DNA from: Rhodoferax sp.
GTDB taxonomy: Bacteria > Pseudomonadota > Gammaproteobacteria > Burkholderiales > Burkholderiaceae_C
Assembly (NCBI GenBank): GCA_008015235.1
Contig: SSFF01000004.1
Span: 62,001 to 126,000 of the forward strand
DNA: 64,000 nt
Reading direction: 5' to 3'
Shown here: one piece after another, positions 1 to 64,000 of the stretch
Layout: every line of letters begins with the position of its first letter
Position numbering within the stretch: position 1 is the stretch's first letter
Notes under the pieces: model-generated
The model's input: the letters and a program-made list of their open reading frames with translations, nothing else
What the model was told of the DNA's origin: nothing
Databases searched by the model: none
Translations under genes and position numbers: made by a program

Positions 1-1171
1 CTGCGCGCGCGGCTTCCACGGCCGCGTTGAGTGCCAGGATGTTGGTCTGGAAGGCGATGCCATCGATGACACCAATGATGTCGCTGATCTTGCGCGAGGC
101 GTGGTTGATTTCGGCCATGGTGTTGACCACCTGGCCCACCACTGCGCCACCTTGCTGTGCGCTGCGTTCCGCTTCCGACGCCAGTTGTGTGGCCATGCGC
201 GCGGAATCGGCTGATTGCTTGATGGCCCCGGACATCTGTTCCATGCTGGACGCGGTTTCCTGCAGGCTGCTGGCAGTCTGTTCGGTGCGTGCACTCAGGT
301 CGTGGTTGCCGGAGGCCACTTCAGAGCTGGCGGTCTTGATGCTGTCGGCGGACTCGCGCACCTGGCTGATGACCTGTACCAGGGACTTCTGCATGCGATC
401 GAGGACCAGGGTCATGTGGGCCAGTTCGTCCTTGCCTTCGGCCACCAGCGGGGCCTGGCTCAGGTCGCCCGCGGCCATGCGCTCGGCAAAGTCGGACACG
501 CCATGCACCGGGCGCACGATCGAGTGGGCAATGCGCCAGCCCAGCACAATGGCCGTTGCGATGCTCAGTGCACCGATGACGAGCAATGCCGCCGTGATGG
601 TGCGGATGGCTCCGTTGATCTTCACAAAGATGTCGGAACCGCCTTTTTGCAGCGCCGCTTCAATACCGGCCAGCATCTCGTACATGGGCTTGAAACCCTT
701 CTCGGCTTCCTGCATGGCGTCCCAGGCCTCGGCGCTGGAGGCATAGCCGTTGTTCAGCAGCTTTTCTGCCACCGGGTTCACTGCGGCGCGGTAGGTCTGC
801 AGGTTGGCGCGGAAGGCTGCCAGGTTCTTCTTCTGGTCTTCGTTGATGTTGGCGTTGCCGAAATCATTGCCAGCGCCATCGAGTACGGCTTGCTGGGCAT
901 CCCAGTGCGCCTTGAGTTGCTTGATGGTCTCGGGCTTGCCAAAGGCTGCGACCATGCCGTTGTGGTCGGCCTTGCTCTCCAGGATGCCGTACTTGGCCTT
1001 GGCCGTGATGACATTGATGGGGATGAGCTTGCCGGTGATGCCGTCGAGCCCCTTGAACGCCACATTCAGCCCGAACCAGCCAATGCCGATCACGGCAATG
1101 GACAGCAGCACCAGCAGGCCAAAGCCGGCGTAGAGGCGGGTTCCGATACGGATGCGGGTCAGCATGGGCAT
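1..1171 (-). CDS. methyl-accepting chemotaxis protein, amino-terminal 390 residues (cut by window edge)
   Basis: This is a transmembrane chemoreceptor that passes periplasmic signals to the CheA/CheW kinase array. The ATG at 1171 has an AGGAGA ribosome site and opens a positively charged start followed by a membrane segment (about residues 12-32). A periplasmic four-helix-type region follows (about 35-190), then a second membrane segment (about 192-212) ending in a HAMP domain (RPVHGVSDFAERMAAGDLSQ). The cytoplasmic helical domain then runs into the conserved tip (TNILALNAAVEA), where the window ends. The adaptation and carboxyl-terminal regions lie outside. The ligand cannot be told from the sequence. 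It is divergent from modA, with 83 bp between the starts. Confidence 0.93.
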   Translation of the reverse strand, partial: MPMLTRIRIGTRLYAGFGLLVLLSIAVIGIGWFGLNVAFKGLDGITGKLIPINVITAKAKYGILESKADHNGMVAAFGKPETIKQLKAHWDAQQAVLDGAGNDFGNANINEDQKKNLAAFRANLQTYRAAVNPVAEKLLNNGYASSAEAWDAMQEAEKGFKPMYEMLAGIEAALQKGGSDIFVKINGAIRTITAALLVIGALSIATAIVLGWRIAHSIVRPVHGVSDFAERMAAGDLSQAPLVAEGKDELAHMTLVLDRMQKSLVQVISQVRESADSIKTASSEVASGNHDLSARTEQTASSLQETASSMEQMSGAIKQSADSARMATQLASEAERSAQQGGAVVGQVVNTMAEINHASRKISDIIGVIDGIAFQTNILALNAAVEAARA

Positions 1172-1254
1172 GTCTCCTGATAAGTTTCAACAAAGGAGTA
1201 TCGGCACTTTGGCGGGCGGCTGAACAGGCGGGCTTCTACCTATACTGCGGGCCT

Positions 1255-2028
1255 ATGTGTACAAGGTCATTTACCGCAGTGTTGCTGCGTAGCTTCGCTT
1301 CGTTGGGTTTGTGGGCCTGCCTGATTTCCGCCCATGCCGAGACTGTGCAGGTGGGTGTTGCGGCCAACATGGCCGCGCCCATGCAGGCGCTGCTGGTCGG
1401 CTTTCAGCGTGACAGTGGTCACAACGCGGTGGTGGTGCTCGGCTCTACCGGGAAGCTCTATGCCCAGATCCGCAATGGTGCGCCGTTGGATCTGCTGGTC
1501 TCGGCCGACGAGGCCACACCAGCCCGGCTGGAAAGCGAGAAACTGGCGGTGGCAGGCACGCGCCAGACCTATGGCATTGGGCGCCTGGTCTTGTGGAGTG
1601 CCCAGAAGGACCGGATCGATGCCCAGGGCGCCGTGCTGCGTAGCGGCACCTTCGATCATTTGGCGCTGGCCAACCCTGCGACGGCACCCTACGGCGCCGC
1701 GGCCGTACAGGTCATGGAGCACCTGGGCTTGCGGGCGCAGTTGCAGCCGCGCTGGGTCCAGGGGGAGAGCGTGGCCCAGGCCTACCAGTTCGTGGCCAGT
1801 GGCAATGCCGAGCTGGGATTCGTGTCCTTGTCGCAGGTGTGGCAAGGCGGCCAGCTGCGTGAGGGCTCGATGTGGCTGGTGCCGCAAAGCCTGCATTCGC
1901 CCTTGCGCCAAGATGCCGTGTTGTTGCAGCGCGGGCAGTCGAATGCGGCGGCGCTGGCCCTGTTGGCCTACCTGCGCAGCGACGCTGCACGTGCCGTGTT
2001 GCGCAGTTTCGGTTACGAGATGCCCTGA
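1255..2028 (+). CDS. modA: molybdate ABC transporter, periplasmic binding protein ModA
   Basis: This is the periplasmic molybdate/tungstate-binding protein of the high-affinity importer. The 257-residue product begins with a signal peptide (hydrophobic about 8-26, likely cleaved after the HA at 27-28). The mature start ETVQVGVAANM and the later LLVSADEATPARL and LVLWSAQKD segments are typical of ModA. Its stop TGA is immediately followed by the ATG of modB, so the two are probably translationally coupled. I see no clear ModE-type box in the 83 bp upstream. Length and operon context make the call firm; preference for molybdate over tungstate is inferred from the family. Confidence 0.95.
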   Translation: MCTRSFTAVLLRSFASLGLWACLISAHAETVQVGVAANMAAPMQALLVGFQRDSGHNAVVVLGSTGKLYAQIRNGAPLDLLVSADEATPARLESEKLAVAGTRQTYGIGRLVLWSAQKDRIDAQGAVLRSGTFDHLALANPATAPYGAAAVQVMEHLGLRAQLQPRWVQGESVAQAYQFVASGNAELGFVSLSQVWQGGQLREGSMWLVPQSLHSPLRQDAVLLQRGQSNAAALALLAYLRSDAARAVLRSFGYEMP

Positions 2029-2724
2029 ATGCCCGTGACCCCCATGCTTTCCGCGCAGGATTGGGATGCCATTGGCTTGAGCCTGCGCCTGGCGGCCAGC
2101 ACCACGGCCATCCTGCTGCTGCTGGCAACGCCCTTGGCCTGGTGGCTGGCGCACACCCGGTCGCGCGTGCGTGCCCTAGTGGGGGCGGTGGTGGCCTTGC
2201 CGCTGGTGCTGCCACCCACCGTGCTGGGCTTCTACCTGCTGGTGTCCTTGGGGCCGCAGGGCTGGGTGGGGCAGGCCATGCAGTCCATGGGCTGGGGCCT
2301 GCTGCCTTTCAGCTTTGGCGGTTTGCTGCTGGGCTCGGTCATCTATTCGCTGCCCTTTGCCGTGCAGCCCTTGCAACATGCCTTCGAGTCCATGGGGCGG
2401 CGCCCGCTGGAGGTGGCCGCCACCTTGCGTGCCAGTCCCTGGGCTGCGTTCTGGCGCGTGGCGCTGCCGCTGGCGCGGCCCGGCTATGTGAGCGCGGCCA
2501 TCCTGAGCTTTGCGCACACAGTAGGCGAGTTTGGCGTGGTGCTCATGCTTGGCGGCAACATCCCGGGCCAGACCCAGGTGGTATCGACCCAGATCTACGG
2601 CCATGTGGAGGCCATGGCCTACGGACAGGCGCACGCCCTGTCGCTGGGTATGGTGCTGTTTGCCTTGCTGGTGCTGCTGGCACTGGGACTGGTGCAGCGG
2701 CGCCAGCGTGGGGTGCTGGCATGA
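2029..2724 (+). CDS. modB: molybdate ABC transporter permease ModB
   Basis: This is the inner-membrane channel subunit of the molybdate importer. The 231 residues form about five or six membrane helices. The cytoplasmic EAA loop that docks on the ATPase is visible at about residues 128-152 (EVAATLRASPWAAF...ALPLARPG). FGVVLMLGGNIPG near the carboxyl end is a familiar ModB signature. The ATG abuts the modA stop, and modC follows after a 61-bp spacer, giving a modABC operon of standard order. Confidence 0.95.
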   Translation: MPVTPMLSAQDWDAIGLSLRLAASTTAILLLLATPLAWWLAHTRSRVRALVGAVVALPLVLPPTVLGFYLLVSLGPQGWVGQAMQSMGWGLLPFSFGGLLLGSVIYSLPFAVQPLQHAFESMGRRPLEVAATLRASPWAAFWRVALPLARPGYVSAAILSFAHTVGEFGVVLMLGGNIPGQTQVVSTQIYGHVEAMAYGQAHALSLGMVLFALLVLLALGLVQRRQRGVLA

Positions 2725-2785
2725 GCGCGCGCCGGGCCGTTCCCAAGCAAGCTCGCTCCACAGTGCGCAGCACGGAGGTTTCCCA

Positions 2786-3907
2786 GTGAGCGCACCTGTT
2801 CAGCAGCGGTTGCGGCTGCAGTGGCAGCGCGGTGCCTTCGTGCTCGACGTGGACTTGAGCCTGCCTGGCAGCGGCATCACCGTGCTCTATGGCCCCTCTG
2901 GCTGCGGCAAGACCAGCCTGCTGCGCTGCGTGGCCGGGCTGGAGCGCGCCCAGGGCAACGCTCTGGTGCAGATGGGGGGACTGACTTGGCAGGACGACAG
3001 CCGCGGCCTGTTCGTGCCCACGCACCGGCGCGCCATCGGCTATGTATTCCAGGAAGCCAGCCTGTTCGAGCACCTCAGCGTGCGCGACAACATTGCGTTT
3101 GGCCGACCGCGAAACGCTGGCACCGGCGCTGCCGCACTGTCGCTCGATGCCGTGGTAGCGCTGCTGGGCATTGGCCACCTGCTTGCACGGCGCAGTACCG
3201 ACCTTTCCGGGGGCGAACGCCAGCGCGTGGCGATTGCCCGCGCCTTGGCGGCCCAACCGGCCGTGCTGCTGCTGGACGAACCCTTGTCGGCACTGGACCA
3301 TGCCCGGCGCCAGGAAATCCTGCCCTGGCTGGAGCGTCTGCGCCATGAAGTGCATATTCCGATGCTCTACGTCACCCACGCGGCCGACGAGGTGGCACGC
3401 CTGGCCGATACCCTGGTGGTGATGGACCAAGGGCGTGCAGTGGCCTGCGGAGCCGCTACCGAGGTGCTGGCACAGGTGGATACCCCGGTGGTACTGGGCG
3501 AGGATGCGGGGGCCTTGCTGCAGGGCACGGTCCAGTCCATCGACAGCGACTGGCACTTGGCGGAAGTGCAGTGCGGCTCGGCCACGCTGTGGCTGCGCGA
3601 CAGCGGGCTGGTCGTGGGGCAGGGCGTGCGGGTGCGGGTGCTGGCGCGCGATGTGAGCCTGGCGCTGGCCGAGGTGCAGGGCAGCAGCATCCAGAACGCG
3701 CTGCGGGCCACGGTGCGCTCCATCGTGCCCGGTGGGCACCCGTCGCAGGCCCTGGTGCAGTTGCAGCTGGCCCCGCCCGATGCCGCACCCGACAGCGCGC
3801 CGAACCTGCTGTTGGCGCGCATCACCCAGCGGGCCGTGCACAGCCTGGACCTGCAGGTGGGGCAAGCGGTGTGGGCGCACATCAAATCGGTCGGTCTGGT
3901 GCGCTGA
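2786..3907 (+). CDS. modC: molybdate ABC transporter ATP-binding protein ModC
   Basis: This is the ATPase that powers the ModAB importer. I place the start at the GTG at 2786 because GGAGG lies eight bases upstream and the protein then begins in the usual place; the reading frame remains open further upstream, but only through modB. The 373 residues carry Walker A GPSGCGKTS (36-44), signature LSGGERQR (140-147), Walker B VLLLDEP and the D-loop ALD (about 160-171), and a carboxyl-terminal TOBE/Mop-type region (about 290-373) that in this family senses bound molybdate. It ends the modABC operon. Confidence 0.95.
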   Translation: MSAPVQQRLRLQWQRGAFVLDVDLSLPGSGITVLYGPSGCGKTSLLRCVAGLERAQGNALVQMGGLTWQDDSRGLFVPTHRRAIGYVFQEASLFEHLSVRDNIAFGRPRNAGTGAAALSLDAVVALLGIGHLLARRSTDLSGGERQRVAIARALAAQPAVLLLDEPLSALDHARRQEILPWLERLRHEVHIPMLYVTHAADEVARLADTLVVMDQGRAVACGAATEVLAQVDTPVVLGEDAGALLQGTVQSIDSDWHLAEVQCGSATLWLRDSGLVVGQGVRVRVLARDVSLALAEVQGSSIQNALRATVRSIVPGGHPSQALVQLQLAPPDAAPDSAPNLLLARITQRAVHSLDLQVGQAVWAHIKSVGLVR

Positions 3908-4025
3908 ACGCAAGCTGTTTGCCACGGGCATTGCAATGGTGCGGTGAATTTTTTTGCACCTTTTGGCGGTTTTGAAGGCCTACAGTGTGAATTCCATTGA
4001 ATGCGCTGCGGCGCCGGAGAATGTC

Positions 4026-4832
4026 ATGAGCACAGCCGACCAGATGCCCACCCTGTTTGTTTCCCATGGAGCCCCCCTGTTTGCGCTGGAGCCCGGCGAG
4101 ACCGGGCCGCTGTTGGCCCAGTGGGCCCGTGACCATGCACCGCAGCCGCGCGGCATTGTGGTCATGTCGCCACATTGGATGGCGCGCGGTCCGGCGGTCA
4201 TGACCAATCCTCAACCCACCACCTGGCACGACTTTGGCGGCTTTCCGCGCCCGCTGTACAGCCTGCAATACCCGGCCCCCGGTGCACCGGACCTGGCCGC
4301 CCGGGTGCTGTCCCTGCTGGATATTGCCGGCATGTCAGCCCAGGGCGATGCCCAGCGTCCGCTGGACCATGGCACCTGGGTGCCGCTGATGCACCTGTAC
4401 CCGCAGGCCAATGTGCCGGTAGTCCAGGTGGCCCTGCCGGTGGGCTTTGGCCCCAAAGAGGTATATGCCATGGGCCAGGCCCTGCAGGCCTTGCGCAAGG
4501 AGGGCATCCTGGTTCTTGGCAGTGGTGCCATGACCCACAACCTGGGCGAGTTCGGGGCTTACGACGGCAATACGCCTGCGCCTTATGCGGTGGCATTCGG
4601 CCGCTGGGTGGAAGGCGCCGTGGCCCGGGGCGACCGCACTGCACTGCTGAACTACCGCGAACTGGCACCCCACGCCCACCGCGCCCATCCGACCGAAGAC
4701 CACTTCCTGCCGCTGTTCTTTGCACTCGGTGCCGCAGGCTGGGGCCAGGAAGGGGCCGCGCCGGAACTCGACTACCTGAGCCGCGAAATCCTCTACGGCA
4801 TGCTGGCCATGGATGCTTTTGCCCTGCATTGA
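4026..4832 (+). CDS. LigB/DODA-type extradiol ring-opening dioxygenase family protein
   Basis: This cytoplasmic non-haem iron (or zinc) enzyme belongs to the class III extradiol dioxygenase superfamily, as do E. coli YgiD and plant DODA. The ATG at 4026 has GGAG ten bases upstream and gives 268 residues. Candidate metal ligands are His14 (SHGAPL), His50 (SPHW) and His171 (MTHNLGEFG); DHGTWVPLMHLYP (114-126) and the late HPTEDHFLPLFFALGAA are family signatures. The substrate is unknown; several family members act on catechols such as DOPA. It stands alone between modC and a FIST gene. Confidence 0.87.
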   Translation: MSTADQMPTLFVSHGAPLFALEPGETGPLLAQWARDHAPQPRGIVVMSPHWMARGPAVMTNPQPTTWHDFGGFPRPLYSLQYPAPGAPDLAARVLSLLDIAGMSAQGDAQRPLDHGTWVPLMHLYPQANVPVVQVALPVGFGPKEVYAMGQALQALRKEGILVLGSGAMTHNLGEFGAYDGNTPAPYAVAFGRWVEGAVARGDRTALLNYRELAPHAHRAHPTEDHFLPLFFALGAAGWGQEGAAPELDYLSREILYGMLAMDAFALH

Positions 4833-4886
4833 GCGCGCGGTGCGGGTTGGCTGCGATACTGTCAGCCATCACATTGGAGAGTAGAC

Positions 4887-6008
4887 ATGGTGGAGCAACA
4901 GTATGTAGCGCTGAACGACCCTGCACAGTTCGGTGCCGTGGTCCAGGCTTGGGGCGCCCGTTGGCCTTCCATGGGGCTTTTCGTGATGCTGCCGGAGCAG
5001 GAAAAGCAGCACGTGCCCTGGATACAGGGCTATTGCCGGGACCATGGCATCGCGCTCATGGGCGCCGTGTTTCCAGCCTTGGTGGCCCAGGGCGGTTTTG
5101 TCTCGGAAGGTGCCTGGCTGGTGTGCTTTGCCGAACAGCCCGACTACCTGTTGCAGACCGATCTGCAGGGTGCCGGTGCACAGGCTCTGGAGCAATGGAC
5201 CCGCACCACCCTGGCCGGGTCTAAAGCGCCGCAGACACTGTTTTTCATTTTCGATGCCATGGTGCCGAACGTCAGTACGTTGCTGGGCAACCTGCACATG
5301 GCGCTGGACAGCGCGCCGCGCTATGCCGGGGTCAGTGCAGGCAGCGAGACCTTCACCCCCATGCCCTGCCTGTTTGACGCCCAGCGCCATGTCGGTGACG
5401 GCGTGCTGGTGATTGCCCTGGGAGAGCAGGCACGCACAGTGGTGCAGCATGCGTACCCGGTGTCAAAGACATTGATGAATGCCACCGCGGCGCAGGGCAA
5501 TCGCATCATCCGCATCAACGACCGGCCTGCGTTCGAGGTCTACCAGGAAGTCATCGCACAAGAGTATGGCGTGGCACTGACGGCCGATAATTTCTACGAC
5601 TATGCCGTGCATTTTCCCTTTGGGGCCGTCACCGTGGTGGATGTGCTGGTGCGCATACCGGTGGCCCTGGGCGAAGACCAGTCGTTGGTGTGCGTGGGTG
5701 AAATTTCCCCTAATACGAACTTGCGCTTGCTGCGTGCGCCAGAACTGGCGCAGAGCCATTGTGTGGCGCAGCTGGACGCGGCCTTGCGCAGTGCGGGGCG
5801 TCCAGCCGGTTCGGCGCTGATGACCTTCTACTGTGCCGGTCGGCGCATGCATTTCGGTGGCGAGTCAGCGCTGGAAGTGCAGCAGCTTCAGGAAACGACC
5901 GTTGCGCAGGCCTTGTTCGGTGCCCTGTCGTTGGGCGAGATTGACAGTGTGGAAGACCTGGATGTGCCGCGTTTCCACAACGCGGCCATGGTCTGCATAG
6001 CGGCCTGA
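4887..6008 (+). CDS. FIST N- and C-domain protein
   Basis: The 373-residue soluble protein matches the FIST family (F-box and intracellular signal transduction), a proposed small-ligand sensory domain often found near chemotaxis and signalling genes. The amino-terminal half (about 20-200, with GLFVMLPEQEK and the glycine-rich YAGVSAGSETFTP) resembles FIST_N. The carboxyl half (about 215-360, GNRIIRINDRPAFEVYQE then FYCAGRRMHFG) resembles FIST_C. No output domain is fused. It is convergent with the crotonase gene, with only eight bases between stops. Ligand and partner are not evident. Confidence 0.85.
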   Translation: MVEQQYVALNDPAQFGAVVQAWGARWPSMGLFVMLPEQEKQHVPWIQGYCRDHGIALMGAVFPALVAQGGFVSEGAWLVCFAEQPDYLLQTDLQGAGAQALEQWTRTTLAGSKAPQTLFFIFDAMVPNVSTLLGNLHMALDSAPRYAGVSAGSETFTPMPCLFDAQRHVGDGVLVIALGEQARTVVQHAYPVSKTLMNATAAQGNRIIRINDRPAFEVYQEVIAQEYGVALTADNFYDYAVHFPFGAVTVVDVLVRIPVALGEDQSLVCVGEISPNTNLRLLRAPELAQSHCVAQLDAALRSAGRPAGSALMTFYCAGRRMHFGGESALEVQQLQETTVAQALFGALSLGEIDSVEDLDVPRFHNAAMVCIAA

Positions 6009-6016
6009 ATGGCGCG

Positions 6017-6922
6017 TCAGGTGCGCGCGCGGCGTACCTCCATGGCCGCAATCTGCGCGCGGGCTTCGTCCCCTTCGGGAATCGGCTGGCCGCTGTCGCG
6101 CCATTGGACCGCGGCCTTGAAGCCGTTTTCCTGCGCATAGCGGCGAAACCACAGGCCTTCGGGGTTGTGGCGGGTGATGCCGTCAAACACCGTGGCCATC
6201 ATCTGGGTCTGCTCCAGGCCCATGGTGAGCATGACCTGGTTCACCACCATCTTGTGCATGGCCAGGTGGCCGCTGGGCACCCCGGCAATGCGGTTGGCCA
6301 GGCGCAGGGTTTCAGCTTCGAGTTCAGTCAAAGGAACTGCTGCATTGGCCAGGCCCCATTCGGCGGCTTTGGCCCCGCTGATGACATCGCCCGTGAACAT
6401 GAGCTGCTTGGCCCGTGTCGGACCCAGGCGGTAGGTCCACATGGCGGTGGTCGGACAGCCCCATACGCGCGTAGGCATGTAGCCAATGCGGGCGTCCTCG
6501 GCCATCACCAAAAGGTCGCAGCACAGCGCAATGTCGCTGCCCCCGGCCACCGCCGCGCCGTGCACCTTGGCGATGGTGGGCTTGGGGCTCTTCCACAGGC
6601 TCATGAAGTCTTCGGTGTTGCGCTTCATGGTGGCGTAGTCGACCATCGGGTCCCACGGTGTCTTTTCCTGCTGGCACGGATGCTCGATGTGCGATTCGGC
6701 CGAACCGGCCAGGTCGTAGCCGCCACAAAAGCCCTTGCCTGCGCCCTCAATCACGATGACGTGGATGTCGGGCTGCGCATTGGCCCAGTCCACGGCGGCG
6801 CGAATCTCGCGCGGTGTGTCGTCGGTAATGGCATTGAGGCGCTCAGGCCGGTTCAGCAGCAGGCGCGCAATGCGCGGGTTGCTGGCATCAGCGTCGATGC
6901 GCAGGGTGGAAAAGCTGGGCAT
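6017..6922 (-). CDS. crotonase-superfamily (enoyl-CoA hydratase-like) protein
   Basis: This is a 301-residue cytoplasmic protein of the enoyl-CoA hydratase/isomerase superfamily, which acts on acyl-CoA thioesters. The ATG at 6922 has AAGGAG eight bases upstream; upstream codons in frame look non-coding. The oxyanion-hole segment [12 protein letters not shown] and the second CoA-binding segment [19 protein letters not shown] are visible. Neither canonical catalytic glutamate of classical hydratase is obvious: the usual GGCELA is GGSDIA, and the region of the second Glu reads [11 protein letters not shown]. The reaction is therefore uncertain and need not be hydration. Confidence 0.85.
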
Positions 6923-7054
6923 GGCAGGTACTCCTTGCGTCTGGGGCAATCGGGTCTGCCCCCATGCTAGGTGGCCAAGCACCGTCTGCCCATGCCCACA
7001 AACCCGGAGGCGCTGACATCTGGGTGACAACCGTTCCTCAGCCCGGATTGCAGG

Positions 7055-7110
7055 TCAAATTGGCATGTGGCCCGCTTGCAATATGCGCAGTTAGCTACCA
7101 AAAATGTAGC
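7055..7110 (-). repeat. dispersed comamonad palindromic element, copy 1 (intergenic)
   Basis: Read on the minus strand, this copy starts with the hairpin GCTAC...GTAGC (7110-7094), then TAACTGCGCATATTGCAAG, GCGGGCCACATGC and CAATTTG. It shares its order and spacing with the copies at 14892, 26393, 32314, 41289, 42081 and 53300. It lies between the crotonase start and the sdaA stop. Confidence 0.7.
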
Positions 7111-7113
7111 AAC

Positions 7114-8502
7114 TCAGCACTCCACGATATTCACTGCCAGGCCACCGCGCGCGGTTTCCTTGTACTTGGTCTTCATGTCGGCGCCGGTGTCGCGCATGGT
7201 CTTGATCACCTTGTCCAGGCTCACGAAGTGGCTGCCGTCGCCGCGCAGGGCCATGCGGGCGGCGTTGATGGCTTTGACCGAGGCAATGGCGTTGCGCTCG
7301 ATGCAGGGTATCTGCACCAGCCCGCCCACCGGGTCGCAGGTCAGGCCCAGGTGGTGCTCCATGCCGATCTCGGCAGCGTTTTCCACTTGCTCGGGCGTGC
7401 CGCCCAGCACCGCGCACAGGGCACCCGCCGCCATGGAGCAGGCCACGCCGACCTCGCCCTGGCAGCCCACCTCGGCCCCGCTGATGCTGGCGTTTTCCTT
7501 GTACAGGATGCCGATGGCCGCGGCCGTGAGCAGGAAGTCGTGCACGCCCTGCGCGGAGGCCTGGGGTACGAAGCGCGTGTAGTAGTGCAGCACGGCGGGA
7601 ATGATGCCGGCTGCGCCATTGGTCGGGGCCGTGACCACGCGGCCACCGGCGGCGTTTTCCTCGTTCACGGCCAGGGCGTAGAGGTTGACCCAGTCCAGCA
7701 CCTGCAGCGGATCGCGCAGGGCCTCCTCGGGCTTCGATGTAAGCGCGTCGCGCAGTGCCTTGGCACGGCGCTTGACCTTGAAGCCACCGGGCAGCACGCC
7801 CTCGGTGGCGCAGCCACGCGCCACGCAGGCCTGCATGACCTGCCAGATGCGCTCCAGCCCGGCGTCGATTTCGGCATCGCTGCGCCAGTGCTGCTCATTG
7901 CGCCGCATCACTTGGGCGATGGAGAGCCCCTGCGTTTTGCACACGGCCAGCAACTGGTCGCCGGTGGTGAAGGGCAGGGGCAGCACCGTGGCATCGGGTG
8001 CAATCACCTTATGGCGCGCCCCGTCGGCTGCCACCTCGTCGGTGACGATAAAGCCACCGCCCACCGAGTAGTAGGTGCGCTCGCACAGCGAGGCACCCGC
8101 CGCGTCCAGTGCTTCCAGCCGCATGCCGTTGGCGTGGAAGGGCAGGGCGGCGCGCATGAACAGCAGGTCGTCCTTCTCATGGAAGGCGATGGTGTGGCCG
8201 CCGGGCAAGGGGAGCTGCTTCTCAGTGCGCACCTGTGCCAGGTAAGCGGGAATGCGGTCCACGTCCACCGTGTCCGGCTCCAGCCCCATCAGGCCCAGCA
8301 GCACAGCGGTGTCGCTGCCGTGGCCCTTGCCGGTGGCCCCGAGCGAGCCATGCAGCCAGCAGCGCACCGTGGCGGTTTGCTTCAGCACGCCTTCGGCTTC
8401 AAGCTTGAGCGCAAACAGGCGCGCCGCCCGCATGGGGCCCACGGTGTGCGAACTGCTGGGGCCGATGCCGATCTTGAAAAGGTCGAAAACTGAAACTGCC
8501 AT
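7114..8502 (-). CDS. sdaA: L-serine ammonia-lyase (serine deaminase), iron-sulfur type
   Basis: This enzyme deaminates L-serine to pyruvate and ammonia using a [4Fe-4S] cluster. I chose the ATG at 8502 because [20 protein letters not shown] is the classical start; longer in-frame extensions run into dadA. The 462 residues contain the conserved [11 protein letters not shown], the [14 protein letters not shown] segment, the cysteine-bearing [17 protein letters not shown] and [17 protein letters not shown]. It lies 25 bases after dadA on the same strand, so it is the second gene behind the internal glycine riboswitch. In context it would drain serine made from glycine into pyruvate. Confidence 0.95.
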
Positions 8503-8527
8503 GGTGCTCCTCGTTGTAGTTTTTGGC

Positions 8528-9787
8528 TTAGGCCTGCAGTGCGAGTGTGACTGCAGGCGCGCGCTTTGCAAAGTGCTGCTGCACCTGCGCGGCGATCTGG
8601 TGGCCGGTGATGGCCGACAGCGTCCAGCCCAGGTGGCCGTGGCCGGTGTTATAGAACACATTGGCGCAGCGGCCCTGGCCCACGCGCGGCATCATGTTCG
8701 GCAGCATGGGGCGCAACCCGGCCCAGGGCTCGACGCGGCGGGTGGATACACCAGGGAAGCACTGGTTCACCCATTGAATGAGGGGGCGAATGCGGTCGGC
8801 GCGGATGTTCTGGTTCATGCCGTTGAATTCTGCGGTGCCGGCTACGCGGAAGCGGTCAGCCCCAAGGCGGCTGGTGACCAGCTTGGTCTCGTCGTCGAGC
8901 AGGCTGACCCAGGGTGCCGCCTGTTGGCTGGTTTCGTCCTGCAGGTGCACGGTGATGGAATAGCCCTTGACCGGGTAGATGTTGAGGCGGTCGCCCAGCT
9001 GCGCCGCTAGGCTGCGGCCCCAGACGCCAGCGCACACCACCACAGCGTCGAACTGTGCCTGCTGCGCGGCACCTTCTTCGCCTTGCAGCAGCAGGGTGCT
9101 GGTGCGGCCATCGGCCTGGGCACGCAGCACCTGGGTGCCGCGCAGAAAGCGCACACCCAGGCGTTCGCAGGCTTGTGACAGGCCATGGGTGAAGAGGTGG
9201 ATGTCGCCGGTGGAGTCGCTCTCGGTATAGAAGCCGCCGTAGTACTGCCCAGCCAGCGTGGGCTCAATGGCACGCATCTCGTCGGGTGTGACGGCGCGGC
9301 GCTCCAGCCCGCCCTGGGCCAGCAGCTGGGTCACGTTGGCGGCGTGGTCAAAGCCCTTCTTGTCGCGGTAGATGTGCAGGATGCCGCGGCGTTCGTGCTT
9401 GAAATCAATGCCTTCCGACTGCGCCCAGGCAAACAGGTGCTGGCGCGCTTCGATCGCCAGTTTCGTCGTGGCGATTGTGTTGTCGCGGTACTTGGGTAGG
9501 GCGGCGACAAACTCGGCCAGCCAGCTGAACTTGTGCCAGGTCGGCAGCGGGTTCATCAGCAGCGGCGCGTCGGGGGTGAACATCCACTTCAGGCCCTTGA
9601 TGAGGGTGCTGGGGTGGTTCCAGACCTCGGCGTTCGAGGCCGAGAGTTGCCCGCCGTTGGCGTAGGACGTTTCCATCCCGGCGTAGCGGTTTTTGTCGAT
9701 CAGGGTGACCTGGAAACCCTGTTGGGCCAGGGCGTAGGCGGTGGTGACACCGGTGATACCGGCGCCGATGACGGCGATGTGTTGCAT
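8528..9787 (-). CDS. dadA: FAD-dependent D-amino acid dehydrogenase (small subunit, DadA family)
   Basis: This membrane-associated flavoprotein oxidises amino acids to 2-oxo acids and passes electrons to the respiratory chain. The 419-residue product starts at the ATG at 9787 with the dinucleotide fold [21 protein letters not shown] (split here only as residues 4-24) and keeps DadA signatures such as [15 protein letters not shown] and [13 protein letters not shown] tandem glycine riboswitch and a terminator-like hairpin precede it, and sdaA follows. DadA usually acts on D-alanine and other D-amino acids; the riboswitch suggests that glycine itself may be a substrate, which is inference. Homologues are also annotated as D-amino acid dehydrogenase in unrelated contexts. 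Confidence 0.92.
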
Positions 9788-9811
9788 GCTGCACTCTCTT
9801 TGAGACTGTCC

Positions 9812-9855
9812 AAAACAAAAGGTCGCTGCGCATGCACCGTGCACACGCTGCGACC
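9812..9855 (-). terminator. terminator-like hairpin between glycine riboswitch and dadA
   Basis: On the minus strand GGTCGCAGCG (9855-9846) pairs with CGCAGCGACC (9830-9821) with one A-A mismatch; the loop can pair further through TGCA. It is followed by TTTTGTTTT (9820-9812). It sits directly after the second aptamer, so it is the likely expression platform: transcription would stop here unless glycine binding prevents hairpin formation. Confidence 0.6.
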
Positions 9856-9859
9856 CCCT

Positions 9860-10052
9860 CTGTTTTGAGACCTGAGAGATTCACGCCTGCCTTGCGGTGG
9901 GCGTTTGCTCCTGCGGTGAGCCGGGGGACAAGTCCCGGCCGCTCTTCAGAGTGCAATGCTTGAAAACGGTCCTTTTGCCTGAGAGTTTCCGGGGCGGTTG
10001 CTCCTTCGGCGCTGCTGCTGCGTTTGCAACGGCAGTCTCTTCCGTTTTCAAC
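9860..10052 (-). promoter_or_regulatory. tandem glycine riboswitch upstream of dadA-sdaA
   Basis: Two glycine aptamers lie in series on the minus strand. Aptamer 1 (about 10050-9961) is closed by GAAAACGG pairing with CCGTTTTC and contains GGAAGAGAC, GCCGAAGGAGCAA and AAACTCTCAGGCAAAAGGAC, which are the conserved glycine-aptamer segments. Aptamer 2 (about 9955-9862) contains CTGAAGAGCGGC, GCAGGAGCAAACGCC and AATCTCTCAGGTCTC. Tandem glycine aptamers usually activate genes for glycine degradation. It begins about 45 bases after the ltaE stop, so it can act on read-through transcripts as well as on its own promoter. Confidence 0.92.
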
Positions 10053-10097
10053 AAGGCAGCGGCTTGCAAACTTCCGCTGCCCGTAAAAAATCCGTTC

Positions 10098-11159
10098 CTA
10101 CAGTCCCAGCTCCGCCTTCACATCGGCCAGCAGGGCGTCCACTGACTCGGGCTGGGTGTCCCACGCGCACATGAAGCGGCAACCGCCACCGGCGATGAAC
10201 TGGTAGAACTTCCAGCCACGCGCGTACAGAGCCTGCACCAGTGCCGGCGGCAGCTGCGCAAACACGCCATTGGCCTGCGGCGCATGCAGCACCTGTACAC
10301 CTTTCAAACCCTGCAGTCCGGCGCTCAGGCGCTGGGCCATGGCGTTGGCGTGGGCGGCGTTTTTCAGCCAGACATCGTCTTCGAGCAAGCCGACCCAGGG
10401 GGCCGAGATGAAGCGCATCTTGCTGGCCAGCTGACCGGCCTGTTTGACGCGGTAGGCAAAGTCCTCGCTCATGGCTTTGTTGAAGAACACCACGGCTTCG
10501 CCCACGGGCAGGCCGTTCTTGGTGCCGCCAAAACAGAGCACATCGACACCGGCTTTCCAGGTGATGTCAGCCGGCTTGCAGCCCAGATGGGCTACGGCGT
10601 TGGCAAAGCGTGCGCCATCCATGTGCAGGCGCAGCTGGTGCTTCTTGGCCATCCACGAGATTTCACGCACCTCGTCCACGCTGTAGACCGTTCCCAATTC
10701 CGTGGCCTGGGTGATGGACACCACCTTGGGACGCGGGTAGTGGATGTCGCTGCGCTTGGTCACCAGGGTATTGATGGCCTCTGGCGTGAGCTTGCCCAGC
10801 TTGGCTGCTTCGGACTGGTTCTCACCCACCAGCAGCTTGGAGCCGTTGGAGAAGAATTCCGGCCCGCCGCACTCGTCGGTTTCGATGTGGGCTACGGGCG
10901 AGCAGATCACCGAGTGGTAGCTCTGGCACAGCGAGGCCAGCGCCAGCGAGTTGGCGGCCGTGCCGTTGAACACGTAGTACACATCGCAGTCGATGTCGAA
11001 CAGCTGGCGCAGCATGTCGGTCGACTTCTGCGTCCAGCGGTCGTCACCGTAGGCGGGCTCATGACCACTGGCATTGGCCTCCATGAACCAGTGCATGGCC
11101 TGCGGGCAAGTCCCCGCGTAGTTGTCACTGGCGAATTGTTGGCGGTTGGTAGTGGTCAT
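10098..11159 (-). CDS. ltaE: low-specificity L-threonine aldolase
   Basis: This PLP enzyme splits L-threonine (and allo-threonine) into glycine and acetaldehyde. The 353-residue product belongs to the beta-eliminating lyase fold: FNGTAAN (64-70) and the HIETDECGGPE segment (91-101) line the cofactor site, DGAR is at 181-184, and the PLP lysine is Lys214 in CFGGTKNGLPVGE. The start ATG at 11159 lies 17 bases after the gcvP stop on the same strand. In this locus it would supply the glycine that the cleavage system consumes. Alternative names for the family include phenylserine aldolase. Confidence 0.9.
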   Translation of the reverse strand: MTTTNRQQFASDNYAGTCPQAMHWFMEANASGHEPAYGDDRWTQKSTDMLRQLFDIDCDVYYVFNGTAANSLALASLCQSYHSVICSPVAHIETDECGGPEFFSNGSKLLVGENQSEAAKLGKLTPEAINTLVTKRSDIHYPRPKVVSITQATELGTVYSVDEVREISWMAKKHQLRLHMDGARFANAVAHLGCKPADITWKAGVDVLCFGGTKNGLPVGEAVVFFNKAMSEDFAYRVKQAGQLASKMRFISAPWVGLLEDDVWLKNAAHANAMAQRLSAGLQGLKGVQVLHAPQANGVFAQLPPALVQALYARGWKFYQFIAGGGCRFMCAWDTQPESVDALLADVKAELGL

Positions 11160-11176
11160 GTTGCTTCGGTACGGTT

Positions 11177-14080
11177 TTAGCTGTTGGCGTATTCGCCCAC
11201 GGGCACGCAGCTGCAGAACAGGTTGCGGTCGCCGTAGACGTTGTCGACGCGGCCCACGCTGGGCCAGTATTTGCCGGCCTTGAGGCTGGCCACCGGGAAG
11301 GCGGCCTGCTCGCGGCTGTAAGGGTGGGCCCAGTCACCGGCCACCACGCTGGCGGCGGTGTGCGGTGCGTTCTTGAGCACGTTGCCTTCCTGGGGCATGG
11401 CGCCGCTTTCCACCTGGGCGATCTCGCCACGAATGGCGATCATGGCGTCGATGAAGCGGTCCAGCTCGGCCAGGGTCTCGCTCTCGGTGGGCTCCACCAT
11501 CAGGGTGTTGGGCACCGGGAAGGACAGCGTGGGGGCATGGAAGCCATAGTCCATCAGGCGCTTAGCCACGTCTTCGGCCATGACGCCGCAGGTTTCCTTG
11601 AAATGGCGCAGGTCCAGGATGCACTCGTGGGCCACGTGGCCGTTCTCGCTGGCGTAGAGCGTGGGGTAATGGTCTTTGAGGCGGGTGCTGATGTAGTTGG
11701 CCGCCAGGATGGCCGATTCGGTGGCTTGCTTGAGGCCTTCGGCGCCCATCATGCGGCAGTACATCCAGCTGATGGGCAGTACAGCGGCGTTGCCCAAGGG
11801 CGCGGCCGACACGGCACCGGTTTTGCTGGCGATGCCACCGGTGGCATGGCCCGGCAGGAAGGGCACCAGGTCTTCGACCACGCACACGGGGCCGACACCG
11901 GGGCCACCACCGCCGTGGGGGATGCAGAAGGTCTTGTGCAAGTTCAGGTGGCTGACGTCACCGCCGAACTGGCCGGGGGCGGCCACGCCCACCAGGGCGT
12001 TCATGTTGGCGCCGTCCACGTAGACGCGGCCGCCGTGGCTGTGCACCAGAGCGCACAGTTCTTTCACCGTGGTTTCAAACACGCCGTGCGTGCTGGGGTA
12101 AGTGATCATGATGGCGGCCAGGTTGGCGCTGTGCTTTTCGCAGGCGGCCTTGAGGTCGTCCATGTCCACGTTGCCGTTGGCATCGCACTTGGTCACCACC
12201 ACCTGCATGCCAACCATCATGGCGCTGGCCGGGTTGGTCCCGTGCGCGCTGGAGGGGATCAGGCAGATGTTGCGGTGGCTTTCACCGCGGCTGGCGTGCC
12301 AGCCCTTGATGGCCAGCAGGCCGGCGTATTCACCTTGGCTGCCCGCATTGGGCTGCAGGCTGATGCCAGCGTAGCCGGTGGCAGCGCACAGCCAGTCGCG
12401 CAGCTGCTGGTCCAGCAAGGCATAGCCTTCGCGCTGGTCGGCCGGGCAGAAGGGGTGAATGTTCGCAAACTCGGGCCAGGTGATGGGAATCATCTCGCTG
12501 GTGGCGTTGAGTTTCATGGTGCAGGAGCCCAGCGGAATCATGCTGCGGTCCAGCGCCAGGTCTTTGTCCGACAGCATGCGGATGTAGCGCAGCATGCCGG
12601 TCTCGGAGTGGTGGGTGTTGAACACCGGGTGCGTCAGGTAGCTGCTTACGCGTTGCAGGCTGGCCGGGATCAGGGCGGGCGCCGTGGCAGCAAGCGCTTC
12701 CACGTTCGGCAGGGCTTGGCCCGGTTCAGCGAAGAACGACCAGACCAGTTCCAAGTCGGCGCGGGTGGTGGTTTCGTCGAGCGAAACGCAGATCGCATTT
12801 TCACGTGCAATTCGCACGTTAGCCCCCGCAGACAGTGCGCGGGCAGCTATTGTTTTTGTAGCATCTGCGGTCGGGATGCAGAGCGTGTCGAACGCGGTGC
12901 CGTGCAGCGGGGCAAAGCCCAGTTGGCGCAGGCCTTGGGCCAGGATGGCGGTGTAGGTGGCTACGCGCTGGGCAATGCGCTTCAAACCGGCCGGGCCGTG
13001 GTACACGGCGTACATGCTGGCGATGACGGCTGGCAGCACCTGCGCGGTGCAGATGTTGGAGGTGGCTTTTTCGCGGCGGATGTGCTGTTCGCGGGTCTGC
13101 AGGGCCAGGCGGTAGGCCGGGTTGCCGTGGCTGTCCACGCTCACGCCCACCAGGCGGCCAGGCATGGAGCGCTTGTATTCGTCGCGGCAGGCCATGAAGG
13201 CGGCGTGCGGGCCACCGGCGCCGAAGGGCATGCCGAAACGCTGGGTCGAGCCAATGGCAATGTCCGCACCCATTTCACCCGGGGCCTTGAGCACGGTCAG
13301 GGCCAGCAGGTCGCAGGCCAGGATCAGGGCAGCGCCCTTGCTGTGGATGGTGTCGGCGCTGAGCTGCCAGTCGGCCAGCCAGCCGCTGGAGCCGGGGTAC
13401 TGGTTCAGGGCCGCGAAGTAGTCGTCAGCGGCAATGGCGGCCTGCCATTCGTCGCTGGAACGCACCACCTTCACGTTGTAGCCCAAGGGGGCGGCGCGGG
13501 TCTGGATGACTTCGATGGTCTGGGGGTGGCAGTCGCCGCTGACGATGAAGGTGTTGCCCTTGGCCTTGACCGAGCGCTTGGCCAGGGTCATGGCTTCGGC
13601 CGCGGCCGTGGCTTCGTCGAGCATGGAGGCATTGGCCATGGGCATGGCGGTGAGGTCCGCCACCATGGTCTGGAAGTTCACCAGGGCTTCCATGCGGCCC
13701 TGGGAAATTTCGGCCTGGTAGGGCGTGTAGGCGGTGTACCAGGCGGGGTTTTCCAGAATGTTGCGCAGGATCACGCCGGGGGTGTGGGTGCCGTAGTAGC
13801 CCTGGCCGATGAAGCTCTTGAAAATCTTGTTCTTCCCCGCCATGGCCTTCAGTTCAGCCAGCGCCGCAGCTTCGGTAATGGCTTCGGGGATCGCCATGCG
13901 ATCGGCACGGGCGATGGCGCGCGGCACCACGCCGTCGATCAGTTCTGCACGGGTCGCACAACCCACGGCGGCGAGCATGGTTTTCTCTTCATCGGCATCA
14001 AAGCCAATGTGGCGTGCAATGAATTCGCTGGTGTTTTCCAGGCTGGAAAGACTGGATGCAGGTGTGGCGTTGGCGGACAT
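11177..14080 (-). CDS. gcvP: glycine dehydrogenase (decarboxylating), P protein
   Basis: The P protein decarboxylates glycine with PLP and passes the methylamine to lipoylated GcvH. The 967-residue length is that of the fused single-chain form. Visible marks include the amino-terminal [31 protein letters not shown], the glycine-rich [10 protein letters not shown], and the PLP-lysine segment [15 protein letters not shown]. It is the third gene of gcvT-gcvH-gcvP; 96 bp separate it from gcvH. About residues 407-412 (DATKTI) coincide with a shortened copy of the dispersed palindromic element, whose hairpin is at 12846-12862. A very long open frame on the opposite strand is only its shadow. Confidence 0.97.
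12846..12862 (+). repeat. short palindrome of the dispersed element inside gcvP
   Basis: GCTATTGTTTTTGTAGC, followed by ATCTGCGG, matches only the hairpin end of the 57-bp element; the GCGGGCC core and AATTTGG tail are absent or eroded. It is read through in the gcvP frame. It is a partial match, so it could be coincidental. Confidence 0.4.
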
Positions 14081-14176
14081 GGTGGAACTCGAAAAACGGA
14101 AAAGGGCGGGGTGCCGCTGGCCGCGGCGTGGGTACCACAGCCCGGCGCGGGGGCTGTGGTGTCGCGCGAAAAGCGC

Positions 14177-14548
14177 TTAGGCGTTTTGTTCGTAGGTCTT
14201 GTAGCTGGTTTCGTCCATCAAGCCGTCCAGCTCGGCGGGGTTGGACAGCTTGATCTTGAAGAACCAGCCCGAACCCATGGGGTCGCTGTTGGCCAGCGAG
14301 GGGTCGGCACGCAGGTCTTCGTTCACGGCCAGCACTTCACCGCCCACGGGCATGTAGACGTCGGCAGCGGCCTTCACGGACTCGACTACACCGGCCACAT
14401 CCTTGGCAGCCAGGGTCTTGCCGACTTCCGGCAGGTCCACGAACACCACGTCGCCCAGGGCGTCTTGCGCGTGCTGGGTAATGCCGACGGTGGCGGTGTC
14501 GCCTTCAATGACCAGCCATTCGTGATCGGGGGTGAATTTGATGTTCAT
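14177..14548 (-). CDS. gcvH: glycine cleavage system H protein
   Basis: This is the small lipoyl carrier that shuttles the methylamine group between GcvP and GcvT. The product is 123 residues, typical for H proteins. It starts [12 protein letters not shown] and carries the lipoylation site Lys59 in [31 protein letters not shown] is also conserved. The ATG at 14548 has GGAGCTC upstream. It lies between gcvT and gcvP in the riboswitch-led operon. Confidence 0.97.
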
Positions 14549-14639
14549 GGAGAGCTCCTGAAGAAAAAATAAAAATGAAATTGTTTGAGAAATTCCGCCG
14601 ACGGCAACTGTAGCGTCCGTTTGGCGGATTGGGCAGGGC

Positions 14640-15785
14640 TTAGCCGCGGTAGTAGCGGTTGGGCACGAAGGGCATGGCGCTCACGACCATGGGCACGGGC
14701 TTGCCGCGCACGATGGCTACGACCTTGCTGCCCAGCGCGCTGTGCGCCACGTCCACGTAGCCCATGGCCACGCATTGGTTGATGGTGGGGCCCAGCAGGC
14801 CACTGGTGACTTCGCCGATCTTGTTGCCAGCGCCGTCCTGCAGTTCGGTGTGTTCGCGCACGGGAATACGCTCCTGGGCCACCAGTCCTACGCGTTTTCG
14901 GGCTCCAGCCCGCGTGGAATCTGCGAGAGCAGCTAGTATTTTTGTAGCGCCTGGGAAGCCGCCTTCACGCGCACCGCCAGCGCGACGCACCTTTTGGATG
15001 GCCCACAAGAGGCTGGCTTCAACCGGGGTGGTGGTGGTGTCGATGTCGTTGCCATACAGGCACAGGCCGGCTTCCAGGCGCAGCGAATTGCGCGCACCCA
15101 AGCCGATGGGTTTGACTTCGGGTTGGGCCAGCAGGGCGCGCGCCAGGGCTTCGGCCTGGGATTCGTGCACGGAGATCTCGAAGCCGTCTTCGCCGGTGTA
15201 GCCGCTGCGGGTCAGGAATACGTCGATCTTCTTCGTGCCGGTATCCACGGTGAAGTTGCCGCCGGTCATGAACACGAGCTTTTCCACGCCAGGGGCCAGG
15301 CGCGACAGGGCAGTCACAGCCTGCGGGCCTTGCAGCGCCAGCAGGGCCATCTCGGGCATGGGGATGACTTGGCAGCGGGTGCCGATCTTGGCCTGGATGT
15401 GGGCGATGTCACCGACCTTGCAGGCGCCGTTGACGATGACGAAGATCTCGTTGTTGCCCTTGTTGAAGAACATCAGGTCGTCAATGATGGTGCCTTCCTC
15501 GGTGGTCAGCAGGCCGTAGCGCTGTTTGCCCACGGGCAGGTCGATTACGTCCACCGGCATCAGGGTCTCGAACGCGGCGGCGGCGTCAGGTCCGACCAGG
15601 CGCAACTGGCCCATGTGCGACACGTCAAACAGACCGGCGGCGTTGCGCGTGTGGTTGTGCTCGGCCATCAGCCCTGCGGGGTACTGCACGGGCATGGAGT
15701 AGCCGGCAAAAGGCACCATGCGCGCGCCAAGTTCAATGTGCAGAGCGTTGAGCGGGGTGGTCAACAGGGTTTGGTCAGCGGACAT
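14640..15785 (-). CDS. gcvT: glycine cleavage system T protein (aminomethyltransferase)
   Basis: GcvT moves the one-carbon unit from aminomethyl-GcvH to tetrahydrofolate and releases ammonia. I place the start at the ATG at 15785 with GGAGAGAAG upstream; the open frame extends into the riboswitch but is not coding there. The 381 residues contain [37 protein letters not shown] and [19 protein letters not shown], all standard. Residues about 280-298 ([17 protein letters not shown]) coincide with a full copy of the dispersed element at 14892-14948, before the conserved VGLV segment. It is the first gene of the operon. Confidence 0.96.
14892..14948 (-). repeat. dispersed palindromic element, copy inside gcvT
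   Basis: On the minus strand the hairpin GCTAC...CTAGC (14948-14932) is followed by TGCTCTCGCAGATTCCAC, GCGGGCTGGAGCC and CGAAAACG, in the same order as the other copies. The length is a multiple of three (57 bp), so the gcvT frame stays open. Confidence 0.65.
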
Positions 15786-15804
15786 GGGCTTCTCTCCGAA
15801 AAGT

Positions 15805-15822
15805 GCATACACATTGGTATGC
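15805..15822 (-). promoter_or_regulatory. hairpin between glycine riboswitch and gcvT start
   Basis: GCATAC and GTATGC pair around a six-base loop, followed shortly by CTTTT and then the gcvT ribosome site. It could be part of the riboswitch expression platform, either as a weak terminator or by controlling access to the ribosome site. No strong U-tract is present, so the mode is open. Confidence 0.35.
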
Positions 15823-15865
15823 AGGGCAACCTGAATCTCGCGGCCCCAAATGGTGCCGAGAGGCT

Positions 15866-16110
15866 GCCCCCTGTCCCTTGTACCTGAGAGATTCGCCGGG
15901 CCTGCATGCACGCGGGGTGCGCAGACTGCGGTTTGCTCCTTCGGTGGGTTGCCGCACATCGGTGATGCGTCGTGCAACCTCTCTCCAGTGGGTGTCGCTG
16001 CACACACGCGGTGCGCAGCGTTGGTCAGTCCTTTTGCCTGAGCGTTCAGACGGCTGCAATCAACCATCCTGCGCCTTCGGCGATCCCCGTAGGGGATTCT
16101 CTCCTGACGA
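15866..16110 (-). promoter_or_regulatory. tandem glycine riboswitch upstream of gcvTHP
   Basis: Aptamer 1 (about 16108-16020) begins GTCAGGAGAGAATCCCC, contains CGCCGAAGGCGCAGGA and ends TCTGAACGCTCAGGCAAAAG GACTGAC, with GTCAG closing against CTGAC. Aptamer 2 (about 15990-15866) contains CACTGGAGAGAGG, CACCGAAGGAGCAAACC and GCGAATCTCTCAGGTACAAG. These are the conserved glycine-binding segments in both units. The gcv operon is the classic target of this class, normally switched on by glycine. It occupies most of the gap between gcvT and plsC. Confidence 0.94.
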
Positions 16111-16183
16111 AGCCGCAATTCTAAGCGAGAAGGCCAGCCCGTACACTCTGCGCCTTCCTTCACCCGACCACTTTGGGAGTTTG

Positions 16184-16921
16184 ATGCTTTTTCTGTTGCG
16201 AATGCTGGCCCTCGGCGTGCACTTTGTACTTGCCTGCGGGGTCAATGCCGTCATCGTGCTGTTGCGCCCCTTCAACCCGGACAACACCCGCTGGTGTGGC
16301 AATGTTTATGCGCGCCCAGCCCAGTGGTTGCTGGGACTCACGGTGCGGCGCGAGCTGGATGTACTGCGGGAAACCCCCAATCCCTTTGTCATCGTGGCCA
16401 ACCACCAGTCCAACTACGACCTGTTCATCCACGGCAGCGTCATTTCGCGGCGCGCGGTGTCATTGGGCAAGACCAGCCTCAAGTGGCTGCCGCTGTTCGG
16501 GCAGATTTACTGGCTGGCCGGCAATGTGCTCATCGACCGCAGCAATGCGGCCAAGGCCAAACAGGCCATGCTCCAGACCACCGACGTAATGCGCAACCAC
16601 GACACCTCGATCTGGGTGTTTGCCGAAGGCACGCGCAACCATGGCAAGGGGTTGCTGCCTTTCAAGAAAGGCGCGTTCCAGATGGCTATCAGCGCCGGGG
16701 TGCCCATCGTGCCGGTGTGTGCCAGCACCTACCGCCGCAGCATGCGCTTGAACCGCTGGCGTGCTGGCCACGTGGTGGTGCGTGCACTGGCGCCCATTCC
16801 CACCGAAGGGCTCACGTTGGACGACATGCCGGCCTTGATGGCCCAGTGCCATGCCCAGATGCAGCAGTGCATCGAAGAACTTGATGCGCAGGTGGCCCAG
16901 CTTGATAGCGGCCAGGCATGA
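16184..16921 (+). CDS. plsC: 1-acyl-sn-glycerol-3-phosphate acyltransferase (PlsC family)
   Basis: This membrane enzyme adds the second acyl chain to lysophosphatidic acid to make phosphatidic acid. The ATG at 16184 has GGGAG seven bases upstream and begins with a hydrophobic segment (about 2-28). The 245-residue protein carries the acyltransferase motif NHQSNYD (73-79, H-x4-D), the FAEGTRN motif (147-153) and the later GVPIVPVCAS segment. The upstream 22 kb-strand frame that overlaps the riboswitch is not coding. The gene ends at a shared bidirectional terminator with the ETF-QO gene. Confidence 0.92.
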   Translation: MLFLLRMLALGVHFVLACGVNAVIVLLRPFNPDNTRWCGNVYARPAQWLLGLTVRRELDVLRETPNPFVIVANHQSNYDLFIHGSVISRRAVSLGKTSLKWLPLFGQIYWLAGNVLIDRSNAAKAKQAMLQTTDVMRNHDTSIWVFAEGTRNHGKGLLPFKKGAFQMAISAGVPIVPVCASTYRRSMRLNRWRAGHVVVRALAPIPTEGLTLDDMPALMAQCHAQMQQCIEELDAQVAQLDSGQA

Positions 16922-16945
16922 AAAAGGGCTCCGAGGAGCCCTTGT
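16922..16945. terminator. bidirectional terminator between plsC and ETF-QO gene
   Basis: AAAAAGGGCTCC and GGAGCCCTTGTT form a strong stem with a two-base loop. It has an A-run on one side and a T-rich stretch on the other, and it lies between two convergent genes. Confidence 0.8.
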
Positions 16946-16948
16946 TGA

Positions 16949-18640
16949 TTACATGGCGCCGTAGTTCGGGCCGCCGCTGCCTTCGGGCGTGACCCAGACG
17001 ATGTTCTGTGTCGGGTCCTTGATGTCGCAGGTCTTGCAGTGCAGGCAGTTCTGCGCATTGATCTGCAGGCGGTCGCTGCCGTCGTCGTTCTTCATGTACT
17101 CGTACACGCCAGCCGGGCAGTAGCGTGCTTCGGGGCCAGCGTACTTCTTCAGGTTCACAGCCACGGGCACCGAGGCGTCCTTGAGCGTCAGGTGCGCGGG
17201 CTGGTTTTCCTCGTGGTTGGTGTTGCTGATGAACACGCTGGAGAGACGGTCAAAGGTCAGCTTGCCATCGGGCTTGGGGTAGGCGATGGGCTGGCATTCG
17301 GCGGCTGGCTTGAGGTACTCGTGGTCGGCCTTGGTGCGGCGCAGTGTCCAGGGCATGTTGCCGCGCAGTACGAATTGTTCGAAACCGTTCATCAGCGTGG
17401 CCACGACCAGGCCATGCTTGAACCAGTTCTTGAAGTTGCGGTCCTTGTTGAGTTCGGTGTGCAGCCAGCTGGCTTCGAAGGCGTCCGGGTAGGCGCTGAG
17501 TTCGTCGTGCTGGCGACCCGCCACCACCGCTTCATAAGCGGCCTCGGCGGCCAGCATGCCGGTCTTGATGGCGGCATGGCTGCCCTTGATGCGGCTCACG
17601 TTCAGGTAGCCGGCATTGCAGCCGACCAGTGCGCCGCCCGGGAACACGGTCTTGGGCAGCGAATTGATGCCGCTGGCGTTGATGGCGCGGGCGCCGTAGG
17701 ACAGGCGCTTGGCAGTGACCTCCCCCTTGTCGTTTTCGAAGTACCAGCGGATGCGCGAATGGGTCTTCCAGCGCTGGAATTCCTCGAACGGGCTCAGGTA
17801 GGGGTTCTCGTAACCCAGGCCGGTGACGAAGCCCATGGCGACCTTGTTGCCGTCCAGGTGGTACAGGAAAGCACCGCCATAGGTGTTGTTGTCCATCGGC
17901 CAGCCGGCGGTATGCATCACGAAGCCGGGCTTGTGCTTCTTGGGGTCGATTTCCCAGACTTCCTTGATGCCGATGCCAAAGCTTTGCGGGTCCTTGCCTT
18001 CGTCCAACTTGAACTTGGCGATCAACTGCTTGCCCAGGTGGCCGCGTGCGCCTTCGGCGAACACGGTGTACTTGCCCAGCAATTCCATGCCGAGCTGGAA
18101 GCTATCGGTGGGCTGGCCGTCCTTGCCAATGCCCATGTTGCCGGTGGCCACGCCCTTGACCGAGCCGTCTTCGTTGTAAAGCACTTCGGCGGCGGTGAAG
18201 CCGGGGAAGATTTCTACGCCCAGCGCTTCGGCCTGGGCAGCCAGCCAGCGCGTGACTTCACCGAGGCTGATGATGTAATTGCCATGGTTGTGGGCAAACG
18301 GCGGCAGCAGGCTGTTGGGCACGCGGTAGCCGTCGTCTTCGGACAGGAAAATGTAGGCGTCGTCGGTGACGGCTTGCTTCAAGGGGGCGCCTTGGGCCTT
18401 CCAGTCGGGAATCAGTTCGGTCAGAGCCTTGGGGTCCATGATGGCGCCCGACAGGATGTGCGCGCCGGGCTCCGAGCCCTTTTCCAGGACCACCACCGAC
18501 ACGTCGGTGCCCTTTTCGGCAGCGAGTTGCTTGAGGCGGATGGCGGTGGACAGGCCGCCAGGGCCGCCGCCTACGACAACGACGTCGTACTCCATGGATT
18601 CACGGGGGCCGAATTGATCCAGAATTTCTTGGTTGGTCAT
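16949..18640 (-). CDS. electron transfer flavoprotein-ubiquinone oxidoreductase
   Basis: This inner-membrane FAD and [4Fe-4S] enzyme accepts electrons from reduced ETF (fed by acyl-CoA and amino-acid dehydrogenases) and reduces ubiquinone. The 563 residues begin with an FAD fold (VVVGGGPGGLSTAIRLKQ, about 21-38). They carry GADSELQ-like central regions including GFVMHTAGWPMDN, and end with the ferredoxin-type domain (NAQNCLHCKTCDIKDPTQN, then WVTPEGSGGPNYGAM). It starts at the ATG at 18640, divergent from a short-chain dehydrogenase gene across a strong inverted repeat. Confidence 0.95.
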   Translation of the reverse strand: MTNQEILDQFGPRESMEYDVVVVGGGPGGLSTAIRLKQLAAEKGTDVSVVVLEKGSEPGAHILSGAIMDPKALTELIPDWKAQGAPLKQAVTDDAYIFLSEDDGYRVPNSLLPPFAHNHGNYIISLGEVTRWLAAQAEALGVEIFPGFTAAEVLYNEDGSVKGVATGNMGIGKDGQPTDSFQLGMELLGKYTVFAEGARGHLGKQLIAKFKLDEGKDPQSFGIGIKEVWEIDPKKHKPGFVMHTAGWPMDNNTYGGAFLYHLDGNKVAMGFVTGLGYENPYLSPFEEFQRWKTHSRIRWYFENDKGEVTAKRLSYGARAINASGINSLPKTVFPGGALVGCNAGYLNVSRIKGSHAAIKTGMLAAEAAYEAVVAGRQHDELSAYPDAFEASWLHTELNKDRNFKNWFKHGLVVATLMNGFEQFVLRGNMPWTLRRTKADHEYLKPAAECQPIAYPKPDGKLTFDRLSSVFISNTNHEENQPAHLTLKDASVPVAVNLKKYAGPEARYCPAGVYEYMKNDDGSDRLQINAQNCLHCKTCDIKDPTQNIVWVTPEGSGGPNYGAM

Positions 18641-18732
18641 GGGTGTCTCACTTGATAATGGGGCCTGGTAGCAGCGCGCACCCTGAGCCGAGTGGTGTCG
18701 CAGCTTGCGGAATTCTACTGGTGGTTTTTGTA

Positions 18733-18754
18733 AAAAAGAACGACCGTTCTTTTT
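18733..18754. promoter_or_regulatory. perfect inverted repeat, candidate TetR-family operator
   Basis: AAAAAGAACG and CGTTCTTTTT are perfect 10-bp arms around the centre AC. It lies in the gap between the divergent ETF-QO and short-chain dehydrogenase genes, 20 bp before the latter. Size and form resemble operators of TetR-type regulators of fatty-acid degradation, but no such regulator is encoded in this window, so the identity is inferred. Confidence 0.6.
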
Positions 18755-18774
18755 GTTAAGTGGGGACTCTCTAA

Positions 18775-19557
18775 ATGGCGTACAGCATTGATCTTTCCGG
18801 CCGTGTGGCCTTTATTACCGGTGCGTCGGGTGGTTTGGGCGCGCAGTTCGCGCGCACGCTTTCGCAGGCAGGGGCGGCCGTGGTGTTGGCCAGCCGTCGC
18901 GTGGACAAGCTCAAGGAATTGCGCTCGATTATCGACGCAGAAGGGGGTGATGCCCACGTCATCGAAATGGATGTGACAGACCACGACTCCATCAAGGCCG
19001 CCGTGGCCCACGCTGAGACGGAAGTTGGGTCGATTGACATCCTTATCAACAACTCGGGCGTCAGCACCACCCAGCGCCTGCAGGACGTGCAGCCCGATGA
19101 CTACGACTTCATCTTCAACACCAACGTCAAAGGTGCTTTTTTTGTGGCGCAAGAGGTGGGCAAGCGCATGCTGGCGCGTGCCAAAGGCGCTGCACCGGGT
19201 AGCTACACCGGCGGACGCATTGTCAACATTGCTTCCATGGCGGGATTGCGCGTGCTGCCGCAAATCGGTGTCTACTGCATGAGCAAGGCGGCAGTCATCC
19301 AGATGACCAAGGCCATGGCGCTGGAATGGGGCAAGTTCGGCATCAACGTCAATGCCCTGTGCCCAGGCTATATCGACACCGAAATCAACCACCACCACTG
19401 GCAAACCGAGGCCGGGCAGAAGCTGGTGCAGATGCTGCCGCGCAAACGCGTGGGACACCCTGCGGACCTGGACGCCATGCTGGTGGCCCTGTGTTCGGAC
19501 CAGAGCCACTTCGTTAATGGCGCCGTGATTGCCGCCGATGACGGCTTTGGCGTCTGA
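18775..19557 (+). CDS. SDR-family oxidoreductase (3-oxoacyl-ACP/3-hydroxyacyl-CoA type)
   Basis: This 260-residue classical short-chain dehydrogenase binds NAD(P) through TGASGGLG (15-22) and shows NNSGV (92-96). Its catalytic Tyr167 and Lys171 lie in VYCMSKAAV, with Ser154 in NIASMAG. The carboxyl end resembles 3-oxoacyl-ACP reductases. Substrate is unknown; the divergent ETF-QO gene and the intervening operator point to lipid or acyl-CoA metabolism. The ATG at 18775 is 20 bp from the inverted repeat. Confidence 0.85.
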   Translation: MAYSIDLSGRVAFITGASGGLGAQFARTLSQAGAAVVLASRRVDKLKELRSIIDAEGGDAHVIEMDVTDHDSIKAAVAHAETEVGSIDILINNSGVSTTQRLQDVQPDDYDFIFNTNVKGAFFVAQEVGKRMLARAKGAAPGSYTGGRIVNIASMAGLRVLPQIGVYCMSKAAVIQMTKAMALEWGKFGINVNALCPGYIDTEINHHHWQTEAGQKLVQMLPRKRVGHPADLDAMLVALCSDQSHFVNGAVIAADDGFGV

Positions 19558-19577
19558 TCGATTTGGTTTCTGCATAA

Positions 19578-19621
19578 AAAAAGCTGCCTGCCCTTGTAGT
19601 TCAAGCGCAGGCAGCTCTCTT
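19578..19621. terminator. bidirectional terminator between the two SDR genes
   Basis: AGCTGCCTGC (19582-19591) pairs perfectly with GCAGGCAGCT (19607-19616), preceded by an A-run and followed by CTCTTTTT. It separates two convergent genes. Confidence 0.8.
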
Positions 19622-19635
19622 TTTCATAGCGAATT

Positions 19636-20394
19636 TCAGCGTGGAGCGAGGCGGATGGCACCGTCCAGGCGGATGACCTCGCCGTTGAGCATGTCGTTCT
19701 CAAAAATGTGCACGGCCAGTTTGGCGTAGTCCTGGGGGGTGCCCAGGCGCGAGGGGAAGGGCACACCAGCGGCCAACGCGTCCTGTACTTCCTTGGGCAT
19801 GCCAAACAGCATGGGAGTGCCGAAGATGCCGGGGGCGATGGTCATGTTGCGGATGCCGTTGCGCGACAGGTCGCGGGCGATGGGAAGGGTCATGCCCACA
19901 ATGCCACCCTTGGAGGCCGAGTAGGCGGCCTGGCCGATCTGGCCATCGTACGCAGCCACCGAGGCGGTGGAGATCATCACGCCACGCTCGCCCGTGGCTT
20001 CGGCTTCGTTCTTGCACATGGCTTCGGCTGCCAGGCGGATCATGTTGAAGCTGCCCACCAGGTTGACGGTAATGCACTTGCTGAAGGCGGCCAGGGCATG
20101 GGCGCCGTTCTTGCCCACGGTTTTTTCAGCCGGGGCGATGCCGGCGCAGTTCACCAGGCCCATGAGCTTGCCCATGGAGACTGCCTGGGCCACCACTGCC
20201 TGGCCATCGGCTTCGCTGCTGACATCGCACTTCACGAAGGCGCCGCCGATTTCCTTGGCAACCGCCTCGCCTTTCTCGGCCTGCATGTCGGCAATGACGA
20301 CCTTGCCACCCTTGGCGGCCAGCATGCGGGCCGTGCCTTCGCCCAGACCCGATGCGCCACCGGTGACGATGAATACTTTGCCTGCGATTTCCAT
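19636..20394 (-). CDS. SDR-family 3-hydroxyacyl-CoA dehydrogenase (type II/HSD10-like)
   Basis: This 252-residue NAD-dependent short-chain dehydrogenase resembles mammalian HSD10 and bacterial 2-methyl-3-hydroxybutyryl-CoA dehydrogenases. It has [15 protein letters not shown] from residue 11, [14 protein letters not shown] (82-95), Ser142 in [15 protein letters not shown], and Tyr158/Lys162 in YSASKGG. The ending [17 protein letters not shown] is typical of this group. The likely role is oxidation of 3-hydroxyacyl-CoA in fatty-acid or isoleucine breakdown. A 16-bp palindrome lies 36 bp before the start. Confidence 0.88.
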
Positions 20395-20429
20395 GGAGTG
20401 CTCCTCTGTGTGAAGTGGTGAATTACTTT

Positions 20430-20445
20430 ACGTTTACGTAAACGT
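20430..20445. promoter_or_regulatory. ACGTTTAC/GTAAACGT palindrome, LiuR-like operator
   Basis: This perfect 16-bp palindrome, flanked by TTT and CAA, stands upstream of the HSD10-like dehydrogenase. It resembles the ACGT-rich sites described for MerR-family LiuR regulators of branched-chain amino acid and fatty-acid catabolism. The resemblance is from memory, and no liuR gene is present here. Confidence 0.55.
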
Positions 20446-20503
20446 CAATTATGACCCAGAACTCTTTCCGAAGAAGCAATTTAAAGAGTGCAAAAAAACA
20501 CGC

Positions 20504-20509
20504 TATAAT
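20504..20509 (+). promoter_or_regulatory. -10 box of tRNA-Val promoter
   Basis: A consensus TATAAT lies 14 bases before the tRNA-Val 5' end. The -35 region is weak (TTTAAAG around 20480). Confidence 0.55.
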
Positions 20510-20523
20510 TTCAGCTTCGACTC

Positions 20524-20600
20524 AGGCACATAGCTCAGCTGGTTAGAGCACCACCTTGACATGGTGGGGGTCGTTGGTTCGAGTCCAATTGTGCCTACCA
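20524..20600 (+). tRNA. tRNA-Val (anticodon GAC)
   Basis: The acceptor arms AGGCACA and TGTGCCT pair over seven bases. The D arm is GCTC...GAGC, the anticodon arm CCACC-TTGACAT-GGTGG exposes GAC, and the T arm is GTTGG-TTCGAGT-CCAAT. The encoded ACCA end is present. Confidence 0.97.
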
Positions 20601-20671
20601 AATTTCTCGCTGTTTTGCTGCGGCGCGCTAGGGTAAACCTAGGGGCAGTGCAGCAGGGGCCAAACATACAA

Positions 20672-20690
20672 TGTATTGCAGTGCAATACA
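20672..20690. promoter_or_regulatory. TGTATTGC-AGT-GCAATACA inverted repeat upstream of phaR
   Basis: Perfect 8-bp arms surround AGT, 33 bp before the phaR start. The core TTGC...GCAA matches the TTGC-rich sites bound by PhaR repressors, which commonly regulate their own genes. The autoregulation is inferred. Confidence 0.6.
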
Positions 20691-20722
20691 CCTGTGACCC
20701 ACTCAGTGCGTCGGCCTCCTCC

Positions 20723-21169
20723 ATGCAAAGCAGAGCCTCCCAAAAATCCTCCGACCAACGTGTCATCAAGAAGTATCCCAATCGTCGTTTGTACGATACC
20801 GATACTTCCAGCTATGTCACTCTGGGTGACATCAAGCGCTTGGTGATGGATAACGAGCCCTTCGTGGTGCGTGATGCCAAGTCCAATGAGGATTTGACCC
20901 GCAGCATCTTGCTGCAGATCATTCTGGAGGAGGAAGCCGGGGGCTCTCCCATGTTCACGGCACCGGTATTGGCCAACATCATCCGGTTTTACGGCCATGC
21001 CATGCAGGGCTTCATGGGTGGCTATCTAGAGAAGAACATGCAGGCGCTTGCGGATCTGCAGGCTCCCATGATGGCGGGTATGGCCGGCAACAACCCGTTC
21101 CAGCAGGTGCAGGAACAATTTCAAAAACAGACAGAACAATTTTTCGGGAATTTCGGCCTCAAGCGCTGA
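20723..21169 (+). CDS. phaR: polyhydroxyalkanoate synthesis repressor PhaR
   Basis: PhaR represses phasin and granule genes and is titrated by binding to polyhydroxyalkanoate. I set the start at the ATG at 20723; the frame is open through the tRNA but is not coding there. The 148 residues contain the DNA-binding amino-terminal domain RVIKKYPNRRLYDTDTSSYV (about 12-31) followed by the accumulation-regulator domain (LTRSILLQIILEEE, FYGHAMQGFMGGYLEKN). The carboxyl end is rich in Gln and Phe, which fits polymer binding. A PhaR-type inverted repeat precedes it. The pha synthesis genes are not in this window. Confidence 0.92.
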   Translation: MQSRASQKSSDQRVIKKYPNRRLYDTDTSSYVTLGDIKRLVMDNEPFVVRDAKSNEDLTRSILLQIILEEEAGGSPMFTAPVLANIIRFYGHAMQGFMGGYLEKNMQALADLQAPMMAGMAGNNPFQQVQEQFQKQTEQFFGNFGLKR

Positions 21170-21202
21170 GGGCGCTGGGGTGAATTTCCGCGCATTTCAG
21201 CC

Positions 21203-22612
21203 ATGAATCCTGAGCAAACCTCACCCACTCCCAATCCGTCCTCGCCCGCACCGAAGGTAGGCTTTGTCAGCCTTGGATGCCCCAAGGCCCTGACCGACTC
21301 CGAGCTGATCCTCACGCAATTGAGCGCTGAGGGCTACGAAACTTCCAAAACCTTCCAGGGTGCCGATCTGGTGATCGTCAACACCTGTGGTTTCATTGAC
21401 GATGCGGTCAAGGAAAGCCTGGACACCATTGGCGAGGCTTTGGCCGAGAACGGCAAGGTCATCGTGACTGGCTGCCTAGGTGCCAAGTCCGGGCACGACG
21501 GCGGCAACCTGGTGCAGCAGGTGCATCCCCGTGTACTCGCAGTGACCGGTCCGCATGCGACGCAGGAGGTCATGGATGCTGTCCACCGCAACCTGCCCAA
21601 GCCGCACGACCCGTTTCTCGATCTGGTGCCTAATGCCTTTGGTGTGGCCGGACTCAAGCTCACACCCAAACACTACGCTTACCTGAAGATCAGCGAAGGC
21701 TGCAACCACCGTTGTACCTTCTGCATCATTCCTTCCATGCGCGGCGATCTGGTGTCACGTCCGGTGGGTGATGTGCTGGCCGAAGCACATGCCTTGTTTG
21801 CTGGTGGCGTCAAGGAGTTGCTGGTCATCAGTCAGGACACTTCGGCCTACGGCGTCGATGTGAAATACCGCACCGGTTTCTGGGACGGCAAGCCTGTCAA
21901 GACGCGCTTGCTGGAGTTGGCGCAAAAGCTTGGTGAGATCGCGGCCCAGTATGGCGCCTGGGTGCGCTTCCATTACGTCTATCCGTACCCAGCGGTTGAT
22001 GAACTAATTCCGCTCATGGCCAGTGGGCATGTATTGCCTTATCTCGACGTGCCCTTGCAGCACAGCCACCCTGATGTGCTCAAGCGCATGAAGCGACCTG
22101 CCAGTGGCGAGAAGAATCTGGAGCGCATCCTGGCTTGGCGTAAAGCCTGTCCCGAGCTGGTGATCCGGAGCACTTTCATCGCCGGCTTCCCTGGCGAAAC
22201 CGAGGAGGAGTTCGCGCACTTGTTGGACTTTGTCCGCGAGGCCGAGATCGATCGTGCCGGCTGCTTTGCCTACAGCCCGGTAGAGGGTGCTACCGCCAAT
22301 GAATTAGACGGGCAGTTGCCTGCTGAGCTGCGCGAAGAACGCCGTGCGCGTTTCATGGCAGTGGCCGAGGAAGTGTCGGTGCGCAAGCTGGAGCGCCGCG
22401 TGGGTTCGACCATGCAGGTGCTGGTCGATTCGGCTCCGGGCTTGGGCAAGAAGGGTGGGGTCGGCCGCAGCTATGCCGATGCGCCGGAAATCGATGGCGT
22501 GGTGCGTTTGCTGCCACCCGAGAAAATCAGCAAGACCTTGCGTGTGGGCTCGTTCACCCAGGCCCGCATTGTGGCAGCACAGGGGCACGACCTCGTTGCT
22601 GTTCCGGTTTGA
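21203..22612 (+). CDS. rimO: ribosomal protein S12 methylthiotransferase RimO
   Basis: RimO is a radical-SAM enzyme that adds a methylthio group to the conserved aspartate of ribosomal protein S12. The 469 residues include the amino-terminal MTTase domain with Cys26, Cys62 and Cys91 for one [4Fe-4S] cluster. The radical-SAM triad is CNHRCTFC (Cys167, 171, 174), followed by [12 protein letters not shown], which is characteristic of RimO rather than MiaB. A TRAM-like domain occupies the last 70 or so residues. It starts 33 bases after phaR and ends at a strong terminator. Confidence 0.95.
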
Positions 22613-22647
22613 AAGTACTGCAACCGCGTGGGGCGGTTGCAGAAAAC

Positions 22648-22675
22648 AAAAAAGCCGCTGAAACAGCGGCTTTTT
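22648..22675 (+). terminator. rho-independent terminator after rimO
   Basis: AAAAAGCCGCTG and CAGCGGCTTTTT form a strong stem around AAA, ending in a T-run. An additional hairpin GCAACCGC/GCGGTTGC lies just upstream (about 22619-22640). The A-run lets it also stop leftward transcription from the tRNA-Leu pair. Confidence 0.85.
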
Positions 22676-22685
22676 ATGTTGATTT

Positions 22686-22770
<85 letters not shown>

Positions 22771-22837
22771 AAATTTCCCAAACAAATAAAAGGCCGCGTA
22801 CTTGCGGCCAGTTGAAATGATTCCACTGTATTATCAG

Positions 22838-22922
<85 letters not shown>

Positions 22923-22971
22923 ATTTCAGGAAAGAGAGCATTGTATCAAAAAAAATAGCCAAACCAGCGCA

Positions 22972-25215
22972 TTGCTGGAAGAACTCGAAGGAACTGTTCA
23001 GGGGCACCGTGATGGACACGGATTTGTCTCCCCGGACGATGGTTCTGCAGACATTTTCCTCCCTCCCAACGAGATGCGCGCCGTGCTGCACAAGGACCGG
23101 GTCAAGGTCCGTATCGTGCGCAACGACCGCCGTGGCCGCCCCGAAGGGCGTGTGCTGGAAATCGTGGAGCGCTCGCAGCAGCCCATCATCGGACGCCTGC
23201 TGCAAGAGAGCGGCGTCTGGATCGTGGCCCCGGAAGACAAGCGCTATGGACAAGATGTACTGATCCCCAAAGGCGCAGCGCAGATTGCCAAGAGCGGCCA
23301 GGTGGTGGTTGTGGAACTGGTGGGGCCGCCTGCGCTCTACAGCCAGCCGGTGGGCCGCATCAAGGAAGTGTTGGGCGAGGTTGATGACCCCGGTATGGAA
23401 ATTGAAATCGCGGTGCGCAAATACAGCGTGCCGCACGAGTTCTCGCAGGCCTGCCTGGCCCTTGCGCGCACCCTGCCCGAGAGTGTGACCGAGGCCGACA
23501 TGCAAGGTCGCATCGACCTGCGTGATGTGCCCCTGGTCACCATCGACGGCGAGGACGCACGCGACTTCGATGACGCGGTCTACTGCGAACCGGCTTCGCG
23601 CGGGCGCGGCAAGTCGGCCGTCAAGGGCTGGCGCTTGCTGGTAGCCATTGCCGATGTGAGCCATTACGTGGAGAACGGCTCGGCCATTGACATCGACGCC
23701 TACGACCGCGCCACCAGCGTGTATTTCCCGCGCCGAGTCATCCCCATGCTGCCGGAAAAACTGTCCAACGGCCTGTGTTCGCTGAACCCCGAGGTCGAAC
23801 GCCTGTGCATGGTGTGCGACATGTTTGTGAGTGACGCCGGTGAGGTACTGGCCTACCAGTTCTACCCGGCGGTGATGTGGAGCCATGCCCGCTTCACCTA
23901 CAACGAGGTTGCCGCGATCCTGGCCAACACCAAGGGGCCCGAAGCGCTCAAACGCGGCAAGGACCGCGTGGACAACCTGCTCAACCTGCTGGGTGTCTAC
24001 GAGTCGCTAGCCAAGGCCCGCGCGCAGCGCGGTGCGGTCGATTTCGAGACCACCGAAACCCAGATCGTGTGCGACGACAACGGCCGCATTGAAAAGATCA
24101 TTCCGCGCACGCGCAATGTGGCCCACCGCGTGATCGAAGAAGCCATGCTGGCGGCCAATGTCTGCAGTGCCGACTTCATTGCCGCAGGCAAGCAATACGG
24201 CCTGTACCGTGTGCATGAAGGGCCGACCCCCGAGAAGATCGAAGTTCTGCGCAACTACCTGCGTGCCACGGGCGTGGGCATGAGCATCAGCGACGAGCCC
24301 AGCCCGGGTGAGTTCCAGGTCATTGCCAATGCCACCAAAGATCGGCCCGACGCGCAGCAGATCCACTCCATGCTGTTGCGTTCCATGCAGCAGGCCATCT
24401 ACACGCCCATCAACAGCGGCCACTTCGGCCTGGCCTTTGAGGGCTATACCCACTTCACCAGTCCGATCCGGCGTTACCCGGACCTGCTGGTGCACCGGGT
24501 CATCAAGTCGATCCTGAACGGTAGCAAGTACCACTTGCCGAACCTGCCGATTCCAGGCGAAGCCCACGCCAAACTGGCGCGTCGCCTGGAGAAAACGCAG
24601 GCCGCCAGGGGCGAGTCTGCAGCCAAACCCAAGAAGAGCAATGCCGAGTCCATGGGTTGGCAGGCCGCCGGTCTGCACTGCAGCGCCAACGAGCGCCGTG
24701 CCGACGAGGCCAGCCGCGATGTGGAGGCCTGGCTCAAGTGCAAGTACATGCACCAGCACCTGGGCGAAGAGTTCTCGGGTGTGGTCAGCTCGGTCACCAG
24801 CTTTGGCTTGTTCGTCACGCTCGACGCCCTGTTTGTCGAAGGCCTGGTGCACATCACCGAACTCGGTGGTGAGTACTACCGCTTTGACGAGGCGCGCCAG
24901 GAACTGCGTGGCGAGCGTTCGGGCATGCGCTATGCCATCGGCACCCGTGTCAATGTGCAGGTCAGCCGGGTGGATCTCGACGGCCGCCGTATTGACTTCC
25001 GTCTGGTGACGGACGAGTTGACGGCTGCGCGCAGTGCCAGTGAGCGCTCTGGCACCGAGGAGCGCAGGCGTGAACGTGCTGCGGGCAAACCGCAGGGCAG
25101 TACTGCCGCGCGCACGGAGTCTGCGCCCGCCAATCGGCGCGCCGCACGCGACACGCGGGGGGCGAAAAGGAAAATGGACAGTACCCACCAGCGCGGTGGG
25201 CGCAAGCGCAAATAA
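22972..25215 (+). CDS. rnr: ribonuclease R
   Basis: RNase R is a processive 3'-5' exoribonuclease for structured RNA, mRNA decay and rRNA quality control. The conserved protein runs from about SALLEELEGTVQGHRDGHGF. No ATG or GTG start fits: the first plausible codon in frame is the TTG at 22972 (747 residues), and the only good ribosome site (AGGAAAGAGAG) lies further up at 22929-22939. Domains: cold-shock-like domains to about residue 180; RNB catalytic domain with DGEDARDFDDAVYC; S1 domain (FSGVVSSVTSFGLFVTLDAL); and a basic tail (GAKRKMDSTHQRGGRKRK). An upstream extension would be antisense to tRNA-Leu and is not real. Confidence 0.9.
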   Translation: MLEELEGTVQGHRDGHGFVSPDDGSADIFLPPNEMRAVLHKDRVKVRIVRNDRRGRPEGRVLEIVERSQQPIIGRLLQESGVWIVAPEDKRYGQDVLIPKGAAQIAKSGQVVVVELVGPPALYSQPVGRIKEVLGEVDDPGMEIEIAVRKYSVPHEFSQACLALARTLPESVTEADMQGRIDLRDVPLVTIDGEDARDFDDAVYCEPASRGRGKSAVKGWRLLVAIADVSHYVENGSAIDIDAYDRATSVYFPRRVIPMLPEKLSNGLCSLNPEVERLCMVCDMFVSDAGEVLAYQFYPAVMWSHARFTYNEVAAILANTKGPEALKRGKDRVDNLLNLLGVYESLAKARAQRGAVDFETTETQIVCDDNGRIEKIIPRTRNVAHRVIEEAMLAANVCSADFIAAGKQYGLYRVHEGPTPEKIEVLRNYLRATGVGMSISDEPSPGEFQVIANATKDRPDAQQIHSMLLRSMQQAIYTPINSGHFGLAFEGYTHFTSPIRRYPDLLVHRVIKSILNGSKYHLPNLPIPGEAHAKLARRLEKTQAARGESAAKPKKSNAESMGWQAAGLHCSANERRADEASRDVEAWLKCKYMHQHLGEEFSGVVSSVTSFGLFVTLDALFVEGLVHITELGGEYYRFDEARQELRGERSGMRYAIGTRVNVQVSRVDLDGRRIDFRLVTDELTAARSASERSGTEERRRERAAGKPQGSTAARTESAPANRRAARDTRGAKRKMDSTHQRGGRKRK

Positions 25216-25221
25216 GTCCAA

Positions 25222-25247
25222 GTGGCAGTGTCGGCAGACACTGCCAC
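25222..25247. terminator. perfect hairpin between convergent rnr and nnrD genes
   Basis: GTGGCAGTGTC and GACACTGCCAC form an 11-bp perfect stem with the loop GGCA. No T-run follows, so it may be a transcript-end stabiliser or a factor-assisted terminator rather than a classical one. Confidence 0.5.
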
Positions 25248-25260
25248 GCAGTCCCCGTAT

Positions 25261-26721
25261 TCAGCTCTGTTTTAGCAGTTCGGAGGCCGGCAGTACGCTG
25301 CTGCCTGCTTCGCGCTGCGCTGCCAGCCCGTGGCGGTAGACCGCAGCGCAGGCCGCTTCGAAAGCCGGCAGGCCTGCGGCCAAGTGGGCGCCGACCATGC
25401 CGGCCAGCACATCACCCGTACCGCCAGTGGCCAGCCGGGCATTGCCCGTGGGGTTGATGCGTGGTGTGGCACCTGGTGCCGCAATCACCGTCCCCGAACC
25501 TTTGAGTACCACCGTGGCCTGCAAGCTGTCGGCCAGTGTCTGGGTCGCTTGCAGGCGTTGCGCCTGCACCTGCGCGGTGTTGGTGCCCAGCAGCCGTGCA
25601 GCCTCCAAGGGGTGAGGGGTCAGTACGGTGGCAGCGGCTGTCCGTTGGCTGGCGCGAGCGCGCAGGGCATCTTGCAGCCCAGGGTCGGCGGCTAGGGCGT
25701 TGAGGGCATCGGCATCCAGCACCAGGTGGGCGCTGTCCTGAAGCAGCGCGGGCAACTGGGCGGCAATGCGTTCGCCACCGCCACAACCGGCCACCACGGT
25801 AAGCTGTTGCCACACCAGGCCTTGCACTGGGCGAAACATCAGTTCCGGTTGCAGGGGGTCCAGGCGTGGGGCTTGCGGGTCCAGGGCCGCCACATACACA
25901 CGCCCGGCACCACTGTGCAGGGCCGCGCGTGCAGCCAGTAGCGCGGCACCGAGCATGCCCTCCATGCCACCGACCACGGCCACATCGCCGTAGCTGCCTT
26001 TGTGGCTGGCATGCAGCCGCTGCAGGGGGCGTGGTGCTGGGTTCAGTTCGGCGGTCGGGGGGAGGGCGGTGTCGGCTCCGAGTGCGTCCAGCCAGATGTC
26101 GCCGCAGGCGTCACGCCCTTGGCCAGTGAAAAGCCCGGGCTTCAGACCCATGAACGTCAGCGTGGCCGTGGCGCGCACCGCAGTGGGCATGGCCTGGCCA
26201 CTGTCGGTGTCGAGCCCACTGGGGCAGTCGACCGCAACAATAGGTTTGCCGCTGGCGTGCATGGCTTGTACCCACTGGGCATGTTCGTCACCAAGTGCCC
26301 GTTGCAGTCCAATGCCGAACAGGGCATCGACAGCGACATCGAACTCGGCCGGCACGGTGTTGCCAATGGGCACCCCGGCAGCCCGCGATTTTGCTATAGA
26401 TTTGGAAGCGTCCTGCGCATATTCTGTGCGGGCCAGGTGGCTAATTTGCACATTTTTCCCCCAGGCTTTCAGGTGCACGGCTGCTTCAAAGCCGTCGCCA
26501 CCGTTGTTGCCGGGGCCGCAGGCAATCCAGACCGTGCGTGCATGGGGCGCCAAGGCCATGACCAGGCGGGCCAGTGAAAGTCCTGCGCGCTGCATCAGGG
26601 TGTGCGGCGCCAAGGTGGCTGCGGTATGCGCTTCGATGGCGCGAATCTGGTCCACGCTGTAGAGCGGCCTGCTCGCGTCGCAGGCCATCCGGCCAGCGGC
26701 CAGAATGCGCTCAGAACTCAA
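25261..26721 (-). CDS. nnrD: bifunctional NAD(P)H-hydrate epimerase / ADP-dependent dehydratase
   Basis: This enzyme repairs damaged NADHX and NADPHX. The amino-terminal half is the epimerase (YjeF_N; GPGNNGGDG at 69-77, then VDCPSGLDTDSG). The carboxyl half is the dehydratase, with VLTPHPLEAARLLG and GTGDVLAGMVGAHLAAG. I use the TTG at 26721 because AGGGAGA lies five bases before it; this overlaps the upstream gene by 11 bases, suggesting coupling. An ATG at 26688 is the alternative. Residues about 91-110 (VQISHLARTEYAQDASKSIA) are encoded by a copy of the dispersed palindromic element. Confidence 0.92.
   Translation of the reverse strand: MSSERILAAGRMACDASRPLYSVDQIRAIEAHTAATLAPHTLMQRAGLSLARLVMALAPHARTVWIACGPGNNGGDGFEAAVHLKAWGKNVQISHLARTEYAQDASKSIAKSRAAGVPIGNTVPAEFDVAVDALFGIGLQRALGDEHAQWVQAMHASGKPIVAVDCPSGLDTDSGQAMPTAVRATATLTFMGLKPGLFTGQGRDACGDIWLDALGADTALPPTAELNPAPRPLQRLHASHKGSYGDVAVVGGMEGMLGAALLAARAALHSGAGRVYVAALDPQAPRLDPLQPELMFRPVQGLVWQQLTVVAGCGGGERIAAQLPALLQDSAHLVLDADALNALAADPGLQDALRARASQRTAAATVLTPHPLEAARLLGTNTAQVQAQRLQATQTLADSLQATVVLKGSGTVIAAPGATPRINPTGNARLATGGTGDVLAGMVGAHLAAGLPAFEAACAAVYRHGLAAQREAGSSVLPASELLKQS
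26393..26450 (+). repeat. dispersed palindromic element, copy inside nnrD
   Basis: The plus strand reads GCTATAGATTTGGAAGC, TCCTGCGCATATTCT, GTGCGGGCCAGGTGGC and TAATTTGC, the same order as the other copies though with a degenerate hairpin. It lies in the epimerase domain and keeps the frame open. Confidence 0.7.
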
Positions 26722-27598
26722 ACACGTCTCCCTCGCGGGCCAGGCGCACGTCCAGGCCGTTCAGCGGCGTAGGGTGGTCGGCCAGTGCCTGGGCAAACAC
26801 CGTCTCCAAGGCATCGTCGCTTCGGGTGGGTTCGTGGTGGGTACAGAACACGGTCTTGGCGCCGGCGCGCTGGGCCAGGGCGATACTGGTGGAGAAGGTG
26901 CCGTGGCCCCAGCCCTTTTTGGACGGGTATTCCGCATCGGTGTACGAGGTGTCGGCAATGAGCACGTCAACGCCACGGATGGCGTCATCGATGATCTGGT
27001 TCTTCTCGTCCACAAAGCCTTGGTATTCGGCGTAGGCTTCGTCGCCGGGTTCGTAGATGTTGTAGGGCGGCTCGTGGTCACCGGTAAAGAATACCGACTT
27101 GCCATTGGCTTCGATGCGGTAGCCCAGGTTCACCACCGGGTGGCTCAGCAGGCAGGGCGTGATCGTGGCGCTGCCAATCTGGAGGGGCTGTCCCGGCATG
27201 AGGGTCACGTACTCGAAGCGTGCCTTCATCTCGGCTTCGCGCACCGGGAAATAGCTGTACTGCAATTGCACCGACATCACCTGCTCCACGCCCTGGCTGG
27301 TTACCGGATCAAAACTGCCATGCAGGCGCACCGTATTGCCGGGAATGAAGTTGGGAATGAAGAAGGGCAGGCCCTGGATGTGGTCCCAGTGCGAATGGGT
27401 GATGAGGATGTTGGCTGTGACTGGCAGTTCGGCCAGCAGTGTCTGCGACAGCGGGAAGATGCCGGTGCCTGCGTCCAGAATGAACAACTCGTTGTTGTCA
27501 GTGCGGACTTCGATGCAGGTGGTGTTGCCACCGTAGCGCACGGTCTTGGGTCCGGGCGATGCAATGGAGCCGCGTACCCCCCAGAAACGGACTTTCAT
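26711..27598 (-). CDS. MBL-fold metallo-hydrolase
   Basis: This 295-residue metallo-beta-lactamase-fold protein shows THSHWDHIQG (67-76), with further candidate metal ligands in LLSHPVVNLGYRI, FFTGDHEP and FCTHHEPTRSDD. The start MKVRFWGVRGSIASPG is typical of a subfamily of cytoplasmic phosphodiesterase-like hydrolases. The ATG at 27598 fits this start. It is 31 bases from the HDOD gene upstream and overlaps nnrD downstream. The substrate is unknown; a cyclic nucleotide or phosphodiester is possible given the family, but is not shown here. Confidence 0.85.
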   Translation of the reverse strand: MKVRFWGVRGSIASPGPKTVRYGGNTTCIEVRTDNNELFILDAGTGIFPLSQTLLAELPVTANILITHSHWDHIQGLPFFIPNFIPGNTVRLHGSFDPVTSQGVEQVMSVQLQYSYFPVREAEMKARFEYVTLMPGQPLQIGSATITPCLLSHPVVNLGYRIEANGKSVFFTGDHEPPYNIYEPGDEAYAEYQGFVDEKNQIIDDAIRGVDVLIADTSYTDAEYPSKKGWGHGTFSTSIALAQRAGAKTVFCTHHEPTRSDDALETVFAQALADHPTPLNGLDVRLAREGDVFEF

Positions 27599-27629
27599 GG
27601 CGACTCCTTGTGATGGGTGAACCGATGTA

Positions 27630-28475
27630 TCAGAGTTTGGCGAATACCTGGGCCTCTTCGAACAGCGGCTGCAGGTCCCCCATTTTGGCGATAAGCCCGT
27701 CCAGGTCGTAGCCCAGGCGCTTTTGTACGGCGGCGGGGAAGGCGTGCACGTGGAGATTGCCGCCAAAGCCGAACTCCAGCTTTTTGCTGATCTGGTTGGC
27801 GGCGAATACGCAGGCAATGGTGTCAGAGTCGTGGCTGTGTTCCCCGTGCTGGTAGCGGATGGCCTCCACCAGGTGCGGGGCAAAGCGCCATTTCTCGGCG
27901 AGCATGGCACCGACCACGGCATGGTCCACGCCGATGGTCTGCTGAAGCACCTCATGCAGCGAGGCTCCATGCTCCTTGCTGATGGTCAGGGCACGGCCGA
28001 ATTCCTGCGGCATGAACTGGGCGAACACCACCTTCCCGAAATCGTGCAGCAGGCCGGCAATGAAGCAGTCCATGGGGTCGGCATCGTCGCCAAACTTGGC
28101 TGCAATCTGCTTGGACAGGGCGGCCGTGGCCAGCGAGTGCAGCAGATACTGCTGGACGTCGAAACCGGCCTCGTTGCTCTTGGGCAGCATGCCGATGGCG
28201 GCAATCGACAGGGCCAGGTTCTTGATGGTGTTGAAGCCCAGGTAGACCACGGCATGGCCGATGGAAGTGATCTGCTTTGGCAGGCTGTAGTAGGCCGAGT
28301 TCACCACCTTGAGCACCTTGACCGTCACCACCGGGTCCTTGTCGATGACTTCGACCAGGTCCTTGGGGGTGGAGTTCACGTCGCGCGTGAGCTCCAGAAT
28401 GCGCTGCACACTCTTGGGGAAGGCGGGCATGCCGTCCACCGCAGCGGCCAGTTTCTGGGACAGTTCAGGGCTCAT
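27630..28475 (-). CDS. HDOD-domain signalling protein
   Basis: A single HDOD domain (HD-related output domain) fills the 281 residues: MPAFPKSVQRILELT at the amino end, then DPVVTVKVLKVVNSAYYSL, HAVVYLGFNTIKNLALS and AGLLHDFGKVVFAQF. HDOD proteins act in regulation of motility, cyclic-di-GMP responses or stress; most have no proven catalysis. It leads a compact minus-strand group with the metallo-hydrolase and nnrD. No sensor or kinase domain is fused. Confidence 0.85.
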   Translation of the reverse strand: MSPELSQKLAAAVDGMPAFPKSVQRILELTRDVNSTPKDLVEVIDKDPVVTVKVLKVVNSAYYSLPKQITSIGHAVVYLGFNTIKNLALSIAAIGMLPKSNEAGFDVQQYLLHSLATAALSKQIAAKFGDDADPMDCFIAGLLHDFGKVVFAQFMPQEFGRALTISKEHGASLHEVLQQTIGVDHAVVGAMLAEKWRFAPHLVEAIRYQHGEHSHDSDTIACVFAANQISKKLEFGFGGNLHVHAFPAAVQKRLGYDLDGLIAKMGDLQPLFEEAQVFAKL

Positions 28476-28504
28476 GGTCTCTCAAGGGTTTTGCGCCGAT
28501 TGTG

Positions 28505-29911
28505 TCAGTTTGCCGCAATCGCGTCACGTGCCACGCGGCGCAGCAGCCACACCAGGCCGCTGGCGGCCACGGTCAGGCCCACCACCAGGGCAATCCAGAA
28601 GCCCTGCGCCGCCATGGGCTCGGCCGGGTGCCAGGGTGCCCAGCTGGGTGCGAGGCCGAGTACAACGCCCAATGGAAGGGAAAACACCCAGAAGGCCGTG
28701 AGGTGGATGGCCATGGGCGCGCGCGTGACCTTGTAGCCGCGCACGGCACAGCTGATGACCACCTGTGCGGTATCTGACAGCTGGAAGGCTGCTGCCAACA
28801 GCAGCAACTCGGCCGTCAGCACCACGACGGCCAGGTCGCTGGTATACAGCTGGGCAATCTGTCGGTTGAACAGGGCCATGGCAGTGGCCGATACGATGGC
28901 AAAGACCATGCTGGCCCCCACCCCGGTCCAGGCGCGAAACCGGGCCTCGCGGTATTCACCGGCACCCAGGCTCTGCCCTACACGGGTGAGCAAGGCCAGG
29001 CCCATGCTCAGTGGCACCATGAATACCAAGGAGGCGAAGTTGAGCGCAATCTGGTGTGCAGCGGCCTGCGTACTGCCGAACTTGGCAATGAGCAGGGCGA
29101 TGAAACCAAAGGCACTGGTTTCCGCAAAGTAGGTGATGCCAATGGGCAAACCCAGGCGCAGCAGATGGGCAATGGTCTTCCACTCGGGCCCTTCGTAGGC
29201 TGCAAAAGGCCAGGTGCTGCGGTAGGCCGGGGCACGGTGCATCCACCAGAGCAGCGCCAGCAGATTGAACCAGGTGCACAACATGGTGGACCAGGCGCAG
29301 CCCAGCCCGCCGAGTTCGGGGAAACCGGCCTTGCCGTAGATCAGGAGTCCGTTGACCAGCACATTCAGCGCCAATGCCAGCAGGGAAATGACCATGAGCG
29401 GTTTGGTCTGGTTGATGCTGGTGCTGTAGCCATACAGTACCCGGTAGGCTGCCAGTGCCGGCAGGCCAAAGCTGGTGATGCGCACGAAGTCAATGGCCAG
29501 ATCGCGTATGTGCGGGGTGATGTCCATGGTGTGGAACACCATGGCCGCCATGTTGGCCACCACCATGGCCACCAGGCCCACGGCCAGAGCCTTCCAGAGC
29601 CCCTGGCGGACCACGTGGGGTACTTCACCATAGGCTTGTGCACCGATGTGGTGGGCCACCATGGGATTCACAGCCATCATGATTCCCATGATGGTGAGGA
29701 TGACCATGTGCCAGATGGATACGCCCAGTGAAACGCCTGCCAGGTCGGCGGCGCTGTAGTGACCTGTCATTGCAACATCGGCCACGGACATGCCGACAGT
29801 GGCGAGCTGGCCGATGAGGATGGGCCAGGCCAGGTGCCACAGGGCCTGCAGCTCGGCGGCTATCTGTTGGCGGCGGCTGGTGCCGTGTTGGGGAAAGAAC
29901 TGTTCCGGCAT
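28505..29911 (-). CDS. MATE-family efflux transporter (NorM-like)
   Basis: This is a 468-residue inner-membrane cation-coupled multidrug exporter with about twelve helices in two repeats. WPILIGQLATVGMSVADVAMTG near the start (about 30-50, split here) and the repeat TYFAETSAFGFIALLIAKFGS are typical of NorM-type proteins. The ATG at 29911 is chosen as the first one after the EamA stop (29922); its ribosome site is weak, and a longer start within the neighbour is possible. Drug specificity is not predictable. Confidence 0.88.
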   Translation of the reverse strand: MPEQFFPQHGTSRRQQIAAELQALWHLAWPILIGQLATVGMSVADVAMTGHYSAADLAGVSLGVSIWHMVILTIMGIMMAVNPMVAHHIGAQAYGEVPHVVRQGLWKALAVGLVAMVVANMAAMVFHTMDITPHIRDLAIDFVRITSFGLPALAAYRVLYGYSTSINQTKPLMVISLLALALNVLVNGLLIYGKAGFPELGGLGCAWSTMLCTWFNLLALLWWMHRAPAYRSTWPFAAYEGPEWKTIAHLLRLGLPIGITYFAETSAFGFIALLIAKFGSTQAAAHQIALNFASLVFMVPLSMGLALLTRVGQSLGAGEYREARFRAWTGVGASMVFAIVSATAMALFNRQIAQLYTSDLAVVVLTAELLLLAAAFQLSDTAQVVISCAVRGYKVTRAPMAIHLTAFWVFSLPLGVVLGLAPSWAPWHPAEPMAAQGFWIALVVGLTVAASGLVWLLRRVARDAIAAN

Positions 29912-29921
29912 CGGATGGAAA

Positions 29922-30872
29922 TCAGGGTGTGACGTCGACCGCTTCGAGCGGCTCCTGCCACGGGTTGAAGCCGGTGATGAGGGCGCTGGCAATCAGGACC
30001 ATGAACCCTCCGGCGAACAGTCCTGCGCCCAAGGGTTCGCCCAGGAACAGGTGCCCCCACATCACGCCGAACACGGGGATCATGAAGATCGGACTCATGG
30101 CCGCCACCGGCGTCACGTGCACCATGATGCGCAGGTGCAGCCAGTAGGCCAGTCCCGAGGTCACGATGCCCATCACCGCTACGGCCATCAGCGCCTGCGG
30201 GGTGAACACGGCGCGCTGCACCGTCCAGGCCGCACCCGGTACCAGGGCCAGCAAGGCCAGGGCGTGCAGTCCGGCAGCGATCTGGATGGGCTCCATGCGC
30301 GTGATGGCGCGCTTCATCAGCGGGGCCGACAAACCGTAGCAGGCCGAGGCCAGCACACAGGCGCCCGCGGCCAGCAGCACTTCGGTGCTGAGCTGCACCG
30401 GCCCCAGGCCCACGATGAAGCCGACCCCGGCAAAGCCGCTGATGCAGCCCAACACTTTGCGCACGGTCAGGCGGTCTTCACCGAGCAAAGCGGAAGCAAA
30501 CAGGCCAAAGATGACGGCGGTGGAGTTGAGTAGGGCGCTGTAGCCCGAGGGCAGGTGCAGCCCGGCCCAGGCAAACAGCAAAAAGGGCACGGCCACCGAC
30601 AGCAGACCCAGAACCCCGAGCTCGCGCCAGTGCTCCACAGGCCAGCGCTGGCGCAACACGCGCAGCAGCAGGCCCAGGGTCAAGGTGGCCAGGCCAATGC
30701 GCAGGAAAGCCAGCACACTGGGCCCCAGCAGGGGGCTGGCCATGCGGATGAACAGGAACGAGGCTCCCCACAAGGCAGACAGGGCGGTGAGCTGGAAAAA
30801 ATGGTGTGATTTCAAGGTGCTTATATTGTGCGGTACGAAACGCGCCAATTTGGTGCGTGTGGGCATTGGCAC
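29922..30872 (-). CDS. EamA/DMT-family transporter (RhaT/RarD-like)
   Basis: This protein of up to 316 residues has about ten membrane helices in two EamA repeats (LTALSALWGASFLFIRMASP at the first; LLAAGACVLASACYGLSAPL at the second). The ATG at 30872 gives the longest product. A TTG near 30816 would start at LKSHHFFQL and may be the true start, since conserved sequence begins there. The family exports metabolites and amino acids; substrate unknown. It is divergent from trhP and 10 bases from the MATE gene. Confidence 0.82.
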   Translation of the reverse strand: MPMPTRTKLARFVPHNISTLKSHHFFQLTALSALWGASFLFIRMASPLLGPSVLAFLRIGLATLTLGLLLRVLRQRWPVEHWRELGVLGLLSVAVPFLLFAWAGLHLPSGYSALLNSTAVIFGLFASALLGEDRLTVRKVLGCISGFAGVGFIVGLGPVQLSTEVLLAAGACVLASACYGLSAPLMKRAITRMEPIQIAAGLHALALLALVPGAAWTVQRAVFTPQALMAVAVMGIVTSGLAYWLHLRIMVHVTPVAAMSPIFMIPVFGVMWGHLFLGEPLGAGLFAGGFMVLIASALITGFNPWQEPLEAVDVTP

Positions 30873-30916
30873 CCTGGATCAGCGCTGTAGTGGCGGTGCG
30901 CGGGATAATTGGGCCC

Positions 30917-32293
30917 ATGACACTCCGTACCCCTGAACTCCTGGCACCGGCGGGCTCGCTGGAAATGCTCAAAACGGCATTTGCCTTTGGCGCCACCGCA
31001 GTCTACGCGGGCCAACCCCGCTACTCCCTGCGCGTGCGCAACAACAGCTTTGGCAGCCTGGACGTGCTGAAACAAGGCATCGACCACGCCCACGAAAAAG
31101 GCGGCAAGTTCTTCCTGGTTTCCAACCTGATCCCGCACGACGCCAAGCTCAAACACTACGTGGCCAATATGGACCCGGTGATTGCCTTGAAGCCCGACGC
31201 AATGATCATGTCCGACCCCGGCCTCATCATGATGGCGCGTGAAGCTTGGCCCGACATGGAAATCCACCTTTCGGTGCAGGCCAACACCGTGAACTCGGCC
31301 GCGGTCAAGTTCTGGCAGAAGGTGGGCATCCGCCGCGTCATCCTCTCGCGCGAACTCTCGCTGGACCAAGTTGCCCAAATCCGCCAGGAATGCCCGGACA
31401 TGGAGCTGGAGGTGTTCGTGCACGGTGCGCTGTGCATTGCGTTCTCAGGCCGCTGCCTGCTTTCGGGCTACTTCAACCACCGCGACGCCAACCAAGGCAC
31501 CTGCACCAATGCCTGCCGCTGGGACTACAAGACCCACGCGGCCGAAGTCGATGCCAGCGGTGATGTGCTCAGCCCACCGGTGAGTAGCGGTGGCGGTTGC
31601 GCCAGCCACGGCGGCGGCCAGACCCTGCCCGAAGAAGCCCGCAACTCCATTTCGTACCTGCTCGAAGAAAGTAACCGCCCCGGCGAGTTCATGCCCATCG
31701 AGGAGGACGAGCACGGCACCTACATCATGAACTCCAAGGACCTGCGTGCCATCGAGCACATCCAGCGTCTGGTGGAGATTGGTGTGGACAGCCTCAAGAT
31801 CGAAGGCCGCACCAAGAGCCCCTACTACGTGGCCCGCACCTGCCAGAGCTACCGCGCAGCCATCGACGACGCCGTGGCCGGGCGCGAACTCAACCCCGTG
31901 CTGCTGGGCCAGCTCGATGGCCTGGCCAACCGCGGCTACACCAGCGGCTTCTTCCAGCGCCACACGCCCGAAGCCACACAGAACTACCTGCGCGGCTTCT
32001 CGGAAAGCGGGCGCAGCCAGTACGTGGGCGATGTGCTGGAGTACGACGCCGCACGCGGCCTGGCCAAGGTCAATGTGCGCAACAAGTTTGCCGTGGGTGA
32101 CTGGCTGGAGATATTGCACCCCAGCGGCAACTTCGACGTGCAACTCACTCGCATGGAGAACGCCGATGCGGCCGAGGTGCAGGTGGCGCCGGGCAGCGGC
32201 CACACCATGTGGATTCCCTTGCCCGAAACCGCCGTGGGCGCCTTCGTGGCGCGCTACCTGACTGCGCGCGAAGAGGCCGCGCTGCCAACCTGA
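30917..32293 (+). CDS. trhP: tRNA 5-hydroxyuridine modification protein TrhP (peptidase U32 family, YegQ)
   Basis: TrhP hydroxylates wobble uridine 34 of tRNAs using prephenate-derived chemistry; the family was formerly called peptidase U32. The 458-residue length and close match to E. coli YegQ favour TrhP over the longer RlhA. Signatures are LAPAGSLEMLKTAFAFGATA, the cysteine cluster CIAFSGRCLLSGYFNHRDAN and GTCTNACRWDY, EDEHGTYIMNSKDLRAI, and SLKIEGRTKSPYYVART. A Ser/Gly-rich insert (PPVSSGGGCASHGGGQ, about 220-235) sits where E. coli has an unrelated loop. The ATG at 30917 follows a GATAAT-like -10. Confidence 0.92.
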   Translation: MTLRTPELLAPAGSLEMLKTAFAFGATAVYAGQPRYSLRVRNNSFGSLDVLKQGIDHAHEKGGKFFLVSNLIPHDAKLKHYVANMDPVIALKPDAMIMSDPGLIMMAREAWPDMEIHLSVQANTVNSAAVKFWQKVGIRRVILSRELSLDQVAQIRQECPDMELEVFVHGALCIAFSGRCLLSGYFNHRDANQGTCTNACRWDYKTHAAEVDASGDVLSPPVSSGGGCASHGGGQTLPEEARNSISYLLEESNRPGEFMPIEEDEHGTYIMNSKDLRAIEHIQRLVEIGVDSLKIEGRTKSPYYVARTCQSYRAAIDDAVAGRELNPVLLGQLDGLANRGYTSGFFQRHTPEATQNYLRGFSESGRSQYVGDVLEYDAARGLAKVNVRNKFAVGDWLEILHPSGNFDVQLTRMENADAAEVQVAPGSGHTMWIPLPETAVGAFVARYLTAREEAALPT

Positions 32294-32398
32294 ACCCCGG
32301 TGGAGTTGGGGTCGCTATGTTTGTTATAGCTGCTTGCGTAATATTTATGCGGGCCAGAGGCTAATTTGGCATCTAATTGGGTCTGAAATGGGCCCCGC
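32294..32398. other. short gap between trhP and AlkD-like gene
   Basis: Apart from the element copy at 32314-32370 I see nothing here. No other gap exceeds about 300 bases without a listed feature; the larger ones (9788-10097, 15786-16183, 20395-20722, 22613-22971) hold riboswitches, operators, terminators or tRNAs. Confidence 0.6.
32314..32370 (+). repeat. dispersed palindromic element, intergenic copy after trhP
   Basis: This is the best-preserved copy: GCTATGTTTGTTATAGC, TGCTTGCGTAATATTTAT, GCGGGCCAGAGGC and TAATTTGGC. It lies in the 105-bp gap between convergent trhP and the AlkD-like gene, where it may also form the transcript end. Confidence 0.8.
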
Positions 32399-33112
32399 TT
32401 ATCCGTGGGCCATGTAGGCAGTGCGCACGGGTGCAGCCAGCTTTTCCAGTGCGTAGCGCAGCATGGTGCGCGGCATCTTTACAGCGTGGGCGTCCAAAAA
32501 GGCACGCAGTACGGTTTCATCGCGCTTGCCCACCTCGCGCAGCATCCAGCCGCAGGCCTTGTGCATCAGGTCTTCGCGGTCTGCCAGCAGCAGTTCACAC
32601 AGGCGCAGCGTATCGGCAAAGTCGCCCGCGCGGATGAACGCGAAGGTGGCCAAGACCGCGATGCGCCGGTCCCACAGTGACTTGGAGTTCACCAATTCGT
32701 AGAGCAGCGCACGGTCACGCTGCAGCAAATGCCCGCCGACGATGGCCGGGGCGGAAGCGTCCACCAGGTTCCAGTTGTTCACCCGGCTGCGTTGCGCCAG
32801 GTAGGCATCGAAGATGGCCTGCTGCTCGGCTTCGGATGCGCGCTTGCGCTGGTATTGCGCTCCCAAAATCAGCAAGGCCAGCAGGCGTGCCTCGTTGTAG
32901 GGCGACTGCAACAGCGCCACGCAGTCAGGGACGGGCAGGGTGCGGTACTGGGCCAGCACGCTGCGTACCTGCGGCACCGACAGGCCCAAAAACTGGTCCC
33001 CTTCGCCATATTGGCCGGGGCCGCATTTGAAAAAGCGCTGGAAGAACGCGGCCTTGTCCGGGTCGCGCAGGGATTCGAGGGCGTGCAGGGCATCGGTGGC
33101 GTTGGTGTTCAT
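32399..33112 (-). CDS. DNA alkylation repair protein (AlkD-like, ALK/HEAT repeats)
   Basis: This 237-residue all-helical protein resembles AlkD glycosylases, which remove bulky N3 and N7 alkyl-purines with HEAT-like repeats. Visible signatures are GVSVPQVR-type QFLGLSVPQVRSV (about 42-54), NNWNLVDASAPAIVG (about 112-126), SLWDRRIAVLATFAFI and DLMHKACGWMLREVGKRD. The ATG at 33112 gives MNTNATDALHAL. It stands alone between convergent trhP and the LysR gene. Family members with this motif set are often annotated only as DNA alkylation repair protein. Confidence 0.88.
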   Translation of the reverse strand: MNTNATDALHALESLRDPDKAAFFQRFFKCGPGQYGEGDQFLGLSVPQVRSVLAQYRTLPVPDCVALLQSPYNEARLLALLILGAQYQRKRASEAEQQAIFDAYLAQRSRVNNWNLVDASAPAIVGGHLLQRDRALLYELVNSKSLWDRRIAVLATFAFIRAGDFADTLRLCELLLADREDLMHKACGWMLREVGKRDETVLRAFLDAHAVKMPRTMLRYALEKLAAPVRTAYMAHG

Positions 33113-33259
33113 GGTGTGGAGTTGTACCGCAGCCAGCAGTACAGGGTGTGTGGTGGCCGCAAATTGTCAGTGAACGCAGGCACCTTGCACGCACTGGCAC
33201 TGTTGTCCGCAAGCTCGCCTTCCCCTGGCGCATCCTTGGGTCATAAGTGTGAACAGTCC

Positions 33260-34159
33260 CTAGGCTTTGCTAGCCCCCAGCTGCATGAGGCGTTGCAGGA
33301 ATTTCTGCGCCAAAGGGGACAGGCTTTTCCGGCGGGGATACACCACATGCCAGGCCGATGCAATCGGCAAGCCCGCAAGATCTATAACCCGCAAGCCCTG
33401 GGCGGCAGGGGCTTTGCCCAGCGCATGGCGCGAGACGATGCCGTAACCCAGTCCTGCGGCCACCGCCTCCTTGATGGCTTCGTTGCTGCCCAGCTCCATG
33501 AGCAGGCCCGGACGGAACTTGCGTGCTGCAAAGCTGGCGTTCACGGCCATGCGGGTGCCGGAGCCTGGTTCGCGCAGTATCAACCGCTGTGTCTTCAGGT
33601 CGTGGAATGATTGGGGCAGCTGCAGATGCTGGCCACGGCGGGCCTTCGGACCGATGAGCACCAAGGGGTTGGCCATGAACACAGCATCCTCCAAGTCCAT
33701 GTCGGCCGGTGGCTGCGACATGACGTAGAGGTCGTCGCGGTTATGGCGCAGGCGTTCAACCACACCGTCGCGGTTGAGTACCTCGATGGCCACGTCGATG
33801 TGCGGATGCTCCTGGCAGAACTGGCCGATCAGGCGCGGAATGAAGTATTTGGCGGTGCTCACCACCGACACCTGCAACCGGCCCTTGTGCATGCCGTGCA
33901 GCAAGCCCACGGTTTGCTCGAGCCGCTCCCACTCATCCACCATGTTGCGCGCAGTGCGGGCCAGTTCGTGCCCGGCTTGGGTGAGGTAGACCTTGCGGCC
34001 AATCACTTCGTACAGCGGCATTCCCAGGGCCTGTGTGACTTCGCGCAACTGCATGGAGGCAGTGGGTTGCGTGACATGCAGGGTGCGTGCGGCCTGGCTT
34101 ACCGAACCGGTATCAGCCAGGGCCAGGAAAAGCCGCAGTTGGCGGAATGTGATATTCAT
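33260..34159 (-). CDS. LysR-family transcriptional regulator (CbbR/CmpR-like)
   Basis: This 299-residue regulator has an amino-terminal winged helix-turn-helix (TFRQLRLFLALADTGSVSQA, then LHVTQPTASMQLREVTQALG) and a substrate-binding co-inducer domain (about 90-295). The architecture and wording resemble CbbR/CmpR regulators of carbon fixation and bicarbonate transport. It is divergent from an SbtA-type transporter, and its start codon lies within an inverted repeat, so autoregulation and control of the transporter are likely. The co-inducer is unknown. The ATG at 34159 is the standard start. Confidence 0.9.
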   Translation of the reverse strand: MNITFRQLRLFLALADTGSVSQAARTLHVTQPTASMQLREVTQALGMPLYEVIGRKVYLTQAGHELARTARNMVDEWERLEQTVGLLHGMHKGRLQVSVVSTAKYFIPRLIGQFCQEHPHIDVAIEVLNRDGVVERLRHNRDDLYVMSQPPADMDLEDAVFMANPLVLIGPKARRGQHLQLPQSFHDLKTQRLILREPGSGTRMAVNASFAARKFRPGLLMELGSNEAIKEAVAAGLGYGIVSRHALGKAPAAQGLRVIDLAGLPIASAWHVVYPRRKSLSPLAQKFLQRLMQLGASKA

Positions 34160-34174
34160 AGATAAAAATCTATG
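34157..34174. promoter_or_regulatory. inverted repeat at lysR start, candidate LysR operator
   Basis: CATAGAT-AAAA-ATCTATG is a perfect repeat that includes the lysR start codon. A related TAGATAAATATCGA (34181-34194) with a T-N11-A form follows. The two together could be the recognition and activation sites for the divergent transporter gene. Confidence 0.55.
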
Positions 34175-34243
34175 CAAAGGTAGATAAATATCGATTTTAC
34201 ATTTGCATCGAAGGAACCTAGGATCGCGGCCCAAGGAGCAAGC

Positions 34244-35197
34244 ATGCATAGTTTTCTCGACCCGGCGATCCTGTTTTTCGTGTTCGGTGTGTTGGCGGGA
34301 ACGGCCCGGTCTAACCTGGAAATTCCGGCCGCCATTTCCAAGTTCCTGTCCCTCTACCTGCTGATGGCGCTGGGCCTCAAAGGGGGCTTTGCCCTGGAAA
34401 AAAGCGGGTTGACGGCAGAGGTGGTCAAAAGCCTGGGGGCCGCCGTGTTGTTGGCCATCGTCGTTCCCCTCATTTCCTACAAGATCCTGTGCCGTCGCAT
34501 CGCCGGGTTTGATGCGGCGGCCATTGCTGCGACCTACGGTTCGGTAAGCGCAGTGACCTTCATTACCGCCACGCAGTCCCTGGAGCAACAGGGCATTGCC
34601 TTTGGTGGCCACATGGCAGCGGCCATGGCGCTGATGGAGTCTCCGGCCATCATCATCGCGGTGTTGCTTGCCAACCATCTGCGTCGTGAGCAGGGGCAGG
34701 GTCAAGGGGGTGGACTGGGCAAGGTGCTGCATGAAAGCTTCACCGATGGGGCGCAGCTGTTGCTGCTGGGTGCCATGGCCATCGGGGTAATCACCGGTGA
34801 CCGTGGACAGGCCGCCATGCAGCCTTTCTCTGGTGACCTGTTCAAGGGCATGCTGTCGTTTTTCCTGCTTGACATGGGGTTGATGACGGCCCGCAACCTG
34901 CCCCAGCTGCGCGGCCAGTCGCCCTGGATGCTGGCCTATGCGGTGCTGGCGCCTCTGGGCCACGCTGCTTTGGCGTGGGGCTTGAGCCGTGCCCTTGGGC
35001 TACCCCTGGGGGAAACTGTCCTGCTGATGGTGCTGGCCGCCAGCGCGTCTTACATTGCAGTGCCTGCGGTGCTGCGGTTTGCCATACCTGAGGCCAGACC
35101 TTCCTTGTATTTCGCGATGTCGCTGGGCATTACCTTCCCCTTGAATATCCTGCTGGGTATCCCGCTGTACACGCGTGTCGCTACCATCTTGGGGTAA
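34244..35197 (+). CDS. SbtA-family sodium-dependent bicarbonate transporter-like permease (DUF897)
   Basis: This 317-residue integral membrane protein has about nine or ten helices and matches the SbtA/DUF897 family. Cyanobacterial SbtA imports bicarbonate with sodium. Family features include ALGLKGGFALEKSGL near the end of the second helix, TYGSVSAVTFITATQ, AALMALMESPAIIIAVLLA and FFLLDMGLMTARNL. It lacks the adjacent SbtB PII-like gene found in cyanobacteria; a cupin gene follows 17 bp later instead. The role in a heterotrophic or facultatively autotrophic betaproteobacterium is open: bicarbonate or another anion. Confidence 0.85.
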   Translation: MHSFLDPAILFFVFGVLAGTARSNLEIPAAISKFLSLYLLMALGLKGGFALEKSGLTAEVVKSLGAAVLLAIVVPLISYKILCRRIAGFDAAAIAATYGSVSAVTFITATQSLEQQGIAFGGHMAAAMALMESPAIIIAVLLANHLRREQGQGQGGGLGKVLHESFTDGAQLLLLGAMAIGVITGDRGQAAMQPFSGDLFKGMLSFFLLDMGLMTARNLPQLRGQSPWMLAYAVLAPLGHAALAWGLSRALGLPLGETVLLMVLAASASYIAVPAVLRFAIPEARPSLYFAMSLGITFPLNILLGIPLYTRVATILG

Positions 35198-35214
35198 CCA
35201 GGAAGGACAGCAGC

Positions 35215-35706
35215 ATGACCAGTAAGGTTCCCGAAGCCATGGCCCCTGTGGCCGTGCAAGCCGATGCGGTGGCGCCGTTTGCGCAACGCAGCCTGTACCC
35301 CGAACCTTTTGCGTCGCGCATGGCCGGGCGTACCAAGCGCAAGCTGGGCGATGTGTTCGGTCTGCAGAACTTCGGGGTCAACCACACGGTGTTGGCACCC
35401 GGTGCGACGTCTGCCTTGCGCCACAGCCATGCGCGTCAGGACGAATTCATCTACATCCTCAGCGGTACCCCCACGCTGCATACCGATGAAGGTGCCCGCG
35501 TGCTGCAACCCGGCATGTGCGCCGGGTTCCCGGCCGGCAGCGGCAATGCCCACCGCCTTGTCAATGCTTCCGATACCGAGGTGGTCTACTTGGAAGTCGG
35601 TGACCGCAGTCCAGGCGACGTGGTTTCCTATCCCGATGACGACCTGGTGGCCCATCTGGTAGAGGGTCGCTGGCAGTTTGCCCGCAAGGACGGCACGCCT
35701 TATTGA
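35215..35706 (+). CDS. cupin-domain protein
   Basis: The 163-residue product has one cupin barrel (about 50-145). The first metal motif is RHSHARQDEFIYILSG, and the second half carries GFPAGSGNAHRLVNAS, so a metal site is likely. AGGAAGG precedes the ATG, and the gene begins 17 bases after the transporter stop, so the two are probably one transcript. Cupins of this type include isomerases, dioxygenases and sugar-binding proteins; no reaction can be named. Confidence 0.8.
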   Translation: MTSKVPEAMAPVAVQADAVAPFAQRSLYPEPFASRMAGRTKRKLGDVFGLQNFGVNHTVLAPGATSALRHSHARQDEFIYILSGTPTLHTDEGARVLQPGMCAGFPAGSGNAHRLVNASDTEVVYLEVGDRSPGDVVSYPDDDLVAHLVEGRWQFARKDGTPY

Positions 35707-35836
35707 GTGGGCGTGGTCAGTGGCATGCACCTTGATGACGGCCAGCAAGCACCCTTGGGTGTGGTGCGTGTACCTCTCTTGTGCACGCATGTCTCGGGTA
35801 GCTCCTTGGTAACACCATTCGGATCGGGCCACCACG

Positions 35837-36058
35837 GTGCGTGAATTTCATTTCGATCTGGCGATTTCAGCCACCGAGTACCTGGCCTATTACCGGGGGG
35901 ATGTGCAGCAGGTGATGGTCCGTGCGCTGGATGGGAGCAAGGTGCAGTTCCCCGCGCGCTTGCTCATGCCTTTTGTGACCACGGTGGGCGTACGTGGCCG
36001 CTTTGTGCTCACCTGCGACAACGATGGGCGTGGTGCGCGGCTGGTCCGGCGCGCATGA
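35837..36058 (+). CDS. DUF2835 family small protein
   Basis: This 73-residue soluble protein matches DUF2835 by its pattern: FHFDLAISATEYLAYYRG, then KVQFPARLLMPFVTTVGVRG and RFVLTCDNDGR. The start is GTG at 35837 (VREFHFDL). Function is unknown in the literature I know. It is convergent with the MFS gene (12 bases between stops). Confidence 0.75.
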   Translation: MREFHFDLAISATEYLAYYRGDVQQVMVRALDGSKVQFPARLLMPFVTTVGVRGRFVLTCDNDGRGARLVRRA

Positions 36059-36070
36059 GCTAGAGGTGCG

Positions 36071-37306
36071 CTACCGAGGGCGCGCCCGCACAAAGGTGGA
36101 AGCCACAAATACCAGGGCGACGCCCCACACCAGCCAGACCACGGCCGCGCTGCCCCAAACATGCATGGCGGTGCCGGTGCCCAGCGGAACGGCGCTGGCT
36201 CCCACGTTCCACATCAACGAAATCAGACTGGCAGCCCGTACCAGTGCGGCGCCGTGGAACATTTCTCCGCTGGCCACCATCGACAGCGTGTAGATGGCCC
36301 CGGCGGCACCGCCCAGCAGGAACAGGAACACCTCCCAGCCCCAGGGGACGTTTACCAGCAGTGGCAGCAGCGGCAGCATCAGGCAGACCACCACGCCACA
36401 GGCACGGTGCACGCGCAAGCGCCCGTACCGGTCGGCCAGGTGGCCCGCCAGGTACTGCAGGCAGGCATCGCCCGCCAGCACGATGGACGCGGAGGCCAAT
36501 GCACGCGATTGGGACAGGCCCTGGTCCATGGCGAACAGGGGCAGAAAGCTCAGGGCTATGTGGTCGAAAGCCGCGAAGAACACGGTGCCTACCAGAATGG
36601 CCGGGGCAGTGCGTGCAATGCTGAACCAGCCCGCCTGCGCCTCCTTGCCCTGCGCTGCCGTGGCTTGCTGGCTGGGCAGCACGTCGGTCCGCCCGGCCAG
36701 CAAGCCCGGAGCACCGAGTGCGAACACCAGACCGCAGAGCACGAAGGCGTAGCCGGTCAGGTCGATCAGCACGTTGGCCAGCAAGGGCCCCACGATCTGG
36801 CACAGGGTGAAGGTGGTGGTGTAGACCGCCACCAGGCGTCCGCGCAGTGCATCGGGCGCGATTTCGTTGATCCACGACTCGCCCAGTACAAAAAACGGTG
36901 CCATGGAGAGGCCAAACAGAAAGCGCAATGCCGCCCAGCCAGGCAATGCATCGATGGCGTCCAGCGGTACCAGGCTTGCCATGGCCAGCAGCAGGCAGGC
37001 CAGCATGGTGTTGCGACGGCCCAGCCTGGCAGCGATGGTGGGGGTGAGCAGGGTACCCGCCACACCGCCCAGGGCGGTGGCGACTGAAATCCATCCAATG
37101 ATGTCGGTGCCATGTCCCCGCTGCGTCAAAAGCAAGGACGTCAGGGGCAGGGTGGCACCCCAGCCTATGCCGAGTATGGCCACGCTGATCGTGACAGTGA
37201 AGAAGTCGCGGCGAACCGGGGCGGGAAGGTGCATGGGAGCGCTAGTGTCGCCCACGCTGGCATTCTTTCCTGGTGCCAATTGGCGCTGTTTCCTTGCCCT
37301 CAGCAT
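36071..37306 (-). CDS. MFS transporter (YcaD/quinolone-resistance-like)
   Basis: This is a twelve-helix major-facilitator permease of 387-411 residues. LTSLLLTQRGHGTDIIGW, the loop-2/3 segment ARLGRRN and RFLFGLSMAPFFVLGESWINE are typical of the YcaD/UMF-type group. I give the long start (ATG 37306), but the ATG at 37234 (MHLPAPVRRDFF) is equally plausible and would remove a polar 24-residue leader; neither has a clear ribosome site. The kinase gene upstream is on the same strand, 18 bp away. The substrate is unknown. Confidence 0.82.
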   Translation of the reverse strand: MLRARKQRQLAPGKNASVGDTSAPMHLPAPVRRDFFTVTISVAILGIGWGATLPLTSLLLTQRGHGTDIIGWISVATALGGVAGTLLTPTIAARLGRRNTMLACLLLAMASLVPLDAIDALPGWAALRFLFGLSMAPFFVLGESWINEIAPDALRGRLVAVYTTTFTLCQIVGPLLANVLIDLTGYAFVLCGLVFALGAPGLLAGRTDVLPSQQATAAQGKEAQAGWFSIARTAPAILVGTVFFAAFDHIALSFLPLFAMDQGLSQSRALASASIVLAGDACLQYLAGHLADRYGRLRVHRACGVVVCLMLPLLPLLVNVPWGWEVFLFLLGGAAGAIYTLSMVASGEMFHGAALVRAASLISLMWNVGASAVPLGTGTAMHVWGSAAVVWLVWGVALVFVASTFVRARPR

Positions 37307-37324
37307 GGGCTAGGAAACGGTTCG

Positions 37325-38812
37325 TCAGTGCGTGTTGCGCGGAGCCTGGTTTTGGCGCTGGCAGCCTGGCCGGTCGTGGTTCCAGTTTTGGAGGTCAGGG
37401 GCGCACTTGCGGATCACGTCCTTGCCTTCGATGGTGCAGGTCACGCGCAAGGCAAAGGGGAGGTCGCTGCAGGCGAACTGGCGCTGCGGCGCGCTGGGCT
37501 GCGGTGTCTCCTTGCGCCCGCCGGCCGTGGATTTGTTGGTTTCACCAGGGGGCGTTGACTTGATCTTGGCGGGTGCGGTGGCCGTAGGCGAGGCCGCTGC
37601 CTGGGGGGCTTTGGCCGTGTCGGCCACTGGCCTGGTGGCCCGGTCCCAGGTGGCGTAGGCAAACACGCCCAGCACCGCTATGGCCGCACCTGCCAGCAGC
37701 ACTGGCAGGCGCGCACGGTTCGGCACCTTGGCTTCTGCGCTGGCTGATGGAGCATCCGTCGGTCCATCCAGCCGGACCGTGTCGCCGTCGTGGCCCTCGG
37801 CTTGCACACGGGCTTTGCGCGCGCTTGGCGGTGCTGCCTGCTCACCGAGGAATACCGGTCGGAAAGCCGCCACGCTTTGCGGGCGATGGCGCTCGTCCAC
37901 AGCCAGGGCCCAGTCGATCATCCGGAGGAATTCGCTGGAGTAGCGACCCGCCGCCACGTCAGCGGCCGCGGGAAGGCAGTCGTCCTGAATACGTGAAGGG
38001 GCCTCCACGGGCTTGTGCCCGGTCACCAGCCAGTACAGCACACCACCCACGGCATACAGGTCGCTCCAGGGGCCCTGCGCACCGCGGGCGTGGTATTGCT
38101 CGAACGGGGCAAAGCCTGGGGTCACCATGCTGGTCACGTCCCCGGAGCCGGCCTGGGTGTGGGGGCGTGCGGACCCGAAGTCGAGCAAGACCAGGCTGGT
38201 ATTGCTGTCGCGCACATAGATGTTGCTGGGCTTGATGTCGCGGTGCACCATGCCGGCCTTGTGCACCTGCTCCAGACCATCCAGGAGGCCGGCAAACATG
38301 CGCCGCAGCTGGGCTTCATCGACCGGGCCGTGGGCCTTGATCCAGTGGCGCAGGGGCTGGCCCTGCTCGTAGTCCATCACCATGTAGGCGGTGTTGTTGG
38401 CCTCGAAAAAGCGGTTCACCCGCACGATGTGCGGGTGGCGAAAGCTGGCCAGCACACGGGTTTCGGCCAGAAAGCGTGCCAAGCCGTCGCGGTAGTCGTC
38501 GGCGTGTGCGCTGCTGCGCGGCACCACCTGCTGCCCGTCGGCGCGTGTCGCCCACTCCCCCGGCAGGTATTCCTTGATGGCGACCTGGCACTGCAGGTGC
38601 TTGTCATGGGCCAGGTAGGTAATGCCAAAGCCGCCCACACCCAGCACCGCTTCGATGGTGTATTCCTGAAGCGCAGTACCCACCGGCAGGGCGCTCGGGT
38701 GCGCGGACTGGGGGGCAGGCTGGTCCAAGTCCAGATCTACCGTGCCAGCGGCTGACGACAGGGGATGGGATTGCACCGCGGCGTTTGTGCCCGATGGCGT
38801 GGATGGGGTCAT
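37325..38812 (-). CDS. membrane Ser/Thr protein kinase (Hanks type)
   Basis: The 495-residue protein carries a complete Hanks-type kinase domain (about 50-320). It has the glycine loop LGVGGFGITYLA (57-68), Lys80 in VAIKEYLPGEW, the catalytic loop HRDIKPSN (190-197), DFGSAR (211-216) and the activation segment PGFAPFEQY. A membrane helix follows (LPVLLAGAAIAVLGVFAYATW, split at about 385-405). A Pro/Ala/Thr linker then leads to a small outer domain with four cysteines. No phosphatase or FHA partner is adjacent. It is followed on the same strand by an MFS gene. Role unknown; the outer domain may be sensory. Confidence 0.88.
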   Translation of the reverse strand: MTPSTPSGTNAAVQSHPLSSAAGTVDLDLDQPAPQSAHPSALPVGTALQEYTIEAVLGVGGFGITYLAHDKHLQCQVAIKEYLPGEWATRADGQQVVPRSSAHADDYRDGLARFLAETRVLASFRHPHIVRVNRFFEANNTAYMVMDYEQGQPLRHWIKAHGPVDEAQLRRMFAGLLDGLEQVHKAGMVHRDIKPSNIYVRDSNTSLVLLDFGSARPHTQAGSGDVTSMVTPGFAPFEQYHARGAQGPWSDLYAVGGVLYWLVTGHKPVEAPSRIQDDCLPAAADVAAGRYSSEFLRMIDWALAVDERHRPQSVAAFRPVFLGEQAAPPSARKARVQAEGHDGDTVRLDGPTDAPSASAEAKVPNRARLPVLLAGAAIAVLGVFAYATWDRATRPVADTAKAPQAAASPTATAPAKIKSTPPGETNKSTAGGRKETPQPSAPQRQFACSDLPFALRVTCTIEGKDVIRKCAPDLQNWNHDRPGCQRQNQAPRNTH

Positions 38813-38992
38813 GGGTCCAACATGAATGCGAGGGAGGCATTCTAAGACTGGGCTTCTTTCCCCGCTGGCATTTGAACCACGGAAGAGAGCGGGCGGGCTT
38901 GTCGATCAGATTCAGCTATGACCACAGTCCTGGTGGTAGGAAGCTGCGCTTATCGATTGGCTGCAGAAGGCTGTTAGTGGCCATTCCATGCG

Positions 38993-39337
38993 CTAAATAT
39001 TTTCCGAAATTAGGGGCTTAATCAGTAGCCAGGCAAGTAGCACCAAGGCCGCAGCAAAGCACGCGATAGCTATTCCCAAAACAGCGGCTTGAGCTTCTGT
39101 TGGAAAAACCCTCAACATTACATCTCCTACCTCACACAGCAAGCGACTCCTAGAACTAGTCTCGCTCGCACACGTACTAGCGCTGACTCCCTTGTAGGAA
39201 AAGACCTGCATGGCATCGAGAGCGAAGAGGATGGCAATCCCCATTAGTAAGAGCGCCCCGATTACGCGAAATGCTGGTCGAACGGATGATTCAAGTGGTG
39301 GTTGCATGAGCATACTAACTGTCGCTGTGATGTTCAT
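38993..39337 (-). CDS. small membrane protein, unknown function (cassette-like)
   Basis: The 114-residue product has two likely membrane helices (about 26-46, GALLLMGIAILFALDAMQV; and about 85-108, VLGIAIACFAAALVLLAWLL). A hydrophilic loop with Cys residues lies between them. Its GC content and codon use are more AT-rich than its neighbours, and I recognise no family. It starts 45 bases beyond the attC-like site, in the same orientation as the next two small genes, which is the spacing of an integron cassette. A second in-frame ATG (MLMQPP) is a possible start. Confidence 0.6.
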   Translation of the reverse strand: MNITATVSMLMQPPLESSVRPAFRVIGALLLMGIAILFALDAMQVFSYKGVSASTCASETSSRSRLLCEVGDVMLRVFPTEAQAAVLGIAIACFAAALVLLAWLLIKPLISENI

Positions 39338-39381
39338 CGAATCCGCCGCCTAGAGGACACGGCTGCAGGCTGGAAGCAGTC

Positions 39382-39470
39382 GTTCAACGTTGGCGCTGCC
39401 CGGCACGCAACCCGTGCCGCGAAGCGGCAGTCTTCGGTTGCGTGTCCGTGCCGAGCAAGAAGTTAGAACG
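39382..39470 (-). repeat. integron attC-like recombination site
   Basis: On the minus strand the segment opens with TTCTAAC (39469-39463) and closes with the core GTTGAAC (39388-39382), which fits GTTRRRY. Inside, GGACACGCAACC and GGTTGCGTGCC pair with one unpaired base, and GCTCGGC pairs imperfectly with GCCGGGC; a small GCCGC-GAA-GCGGC-type hairpin forms the tip. The 137-residue gene ends nine bases before it and the 114-residue gene starts 45 bases after it. The TTCTAAC end deviates from RYYYAAC at its first base. Confidence 0.6.
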
Positions 39471-39478
39471 GAAACAAC

Positions 39479-39892
39479 TCACTTGCCGACTCCGCCACTA
39501 GACCAAACCCTTTCGGAAAATCCAATTTCGAACTCAAACGCACTGATCGAAAAATCGCGTTCGTATAAAGATGAACAGTATGCATGCAAGGCGTCACACA
39601 TCATTTTCTGAAGCAGTTCGTGACTTGTTTTGAACTCGTCCATCACTCGAACCGCATACACATTGACGTTGTAACGGCCAAAACAGTCGGGCCAAGAGGC
39701 AGAGACTTGAACTTCACCGTGCCCTATCGCATCTGTCAACACAAGGTCAACGCCTTTCCATCCTGGCCCACCACCTTCTGCAACGACACTAAGGCGAATG
39801 GAACTCTCGTTATCCAGCCATTTTGCACTCAACAATCCTAGCGATTCGTCAATATGGGTCAGCGTGAACACTAGATTTTTTTCGAATTTCAT
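39479..39892 (-). CDS. hypothetical protein (cassette-like)
   Basis: I do not recognise this 137-residue soluble protein. It reads MKFEKNLVFTLTHIDESLG at the start, is mixed alpha/beta by eye, and ends FSERVWSSGGVGK. Its base composition is lower in GC than the flanking housekeeping genes. The stop lies nine bases from the attC-like site and the gene is on the same strand as its two small neighbours. Immunity-type proteins of similar size and style are common in cassettes, but nothing here proves that role. Confidence 0.6.
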   Translation of the reverse strand: MKFEKNLVFTLTHIDESLGLLSAKWLDNESSIRLSVVAEGGGPGWKGVDLVLTDAIGHGEVQVSASWPDCFGRYNVNVYAVRVMDEFKTSHELLQKMMCDALHAYCSSLYERDFSISAFEFEIGFSERVWSSGGVGK

Positions 39893-40020
39893 GTCGTTTC
39901 ATACAGGTATAACAATTTCGACAAATACCGCACTCGAATGGACAACACACTGGTGGTAATGCATGGCGCTTTCACGCCGTTTCCGGTGATTTTTGGGTGA
40001 CCGCTATCGCTGCAAATCTG

Positions 40021-40305
40021 CTATTCGTAACTTCGCCCGGCCCATAAAAACATTGCAAATTGTTGCCAAGGATTGACTGACTTTGGACCTGGTCTGGCAC
40101 CAAAGTCTGAGTCTTCAACCCAGGAACATGCCGCGGACAAAAAATCCTTCAGCGTAGTATTTTCCCAACCGCCTGTTTCCATCCACGGCTGCACTGAGCC
40201 TTTAGCCTTTGATGGCGCATCTGCGGCCATTCGCTCAGCAAATCGAATGAACGACTGCTCGTCGCAGACAGTTCCAAGTGCTTCAGGAAGAGTGTTTTCA
40301 ACCAT
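40021..40305 (-). CDS. DUF7660-like small protein
   Basis: The 94-residue product from the ATG at 40305 reads MVENTLPEALGTVCDEQSFI at the start. It contains WENTTLKDFLSAACSWVED and ends PWQQFAMFLWAGRSYE, a pattern I associate with DUF7660 proteins. A longer open frame to 40449 is possible but its extra residues look non-coding. Function is unknown. No attC-like site is visible in the 128 bp between it and the 137-residue gene. Confidence 0.55.
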   Translation of the reverse strand: MVENTLPEALGTVCDEQSFIRFAERMAADAPSKAKGSVQPWMETGGWENTTLKDFLSAACSWVEDSDFGARPGPKSVNPWQQFAMFLWAGRSYE

Positions 40306-40498
40306 GTCGCGAGTTGTGTTTGTCTGTCCGCATTGGCGGCGATGCCGATTGTGAAGGTCGGTGTGTGTCCTGTAAATCACCCATTTGGGTGAGTTCGCGG
40401 AATGTCTCCTTCCGCTACAAAGCCGAAGTCCGGGGAACCAACACCGCACGTTTGTCTTGCACTGTTATCGGAAGGGTAAAAGAACGTGCCGTTGGCAT

Positions 40499-42481
40499 TC
40501 ACCGCCCCCGCAAGAACAGCCCATCCAGCTCCTTCATGCTGAGCTGGCGCCAGGTGGGGCGGCCGTGGTTGCACTGGTCACTCCGTTCCGTTTCTTCCAT
40601 CTGGCGCAGCAGGGCGTTCATTTCTTCGAGGGTCAGGCGGCGGTTGGCGCGCACGGCGCCGTGGCAGGCCATGGTGGCCAGCAGTTCGTTGTGGGCGCGC
40701 TGGAGCACGGTGCTGGCGTCGTGGGTGGCCAGTTCGGCCAGCACGCTGCGCGCCAGTTCCACGGCGTTGCCTTGGGCCAAGGAGCTGGGCACGGCGCGCA
40801 CGGCCAGGGTCTTGGCCGAGAACGGCGACACTTCCAGCCCGAGCTGGTGCAAGGCCTCGACATGGGCCTCTGCTGTGGCCACTTCCTCGGGCGTGGCGGC
40901 AAAAGTGGCAGGCACCAGCAGCGGCTGGCTCGGGATGGCTTTGGCACTGCCATCGGTGCCGAGCTGCTTCTTCAGGCGTTCGTAGACGATGCGCTCGTGC
41001 GCGGCGTGCATGTCCACCAGCACCAAGCCCTGGGCGTTTTCGGCCAGGATGTAGACGCCGTGCAGCTGGGCAATGGCGCGGCCCAGGGGCCAGATTTGCG
41101 CGGGGCTGCTGGGAGGCCAAGGGTTTTGCTCCGTGTCCCCCGCACGCTGCGCGTGCTCCTCCTTAACCTGCGCAAAACCCTGGGCCTCCCAGCCGCTGGA
41201 GGCGCCGGTGTCGGGGCTGGACCGCCACAGGGCGCCCACGTCTTCGACCCGGTGCTGCACCATGCTTGGCGCGTAGCTACCGCCAGTCGCTACGAAATTC
41301 ATAGCTGTCTGTGCACGGTATTCGCGGGCCAGAGGCTGATTTGGCTCTGAAAATGCGGTCTGGACCGAACTCGATGCCACTTCGGCCAAAGTCGGCTGCT
41401 GGGGCACAGCGCTGCCTGCCAGCGCCGAGCGCGGCGCCGCCAGTGCGTTTTCCACGGCGTGGCGCACGGCCTGGTGCACTTCGCGGCTGTCGCGGAAACG
41501 CACCTCGATCTTGGTGGGGTGCACGTTCACGTCCACACGTGTGGGGTCCATTTCCACATACAGGGCGTACACCGGCTGCTTGTGGCCGTGCAGCACGTCT
41601 TCATAGGCGCTGCGGGCGGCGTGGGTCAGTACCTTGTCGCGCACAAAACGGCCGTTGACGTAGCAGAACTGCTGGTCGGCGCGCGAGCGCGCGGCGTCGG
41701 GCACACCGGCGCGGCCCCACACCCGCACCGGCACACCGTTGGCGCCGGTGGTTTGGAAATCGACTTCGACCGACTGTTCCAGAAACTCGGCCCCCAACAC
41801 GTCGCGTAGGCGCTGGGCCAGGGCGGCGCTGGGTTCGGACGCGGTGGTGCGGCGCCACTGTTCGACCAGCTTGCCTTCGCTCCAGATGGCAAAGCCCACG
41901 TCGGGCCGCGCCAGGGCGTGGCGGCGCACGGCTTCCACGCAGTGGGCCAGCTCGGTGGCGTCGGTCTTCAGGAACTTGCGCCGCGCCGGGGTGCTGAAGA
42001 ACAGTTCCTTCACTTCCACCGTGGTGCCTGTGGCGCGGGCCACAGGGCGCAGTTCGCCGGTGCGGCCGTCCAACAAATAGGCATCATTTATGCCGCTAGC
42101 CCGCGAAAGTATTGCGCAGTCAGCTATGGAGTTGATAGCAGCCAGGGCCTCGCCGCGAAACCCCATGGTGGCCACCGACTCCAGCTCGGACAAGTTGGCA
42201 ATCTTGCTGGTGGCGTGGCGCTTGAATGCGATGGGCAGTTCGTCGCGCAATATGCCGGCGCCGTCGTCCTCCACGCTGATCAGGCGCACGCCTCCGGCCA
42301 GCAGGCGCACGGTAATCTGGCTGGCCCCGGCGTCCAGCGCGTTGTCCACCAGTTCGCGCACCACCGAAGCGGGGCGTTCCACCACTTCACCGGCGGCAAT
42401 CTGGCTGATGAGCTCGTCGGGTAGCTCGCGGATCGGTCGGCGTTGGGGCGGTGGCGTGGGGGGCAGGGCAGGGGCGTTCAC
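40499..42481 (-). CDS. mutL: DNA mismatch repair protein MutL
   Basis: MutL couples MutS mismatch recognition to MutH or nicking and UvrD. The 660-residue protein starts at a GTG (42481). The GHKL ATPase domain shows LISQIAAGEVVERPASVVREL, DNALDAGA, EDDGAGI and TMGFRGEALAAI. The transducer domain follows, then a linker, and the carboxyl dimerisation domain contains DMHAAHERIVYERL and ATMACHGAVRANR. Two copies of the dispersed element are read in frame: about residues 115-134 just after GFRGEAL, and about 379-398 in the linker. The carboxyl end abuts the low-GC cassette-like patch. Confidence 0.96.
   Translation of the reverse strand: MNAPALPPTPPPQRRPIRELPDELISQIAAGEVVERPASVVRELVDNALDAGASQITVRLLAGGVRLISVEDDGAGILRDELPIAFKRHATSKIANLSELESVATMGFRGEALAAINSIADCAILSRASGINDAYLLDGRTGELRPVARATGTTVEVKELFFSTPARRKFLKTDATELAHCVEAVRRHALARPDVGFAIWSEGKLVEQWRRTTASEPSAALAQRLRDVLGAEFLEQSVEVDFQTTGANGVPVRVWGRAGVPDAARSRADQQFCYVNGRFVRDKVLTHAARSAYEDVLHGHKQPVYALYVEMDPTRVDVNVHPTKIEVRFRDSREVHQAVRHAVENALAAPRSALAGSAVPQQPTLAEVASSSVQTAFSEPNQPLAREYRAQTAMNFVATGGSYAPSMVQHRVEDVGALWRSSPDTGASSGWEAQGFAQVKEEHAQRAGDTEQNPWPPSSPAQIWPLGRAIAQLHGVYILAENAQGLVLVDMHAAHERIVYERLKKQLGTDGSAKAIPSQPLLVPATFAATPEEVATAEAHVEALHQLGLEVSPFSAKTLAVRAVPSSLAQGNAVELARSVLAELATHDASTVLQRAHNELLATMACHGAVRANRRLTLEEMNALLRQMEETERSDQCNHGRPTWRQLSMKELDGLFLRGR
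41289..41345 (+). repeat. dispersed palindromic element, copy in mutL linker
   Basis: The plus strand reads GCTACGAAATTCATAGC, TGTCTGTGCACGGTATTC, GCGGGCCAGAGGC and TGATTTGGC. The 57-bp copy encodes about NQPLAREYRAQTAMNFVA on the mutL strand, inside the variable linker. Confidence 0.75.
42081..42139 (-). repeat. dispersed palindromic element, copy in mutL ATPase domain
   Basis: On the minus strand GCTATCAACTCCATAGC (42139-42123), TGACTGCGCAATACTTTC, GCGGGCTAGCGGC and ATAAATGATGCC follow the shared order. It encodes about INSIADCAILSRASGINDAY, directly behind the conserved GFRGEALA motif. Confidence 0.7.
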
Positions 42482-42525
42482 CCGAAGGATTTTAGGGGGA
42501 TGGGGGGCGGGGATAATCCGCCCCC

Positions 42526-43176
42526 ATGGAACTTATTGCTTTTCTGATCGACTTCATCCTGCACGTGGACAAACACTTGGAAGTGTTTGTCCAGACCTAC
42601 GGTACCTGGGTGTACGCGCTGCTCTTTCTCATCATCTTCGTGGAGACTGGCATGGTGGTCATGCCCTTCCTGCCCGGCGATTCGCTGCTGTTTGTGGTGG
42701 GGGCGCTGGCGGGGGCAGGTTTCATGAGCTTTCCGCTGGTGGTGGCTTTGCTGTTCGTGGCCGCTGCGTTGGGCGATCAGCTGAACTATTCCATCGGACG
42801 CTATTTCGGCCCCAAGGTGTTCCAGTGGGAGAACTCGCGCTTCTTCAATCGCGCAGCGTTCGATGCGGCGCACAACTTCTATGAACGCTACGGCGGCTTC
42901 ACCATCATCGCCGCCCGCTTCATGCCGTTCTTGCGCACGTTTGCGCCCTTTGTCGGTGGCGTGGCGGAAATGAACCGCGCCAAGTTCACCTTGTTCAACG
43001 TGGTGGGCGCCGCGCTGTGGGTGGTCGGCATCGTCACCATCGGCTACCTGTTCGGCAATATCCCGCTGGTCAAGGAGCACATGGAAAAGGTAATCTGGGC
43101 CATGATCCTCATCCCCGGCCTGGTGGTGCTGTTCGGAGCGTGGAAGGCCCGCCGCAAGGCGGCAGCCCTTAGCTGA
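42526..43176 (+). CDS. DedA-family membrane protein (VTT domain)
   Basis: This 216-residue inner-membrane protein has about five membrane segments and belongs to the DedA/VTT family, implicated in recycling of undecaprenyl phosphate and other lipid carriers. Signatures are FVETGMVVMPFLPGDSLLFV (about 38-57) and FIIAARFMPFLRTFAPFVGG-like TIIAARFMPFLRTFAPFVGG. The start ATG at 42526 is divergent from mutL across 44 bp. Its last eight bases overlap the convergent ROK gene. Confidence 0.9.
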   Translation: MELIAFLIDFILHVDKHLEVFVQTYGTWVYALLFLIIFVETGMVVMPFLPGDSLLFVVGALAGAGFMSFPLVVALLFVAAALGDQLNYSIGRYFGPKVFQWENSRFFNRAAFDAAHNFYERYGGFTIIAARFMPFLRTFAPFVGGVAEMNRAKFTLFNVVGAALWVVGIVTIGYLFGNIPLVKEHMEKVIWAMILIPGLVVLFGAWKARRKAAALS

Positions 43177-44401
43177 CCTTCAGAAACAAATCCTGGTCGG
43201 GGGCGAAGTTGGCGTGCAGCGGCAGCAGCGCGCCGCCCAGTGCCCGCGCATCCGGCCCGGTAGTGCCGGCCACGACCGAAGTGGGCCACAGGCCTTCCCA
43301 GTTGTAGTGCGCCAGAGCCGCCGTGGTCTGCGCAATCACCAGGTCGAGCACGGCCCGTGAGAACGAGCCGTCGATGACCACCGCGTCCACGTCCAGGAAC
43401 GCGGTGCCGCTGACGATGCTGTGCGCCAGCGCATTGGCAGCCTTGGCTATCCAGGCTTGCGTTTCCACCAGGTAGGGTTCGGACAGGGCGCGTTCATCGT
43501 AGGCGGCACTGGGGTCGAGATGCAGTGCCAGGTAGCGCTGCTCCAGGTCCCACAGTGAAGCCCGGGTGACCAGCTGCTCTGCGGTGTGCACTTCTCCCCC
43601 CAGCCCCATGGGCAGCGAGGCCACGGCGCCGGCATTGCCGTGCTTGCCGGTGTGCAGGTGCGAATTGATGACCAAGCCGCCGCCCACAAAGGTGTCGATA
43701 AACAGGTACAGAAAGCTCTTGATATCGCGCCCGCGCCCGCCTACGAGTTCGGCCACACAGGCCGCCGCCGTGTCCTTGGCGAAGATGACCGGGGCCTCGG
43801 TCATGCGCTGCACTTCGGCACGCAGATCGATGGTGTTCCATTGCTGGGACTGGTTCTCCGACAAGCCCAGCATGCGGTGCCAGCCACCCAGTTGGAACGG
43901 CGCCGCCACACCCACGCCCACCAGGCGTTCGGCCAGGGGCCCCAGGCTGTTGCTCAGGGCCGCAATGTTGTCCTGGATGGCAGGCAGCAGTTGCCCCAGG
44001 TCTGGGAAAGCGTAATCCAGGCTGCGGCGTTCACGCACCGCGCCGGTGAAGTCCACCAGCAGCCAGTCGGCACTGCGCCGTCCGATCTTCAGGCCCAGCG
44101 AAAAGGCACCATCCGGATTCAGCGCCAGCGGCACCGAGGGTTGGCCGATGCGCCCGCGCACGCGCTCCTGGCGCAGCAGCAGGCCGTCTTCCTCCAGCCG
44201 CGTGGTGATGAGACCAATGGTCTGGGCCGTGAGTCCGGTGAGTCGCGCCACCTCGGCCTTGGGCAGGGCGCCATGCAGGCGTATGGCCTGCAGCACCACG
44301 CGTTCGTTGAAGGCACGCATGCCCACATGGTTGGACCCACGCGGACGCAGCGGGGCCGGGGCTGCGGGCGTGGATTCCAGAGTGGGCAAAGTCGAGGTCA
44401 T
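43169..44401 (-). CDS. ROK-family transcriptional repressor
   Basis: This 410-residue regulator has an amino-terminal winged helix (about 25-90, GALPKAEVARLTGLTAQTIG) followed by a ROK sugar-binding/kinase-like domain (FIDTFVGGGLVINSHLHTG...GNAGAVASLP). The usual ROK zinc motif CxCGxxGC is not visible. Its ATG overlaps the mutarotase stop by four bases, so it is the last gene of the sugar import operon and is the likely repressor of that operon, released by a sugar or sugar phosphate. The effector is unknown. Confidence 0.9.
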   Translation of the reverse strand: MTSTLPTLESTPAAPAPLRPRGSNHVGMRAFNERVVLQAIRLHGALPKAEVARLTGLTAQTIGLITTRLEEDGLLLRQERVRGRIGQPSVPLALNPDGAFSLGLKIGRRSADWLLVDFTGAVRERRSLDYAFPDLGQLLPAIQDNIAALSNSLGPLAERLVGVGVAAPFQLGGWHRMLGLSENQSQQWNTIDLRAEVQRMTEAPVIFAKDTAAACVAELVGGRGRDIKSFLYLFIDTFVGGGLVINSHLHTGKHGNAGAVASLPMGLGGEVHTAEQLVTRASLWDLEQRYLALHLDPSAAYDERALSEPYLVETQAWIAKAANALAHSIVSGTAFLDVDAVVIDGSFSRAVLDLVIAQTTAALAHYNWEGLWPTSVVAGTTGPDARALGGALLPLHANFAPDQDLFLKVS

Positions 44402-44850
44402 GGGCGCAGATTGTCCCCTATGACTCCCTTGCGCAGAATGAAGTTGCCAAAGGGCTGGCGCTCACCGGTCAGGACCACGGCAAAGGCGTCGCGGGCCCGG
44501 TCGTAGAAGGCAAAGCGCTCCAACCCTTCGGCACTTTGGCCACCTTGCAGCAGCGGGTTCACCTGGGCCAGCACCTCACGCTGCAGGCCCGACTGGTAGT
44601 CGTTGGGCTGGTCGCTGACCTGCATGTAGGCCACCGGGTGTTCCACGTCGGTGGCCAGCGGCAGCAGGTCGGTGATGGCCTTCACCACCTCGGCCATGCC
44701 GGAACCGGGCAGGCGCAGCACCGGCTTGCCGGCGGCGATGCGCACTGCGGTGAAGTTGGCGTCGGCCAGTACCAGCGCATCGTCGTGGCCCATTTCCATC
44801 AGCGTTTTCAGCAGCTCGGGCGTGAGCAGGGGGGAGATGCCTTTAAGCAT
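44398..44850 (-). CDS. RbsD/FucU-family sugar mutarotase
   Basis: This 150-residue protein matches E. coli FucU: MLKGISPLLTPELLKTLMEMGHDDALVLADANF parallels the FucU start (shown as residues 1-33, not in one run elsewhere), and RFAFYDRARDAFAVVLTGER with GNFILRKGV closes it. These enzymes speed the interconversion of sugar anomers in the cytoplasm before kinase action. It overlaps the ATPase gene by eight bases and the ROK gene by four. The particular sugar (fucose, ribose, fructose) is not settled. Confidence 0.88.
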   Translation of the reverse strand: MLKGISPLLTPELLKTLMEMGHDDALVLADANFTAVRIAAGKPVLRLPGSGMAEVVKAITDLLPLATDVEHPVAYMQVSDQPNDYQSGLQREVLAQVNPLLQGGQSAEGLERFAFYDRARDAFAVVLTGERQPFGNFILRKGVIGDNLRP

Positions 44851-45637
44851 GGGCTTCCTCGGGCAGTTCGTCCACGGTCTTGGCACCGGTCATCACGGCC
44901 ACGGTGTCGCTCATGCTGATGGCCTTGGGGTTGACCACGGCGGCGCGCTTGCCCAGGCGCTGGATGTGGATGCGGTCGGCTATCTCGAACACATGTGGCA
45001 TGTTGTGGCTGATGAGGATCACCGGCAGGCCCTTGTCGCGCACGCGGCGGATCAGCTCCAGCACCATGTTGCCTTCCTTCACGCCCAGCGCGGCGGTGGG
45101 TTCGTCCATGATGACCACGTGCTGGGCAAAGGCTGCGGCGCGGGCCACAGCCACGCACTGGCGCTGGCCGCCCGAGAGCGTTTCCACCGCCTGCGTCATC
45201 GAGCGGATGCCCACCTTGAGTTCCTGCATGCGTGCCACAGCCTGGTCGAGCATGGCTTTCTTGTCGAGCAGGCGGAACAGCCGACCGATGGCGTTGTCCT
45301 TGACCAGCTCGCGGCCCAGGAACAGGTTCTCGGCAATGGTCATGGCCGGGGCCACGGCCAGGTCCTGGTACACGGTTTCAATGCCGGCGCGGCGCGCGTC
45401 GATGGGGGACTTGAAGCGCATGGCTTTGCCGTCGAGCAGCAGCTCGCCTTCGTCCGGTACGGTGGCGCCCGAAAGCGCCTTGATCAGCGAGGACTTGCCG
45501 GCGCCGTTGTCGCCGATCACGGCCAGGATTTCGCCTTCGCGCAGTTCGAAGTCGGTGCCGTCCAGGGCGGTGACCTGGCCGTAGCGTTTGACCAGGCCCT
45601 TGGCCTGCATCACGAGTTTGGGAGTCGGAGCAGTCAT
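44843..45637 (-). CDS. sugar ABC transporter ATP-binding protein (FrcA-like, single domain)
   Basis: This 264-residue ATPase drives a CUT2-type sugar importer. Walker A is GDNGAGKSS (about 43-51), the signature LSGGQRQCVAVARA (about 150-163) and Walker B VVIMDEPTAALG. It has one nucleotide domain, like Sinorhizobium FrcA, and unlike the double-domain RbsA. The ATG at 45637 follows the permease stop by one base. It is the third gene of the operon. Confidence 0.92.
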   Translation of the reverse strand: MTAPTPKLVMQAKGLVKRYGQVTALDGTDFELREGEILAVIGDNGAGKSSLIKALSGATVPDEGELLLDGKAMRFKSPIDARRAGIETVYQDLAVAPAMTIAENLFLGRELVKDNAIGRLFRLLDKKAMLDQAVARMQELKVGIRSMTQAVETLSGGQRQCVAVARAAAFAQHVVIMDEPTAALGVKEGNMVLELIRRVRDKGLPVILISHNMPHVFEIADRIHIQRLGKRAAVVNPKAISMSDTVAVMTGAKTVDELPEEAHA

Positions 45638-45638
45638 T

Positions 45639-46595
45639 TCAGCGGCCTCCCTTGCGCGACATCTGGTCGGTGGCGACCGCCAGGATGACCAATATGCCGG
45701 TAATGAGGGTCTGCACCACCGAGGCCACGCCCATGAGCGTGAGGCCGTTGCGGAACACGCCGACGATGATGGCACCGACCAGCGAGCCCAGGATGATGCC
45801 GCGCCCGCCAAACAGGCTGGTGCCGCCCAGCACCACGGCGGTAATCGCGTCCAGGTTCTCGGTCTGGCCAGCCTGCGGGTCTCCCACGCCGGTGCGTGCT
45901 ATGGAAAGCAGAGCGGCAATGCCATAGAAGAAGCCGGCCATCACATACACACCGAGCAGCACGCGCTCGACGCTGATGCCGGTGAGGCGGGCTGCCTCGG
46001 GGTTGTTGCCCACGGCGTAGAGGTGGCGCCCCGGTGCGGTGTCGGCCAGGAAGCGCCAGGCCACCAGGTACAGGCCCAGCATGAGCACGGTGCCCACGCT
46101 GATTTCGGTGCCGCCCCACGTGAAGGTGTTGCCAATGGCCGTGAGCGATTCGGGCAGGTTGCTCACGGTCTGCGATTTGGAATAGAGCTGTGTTACCGCG
46201 AAAGCAATGTTCATGGTGCCCAGCGTGACGATGAAGGAGGGCAGTTTGGCACGGGTGATGAGCAGGCCGTTGAGCAAGCCGAACAGGCAGGTGACGGCAA
46301 TACCGGCCAACATGGCCAGGGCCGGGTGCAGCCCGCTTTCGACCGCGAGCTTGGTCACCACCATGGAGCCCAGGGCCATGACCATGCCGCAGGACAGGTC
46401 GATACCGGCGGTGAGAATGATGAGGGTCTGGCCGATGGCGAGCACGCCCACGACCATGACCTGCTGCACCACCAGCGACAGGTTTTCACCCGTGAGGAAG
46501 CGGTCGGACTGGGTGGCAAAGAACAGGCAGGCCGCAGCCAGCGCGATCCAGGGCCCCAGCGCGCCCCAGGGTATTTGCCGAGAAGTCGTGTTCAT
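45639..46595 (-). CDS. sugar ABC transporter permease (FrcC/RbsC-like)
   Basis: This 318-residue inner-membrane permease has eight to ten helices. The segments LIILTAGIDLSCGMVMALGS, LPSFIVTLGTMNIAFAVTQL, AVGNNPEAARLTGISVERV and AVVLGGTSLFGGRG are the signatures of the CUT2 (ribose/fructose/xylose) permease family. The ATG at 46595 is preferred to a longer start that crosses the upstream hairpin. It lies between the binding protein and ATPase genes. Confidence 0.92.
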   Translation of the reverse strand: MNTTSRQIPWGALGPWIALAAACLFFATQSDRFLTGENLSLVVQQVMVVGVLAIGQTLIILTAGIDLSCGMVMALGSMVVTKLAVESGLHPALAMLAGIAVTCLFGLLNGLLITRAKLPSFIVTLGTMNIAFAVTQLYSKSQTVSNLPESLTAIGNTFTWGGTEISVGTVLMLGLYLVAWRFLADTAPGRHLYAVGNNPEAARLTGISVERVLLGVYVMAGFFYGIAALLSIARTGVGDPQAGQTENLDAITAVVLGGTSLFGGRGIILGSLVGAIIVGVFRNGLTLMGVASVVQTLITGILVILAVATDQMSRKGGR

Positions 46596-46617
46596 GGTCG
46601 CTTTAGAAGAGGTGGGT

Positions 46618-46643
46618 GTAAAAAAGGGGGCTTGCGCCCCCTC
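46618..46643 (-). terminator. internal attenuator after the sugar-binding protein gene
   Basis: On the minus strand GAGGGGGC-GCAA-GCCCCC is followed by TTTTTT. It is placed between the binding protein gene and the permease gene, which would leave the binding protein mRNA more abundant than the rest. Confidence 0.75.
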
Positions 46644-46670
46644 GGTACGGGCTGTCACGGTGTGCCTAGG

Positions 46671-47657
46671 TTACTTGTTGCCCCAGCACAGGTCCAGACC
46701 TACCTTGGTGTCCTTGCTGTCCACGCCTGCCACCGGTTTGCCCGCGATCAGGGTGACGCCCGTGTCCACGTAGCCGGAAGCCTTCTTGCCACCCTTGGCG
46801 TACTCCACCCCGGCAGCCACGCCCATGGCGGCCATCTTCAGCGGGTACTGCTGCGAGGTGGCGGCGATGATGCCGGCTGCGGTGTCCCGGATGCCTTGGC
46901 AGCCACCGTCTACCGATACGATGGTCACGTTCTTTTCCTTGCCGGCTTTCTTCAGTGCGTTGTAGGCACCGGCGGCAGCGGGTTCGTTGATGGTGTAGAC
47001 CAGGTTGATGTTGGGGTTCTTCTGCAGGCAGTTTTCCATGGCGGTCTGGCCCTTGGCAGCGTCACCGAAGCTGTCGGCCATGCAGGTGACCGCGGGGTCC
47101 TTGGACAGTTCGTTCGACTTGGCGTCCGCAGCGGGCAGGCCAAAGCCTTTCATGAAGCCATTGTGGCGTTGGGCACCGACGGGGTGGCCTGGGAACAGGT
47201 CCAGCGTGGCAATGACAGGCGCCTTGCCGCCCAGTGCGGCTTTCGCGTACTGGCCAATCAGCACGCCGGCCTTGTAGTTGTCGGTGGCGAAGAGGGCGTC
47301 GGCGCCTTCGAAGGGGCTGTCCAGCGCGATGACTTGCACACCCTTGGCCTGCACCTTCTTCACGGTGGGGATGATCGCATCACCGCTGGAGGTGATGAGG
47401 ATGGTCTTGGCACCGGCGGAGACCATGTTTTCGATGGCGGCGATCTGGCCTGCGGTGTCGCCGTCTTGCTTGCCTGCGGCGGTCAGCAGCTTGGCGCCCA
47501 TCTTCTTGGCTTCGGCTTCGGCGCCTTCCTTCATCTTCACGAAGAAGGGGTTGGTTTCGGTCTTGGTGATCAGGCCGATGACGGGCTCTCCGGCCGCAAA
47601 AGCGGCAGAAGTGGCCAGTGCCAGAGCGCTCAGAGTCAGGGTGCTTGCGAATTTCAT
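46671..47657 (-). CDS. sugar ABC transporter periplasmic binding protein (FrcB-like)
   Basis: This 328-residue product has a signal peptide (about 1-22, cut near AAFA). It belongs to the peripheral-binding-protein-like family used by CUT2 sugar importers, with PVIGLITKTETNPFF, AAIENMVSAGAKTILITSSG, ALDSPFEGADALFATDN and VSVDGGCQGIRD. The ATG at 47657 has CAGGAGA upstream. A promoter (TTGATT, 17-bp spacer, TATAGT) lies at 47775-47747. It leads the operon of importer, mutarotase and ROK repressor. The closest remembered relatives bind fructose or ribose. Confidence 0.92.
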   Translation of the reverse strand: MKFASTLTLSALALATSAAFAAGEPVIGLITKTETNPFFVKMKEGAEAEAKKMGAKLLTAAGKQDGDTAGQIAAIENMVSAGAKTILITSSGDAIIPTVKKVQAKGVQVIALDSPFEGADALFATDNYKAGVLIGQYAKAALGGKAPVIATLDLFPGHPVGAQRHNGFMKGFGLPAADAKSNELSKDPAVTCMADSFGDAAKGQTAMENCLQKNPNINLVYTINEPAAAGAYNALKKAGKEKNVTIVSVDGGCQGIRDTAAGIIAATSQQYPLKMAAMGVAAGVEYAKGGKKASGYVDTGVTLIAGKPVAGVDSKDTKVGLDLCWGNK

Positions 47658-47746
47658 GGTGTCTCCTGGGTGTGGAATGGATGGCAATCGAACCGGTCTG
47701 GGGGTAAACCCCCAAGAATTCACGCTTTACCTTGTAGCGTGGCTGA

Positions 47747-47775
47747 ACTATAGTTTCTGAAATTTACTAAATCAA
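47747..47775 (-). promoter_or_regulatory. sigma-70-type promoter of the sugar importer operon
   Basis: On the minus strand TTGATT (47775-47770), a 17-bp spacer and TATAGT (47752-47747) lie 90 bp before the binding-protein start. The -35 box falls inside the adjacent inverted repeat. Confidence 0.6.
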
Positions 47776-47788
47776 GTTGTTTTAGTTA
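47764..47788. promoter_or_regulatory. TTACTAAA...TTTAGTTA inverted repeat, candidate ROK operator
   Basis: Arms TTACTAAA and TTTAGTTA are nine bases apart, in the gap between the importer operon and the divergent kinase gene, overlapping the importer -35 box. It is the only clear dyad in this gap. The position fits repression of both transcripts by the ROK protein encoded at 43169-44401. Confidence 0.55.
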
Positions 47789-47802
47789 TCGAAAACCCTA
47801 AT

Positions 47803-48789
47803 ATGCGAACCATGAACAAGGACATCACCAGCTTCCAGGTGGCCACCGCAGGCGAAGCCCTGATCGACATGATGGGGCGCCCCGACGGCAGCTTCATGCC
47901 TTGCCTGGGCGGCGCCGTCTACAACCTCACCCGGGCCTTGGCCCTGCAGGACATTGCCACCCTGTACCTCAATCCGCTCTCATCGGACCGCTTGGGTCGG
48001 CAGCTGGCGCAAGGCCTGCGCGAATGCAATGTGGGACTGGCCTGTCCGGACCCTGTGGTCCAACCCACCGCGCTGGCCATGGTGGCATTGACTGAAAGCG
48101 GCCATCCCGATTACGCGTTCTACCGCGACGGAGTCGCCGACCGCGCCATCGACGCGTCCACGCTGGTGCAGCACTGCGCCGCCGCCACCGGCTTGCAGGT
48201 GGTGTGCACCGGCGCCCTGGCGCTGGACCCGCGAGACGCCGGGGTCTACCTGCCCTGGCTGGACGCCCAGTGCCAGGCCGGTCGCACCGTCGTGGTGGAC
48301 GCCAATATGCGTCCATCGGTCATGCAGGACCTGGCGGCCTACCGTCGGCATGTGCATGCGGTGCTGCAGCGTGCCCATGTCATCAAGGTCAGTGACGAAG
48401 ACCTTGCGCATTTGGGACTGACGGCAGGGACGCCATTGGAGCAGGCACGCCAGCTGCTCGCAGGCAGCCAGGCCAGTTGGCTGGCGCTGACCTGTGGCGC
48501 CGAGGGCGCCCACCTGCTGACACGGCATGGGGCCCACTTCACGGCCCGGGAATCCAGGGCCTTGAAGGTGGTGGACACCGTGGGAGCGGGCGACTGCTTT
48601 CTGGCCGGACTGGTGGCACGCTGGCTGGGTCTGGGGCTGGCACAGGACTGGGGCCGCTCGGTGGTGGATGCCCACGCGGCCCAAAGCCTGCTCGACCACG
48701 CCATTGCCAGCGCCAGCATCAACGTCCAGCGCCAGGGCTGCCAGCCGCCGCGTGCGCAGGAGATTGAGGTCTGGCTGGGGCTGGCCTGA
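47803..48789 (+). CDS. PfkB-family carbohydrate kinase
   Basis: This 328-residue cytoplasmic sugar kinase resembles fructokinases and related PfkB enzymes. Signatures are GEALIDMMG, GGAVYNLTRALALQD near the amino end and DTVGAGDCFLAGLVARW (the anion-hole GAGD with the catalytic Asp) near residues 258-274. It would phosphorylate the imported sugar. The ATG at 47803 lies very close to the promoter region; the next ATG at 47812 (MNKDITSF) may be the real start. Confidence 0.88.
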   Translation: MRTMNKDITSFQVATAGEALIDMMGRPDGSFMPCLGGAVYNLTRALALQDIATLYLNPLSSDRLGRQLAQGLRECNVGLACPDPVVQPTALAMVALTESGHPDYAFYRDGVADRAIDASTLVQHCAAATGLQVVCTGALALDPRDAGVYLPWLDAQCQAGRTVVVDANMRPSVMQDLAAYRRHVHAVLQRAHVIKVSDEDLAHLGLTAGTPLEQARQLLAGSQASWLALTCGAEGAHLLTRHGAHFTARESRALKVVDTVGAGDCFLAGLVARWLGLGLAQDWGRSVVDAHAAQSLLDHAIASASINVQRQGCQPPRAQEIEVWLGLA

Positions 48790-48877
48790 CGAAGCCCACA
48801 GGGTTTGCATGGCGGTCCGATAGGGATTAGCATGTCTCCCATAACAAGAAGTACCAACACTTCAACGGGAGGCGCAA

Positions 48878-49312
48878 ATGTCCATTGGTTTGCACTGGGA
48901 AGCTCGCGGCGTGCTCAGGGTCTGCAGCGGCGACATCGGTTTCGAGGAATACATGCAGTCCACGGCCGAACTGCACAACGATCCACGGTTTGATGCCTTG
49001 CGCTACTTCATCGACGATTTCACCCAGGTCGAGTCCCTGCACATGAGCTCCAACGATGTCGAGATGGTCATTGCCAGCATGATCGGTGCGGCCTACAGCA
49101 ATCCCCACATCCGCATGGCTATGGTGGCGCGGTCCGAACCCCTGCGCCAGATGCTGGCGCAACTTCTGCGCATGAGTCCCTATGTCAACCGCGTGTTCGA
49201 TACCCAGGCCGAGGCGCGGGAGTGGATTGGCAGCGGGGAAACCATGCCGGTGCCGCTGGAGATACAGCTGCAGGCCGCGGTCGATTTCGACACCCGGCCG
49301 CTCATCTACTGA
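48878..49312 (+). CDS. hypothetical protein, SpoIIAA-like fold possible
   Basis: This is a 144-residue soluble protein with good codon use. It begins MSIGLHWEARGVLRVCSGDI, has a likely alpha/beta core (FDALRYFIDDFTQVESL; VEMVIASMIGAAYSNPHIRMAMVARSE, quoted in part), and ends VDFDTRPLIY. Pattern and size recall SpoIIAA/STAS-like proteins, but I cannot confirm it. It is preceded by GGGAGG at the ribosome site. The gene is convergent with amiC, with six bases between them. Confidence 0.7.
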   Translation: MSIGLHWEARGVLRVCSGDIGFEEYMQSTAELHNDPRFDALRYFIDDFTQVESLHMSSNDVEMVIASMIGAAYSNPHIRMAMVARSEPLRQMLAQLLRMSPYVNRVFDTQAEAREWIGSGETMPVPLEIQLQAAVDFDTRPLIY

Positions 49313-49318
49313 GCACGC

Positions 49319-50713
49319 TCAGACCGTGCGTTTGCGTGCCAGGGGTGGGTTCTTGGCAAAGTAGGCTTCAATGCCGCGCATGAGCGCGTCGGACAGGGCT
49401 TCCTGGTAGGCCTCGCTGTTGAGCTTGGTCTCTTCCGTGGGGTTGCTGATGAAGGCCGCCTCGACCAGCACGCTGGGAATGTCGGGCGCCTTGAGCACGG
49501 CAAAGCTGGCCTGTTCGACCTTGGCCTTGTGCAGTTTGCCGACGCGGCCGATTTCCCCCAGCAAATGCTTGCCGAGCTTGAGGCTGTCGTTGATCTGGGC
49601 CGTGGTGCTCATGTCCAGCAGGGCGCGCTGCACGGTGGCGTCCTTGGCCTTGACGTTGATGCCGCCAATCAGGTCGGCCTTGTTCTCCTTGGCCGCCATC
49701 CAGCGCGCTGCACTGCTCGACGCACCGCCCTGGCTCAAGGCGAACACGCTGGCGCCTTGCGGCTGGGGCGTGAAGAAGGCATCGGCATGGATGCTCATGA
49801 ACAAGTCGGCCTGGACACGGCGGGCCTTCTGCACGCGCACGTGCAAGGGCACGAAGTAGTCGGCATCGCGCGTCAGGTAGGCCCGCATGGGGTTGCCGCC
49901 CACGCTGGCGGCATTGATGCGCTCGCGCAGCCGGTGCGCCAGTTGCAGCACAACCTCTTTCTCGCGCGTGCCGCCCGGGCCAATGGCGCCGGGGTCTTCA
50001 CCGCCATGGCCGGGATCCAGCGCGATGATGATCATGCGCTCGGCAGCGTCCGGTTCGGGCGGCTTTGGGGCATCATTTGGGCCCTTGCCCCTCTTGGAAT
50101 CAGCGGGATTTGCTCCTGAATTAATAGCAACAGCTCCGCTAGCCTTGTCGGCAGGTACGGGGGGACGCTGCGGTTGCGTGGTCTGGGCGATGAACTCACC
50201 CAAAGGGTCCGCCGAGCCGGCAGGGGAGGGGCCATCACCTGCTGCGGGCTTGCGCTCGCGCAACTGCTCGGCAATGAGCGTTTCCAGCGGGTCGACTTCT
50301 TTTTCAGGGTAAAGGTCAAACACCAACCGGTGCTGGTAGGCCGCCACCGGGGCCAGCGTGAACACCTGGGGCCGGGCTGGGTGCTTGAGGTCGATGACCA
50401 GGCGCACGATGCTGGGCGTGAACTGGCCCACGCGGATACCGGCAATGTTGGGGTCGTCGGCCTTGACCTTCGCCACCAGCTCCTTGAGCGCCGGGTTCAG
50501 GGCAATGCCCTCGATGTCCACGGCCAGGCGTGGCGGATTGGGCACAAAGGTCTGCTTGGCCACCAGGGCGGTGTCGGACTCGATGGTCACGCGCGAATAC
50601 TCGGGCGCTGGCCAGACCCGCACGTTGACAATGCCCGCGCCCCAGGCCAGCTGGCGCGCGCCCAGCGCCAGCACGATGCCGCCGCTTTGCAACAGGGTCC
50701 GGCGGCGCAGCAT
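49319..50713 (-). CDS. amiC: N-acetylmuramoyl-L-alanine amidase AmiC
   Basis: This periplasmic amidase splits septal peptidoglycan during cell separation. The 464 residues begin with a Tat-type signal (MLRRRTLLQSGG, cleaved near 26). An AMIN septum-targeting domain follows (about 27-130), then a Pro-rich linker and the zinc Amidase_3 domain (IALDPGHGGEDPG, REKEVVLQLA, FMSIHADAF, VLVEAAFISNPTEE). The linker near residues 196-201 coincides with a short copy of the dispersed palindrome. The start ATG overlaps the tsaE stop by one base, so they are coupled. Confidence 0.93.
   Translation of the reverse strand: MLRRRTLLQSGGIVLALGARQLAWGAGIVNVRVWPAPEYSRVTIESDTALVAKQTFVPNPPRLAVDIEGIALNPALKELVAKVKADDPNIAGIRVGQFTPSIVRLVIDLKHPARPQVFTLAPVAAYQHRLVFDLYPEKEVDPLETLIAEQLRERKPAAGDGPSPAGSADPLGEFIAQTTQPQRPPVPADKASGAVAINSGANPADSKRGKGPNDAPKPPEPDAAERMIIIALDPGHGGEDPGAIGPGGTREKEVVLQLAHRLRERINAASVGGNPMRAYLTRDADYFVPLHVRVQKARRVQADLFMSIHADAFFTPQPQGASVFALSQGGASSSAARWMAAKENKADLIGGINVKAKDATVQRALLDMSTTAQINDSLKLGKHLLGEIGRVGKLHKAKVEQASFAVLKAPDIPSVLVEAAFISNPTEETKLNSEAYQEALSDALMRGIEAYFAKNPPLARKRTV
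50112..50128 (-). repeat. short palindrome of the dispersed element in the amiC linker
   Basis: On the minus strand GCTATTAATTCAGGAGC resembles only the hairpin of the element; the GCGGGCC core is not found beside it. It lies in the variable linker. Evidence is weak. Confidence 0.35.
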
Positions 50714-51264
50714 CAGCTCTCCGGCAGGATGGTGACTGGCACCGGGCGCTGCAGCGGCAATGCGCTCACCAGGGCGCGCCCGGTGGCCGTGTGGGCCGTG
50801 AGCGTGACCAGGCGTTGCTGGTCGGTGTCGGTCTGCAGGTGGATGTCCAGGTCGGCCACGGGCAGCATGCGGGCTGCTTTTTCGGGCCACTCGGCCAGCT
50901 TCAGGCCGGGGCTGGCAAAGATGTCACGGAACCCCGCGTCTTCCCACTCGCGCGGGTCGTCGAAGCGGTAGAAATCAAAGTGCCACACGTTCAGGCCTGG
51001 CAGTTCATAGGGCTCGACCACGGCATAGGTCGGGCTCTTGACGCGCCCTTGAACCCCCAGCGCGCGCAGCAGGTGCCGCACCAGCGTGGTCTTGCCGGCC
51101 CCCAGGTCACCGTGCAGGGCAATGAAGGCGTTGCGCAAAGCGGCCTTTTGCGCCAGGGTGGCGGCAAACACCTCGGTGGCCAGTTCATCGCGCCAGACCA
51201 GGCTGGCCACGGTCGGGACCGTGGGTACGGCAGTGCTTTCTACAATAGTGACGTGACGCTCCAT
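50713..51264 (-). CDS. tsaE: tRNA threonylcarbamoyladenosine biosynthesis ATPase TsaE
   Basis: TsaE is the ATPase partner of TsaB-TsaD in making the universal t6A37 tRNA modification. The 183-residue protein has Walker A GDLGAGKTT (53-61) and a switch segment VKSPTYAVVEPYEL. YRFDDPREWEDAGF follows as usual. The amino end is about 20 residues longer than in small homologues. It overlaps amiC by one base and is head-to-head with queG. Confidence 0.94.
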   Translation of the reverse strand: MERHVTIVESTAVPTVPTVASLVWRDELATEVFAATLAQKAALRNAFIALHGDLGAGKTTLVRHLLRALGVQGRVKSPTYAVVEPYELPGLNVWHFDFYRFDDPREWEDAGFRDIFASPGLKLAEWPEKAARMLPVADLDIHLQTDTDQQRLVTLTAHTATGRALVSALPLQRPVPVTILPES

Positions 51265-52374
51265 AGCTCTCCATTAGACGGCCAAGAACTCATGGCACAC
51301 ATCCGTGCCTGGGCTCTGGAACTCGGATTCTCCCAAATTGGCGTGGCCGGTGTCGATCTTTCCTCCAGCGAGCCCGGTTTGCTGGCCTGGCTGGACCAGG
51401 GGTTCCATGGCGACATGCACTACATGGCCGCCCACGGCCTCAAGCGCGCCCGCCCTATGGAGCTGGTGCCCGGTACCGTGTGCGTGCTCACCGCGCGCAT
51501 GGATTATCTGCCGCGCGGCACGGCACCGGACTGGGCCGAACAGGAGCTGGCGCGGCTGCAGACGCCCACCCAGGGCGTGGTGTCGGTCTATGCCCGCGGG
51601 CGGGACTACCACAAGGTGCTGCGCAGCCGCCTGCAAAAGCTGGCCGACAAGATTGCCGAAGTGCTGGGGCCCGTGGGCCACCGCGTGTTCACCGACTCGG
51701 CCCCGGTACTGGAAGCCGAACTGGCCGCGCGCAGCGGCCAGGGCTGGCGCGGCAAGCACACGCTGCTGCTGAGCCGCGAGGGTGGCTCCATGTTCTTCCT
51801 TGGCGAGATCTACCTCGACTTTGCGCTGCCCTTGTCGGAGCCCACCAGCCACCACTGTGGCCAATGCACGGCCTGCATCAGTGCCTGCCCTACCGGGGCC
51901 ATCGTGTCGCCGGGCAAGCTCGACGCACGGCGCTGCATTTCCTACCTGACCATAGAGCACGCAGGGCCCATTCCCGAAGACCTGCGCCCGCTGCTGGGTA
52001 ACCGCATCTACGGCTGCGACGACTGCCAGCTGGTGTGCCCCTGGAACAAGTTCGCCCAGCCCAGTGCCTTGCCTGACTTCGACGCCCGCGCGCCAGTGCA
52101 GCCCCAGGACCTGCTGGCATTTTTCGCCTGGACCGAGGCCCAGTTTCTGGCGCACACCGAAGGCAGCCCAATCCGGCGCATCGGCCATGCGCGCTGGATT
52201 CGCAATGTGGCCGTGGCCCTGGGCAATGCGCTGCGCCAGCCAACTCTGGACGCGGACGTGACCCAACGCATCCGCCAGGCCTTGCAGCAGCGCCTGCAGG
52301 AGGCCGACGCCGTGGTGGCCGAACATGTGCAGTGGGCCTTGGCGCAGGGGCCTGCCCAGGAGGAGGGGCTTTGA
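51253..52374 (+). CDS. queG: epoxyqueuosine reductase QueG
   Basis: QueG reduces epoxyqueuosine to queuosine in tRNA using cobalamin and two [4Fe-4S] clusters. I give the GTG at 51253 (373 residues) because homology to E. coli starts upstream of the ATG at 51292 (SPLDGQELMAHIRAW resembles PLDLNQLAQKIKQW); the shorter 360-residue form is possible. The two cluster motifs are HHCGQCTACISACPTGAI and CDDCQLVCPWNK. The GTG start overlaps the divergent tsaE start by 12 bases, and a TACAAT box lies at 51241. It overlaps xerD by four bases. Confidence 0.93.
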   Translation: MTLHSSPLDGQELMAHIRAWALELGFSQIGVAGVDLSSSEPGLLAWLDQGFHGDMHYMAAHGLKRARPMELVPGTVCVLTARMDYLPRGTAPDWAEQELARLQTPTQGVVSVYARGRDYHKVLRSRLQKLADKIAEVLGPVGHRVFTDSAPVLEAELAARSGQGWRGKHTLLLSREGGSMFFLGEIYLDFALPLSEPTSHHCGQCTACISACPTGAIVSPGKLDARRCISYLTIEHAGPIPEDLRPLLGNRIYGCDDCQLVCPWNKFAQPSALPDFDARAPVQPQDLLAFFAWTEAQFLAHTEGSPIRRIGHARWIRNVAVALGNALRQPTLDADVTQRIRQALQQRLQEADAVVAEHVQWALAQGPAQEEGL

Positions 52375-53273
52375 GCGCAGCAGCGAACCAGGCGCTGGTG
52401 GACCAGTTCATCGACGCCCTGTGGCTCGAAGATGGCCTGGCGCGCAACACCCTGGACGCCTACCGGCGCGATCTGCAGCTGTTTTGCCACTGGCTGCAGG
52501 GGCGTAAACTGGCCGCGGTGGTGGAGGGCGATTTGCACGCCTACTTTGCCCACCGCCATGCCGCCACCCGCGCCACCACGGCCAACCGGCGCCTGACTGT
52601 GTTCAAGCGCTTTTTCCTGTGGGCGCTGCGCGAGAAGCTGGTGCTGGCCGACCCCACACTCAAGCTGCGCGCGGCCAAGCAGCCGCTGCGCGTGCCCAAG
52701 ACCCTGACCGAAGCCCAGGTCGAGGCGCTGCTTAATGCCCCGGACACCAGCACCGCTTTAGGCGTGCGCGACCGCACCATGCTGGAGCTGATGTACGCCA
52801 GCGGCCTGCGCGTGAGCGAGCTGGTGGACCTGCGGGTGTTTCAGCTCGGCCTGAATGACCACGTGCTGCGTGTGACTGGCAAAGGTTCCAAGGAGCGAAT
52901 GGTGCCTTACGGCGAGGTGGCGGGGCAGTGGCTGCAGCGTTACCTGAACGATGCCCGCAAGGAACTTCTGGCCGGGCAGCAGTCGGACGATTTGTTTGTG
53001 ACCGTGCGTGGGCAAAACGCAGGCAGCGCGATGTCGCGCGTGATGTTCTGGATGCTGGTGAAGAAGTACGCGCTGCTCGCGGGCATCCGCACGCCCTTGT
53101 CACCACACACTCTGCGCCATGCCTTTGCCACCCATCTGCTCAACCACGGGGCTGACCTGCGGGCGGTGCAGATGCTGCTGGGGCACGCCGACATTTCCAC
53201 CACCACCATCTACACCCATGTGGCGCGTGAACGCCTTGCTGCATTGCATGCCCAGCACCACCCGCGTGGCTGA
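52371..53273 (+). CDS. xerD: tyrosine recombinase XerD
   Basis: XerD, with XerC, resolves chromosome dimers at dif. The start TTG at 52371 has AGGAGG eight bases upstream and overlaps the queG stop (TTGA). The 300-residue protein has the full tyrosine-recombinase set: Arg147 (ASGLRVSEL), Lys171 (GKGSKER), His246 and Arg249 (HTLRHAF), His272 (GHADIS) and nucleophile Tyr281 (TIYTHV). Length and motif spacing match the housekeeping enzyme rather than an integrase. Confidence 0.92.
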   Translation: MSAAANQALVDQFIDALWLEDGLARNTLDAYRRDLQLFCHWLQGRKLAAVVEGDLHAYFAHRHAATRATTANRRLTVFKRFFLWALREKLVLADPTLKLRAAKQPLRVPKTLTEAQVEALLNAPDTSTALGVRDRTMLELMYASGLRVSELVDLRVFQLGLNDHVLRVTGKGSKERMVPYGEVAGQWLQRYLNDARKELLAGQQSDDLFVTVRGQNAGSAMSRVMFWMLVKKYALLAGIRTPLSPHTLRHAFATHLLNHGADLRAVQMLLGHADISTTTIYTHVARERLAALHAQHHPRG

Positions 53274-53299
53274 TGGATGCTCGGGTTTTGATGAAAGTG

Positions 53300-53342
53300 A
53301 CCGTTAGCCCGCGTATTCATTGCGCAGGCAGCTATCAATAGC
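53300..53342 (-). repeat. dispersed palindromic element, intergenic copy after xerD
   Basis: On the minus strand GCTATTGATAGC (53342-53331), TGCCTGCGCAATGAATAC and GCGGGCTAACGG follow the shared order; the tail to about 53285 is diverged. It lies between the convergent xerD and EAL-HDOD genes. Confidence 0.65.
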
Positions 53343-53350
53343 GTAGCGAA

Positions 53351-54604
53351 TCAGCCTTCCAGCGACTCGGCCCAGGCCAGGGCTTCGAGGTGCGCCATGT
53401 TGACCTGGGCGCCGTTCAGGTTGAGCAATTCGCTGGTGCGGGCAAAGGCGGCATCGTCGTTGTTCTCGCAGGCCAGGGTCAGCTCCAGGTAGGGCGCCAA
53501 GGGGCCGGTATGCAGCAGCAGCGCATCGGTCACGCTGGTGGGCAGGCTCAGTGTGGCCAGGGCCGTTTCCATGGGCACGCCGAGCATGGTGTCGAGCAAC
53601 GAGAACACACCCACCACGAAAGCGTTGTCACTTTCCTCGGGGGGCAGCGACTGTTGGGCCAGCAGCTCCATCAGGCGCCCGCGCAGCACTGCGGTGCTGC
53701 CCACGGCCGCCGGGGTGTTGCCAGCGTTGGAGGTGGTCAGGAGCAAGGCCGCCCACTTGAACAGGCGGTTCAGGCCCAGCAGCATGACGGCATGGCGGAA
53801 CGAGGTGACTTCCTTGCGCATGCCAAAGCCGGCCGAGTTGATGAAGCGCAGCAGGTTGAACGACAGCGTCGGGTCGTGCTTGAAGATTTCCTCGATCTCG
53901 TCGGTGCTGGCCTGTTTGCGCACCAGGTTGATCAGGCGCAGGATGTGGGCCTGGCCGGGGCGTATGGTCTGCCCCTGCAGCATTTCCGGCTTGGCAAACC
54001 AGTAGCCCTGGAACAGGCCCACGCCCAGGGCGTGCAGGGCCTCGTACTGTTCGGCGGTTTCCACTTTCTCGGCGATCAGCGTGGCCTTGGACTTGGCCTG
54101 CGCCAGCTTCACGAACGAGGCCACGGCGTCGCGTTTGAGCACTGTCAGGTCGAACTTAATGAAAGCGGCTAGCGGCAGCCAGGTCTCATAGGGCTTGGTC
54201 AGTACCGAATAGTCCATGGCCAGTTTGAAGCCGCGCCGGTGCATGTCCTGCAACGCCGGCAGGCGGGTCTGGATCTGGTCAATCTGCGAAATCGGCAGCG
54301 GCGGTATCTCCAGCACCACTTTTTCGGAAGGTACCAGTTCCAGGTGGCCGCCGGCCAAGCTGTCGTGGGTGCAGTTGATGAAGTAGACCGCGCGGGCACC
54401 CAGGGTGTTTTCGCTGCCGCTGGAGAGTGCATTGAACAGCATCTGGGCATCGGTGCGTGCAGTGTGCTGGTCGATGTCCACCGAGCGGTCAAACAGCTCG
54501 TAGCCGAACACCCGACGGCGCTGGTCGACGATGGCCTGGTGGGCGATGGCCTGTCCAGCGGACGTCGGTGCGGGGCTGGCAGTCGGATGGGTGGGGGTGG
54601 TCAT
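53351..54604 (-). CDS. degenerate EAL-HDOD signalling protein (YuxH-like)
   Basis: This 417-residue protein joins an amino-terminal EAL-like domain (about 15-210) and a carboxyl HDOD domain (about 220-400). The EAL signature is replaced by YELFDRS, so cyclic-di-GMP hydrolysis is unlikely; it may bind cyclic di-GMP or a partner instead. HDOD marks are NLLRFINSAGFGMRKEVTS and FRHAVMLLGLNRLFKWAALL. Related YuxH/CdgJ proteins affect motility and biofilm. Start at the ATG at 54604. It ends beside an element copy. Confidence 0.87.
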   Translation of the reverse strand: MTTPTHPTASPAPTSAGQAIAHQAIVDQRRRVFGYELFDRSVDIDQHTARTDAQMLFNALSSGSENTLGARAVYFINCTHDSLAGGHLELVPSEKVVLEIPPLPISQIDQIQTRLPALQDMHRRGFKLAMDYSVLTKPYETWLPLAAFIKFDLTVLKRDAVASFVKLAQAKSKATLIAEKVETAEQYEALHALGVGLFQGYWFAKPEMLQGQTIRPGQAHILRLINLVRKQASTDEIEEIFKHDPTLSFNLLRFINSAGFGMRKEVTSFRHAVMLLGLNRLFKWAALLLTTSNAGNTPAAVGSTAVLRGRLMELLAQQSLPPEESDNAFVVGVFSLLDTMLGVPMETALATLSLPTSVTDALLLHTGPLAPYLELTLACENNDDAAFARTSELLNLNGAQVNMAHLEALAWAESLEG

Positions 54605-54690
54605 GCGCGGGCTACAAAAAGGCGTTGGGGCATTGTAGTGGTGGGTGAAAACCTACAATGGCGCCCTTCATTGCATATTGGGAGAGGCGT

Positions 54691-55215
54691 ATGGCCTTGT
54701 ATTCGCTCGACGGCGTGGCGCCGCAGGTGGCCGACAGTGCCTGGGTGGCCGACAGCGCCCAGGTCATGGGCCAGGTGGAACTGGGGGCCGACAGCAGCGT
54801 CTGGTTTGGCGCTGTGGTGCGCGGGGATACCGACAACATCCGCATCGGCAAGGGCACCAACATCCAGGACGCCAGCGTGCTGCATGCCGACCACGGCAAG
54901 CCCCTGACGATTGGCGACAACGTGACTGTGGGCCACAAGGTCATGTTGCACGGCTGCACGGTGGGTGACGGCTCGCTCATCGGTATCGGTGCCGTGGTGC
55001 TCAATGGCGCCGTCATCGGCAAGGGCTGCATCGTCGGCGCCGGCGCCCTGGTGACCGAAGGCAAGGTGTTTGAAGACGGTTCCATGATCATCGGCAGCCC
55101 GGCCAAGGCCGTGCGCCAACTTTCACCCGAGCAACAACAGGGCCTGCTGATGAGCGCGGCCCATTACATCGAGAATGCGCGCCGTTTCAAGGCGGGTCTG
55201 AAGCGCATCGATTGA
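54691..55215 (+). CDS. gamma-type carbonic anhydrase family protein (YrdA/PaaY-like)
   Basis: This 174-residue left-handed beta-helix trimeric protein has repeats such as VWFGAVVRGDTDNIRIG and NVTVGHKVMLHGCTVG, with three His candidate zinc ligands (HADHG, GHKVMLHG). AIIGMGA-like IIGSPAKAVRQLSPEQ is typical. The ATG at 54691 has GGAGAGG. The family includes gamma carbonic anhydrases and thioesterase-associated PaaY; activity is not assured. It is followed by hslO 43 bases later. Confidence 0.86.
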   Translation: MALYSLDGVAPQVADSAWVADSAQVMGQVELGADSSVWFGAVVRGDTDNIRIGKGTNIQDASVLHADHGKPLTIGDNVTVGHKVMLHGCTVGDGSLIGIGAVVLNGAVIGKGCIVGAGALVTEGKVFEDGSMIIGSPAKAVRQLSPEQQQGLLMSAAHYIENARRFKAGLKRID

Positions 55216-55258
55216 ATTCACGGCGCAGCCTTGGCTGTGCCCTAAAAGGAGAGCGTGC

Positions 55259-56239
55259 ATGTCCGAATTGCACAAGTTCATTTTTGAAGGCCTGCCGGTG
55301 CGCGGTGCCCTGGTCCGTCTGACTGATTCCTGGCAGGAAATCCTGCAGCGCCGCGCTGGCAACGCCCAGACTGGCGCCTACCCGCAGCCCCTGCGTGTCA
55401 CGCTGGGTGAAATGGCCGCCGCGGCGGTGTTGATGCAGTCCAATATCAAGTTCGACGGGGCTCTGATACTGCAGGTAATGGGCGATGGCCCGGTCAAGCT
55501 GGCGGTGGTGGAGGTGCAGCCGGACCTGGCGTTTCGTGCCACGGCCACGGTGGAAGGTGTCGTGGCGGATGACGCCAGTTTGGGCGCGATGCTCAATGCC
55601 CAGGGCCAGGCGCGCTGTGCCATCACACTCGACCCCAAAACGCGCTTTCCGGGTCAGCAGCCCTACCAGGGCGTGGTGCCACTGCAGGACGATGCAGGGC
55701 AGACATTGCCCGATTTCGCCGCCGTGCTGCAGCAGTACATGCTGCGCAGCGAACAGCTGCAAACCACACTGGTCCTGGCGGCCGACGACCAGGTGGCGGC
55801 CGGGCTGCTGATCCAGCGCCTGCCGGTGCAGGGGGCTGGCAACCTGGAGGGCCAGGCCGGCGCCAGCGATGCCGAAGCCATGGACGAACACTACAACCGC
55901 ATCGCCACGCTGGCCAGCAGCCTCAAGCGTGAGGAGCTGCTGACGCTGGACGCCGAGACCGTGCTGCGGCGTCTGTTCTGGGAAGAGACCCTGGCGCGCT
56001 TCGAGCCCTTGGCCGGTGACAGCGGTCCACGCTTTGCTTGCAGCTGCAGCCGTGAACGCGTGGGCAAGATGATCCTGGGCCTGGGTCGGGAAGACGCTGA
56101 GCAATTGCTGCAGGAGCGCTTGAAAATCGATGTGGCTTGCGAGTTCTGTGGCAAGCACTACCACTTTGATGCTGTTGATGCGGCCCAGATATTCACCGAG
56201 GCTTCGCGCCTGGCCAGCGGGGGTACGCAGGCGCATTGA
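55259..56239 (+). CDS. hslO: redox-regulated chaperone Hsp33
   Basis: Hsp33 becomes an active holdase when oxidants release its zinc and form disulfides. The 326-residue protein shows LGEMAAAAVLMQSNIKFDG early, and the four zinc cysteines CSC (261, 263) and CEFC (294, 297) near the end. LGREDAEQLLQE lies between them. AAAGGAGAG precedes the ATG at 55259. It is 19 bases upstream of the convergent NadR-like gene. Confidence 0.93.
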   Translation: MSELHKFIFEGLPVRGALVRLTDSWQEILQRRAGNAQTGAYPQPLRVTLGEMAAAAVLMQSNIKFDGALILQVMGDGPVKLAVVEVQPDLAFRATATVEGVVADDASLGAMLNAQGQARCAITLDPKTRFPGQQPYQGVVPLQDDAGQTLPDFAAVLQQYMLRSEQLQTTLVLAADDQVAAGLLIQRLPVQGAGNLEGQAGASDAEAMDEHYNRIATLASSLKREELLTLDAETVLRRLFWEETLARFEPLAGDSGPRFACSCSRERVGKMILGLGREDAEQLLQERLKIDVACEFCGKHYHFDAVDAAQIFTEASRLASGGTQAH

Positions 56240-56260
56240 CGCGGTTGCGTTGCACCTGGA

Positions 56261-56908
56261 TCAACGGTCTTTGTTGACCAGTGCGCTGAACAGCAGGTGT
56301 TCGCAGCGGGCGTCCGAGCACCGCTCACAGCCCCATTTCCACGGTGTCTGCGTTGCATAGGCTGCGGGTGGTGTGGCCCACAGCGTAGCTTCCAGATGGC
56401 GCAGGGCGCGCTGCGTGCGGACTTCCCCTTGGCCCAGTAGGGTAGCGTACGCTATCTGGTGCTGTGACAGCACCGCGCGAAGCCGGGTGTCATAGGTCAG
56501 CCGTGCCGCTTCGCCGTCGCGTTGCAGGCCGTCGGCCACCCAGGGCAGGTCGGTGGCGCACAGCAGGTGCAGTGCGCAGCGCTGCGCAAATTCCAATGCC
56601 ATCGGGTACAGGCTGCGGTCCCCAAACAGCAGCTCGCTATACAGCGCGGTGTTCAGTGGCGTGGTGTCTGCGAACACCCAGTCGCAGTCTGCCCTGGCTG
56701 CATCAATGGCTTGGGCTTGTGCGTTGGCAATCGCCGCTTGTTCGTGTGCTTGTGGGGTGCGCTGGTGCTGCTGGCACCAATCGCGCAAGACTTCTGGAAC
56801 CCAGGTGACGCGCAAACCGCGTGCCGACAGTGCGGTCTGCAGGGCCTGCGCCAAGGTCGATTTACCGGTGCATTCGGCACCGACCAAGGCGATGACCTGC
56901 GCCGCCAC
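56261..56908 (-). CDS. NadR/AAA_28-like ATPase with carboxyl-terminal cysteine cluster
   Basis: This 215-residue P-loop protein has Walker A GAECTGKST (10-18). Its layout (HEQAAIANAQAQAIDAA, then VFADTTPLNTALYSE) resembles the ribosylnicotinamide kinase domain of NadR and AAA_28 proteins. The carboxyl end has C194, C197 and C202 in CERCSDARCEH, a possible metal site not found in NadR. It starts 8 bases after ftsB. The NadR-like substrate role is a guess; kinase of a nucleoside-like molecule is possible. Confidence 0.7.
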   Translation of the reverse strand: MAAQVIALVGAECTGKSTLAQALQTALSARGLRVTWVPEVLRDWCQQHQRTPQAHEQAAIANAQAQAIDAARADCDWVFADTTPLNTALYSELLFGDRSLYPMALEFAQRCALHLLCATDLPWVADGLQRDGEAARLTYDTRLRAVLSQHQIAYATLLGQGEVRTQRALRHLEATLWATPPAAYATQTPWKWGCERCSDARCEHLLFSALVNKDR

Positions 56909-56916
56909 GGACTGAA

Positions 56917-57192
56917 TTACTTGGTGAGCTGCACGTAGATTTCGTTGGGCTTGACCATGCCCAACTCGGCGCGCGCTTTTTCTTCGACCATTTCCAGACC
57001 TTCCTGCAGGTCCAGGATTTCGGCCGCCAGCCGGTCATTGGCCTGGGCCGCCTGCGTGTTCTGCGCCTGCTGCTCCTTGAGCTGCTGGCGCAGTTTGGAC
57101 ACGCTGGGCAGGCTGCCGCGCCCGAACCATAGCTGACCGTGCACCACGAGCAGCAGTGCAATCAGTATGGCTGGGACGAAGCGTTGGGACAT
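56917..57192 (-). CDS. ftsB: cell division protein FtsB
   Basis: FtsB forms a complex with FtsL and FtsQ at the division septum. The 91-residue product has an amino-terminal membrane helix (about 6-22, VPAILIALLLVVHGQLWFG) and a coiled coil (about 30-72, LRQQLKEQQAQNTQAAQAND). GRGSLPSVSKL and ELGMVKPNEIYVQL are typical. The ATG at 57192 is used. It follows eno on the same strand, as in related genomes. Confidence 0.93.
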   Translation of the reverse strand: MSQRFVPAILIALLLVVHGQLWFGRGSLPSVSKLRQQLKEQQAQNTQAAQANDRLAAEILDLQEGLEMVEEKARAELGMVKPNEIYVQLTK

Positions 57193-57208
57193 GGTCGTCA
57201 GTGAGCGG

Positions 57209-57296
57209 GAGGTTTGGCCGCCGGGCCGCCCCAAGGCCAAACGCGGCCCCTTTGGGGGGCAGCGAACGACACGAAGTGCGGGAGCGTGGGGGCCAT

Positions 57297-57297
<1 letters not shown>
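57209..57297 (-). repeat. GC-rich repeat-like sequence between eno and ftsB
   Basis: On the minus strand it reads CACTTCGTGTCGTTCGCTG, then CCCCCCAAAGGGGCC and GGCCTTGGGGCGGCCCGGC, with strong internal pairing. The pattern recalls a repeat I associate with Comamonadaceae. The segment GCCGGGCCG...CCCAAG is also found between modB and modC (2731-2755). Confidence 0.5.
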
Positions 57298-62827
<5,530 letters not shown>

Positions 62828-62840
62828 CTACGGAAGAAAA

Positions 62841-63287
62841 ATGAACGTTGACGTCAAAATTCTCGATCCGCGCATTGCGGAGCAATTTCCCACCTACGCC
62901 ACGGCTGGCAGCGCCGGGCTTGACCTGCGCGCCTGCCTGGACACTCCGCTCACGCTGGAGCCCAATGCCTGGCAGCTGGTGCCCACGGGCATGGCCATGC
63001 ACCTGGCCGACCCGGCCTATGCCGCACTGATCCTGCCGCGCTCGGGCCTGGGCCACAAGCACGGCATCGTGTTGGGCAACTTGGTGGGTTTGATCGACAG
63101 TGATTACCAGGGGCAGCTCATGGTCAGCGCCTGGAACCGCAGCGACGTGGCCTTCACCATCCAGCCCATGGAGCGCATTGCCCAGCTGGTCATCGTGCCG
63201 GTGGTGCAAGCCCAGTTCAATGTGGTGCAGGAGTTTCCCGCTTCAGAGCGCGGCGAGGGTGGGTACGGCTCCACCGGAAAACACTGA
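62841..63287 (+). CDS. dut: deoxyuridine 5'-triphosphate nucleotidohydrolase (dUTPase)
   Basis: Dut hydrolyses dUTP to dUMP, keeping uracil out of DNA and feeding dTMP synthesis. The 148-residue trimeric enzyme shows the five motifs: [47 protein letters not shown] and [11 protein letters not shown]. The ATG at 62841 follows GGAAGAAAA. It is the partner of coaBC in the same transcript, a common order in proteobacteria. Confidence 0.96.
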
Positions 63288-63292
63288 CCAGT

Positions 63293-63826
63293 TCAGTGCA
63301 GGCTGTCGCTGCCCGGTGCCTCGGTATGTGGGGCCTGGATGCGGAAGAAGCCGCTGCCGGTGGAGCCCTGGCCAATCTCGGCTTCGGTGGCTTCGCGCAC
63401 CGCTTGCACCCGCACGTGCAAGCGAATGGCAATGCCGGCCAGCGGGTGGTTGCCGTCCAGCACCACGTGCTCGGGGTAAATGTCGGTCACACAGTAGAGC
63501 GCGTCCTTGGGGGCGTCCGGGTTGCATCCGTCGGGCAGTGAGGCGCCTTCGAATAGCTGCCCTTCTTCCAGTTCCTGCGGGAACAGGTGGCGGGGCTCGA
63601 GAAAGATCAGCTGGTCGTTGAAGTCGCCGAAGGCCTGTTCGGGCTCGATCTGCAGTTCGACTGAGGCGCCAGGACCATGCCCCAGCAGGGCTTCTTCAAT
63701 GACGGGCAGCAAATCGTTGCCACCTACCAGGAACTCGACCGGTTCGTCGAGTACATCCAGAACTTCGCCCAGGGTGTCTTTCAGCGTCCATGTGAGGGCG
63801 GCGACGCATTGTTGTGTGATTTCCAT
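63293..63826 (-). CDS. FKBP-type peptidyl-prolyl isomerase, SlyD-like
   Basis: This 177-residue protein matches SlyD: an FKBP core split by an insert-in-flap domain (about 75-125), with VVLDGNHPLAGIAIRLHVRV and AVREATEAEIGQGS at the end of the core. It lacks the His-rich nickel-binding tail of E. coli SlyD, so a role in nickel delivery is unlikely; folding help is more likely. Its stop is six bases from the convergent dut gene. Confidence 0.86.
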   Translation of the reverse strand: MEITQQCVAALTWTLKDTLGEVLDVLDEPVEFLVGGNDLLPVIEEALLGHGPGASVELQIEPEQAFGDFNDQLIFLEPRHLFPQELEEGQLFEGASLPDGCNPDAPKDALYCVTDIYPEHVVLDGNHPLAGIAIRLHVRVQAVREATEAEIGQGSTGSGFFRIQAPHTEAPGSDSLH

Positions 63827-63874
63827 CGCACAATTGTCGCAGTTTGCTTACTCAGCTACTTTGGGAGACTGACA

Positions 63875-64000
63875 ATGCCAGACAGCAGCCCGACCCCAGC
63901 CCCCGAGCACGGAGACGCTGATGGCGCCCCCATGCTCGCAACTGGCCATTTTTCCGGCCCCAGTGAATTTGCCCAGCGTATCCGCGACACCATTGCCCAC
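63875..64000 (+). CDS. hypothetical protein, first 42 residues (cut by window edge)
   Basis: An open frame starts at the ATG at 63875 with GGGAG upstream and continues to the edge. The visible product starts MPDSSPTPAPEHGDADGAPM and ends with a likely helix (FAQRIRDTIAH). I cannot assign it; a hydrophilic leader precedes the folded part. It is divergent from the SlyD-like gene, 48 bp apart. Confidence 0.6.
   Translation, partial: MPDSSPTPAPEHGDADGAPMLATGHFSGPSEFAQRIRDTIAH

Follow-up and report, generated by a model that had tools for sequence, protein, structure and literature searches.

The window, by which we mean the whole 64,000-nt stretch of DNA that was analysed, carries repeated copies of a DNA element of about 62 bases, an imperfect palindrome that is scattered hundreds of times across a group of comamonad bacteria. 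These copies lie between genes as well as inside genes for core enzymes, including mutL, gcvT, gcvP, and nnrD, and both orientations relative to the genes occur, as originally predicted. A covariance model, R1 (65 positions and 34 rows, two of which represent one copy), was scanned against the window with filters off and returned ten significant copies, with a length of about 62–65 bp and a GC content of 42–57%. They are given below with one further, unsupported site; "in place" marks copies that overlie existing codons.

7047..7111, minus strand: element copy 2 bp 3′ of the stop codon of a serine dehydratase gene; 62.9 bits; in R1
12798..12863, minus strand: element copy, sense, in gcvP (residues 406–428); in place; 38.3 bits; outside R1
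14885..14949, minus strand: element copy, sense, in gcvT (residues 288–310); in place; 43.3 bits; outside R1
19567..19631, minus strand: element copy 4 bp past a stop codon, flanked by two short-chain dehydrogenase genes; 29.5 bits
26392..26456, plus strand: element copy, antisense, in nnrD (residues 67–88); in place; 45.2 bits; outside R1
32313..32377, plus strand: element copy in the gap where a U32 peptidase gene and a DNA-alkylation-repair gene converge; 81.5 bits, E 3.9e-24; in R1
41288..41352, plus strand: element copy, antisense, in the mutL linker (residues 377–398); 66.5 bits; in R1
42076..42140, minus strand: element copy, sense, in mutL (residues 114–136, conserved GFRGEALAAINSIADC segment); in place; 51.3 bits; outside R1
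50065..50129, minus strand: degenerate element copy, sense, in an AMIN/Amidase_3 amidase gene, between its two domains; 20.2 bits, E 2.4e-4
53284..53348, minus strand: element copy in the gap where an integrase-family gene and an EAL/HDOD gene converge; 55.9 bits; in R1
62373..62437, minus strand: predicted site at 62420, unsupported as a copy; 8.2 bits, E 1.9

All seven copies named in the original prediction match R1, from 81.5 bits (32313–32377) down to 43.3 bits (14885–14949, E 8.5e-12), even though three of them, at 14885, 26392, and 42076, are absent from the model. The in-gene positions claimed for gcvT, nnrD, and, twice, mutL were recovered, and gcvP and the amidase gene join them. Three further sites had been described as hairpins only; those at 12846 and 50112 are real yet belong to full copies (12798–12863 and 50065–50129), while the one at 62420 failed, and the copy at 19567–19631 had been overlooked.

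A weight matrix built from the copies in R1, with a score of at least 14 counted as a match, gave 51 matches in 400 kb of the same genome and none in either a Markov simulation or 400 kb of a family genome without R1 matches, so that the element is not a product of chance and the repeat family is confirmed as real. No Rfam family spans it at the gathering threshold. The suggestion of a mobile RNA hairpin found no backing in covariation, which for the two proposed helices, and likewise for an alternative helix, was no higher than in shuffled alignments.

Abundance, gene ends, and age

In 400 kb of one contig (C30, 11% of the genome), 53 copies were counted, which bears out the expectation of further copies and extrapolates to about 480 per genome. 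R1 matches occur in 65 of 200 family genomes, the present one included, and in a single genome outside the family in an order-wide sample. Copies are diverged: among 88 distinct ones from the same genome, the most similar pair is 85% identical and the median identity is 57%, and 14 of 19 comparable sites are common to two species. A plasmid search with one copy returned zero matches; eight phage records match half of one copy (E 0.04), which was taken as chance. A Chi- or KOPS-like replichore-polar signal was rejected, as 25 copies were co-oriented with replication and 32 opposed in a hand count, oriented by skew, of the 57 copies listed among 150 scored on the presumed OS-4 chromosome.

Of the C30 copies, 37 are intergenic and 16 lie inside called genes. 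The intergenic copies are enriched at gene 3′ ends: 41 of the 48 neighboring 3′ ends are overlapped by a copy or no more than 46 bp from one, vs. 8 of the 26 neighboring 5′ ends, and convergent gaps, which make up 45 of all 282 gaps, house 16 of the 37. Copies at convergent gene ends may act as two-way transcription terminators. Occupied convergent gaps are longer than free ones (median 81 vs. 28.5 bp, p 0.0015), a difference that disappears once 62 bp are subtracted (p 0.84), whereas occupied divergent gaps remain longer after the same subtraction (p 0.037); this is a weak test because a 62-bp element requires a gap of that size. One orthologous gap measures 74 or 90 bp where a copy is present and 18–20 bp in four free relatives, a difference of roughly the length of the element. 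Overall, some orthologous gaps differ by 54–71 bp and others do not, and the differences over 13 occupied gaps with free orthologs span −247 to +1708 bp, with a median of 54. Gene pairs conserved around 80 mutL loci offered zero occupied gaps for comparison. By eye, no clear target-site duplication was seen at the moeA site described below or at the one intergenic site with empty relatives; the copies are old.

Copies also show signs of erosion, the consensus of orthologs outscoring the median living copy at the mutL sense copy (45 vs. 22) and in gcvP (27 vs. 16). Synonymous identity is no higher inside copies than outside and was therefore rejected as proof of selection. Rare element-like codons persist at the mutL and gcvP copies to a greater degree than in all other segments of those genes, a pattern that could reflect selection on DNA. 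The first hairpin alone is enriched, with 18 occurrences outside full copies (four of which coincide with or adjoin weak copies) vs. 0 in simulation and 5 in an element-free genome, an excess that a single moving unit leaves unexplained. Across the same 400 kb of C30, middle and tail matches away from full copies do not exceed the simulated level, and only 6 of 57 weight-matrix matches score 0 to 14; both results point to a discrete family, not a graded motif.

Inserted and in-place copies within genes

The moeA copy (C30:295396) is a clean in-frame insertion. Among 28 readable relatives, 24 have an empty site, with a spacing of 23 residues vs. 48 in the present genome, and four carry an insert, which matches the element in three. 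GluQRS probably carries another in-frame insertion, judging from its longer segment; comamonad homologues have similar segments. By contrast, when ten in-gene copies, that of TrmB among them, were compared with solved homologues, seven (MutL, GcvP, GcvT, NnrD, FolP, MurI, and a second MoeA site) lay over conserved codons with a net change of at most four residues within the copy, and for this reason they look overwritten rather than inserted. The MutL sense copy aligns with E. coli MutL (7p8v) without a gap, NnrD shows zero insertion relative to TM0922 (2ax3), and GcvP gains one residue relative to 9uz6; GcvT gains three relative to 3gir and 1wsr, and ranges from four shorter to one longer relative to the four element-free relatives listed. 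The copies in the mutL linker, where 45 of 80 spanning homologues score at least 8, and in the amidase linker may be either insertions or replacements. A "core only" signature for in-place copies was considered and dropped (p 0.11).

In-frame entry into genes in the manner of Rickettsia palindromic elements (RPEs), as originally predicted, thus stands for moeA and probably for GluQRS; it is unsupported for four window copies, those of GcvT, GcvP, NnrD, and, in the sense orientation, MutL, whose solved homologues align through the copies without a 20-residue insertion, an outcome that the original prediction had itself named as refuting it, here for those genes. The mobile, Rickettsia-like reading is retained in part, on account of the proximity of copies to stop codons, some of the orthologous gap differences, and the moeA insertion. 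As to the suggested MITE-like origin, no associated transposase or partner element was found and no target duplication was seen.

Known repeats and the origin of the element

REP, BIME, and REPIN sequences, which are associated with RAYT transposases, resemble the element in that they are palindromic, number in the hundreds, and lie near gene 3′ ends. Unlike these, the element is not strictly "extragenic", as 16 of the 53 sampled C30 copies lie in called genes, and no RAYT linkage was shown. DUS/USS uptake signals, like the element, are found in place inside genes, where they favor certain frames, and close to gene ends; the element, however, is much longer, discrete, and sometimes inserted, and graded partial matches above chance were confined to the first hairpin. 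RPEs, small palindromic repeats found both between genes and in frame within them, are similar in these respects, although they belong to another host group, and most of the judged in-gene copies here overlie existing codons and add no residues. An in-frame RPE insertion is recorded in PMC5656822.

The nearest published repeat found is the BRE of Bordetella, which was compared by length, GC content, and copy number and differs in each. According to Hot et al. 2011 (PMC3110155), BREs are dispersed in betaproteobacteria including Comamonadaceae, mostly intergenic with some copies in genes, and suspected of mobility, in all of which they resemble the present element; they are about 90 bp long with a mean GC content of 69% in Bordetella, stand in tandem at some loci, and number at most 29 per genome. 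The element differs in its shorter length, lower GC content in the ten window copies, and far higher copy number, and no tandem arrays were noticed. Beyond BREs, the portions of the literature covered contained nothing on this element: of four element 13-mers sought in paper text, one was found, in one unrelated paper, and the RepRanger paper does not mention the terms sought. Within the literature covered, a search on the process of short-patch double illegitimate recombination gave no match.

On balance, we lean towards a small non-autonomous element that spread in the ancestor of one Comamonadaceae group, is now nearly immobile, and partly replaced target DNA. Its integration could add element DNA and remove target DNA in the same event, as in templated replacement between short homologies. 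Selection would keep harmless events, namely those just past stop codons, gains divisible by three in loops, and nearly length-neutral changes in folds, and copies, once fixed, would erode at ordinary rates. The weak point is that the replacement step was never seen between close relatives, and an in-place origin by point mutation stays compatible with the data. A bolder version, which we hold only tentatively, is that the element multiplies by overwriting about 40–60 bp of existing DNA with almost no net change in length. The DNA replaced would include conserved codons in mutL, folP, gcvP, and other genes, the mechanism would be either templated replacement or a drive that favors a recognised DNA motif, and core enzymes would thus have been rewritten with element-encoded peptides.

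An ordinary insertion element of the RPE or MITE type, with in-place cases arising from old insertions followed by compensating deletions, would account for the moeA insertion and its empty sites, the GluQRS segment, and the gains in intergenic gaps. It also fits the reading frames, four of the six being open in 13–19 of 41 intergenic copies and used by 17 of 20 in-gene copies. We nonetheless consider it unlikely, as the MutL, FolP, GcvP, and NnrD copies sit within aligned folds with an insertion of none or one residue, and three in-gene copies, including FolP on C30, use a frame open in only 1 of the 41. Somewhat less probable still is a DNA motif under selection or drive, for instance an uptake signal or a site for a nucleoid protein, towards which point mutation would drift sequences wherever the protein allows, in-gene copies being in place by design. 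The seven in-place copies, the persistent rare codons in mutL and gcvP orthologs, the lack of strand bias among the 57 listed copies, and the enriched first hairpins all suit such a motif, while the discreteness of the family, the insertions at moeA and one intergenic site, and the unraised synonymous identity weigh against it, as does the length of about 60 bp, known uptake signals being far shorter.

We regard as quite improbable a REP/REPIN-like sequence moved by a single RAYT-type transposase gene of these genomes. The palindromic form, the position near gene ends, and an RTAG ahead of a possible hairpin are in its favor, and within 20 RAYT regions 6 of 16 element matches (score at least 0) are no more than 500 bp from the gene match, with five at 270–281 bp on its 3′ side. 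However, gene 3′ ends draw copies generally, 16 of the 53 C30 copies lie in genes, and the RAYT region of the present genome has no copy. RAYT-family matches occur in 61 of 65 element-bearing family genomes but are nearly as common in the others (116 of 135), and only 57 of the 200 pass the curated cut-off.

For annotation, the element explains patches of rare codons in mutL and gcvP, as well as why several comamonad proteins that are otherwise unrelated have Ala-rich peptides resembling one another. Since the family supplies hundreds of comparable sites across many genera, genome comparison can test how each event took place. If the in-gene copies are replacements, small repeats would be able to alter conserved proteins while leaving them intact, and selfish DNA would have a way into protein other than insertion.

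Sequence, copy number and distribution of the element

The element is a dispersed, imperfectly palindromic DNA repeat of about 62 bp. Its consensus runs GCTAY-N7-RTAGC, TGCTTGCGCA, about seven variable bases, TATGCGGGCC, AGAGGCC and AATTTGGCAT, and the aligned copies share one orientation and a gapless, fixed 65-base register. A BLAST search of the source genome with one copy returned 40 scored matches at E ≤1 (query copy included) from 79 candidates, and a covariance model of 65 positions (R1) was built on 34 aligned rows, comprising 30 BLAST loci and four window copies, with one copy entered twice. R1 detects 10 significant copies in the window and at least 150 in the source genome, where the lowest score among the matches listed is still 42.6 bits; the original observation of a dispersed element is confirmed. 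On contig C30 of this genome, 400 kb contain 53 copies at E ≤0.05; at this density of one per 7.5 kb, the whole genome would hold about 480. Among the own-genome copies, neither proposed RNA helix covaries beyond shuffles.

A weight matrix from the R1 alignment gave 51 matches on C30 at score ≥14; Markov simulations yielded none. G007 belongs to the same family but had no R1 matches in the family survey; in 400 kb of this genome the own-copy matrix found 0 matches at score ≥-20 (66 on C30) and 11 at ≥-30 (88 on C30), and a second matrix derived from the element-bearing relatives Comamonadaceae bacterium OS-4 and G258 found 0 at ≥0 (63 on C30) and 3 at ≥-10 (76 on C30). By these controls, codon structure does not account for the in-gene copies.

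The search of comamonad genomes that had been proposed revealed matches at E ≤1e-4 in 65 of 200 family genomes (source genome included) and 50 of 141 genera, counts that are lower bounds under strict filters and at most 26 scored matches per genome. Of 200 genomes sampled across the order, four matched: three belong to this family, and the fourth, from outside it, has a single match. Rhodoferax, Curvibacter, Polaromonas and OS-4 are among the named carriers in a set of 80 mutL loci. The OS-4/G258 consensus departs from that of the source genome mainly around TGCTcGCGCA and gGCGCtAG, and some OS-4-type copies, judged by eye, read as a long near-palindrome flanked on both sides by T-rich arms, an arrangement that resembles a two-way terminator.

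Away from full copies, C30 carries the first hairpin (GCTAY-N7-RTAGC) by itself at 18 places (loci L191-L210), four of which coincide with or adjoin weak copies; simulation gave 0, and 400 kb of the element-free genome gave five hits. LAPxxYAQxAIxxIA-like peptides, which the element yields when read antisense, were recognised by eye as recurrent in GluQRS, in MutL linkers and in several further proteins (loci L061-L140, proteins P0002-P0075).

Insertion and in-place copies

With genes on C30 called by a purpose-made simple caller (coding fraction 0.87), 37 of the 53 copies are intergenic and 16 lie in genes. Flanking gene 3′ ends are overlapped or within 46 bp in 41 of 48 cases, compared with 8 of 26 for 5′ ends, and convergent gaps, which make up 45 of 282 gaps, hold 16 of the 37 intergenic copies. 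Replichore bias is absent among 57 listed OS-4 chromosome copies (25 versus 32).

Occupied convergent gaps exceed free ones in length by about one element, a weak comparison since only sufficiently long gaps can hold a copy; divergent gaps still differ after 62 bp are subtracted (p 0.037). For 13 occupied gaps with free orthologs, the median length difference is 54 bp (range -247 to +1708), and the clearest, with alignable flanks, measures 74 bp in G258 or 90 bp in OS-4 versus 18-20 bp in four relatives whose gap is free.

Comparison with solved homologues covered ten in-gene copies from nine proteins, a set separate from the mutL linker and amidase linker copies. In MoeA (C30:295396, itself a row of R1), the spacing is 48 residues versus 23 in 24 of 28 readable relatives; of the other four, three with 46-51 residues match the element, unlike the fourth with 46. 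The relatives stem from the 30 top-ranked loci among 61 genomes, one of the 29 retrieved being unreadable, and E. coli MoeA likewise lacks the segment. Judged from these alignments, this copy is an insertion. The GluQRS copy is probably another: relative to E. coli, the stretch separating the aligned blocks has 43 more residues, and most of 24 homologues picked from 120 listed show, by eye, a segment like it.

Seven compared copies show a net length change of at most four residues within the copy: the MutL sense copy, GcvT, NnrD, GcvP, FolP (the G258 copy, with an ortholog on C30), MurI and a second, weaker MoeA site (C30:294975); the tenth, in TrmB, was placed in neither group. Set against element-free relatives, the window GcvT ranges from 4 residues shorter to 1 longer, and the aligned GcvP stretch has 35 residues in element-bearing versus 34-40 in element-free orthologs. 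Two G258 genes named by eye, pseudouridine-synthase-like and aquaporin-like, are 7 residues longer than the G007 homologue and 4 longer than a paralogue, respectively. The proposal that the element enters genes in frame, like Rickettsia palindromic elements, holds for MoeA and probably GluQRS and is not supported for these seven; in the window, the MutL sense copy, GcvT, NnrD and GcvP align with solved homologues without a 20-residue insertion.

Near its linker copy, mutL carries a 25-base inverted repeat (41105-41129/41172-41196; 92% complementary, 42 bases apart). Other window features are:

9957-10054, minus strand, glycine riboswitch aptamer
15861-15998, minus strand, glycine riboswitch aptamer
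16016-16116, minus strand, glycine riboswitch aptamer
22686-22771, tRNA gene
22838-22923, tRNA gene, 95% like the preceding one, starts 152 bp apart

Two of the aptamers lie in tandem upstream of gcvT; the remaining one precedes a different gene on the minus strand.

Mobilisation, maintenance and relationships

Of the family genomes, 61 of the 65 that bear the element and 116 of the 135 others have a RAYT-type match (177 of 200 in all). Within 20 RAYT regions, 6 of 16 element matches at score ≥0 lie no more than 500 bp from the gene match, and five of these six are 270-281 bp 3′ of it; the source genome's own RAYT gene has no nearby copy among these regions' matches. A RAYT-type transposase gene (locus L231, 3251-3628) precedes an apparent gltB recognised by eye. 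Separated middle or tail parts of the element do not exceed simulation level in 400 kb of C30.

Synonymous codon usage departs furthest from the gene's norm at the mutL and gcvP copies, a level reached by 0 of 571, 0 of 557 and 0 of 914 other windows along these genes; element-free gcvP orthologs show no such deviation (494 of 913). Synonymous identity is 0.506 and 0.547 inside the mutL copies versus 0.574 elsewhere, and 0.647 versus 0.682 in gcvP. Ortholog consensus sequences outscore the median living copy, that of the mutL linker deriving from just 7 usable sequences of 80. We read the mutL and gcvP copies as the outcome of a single early acquisition and ordinary erosion since then; selection may also act on their DNA.

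G258 and OS-4, whose aligned blocks are 70-92% identical, have 14 of 19 comparable sites in common; of the five unshared ones, three are degenerate but still recognisable copies of roughly the same length, and two correspond to a shorter gap in the other species. A further 10 G258 sites (nine lacking anchors, one with gaps of unequal size) and four OS-4 sites lacking anchors fall outside this comparison. In the source genome, 88 distinct copies show at most 85% pairwise identity, with a median of 57%. On these sequences, the element family looks old and quiet.

The nearest published repeat found, judged by its description, is BRE (PMC3110155), and a literature text search with four 13-mers of the element returned one unrelated paper. 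We therefore place the element among gene-invading palindromic repeats, as a member set apart by its apparently frequent length-neutral replacement of existing codons.

Follow-up and report, generated by a model that had tools for sequence, protein, structure and literature searches.

What is the short palindromic repeat that recurs along this stretch of a Rhodoferax genome, and what keeps it there? For the window, i.e. the whole 64,000-nucleotide stretch that was analysed, an earlier note had described a dispersed family, often in frame within housekeeping genes and in either orientation; this description stands, and the positions and orientations of its seven full copies are all correct. The unit length given there, 57 bp, is too short (~69 bp by the information profile), and the list of copies changes: the supposed hairpin-only match at 12846 is a full copy, that at 62420 a weak one, that at 50112 is not significant, and a clear copy at 19566-19634 had been overlooked. 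The places in the window are:

7046..7114, minus strand: full element, intergenic, beginning at the stop codon of gene 7114-8502 (minus), on the same strand; 65.3 bits
12798..12866, minus strand: full element in gcvP, sense, codon frame 0, one residue more than solved GcvP; 57.3 bits
14884..14952, minus strand: element in gcvT, sense, frame 0, three residues more within the copy than solved GcvT; 48.6 bits
19566..19634, minus strand: element between convergent genes 18775-19557 (plus) and 19636-20394 (minus), with an internal, terminator-like T-run; 36.5 bits
26389..26457, plus strand: element in nnrD (25261-26688, minus), antisense, 0-1 residue difference from solved NnrD; 54.0 bits
32310..32378, plus strand: full element between convergent genes 30890-32293 (plus) and 32399-33112 (minus); 67.1 bits
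41285..41353, plus strand: full element in mutL (40499-42481, minus), antisense, in a variable linker, residues 377-399 (copy mutL-2); 67.7 bits
42075..42143, minus strand: full element in the N-terminal part of mutL, sense, frame 0 (copy mutL-1); 58.5 bits
50112: place that is not significant; 14.2 bits, E 0.065
53283..53351, minus strand: full element between convergent genes, beginning at the stop codon of gene 53351-54604 (minus); 60.2 bits
59789..59857: marginal copy; 18.3 bits
62372..62440, minus strand: weak copy in a coaBC-type flavoprotein gene (61598-62824, plus), antisense; 22.5 bits, E 5e-5

The dispersed element family is real and larger than first described. It exceeds chance because the 3.65-Mb genome holds 50 occurrences of the strict pattern GCTAYN7RTAGCN3CNGCGC and one of its reversed control, because of the E-values of a covariance model, and because 28 of 61 genomes of the same genus lack any match at E<=1e-6. 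The model, trained on 34 copies (eight from the window and 26 of 30 fetched pattern matches; L005, L011, L019 and L024 were excluded by eye), scored at least 150 places in the genome, the weakest of these at E 2.3e-11. A survey of 464 kb gave 60 matches at E<=0.01, with a GC content of 35-58%; this list is incomplete, as a matrix built from intergenic copies only adds two places (39 and 34.5 bits). By extrapolation, the genome, which is Rhodoferax/Curvibacter-like, holds ~400-470 copies.

The unit is sharply bounded and carries about 60 bits: information begins four bases 5' of GCTA, stops at AA(A/T) ~66-68 columns in, and is close to zero outside. Edges and content are alike for coding (n=16) and intergenic (n=35) copies. 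The matrix from the 35 intergenic copies gives each of the 16 coding copies 42-73 bits, and all 16 outscore synonymous recodings (4000/4000). The element can be read as a tandem array of three dyads, all with 7-bp spacers: D1, GCTAY-N7-RTAGC; D2, CTAGCGCTT-N7-AAGCGCTAG in other genera and a degenerate CCTGCGCAA...TGCGGGCTAG in this genome; and D3, ATTT-N7-AAAT. Motif dialects differ between genera. Outside full copies, D1-like dyads on their own show a mild excess, and the remaining sub-motifs show none. Regular spacing of copies is not claimed (CV 0.77 vs 0.96 for random placement, P 0.059), and a replication-strand rule was rejected: in genome G184, a single contig, the strands are intermixed among the matches listed, of its 135 places.

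The placement of the copies invites a reading at the RNA level, in which hairpins at transcript 3' ends would act as transcription terminators or as protection for the mRNA, a role put forward for REPs. Density reaches 2.27 per kb between convergent genes vs 0.30 between divergent ones, for 14 of 17 intergenic copies between tandem genes the stop codon upstream is no more than 30 nt away, and some copies terminate in T-runs. Pairing finds some favour as well: in the alignment of the 34 copies, just 9 of 500 shuffles are as high in paired-cell share and 10 of 500 in covariation score, and D2 covaries weakly in G184 (z 3.5). Pairs changed on both sides are, however, equalled by 294 of 500 shuffles; neither D1 nor D2 covaries in this genome; the innermost pair of D1 is under-represented in two sister species (17 of 51 paired, 26.5 expected); and RNAalifold retains only seven pairs, with a double change in none. 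The hairpin model, with structures in two registers, was dropped for want of covariation in this genome, although the shuffles and G184 lean the opposite way, and the 'mobile RNA hairpin' suggested earlier loses its footing for the same reason. One third of the 60 matches, moreover, lie inside genes, in both orientations, and the copies between tandem genes are oriented 7 same, 10 opposite, so that a role in RNA appears rather improbable. In Rfam, no gathering-level match overlaps any window copy; the interval 41000-42500 gave weak matches below the cut-off only.

How do copies come to lie in genes? The copy in moeA is a clean 75-nt in-frame insertion, missing in 11 of 11 aligned relatives (11 of the 13 genomes searched); inspected by eye, the empty-site comparison displays no clear target-site duplication, the relatives being too diverged for exact ends. 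Apparent insertions are also found in GluQRS (+43 residues vs E. coli) and in a FemAB-like protein, whose 388 residues span 368 positions of the profile. Among the 16 coding copies that score 25 bits or more, the length effect was placed for nine, these three included: at the mutL-1, gcvP, nnrD and second moeA copies the protein differs in length by 0-1 residue, and at the gcvT and murI copies it gains three residues. The analogy to Rickettsia palindromic elements (RPEs) drawn in the earlier note thus holds for part of the family, with moeA as the clean case, and insertion as the rule is not supported. The mutL-1 copy covers the conserved GFRGEALAxI...SR segment (residues 113-136), gap-free within the copy. 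Element-free relatives hold the same residues there, and nearly so at gcvP (translated by eye), which the earlier note would have counted against the element; the nucleotides differ, however, so that the element holds up as real and codons seem to have been overwritten by it. From these alignments, existing codons look rewritten at the length-neutral copies. Other copies sit in protein linkers, and coding copies have a frame preference towards open frames, partly explained by stop codons. Genome-maintenance genes are among the hosts: mutL twice and genes presumed to be addA, dnaX and a DNA glycosylase gene. Compared with the same codons elsewhere, antisense coding copies reach z 4.7 in the presumed dnaX, 3.8 in the presumed addA and 1.3 in mutL-2.

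Retention of the motif was compared at informative columns of mutL, gcvP and gcvT, using element-poor relatives of similar divergence. Third codon positions that match the motif are kept in 106 of 151 cases in element-bearing and 26 of 142 in element-poor relatives, cell counts that overstate independence, as relatives share ancestry. Codon identity in the rest of the gene (bearing/element-poor) is 0.61/0.58 for mutL, 0.68/0.64 for gcvP and 0.65/0.59 for gcvT. Low-information columns of gcvT are conserved too (28/50 vs 6/27), so regional constraint contributes at this gene. This contrast replaced an all-codon baseline, which is too coarse and yields an excess for gcvT only. In 200 kb of one sister species, 23 of 27 copies have an alignable orthologous stretch in another, and 21 of these 23 also score there; among the 23, there is no clean empty site. 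Column identity of orthologous copies is 0.854 at informative columns, 0.744 at others and 0.821 in the flanks, a modest excess of which ascertainment in one species would yield a part. Two sister-species pairs each way hold segments that no longer score. On balance, the motif seems to be maintained at the DNA level.

These data bear directly on an inert selfish palindromic element of the RPE or MITE type, which would insert, persist in loops and linkers that tolerate it in frame, and decay neutrally. It accords with the moeA insertion, the apparent ones in GluQRS and the FemAB-like protein, the linker copies and the open-frame bias, in part a stop-codon effect; yet some copies that cover conserved residues are length-neutral, the motif is specifically retained where relatives bear the element and not where they are element-poor, and the 23 orthologous stretches of two sister species include no clean empty site. 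All this runs counter to it, and we hold it unlikely. RPEs themselves share the presence of dispersed palindromic repeats in frame within unrelated genes; they measure ~150 bp and fall into ten families (PMC10969869). The present element differs in its ~69 bp, three dyads, occurrence in Comamonadaceae, partly length-neutral copies and motif-specific retention. The Beta-proteobacterial repeat element (BRE) is likewise dispersed: it occurs in Bordetella and Comamonadaceae, with some copies wholly intragenic, those of Bordetella mostly measuring 75-91 bp with an average GC of 69% and numbering 1-29 per genome in the published table (PMC3110155). With ~69 bp, 35-58% GC and hundreds of copies, our element differs from it in length, GC and counts, the features compared. 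The window segment 41105-41196 is a different repeat with a better fit to BRE.

Within Comamonadaceae, the lineage that holds it, the element has a patchy distribution, with bearers in 61 of 250 genomes and in 35 of 126 genera, and on a MutL tree the element label changes about eight times, at least five of them forced. Neither gene family searched for tracks it. Movement by a REP-associated tyrosine transposase (RAYT), as for REP/REPIN elements, draws on hundreds of short palindromic repeats with enrichment at gene 3' ends, where REPs are also enriched, on a RAYT-like gene in 14 of 14 bearing genomes searched (E<=0.001; seven above the curated cut-off) and on GTAG in part of the copies, the tag position being A or G. 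The RAYT family is, however, present in 224 of 250 genomes, with or without the element (51/53 with three or more matches, 173/197 others); of 15 RAYT loci in bearing genomes, three have elements nearby, which does not exceed the estimate from density, and in this genome none does. The associated transposase envisaged earlier is thus not borne out for RAYT, the sole transposase family searched. The element also has no GTAG-tagged single hairpin and many coding copies, and a three-dyad 69-bp unit contrasts with the 20-40 bp stated for REPs (PMC3733652); movement by RAYT is very unlikely. An uptake sequence for natural transformation, spread by biased uptake, would suit hundreds of copies on both strands, genus dialects, the coding-frame preference, the D1-like excess and several genome-maintenance hosts. 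Known DNA uptake sequences are much shorter than ~69 bp, however, and outside full copies none of the sub-motifs but D1 shows an excess. ComEC (PF03772) fails as a tracker: it is found in 55 of 61 genus genomes, element-bearing and not, and of the six genomes in which it has no match, four are element-bearing. One of these is G042, which is 99% complete and has at least 83 matches to the element. Judged from these sequence comparisons, an uptake sequence is very unlikely. Beside seven copy clusters, only ordinary genes were recognised, by eye from first residues, and with RAYT and ComEC tested no cognate protein was found. As for phage or plasmid carriers, 61 stretches in IMG/VR fit the pattern, and 53 matches came from the model; a distant BLAST of plasmids with one copy, a weak method, gave one short unrelated match.

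The best reading, to which we give about even chances, is a DNA recognition site of a putative lineage-specific factor, spread by copying. A trans-acting protein would bind the element on duplex DNA; the unit would be copied to ectopic places, through insertion or, where the target is already similar, short-patch replacement, short-patch illegitimate recombination being one candidate mechanism; selection or recurrent conversion would then keep the motif, and loss of the factor would leave the copies to decay. This recognition-site reading is favoured because of the sharp edges, the intergenic-only matrix scores and recodings, the third-position contrast, the antisense z-scores, the absence of an empty site, the repeated label changes, D1 without covariation and the mixed orientation between tandem genes. 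It is weakened because no cognate protein was found, relatives share ancestry, gcvT is under regional constraint, the orthologous-column excess is modest, sister segments have ceased to score, and there are hints of pairing and of D1-like excess outside copies. Furthermore, to find 450 places a protein would need far fewer than 60 bits, so that plain copying is favoured on this point. Tentatively, the element may represent an undescribed class of genome-wide cis-acting ~69-bp three-dyad site, inserted as well as written over codons length-neutrally. Selection or drive would preserve its individual letters, and a lineage that lost the putative cognate factor would lose the whole family.

Repeats scattered over bacterial genomes are mostly regarded as junk or as remnants of mobile elements. 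In the present case there is a natural control, as some close relatives have the whole family and others lack it; the difference between them suggests that a long DNA motif is actively maintained, even in conserved parts of genes, e.g. mutL. Because the trait has changed repeatedly on the tree, a comparison of gene content can be used to find the putative cognate factor. The length-neutral copies would imply that codons, and a few residues, can be reshaped without insertion by a motif that is mobile or driven.

The seven full copies that the earlier note had described in the window were all recovered, and they belong to a dispersed family as claimed; the unit, however, is not 57 bp long but comprises 69 columns, common to 34 copies that align without gaps (four of 30 fetched pattern matches were excluded by eye). 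Further copies exist in this genome (GCA_008015235.1): a model search of 464 kb returned 60 matches at E<=0.01, from which roughly 400-470 copies per genome can be extrapolated, and this list is incomplete, since a matrix built from intergenic copies alone adds two places at 39 and 34.5 bits. In the 51 model-found copies of at least 25 bits in these 464 kb, the information amounts to ~60 bits and is near zero beyond either edge, edges and information content being the same for 16 coding and 35 intergenic copies. The consensus in this genome, AnTTGCTATnAATTTnATAGCTnCCTGCGCAATnTnTATGCGGGCnAGAGGCCnATTTGGCnTnnAAnn, can be read as three dyads (columns 5-21, 24-48 and 55-69), each with a spacer of 7 bp; the second dyad in other genera is CTAGCGCTT..AAGCGCTAG. 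An Rfam search of the window yielded no family matching any element copy. At two fetched loci (L010 and L017) and at window positions 19566-19634, copies are fused with strong terminator-like stems that have T-runs behind them, as though a terminator had developed from the element, or the element from a terminator. A subfamily in G184, the genome of a relative (loci L156, L169, L170 and L174), has the spacer AAACTCA, identical in at least six copies, some with further downstream sequence in common, which suggests recent copying.

By our own gene calls, 20 of the 60 matches lie inside genes, ten sense and ten antisense, in agreement with the claim that both orientations occur. Frame 0 is used by 9/10 sense copies and one single frame by 8/10 antisense copies, a preference that stop codons explain in part. 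The 35 intergenic copies scoring 25 bits or more are densest between convergent genes (2.27 per kb), with 0.63 per kb between tandem and 0.30 per kb between divergent genes; the 17 tandem copies are oriented with the genes in 7 cases and against them in 10, and 14 have the upstream stop codon at most 30 nt away. Three glycine riboswitch aptamers are found in the window (9957-10054, 15861-15998 and 16016-16116), two of which immediately precede gcvT, itself an element host.

The MutL sequences nearest to that of this genome bear names that mark it as Rhodoferax/Curvibacter-like. Over 61 genus genomes, the model finds at least 67 matches in 25 (counts being capped at 83), 1-18 in 8 and none in 28. 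A strict pattern is present in 61 of 250 family genomes (three or more times in 53) and in 35/126 genera, with up to 220 copies, on both strands; its reversed control gives 0-1 matches in these 250 genomes. Named genera among the matches listed are Rhodoferax, Polaromonas, Acidovorax, Simplicispira, Curvibacter and Giesbergeria. For the label of bearing or element-poor (relatives with or without the family), a MutL tree of 52 rows requires eight changes, at least five of these being forced by well-supported branches, and element-poor clades of the genus are interspersed among bearing clades. The pattern also occurs in 61 IMG/VR stretches (L412-L472; 53 model matches at E<=0.001), which may be phage, prophage or host DNA.

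Two of the coding copies lie in mutL:

42075..42143, minus strand: sense copy in the N-terminal part (mutL-1)
41285..41353, plus strand: antisense copy in the linker (mutL-2)

In-frame insertion, as the earlier note had envisaged, applies to moeA, where the copy is a 75-nt insertion (+25 residues vs E. coli MoeA) facing one single 75-nt gap in each of the 11 same-genus relatives aligned (out of 13 genomes searched), six of these 11 being element-bearing; it does not apply to mutL-1, gcvP, nnrD and a second moeA, which differ by 0-1 residue within the copy when aligned to solved structures. By the same kind of alignment gcvT and murI have three additional residues within the copy. GluQRS at its copy has 43 more than E. 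coli GluQRS, and a FemAB-like protein is about 20 residues longer than its profile. This comparison covers nine of the 16 coding copies; the other seven are mutL-2 and those in genes that we take to be addA, dnaX, trmB and folP and to encode a coiled-coil protein and a DNA glycosylase. The mutL-1 peptide is common to element-poor genus members and, less closely, to the family, so that existing codons there seem to have been overwritten at the cost of few residue substitutions.

Scored with the intergenic-only matrix, 16/16 coding copies exceed all 4000 synonymous recodings. In mutL-1, gcvP and gcvT, motif-matching third positions of informative columns are kept in 106/151 cases in bearing and 26/142 in element-poor relatives (0-9 model matches), with a pooled p of 8.5e-20 that is only indicative because the species are not independent. 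Rest-of-gene identity differs little (bearing/element-poor 0.61/0.58 in mutL, 0.68/0.64 in gcvP, 0.65/0.59 in gcvT); low-information columns give a smaller contrast in mutL-1 (0.74/0.59) and gcvP (0.56/0.59) and also differ clearly in gcvT (0.56/0.22). Non-matching informative columns are retained as expected (24/36 vs 66%). The antisense copies in the presumed dnaX and addA have the same tendency relative to expectation (z 4.7 and 3.8); mutL-2, also antisense, has hardly any excess (1.3). In a comparison of the sister species G001 and G007, 200 kb of G001 hold 27 copies, and G007 offers an alignable stretch for 23 of them; 21 of these stretches also score and two, opposite weak copies, are sub-threshold, with no clean empty site among the 23. 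Identity is 626/733 in informative columns, 627/843 in other columns and 8083/9845 in flanks; the excess of the informative columns is partly ascertainment.

An RNA hairpin, considered in the earlier note, is favoured by the 34-copy alignment, in that only 9 of 500 shuffles attain its paired cells and 10 its covariation, and by weak covariation of the second dyad in G184 (z 3.5). In this genome covariation is absent from both the first and the second dyad, and the innermost pair of the first dyad, examined in two sister species, occurs in 17/51 copies vs 26.5 expected. The dyads are more readily seen as putative duplex-DNA recognition sites than as hairpins. Of the two families tested as trans-acting partner, RAYT-like and ComEC, neither tracks the element: a RAYT-like gene occurs in 224/250 family genomes, both with and without the element, and has elements nearby at just 3/15 loci; ComEC, present in 55/61 genus genomes, has no match in one bearing, 99% complete genome. 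Seven copy clusters, inspected by eye, hold ordinary genes.

A second dispersed repeat, distinct from the element, occupies window positions 41105-41196 in the mutL linker (residues 429-459); it is ~87 bp long with 69% GC and 25-nt inverted arms, and matches many places in same-genus genomes at about 79-95% identity. Its size and GC agree with those of BRE (PMC3110155); RPE (PMC10969869) and REPIN (PMC3116915) are the other systems compared. The Comamonadaceae genus names tried as keywords gave no hit in the available portions of PMC3733652, PMC12306157, PMC2817692 and PMC2267715, and no description of the element was found in the literature searched, mostly openly accessible papers and these in part. 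The large repeat family is real, and undescribed within that literature; the mechanism proposed has about an even chance of being correct, and what surprises about the family is its maintenance within coding sequence.
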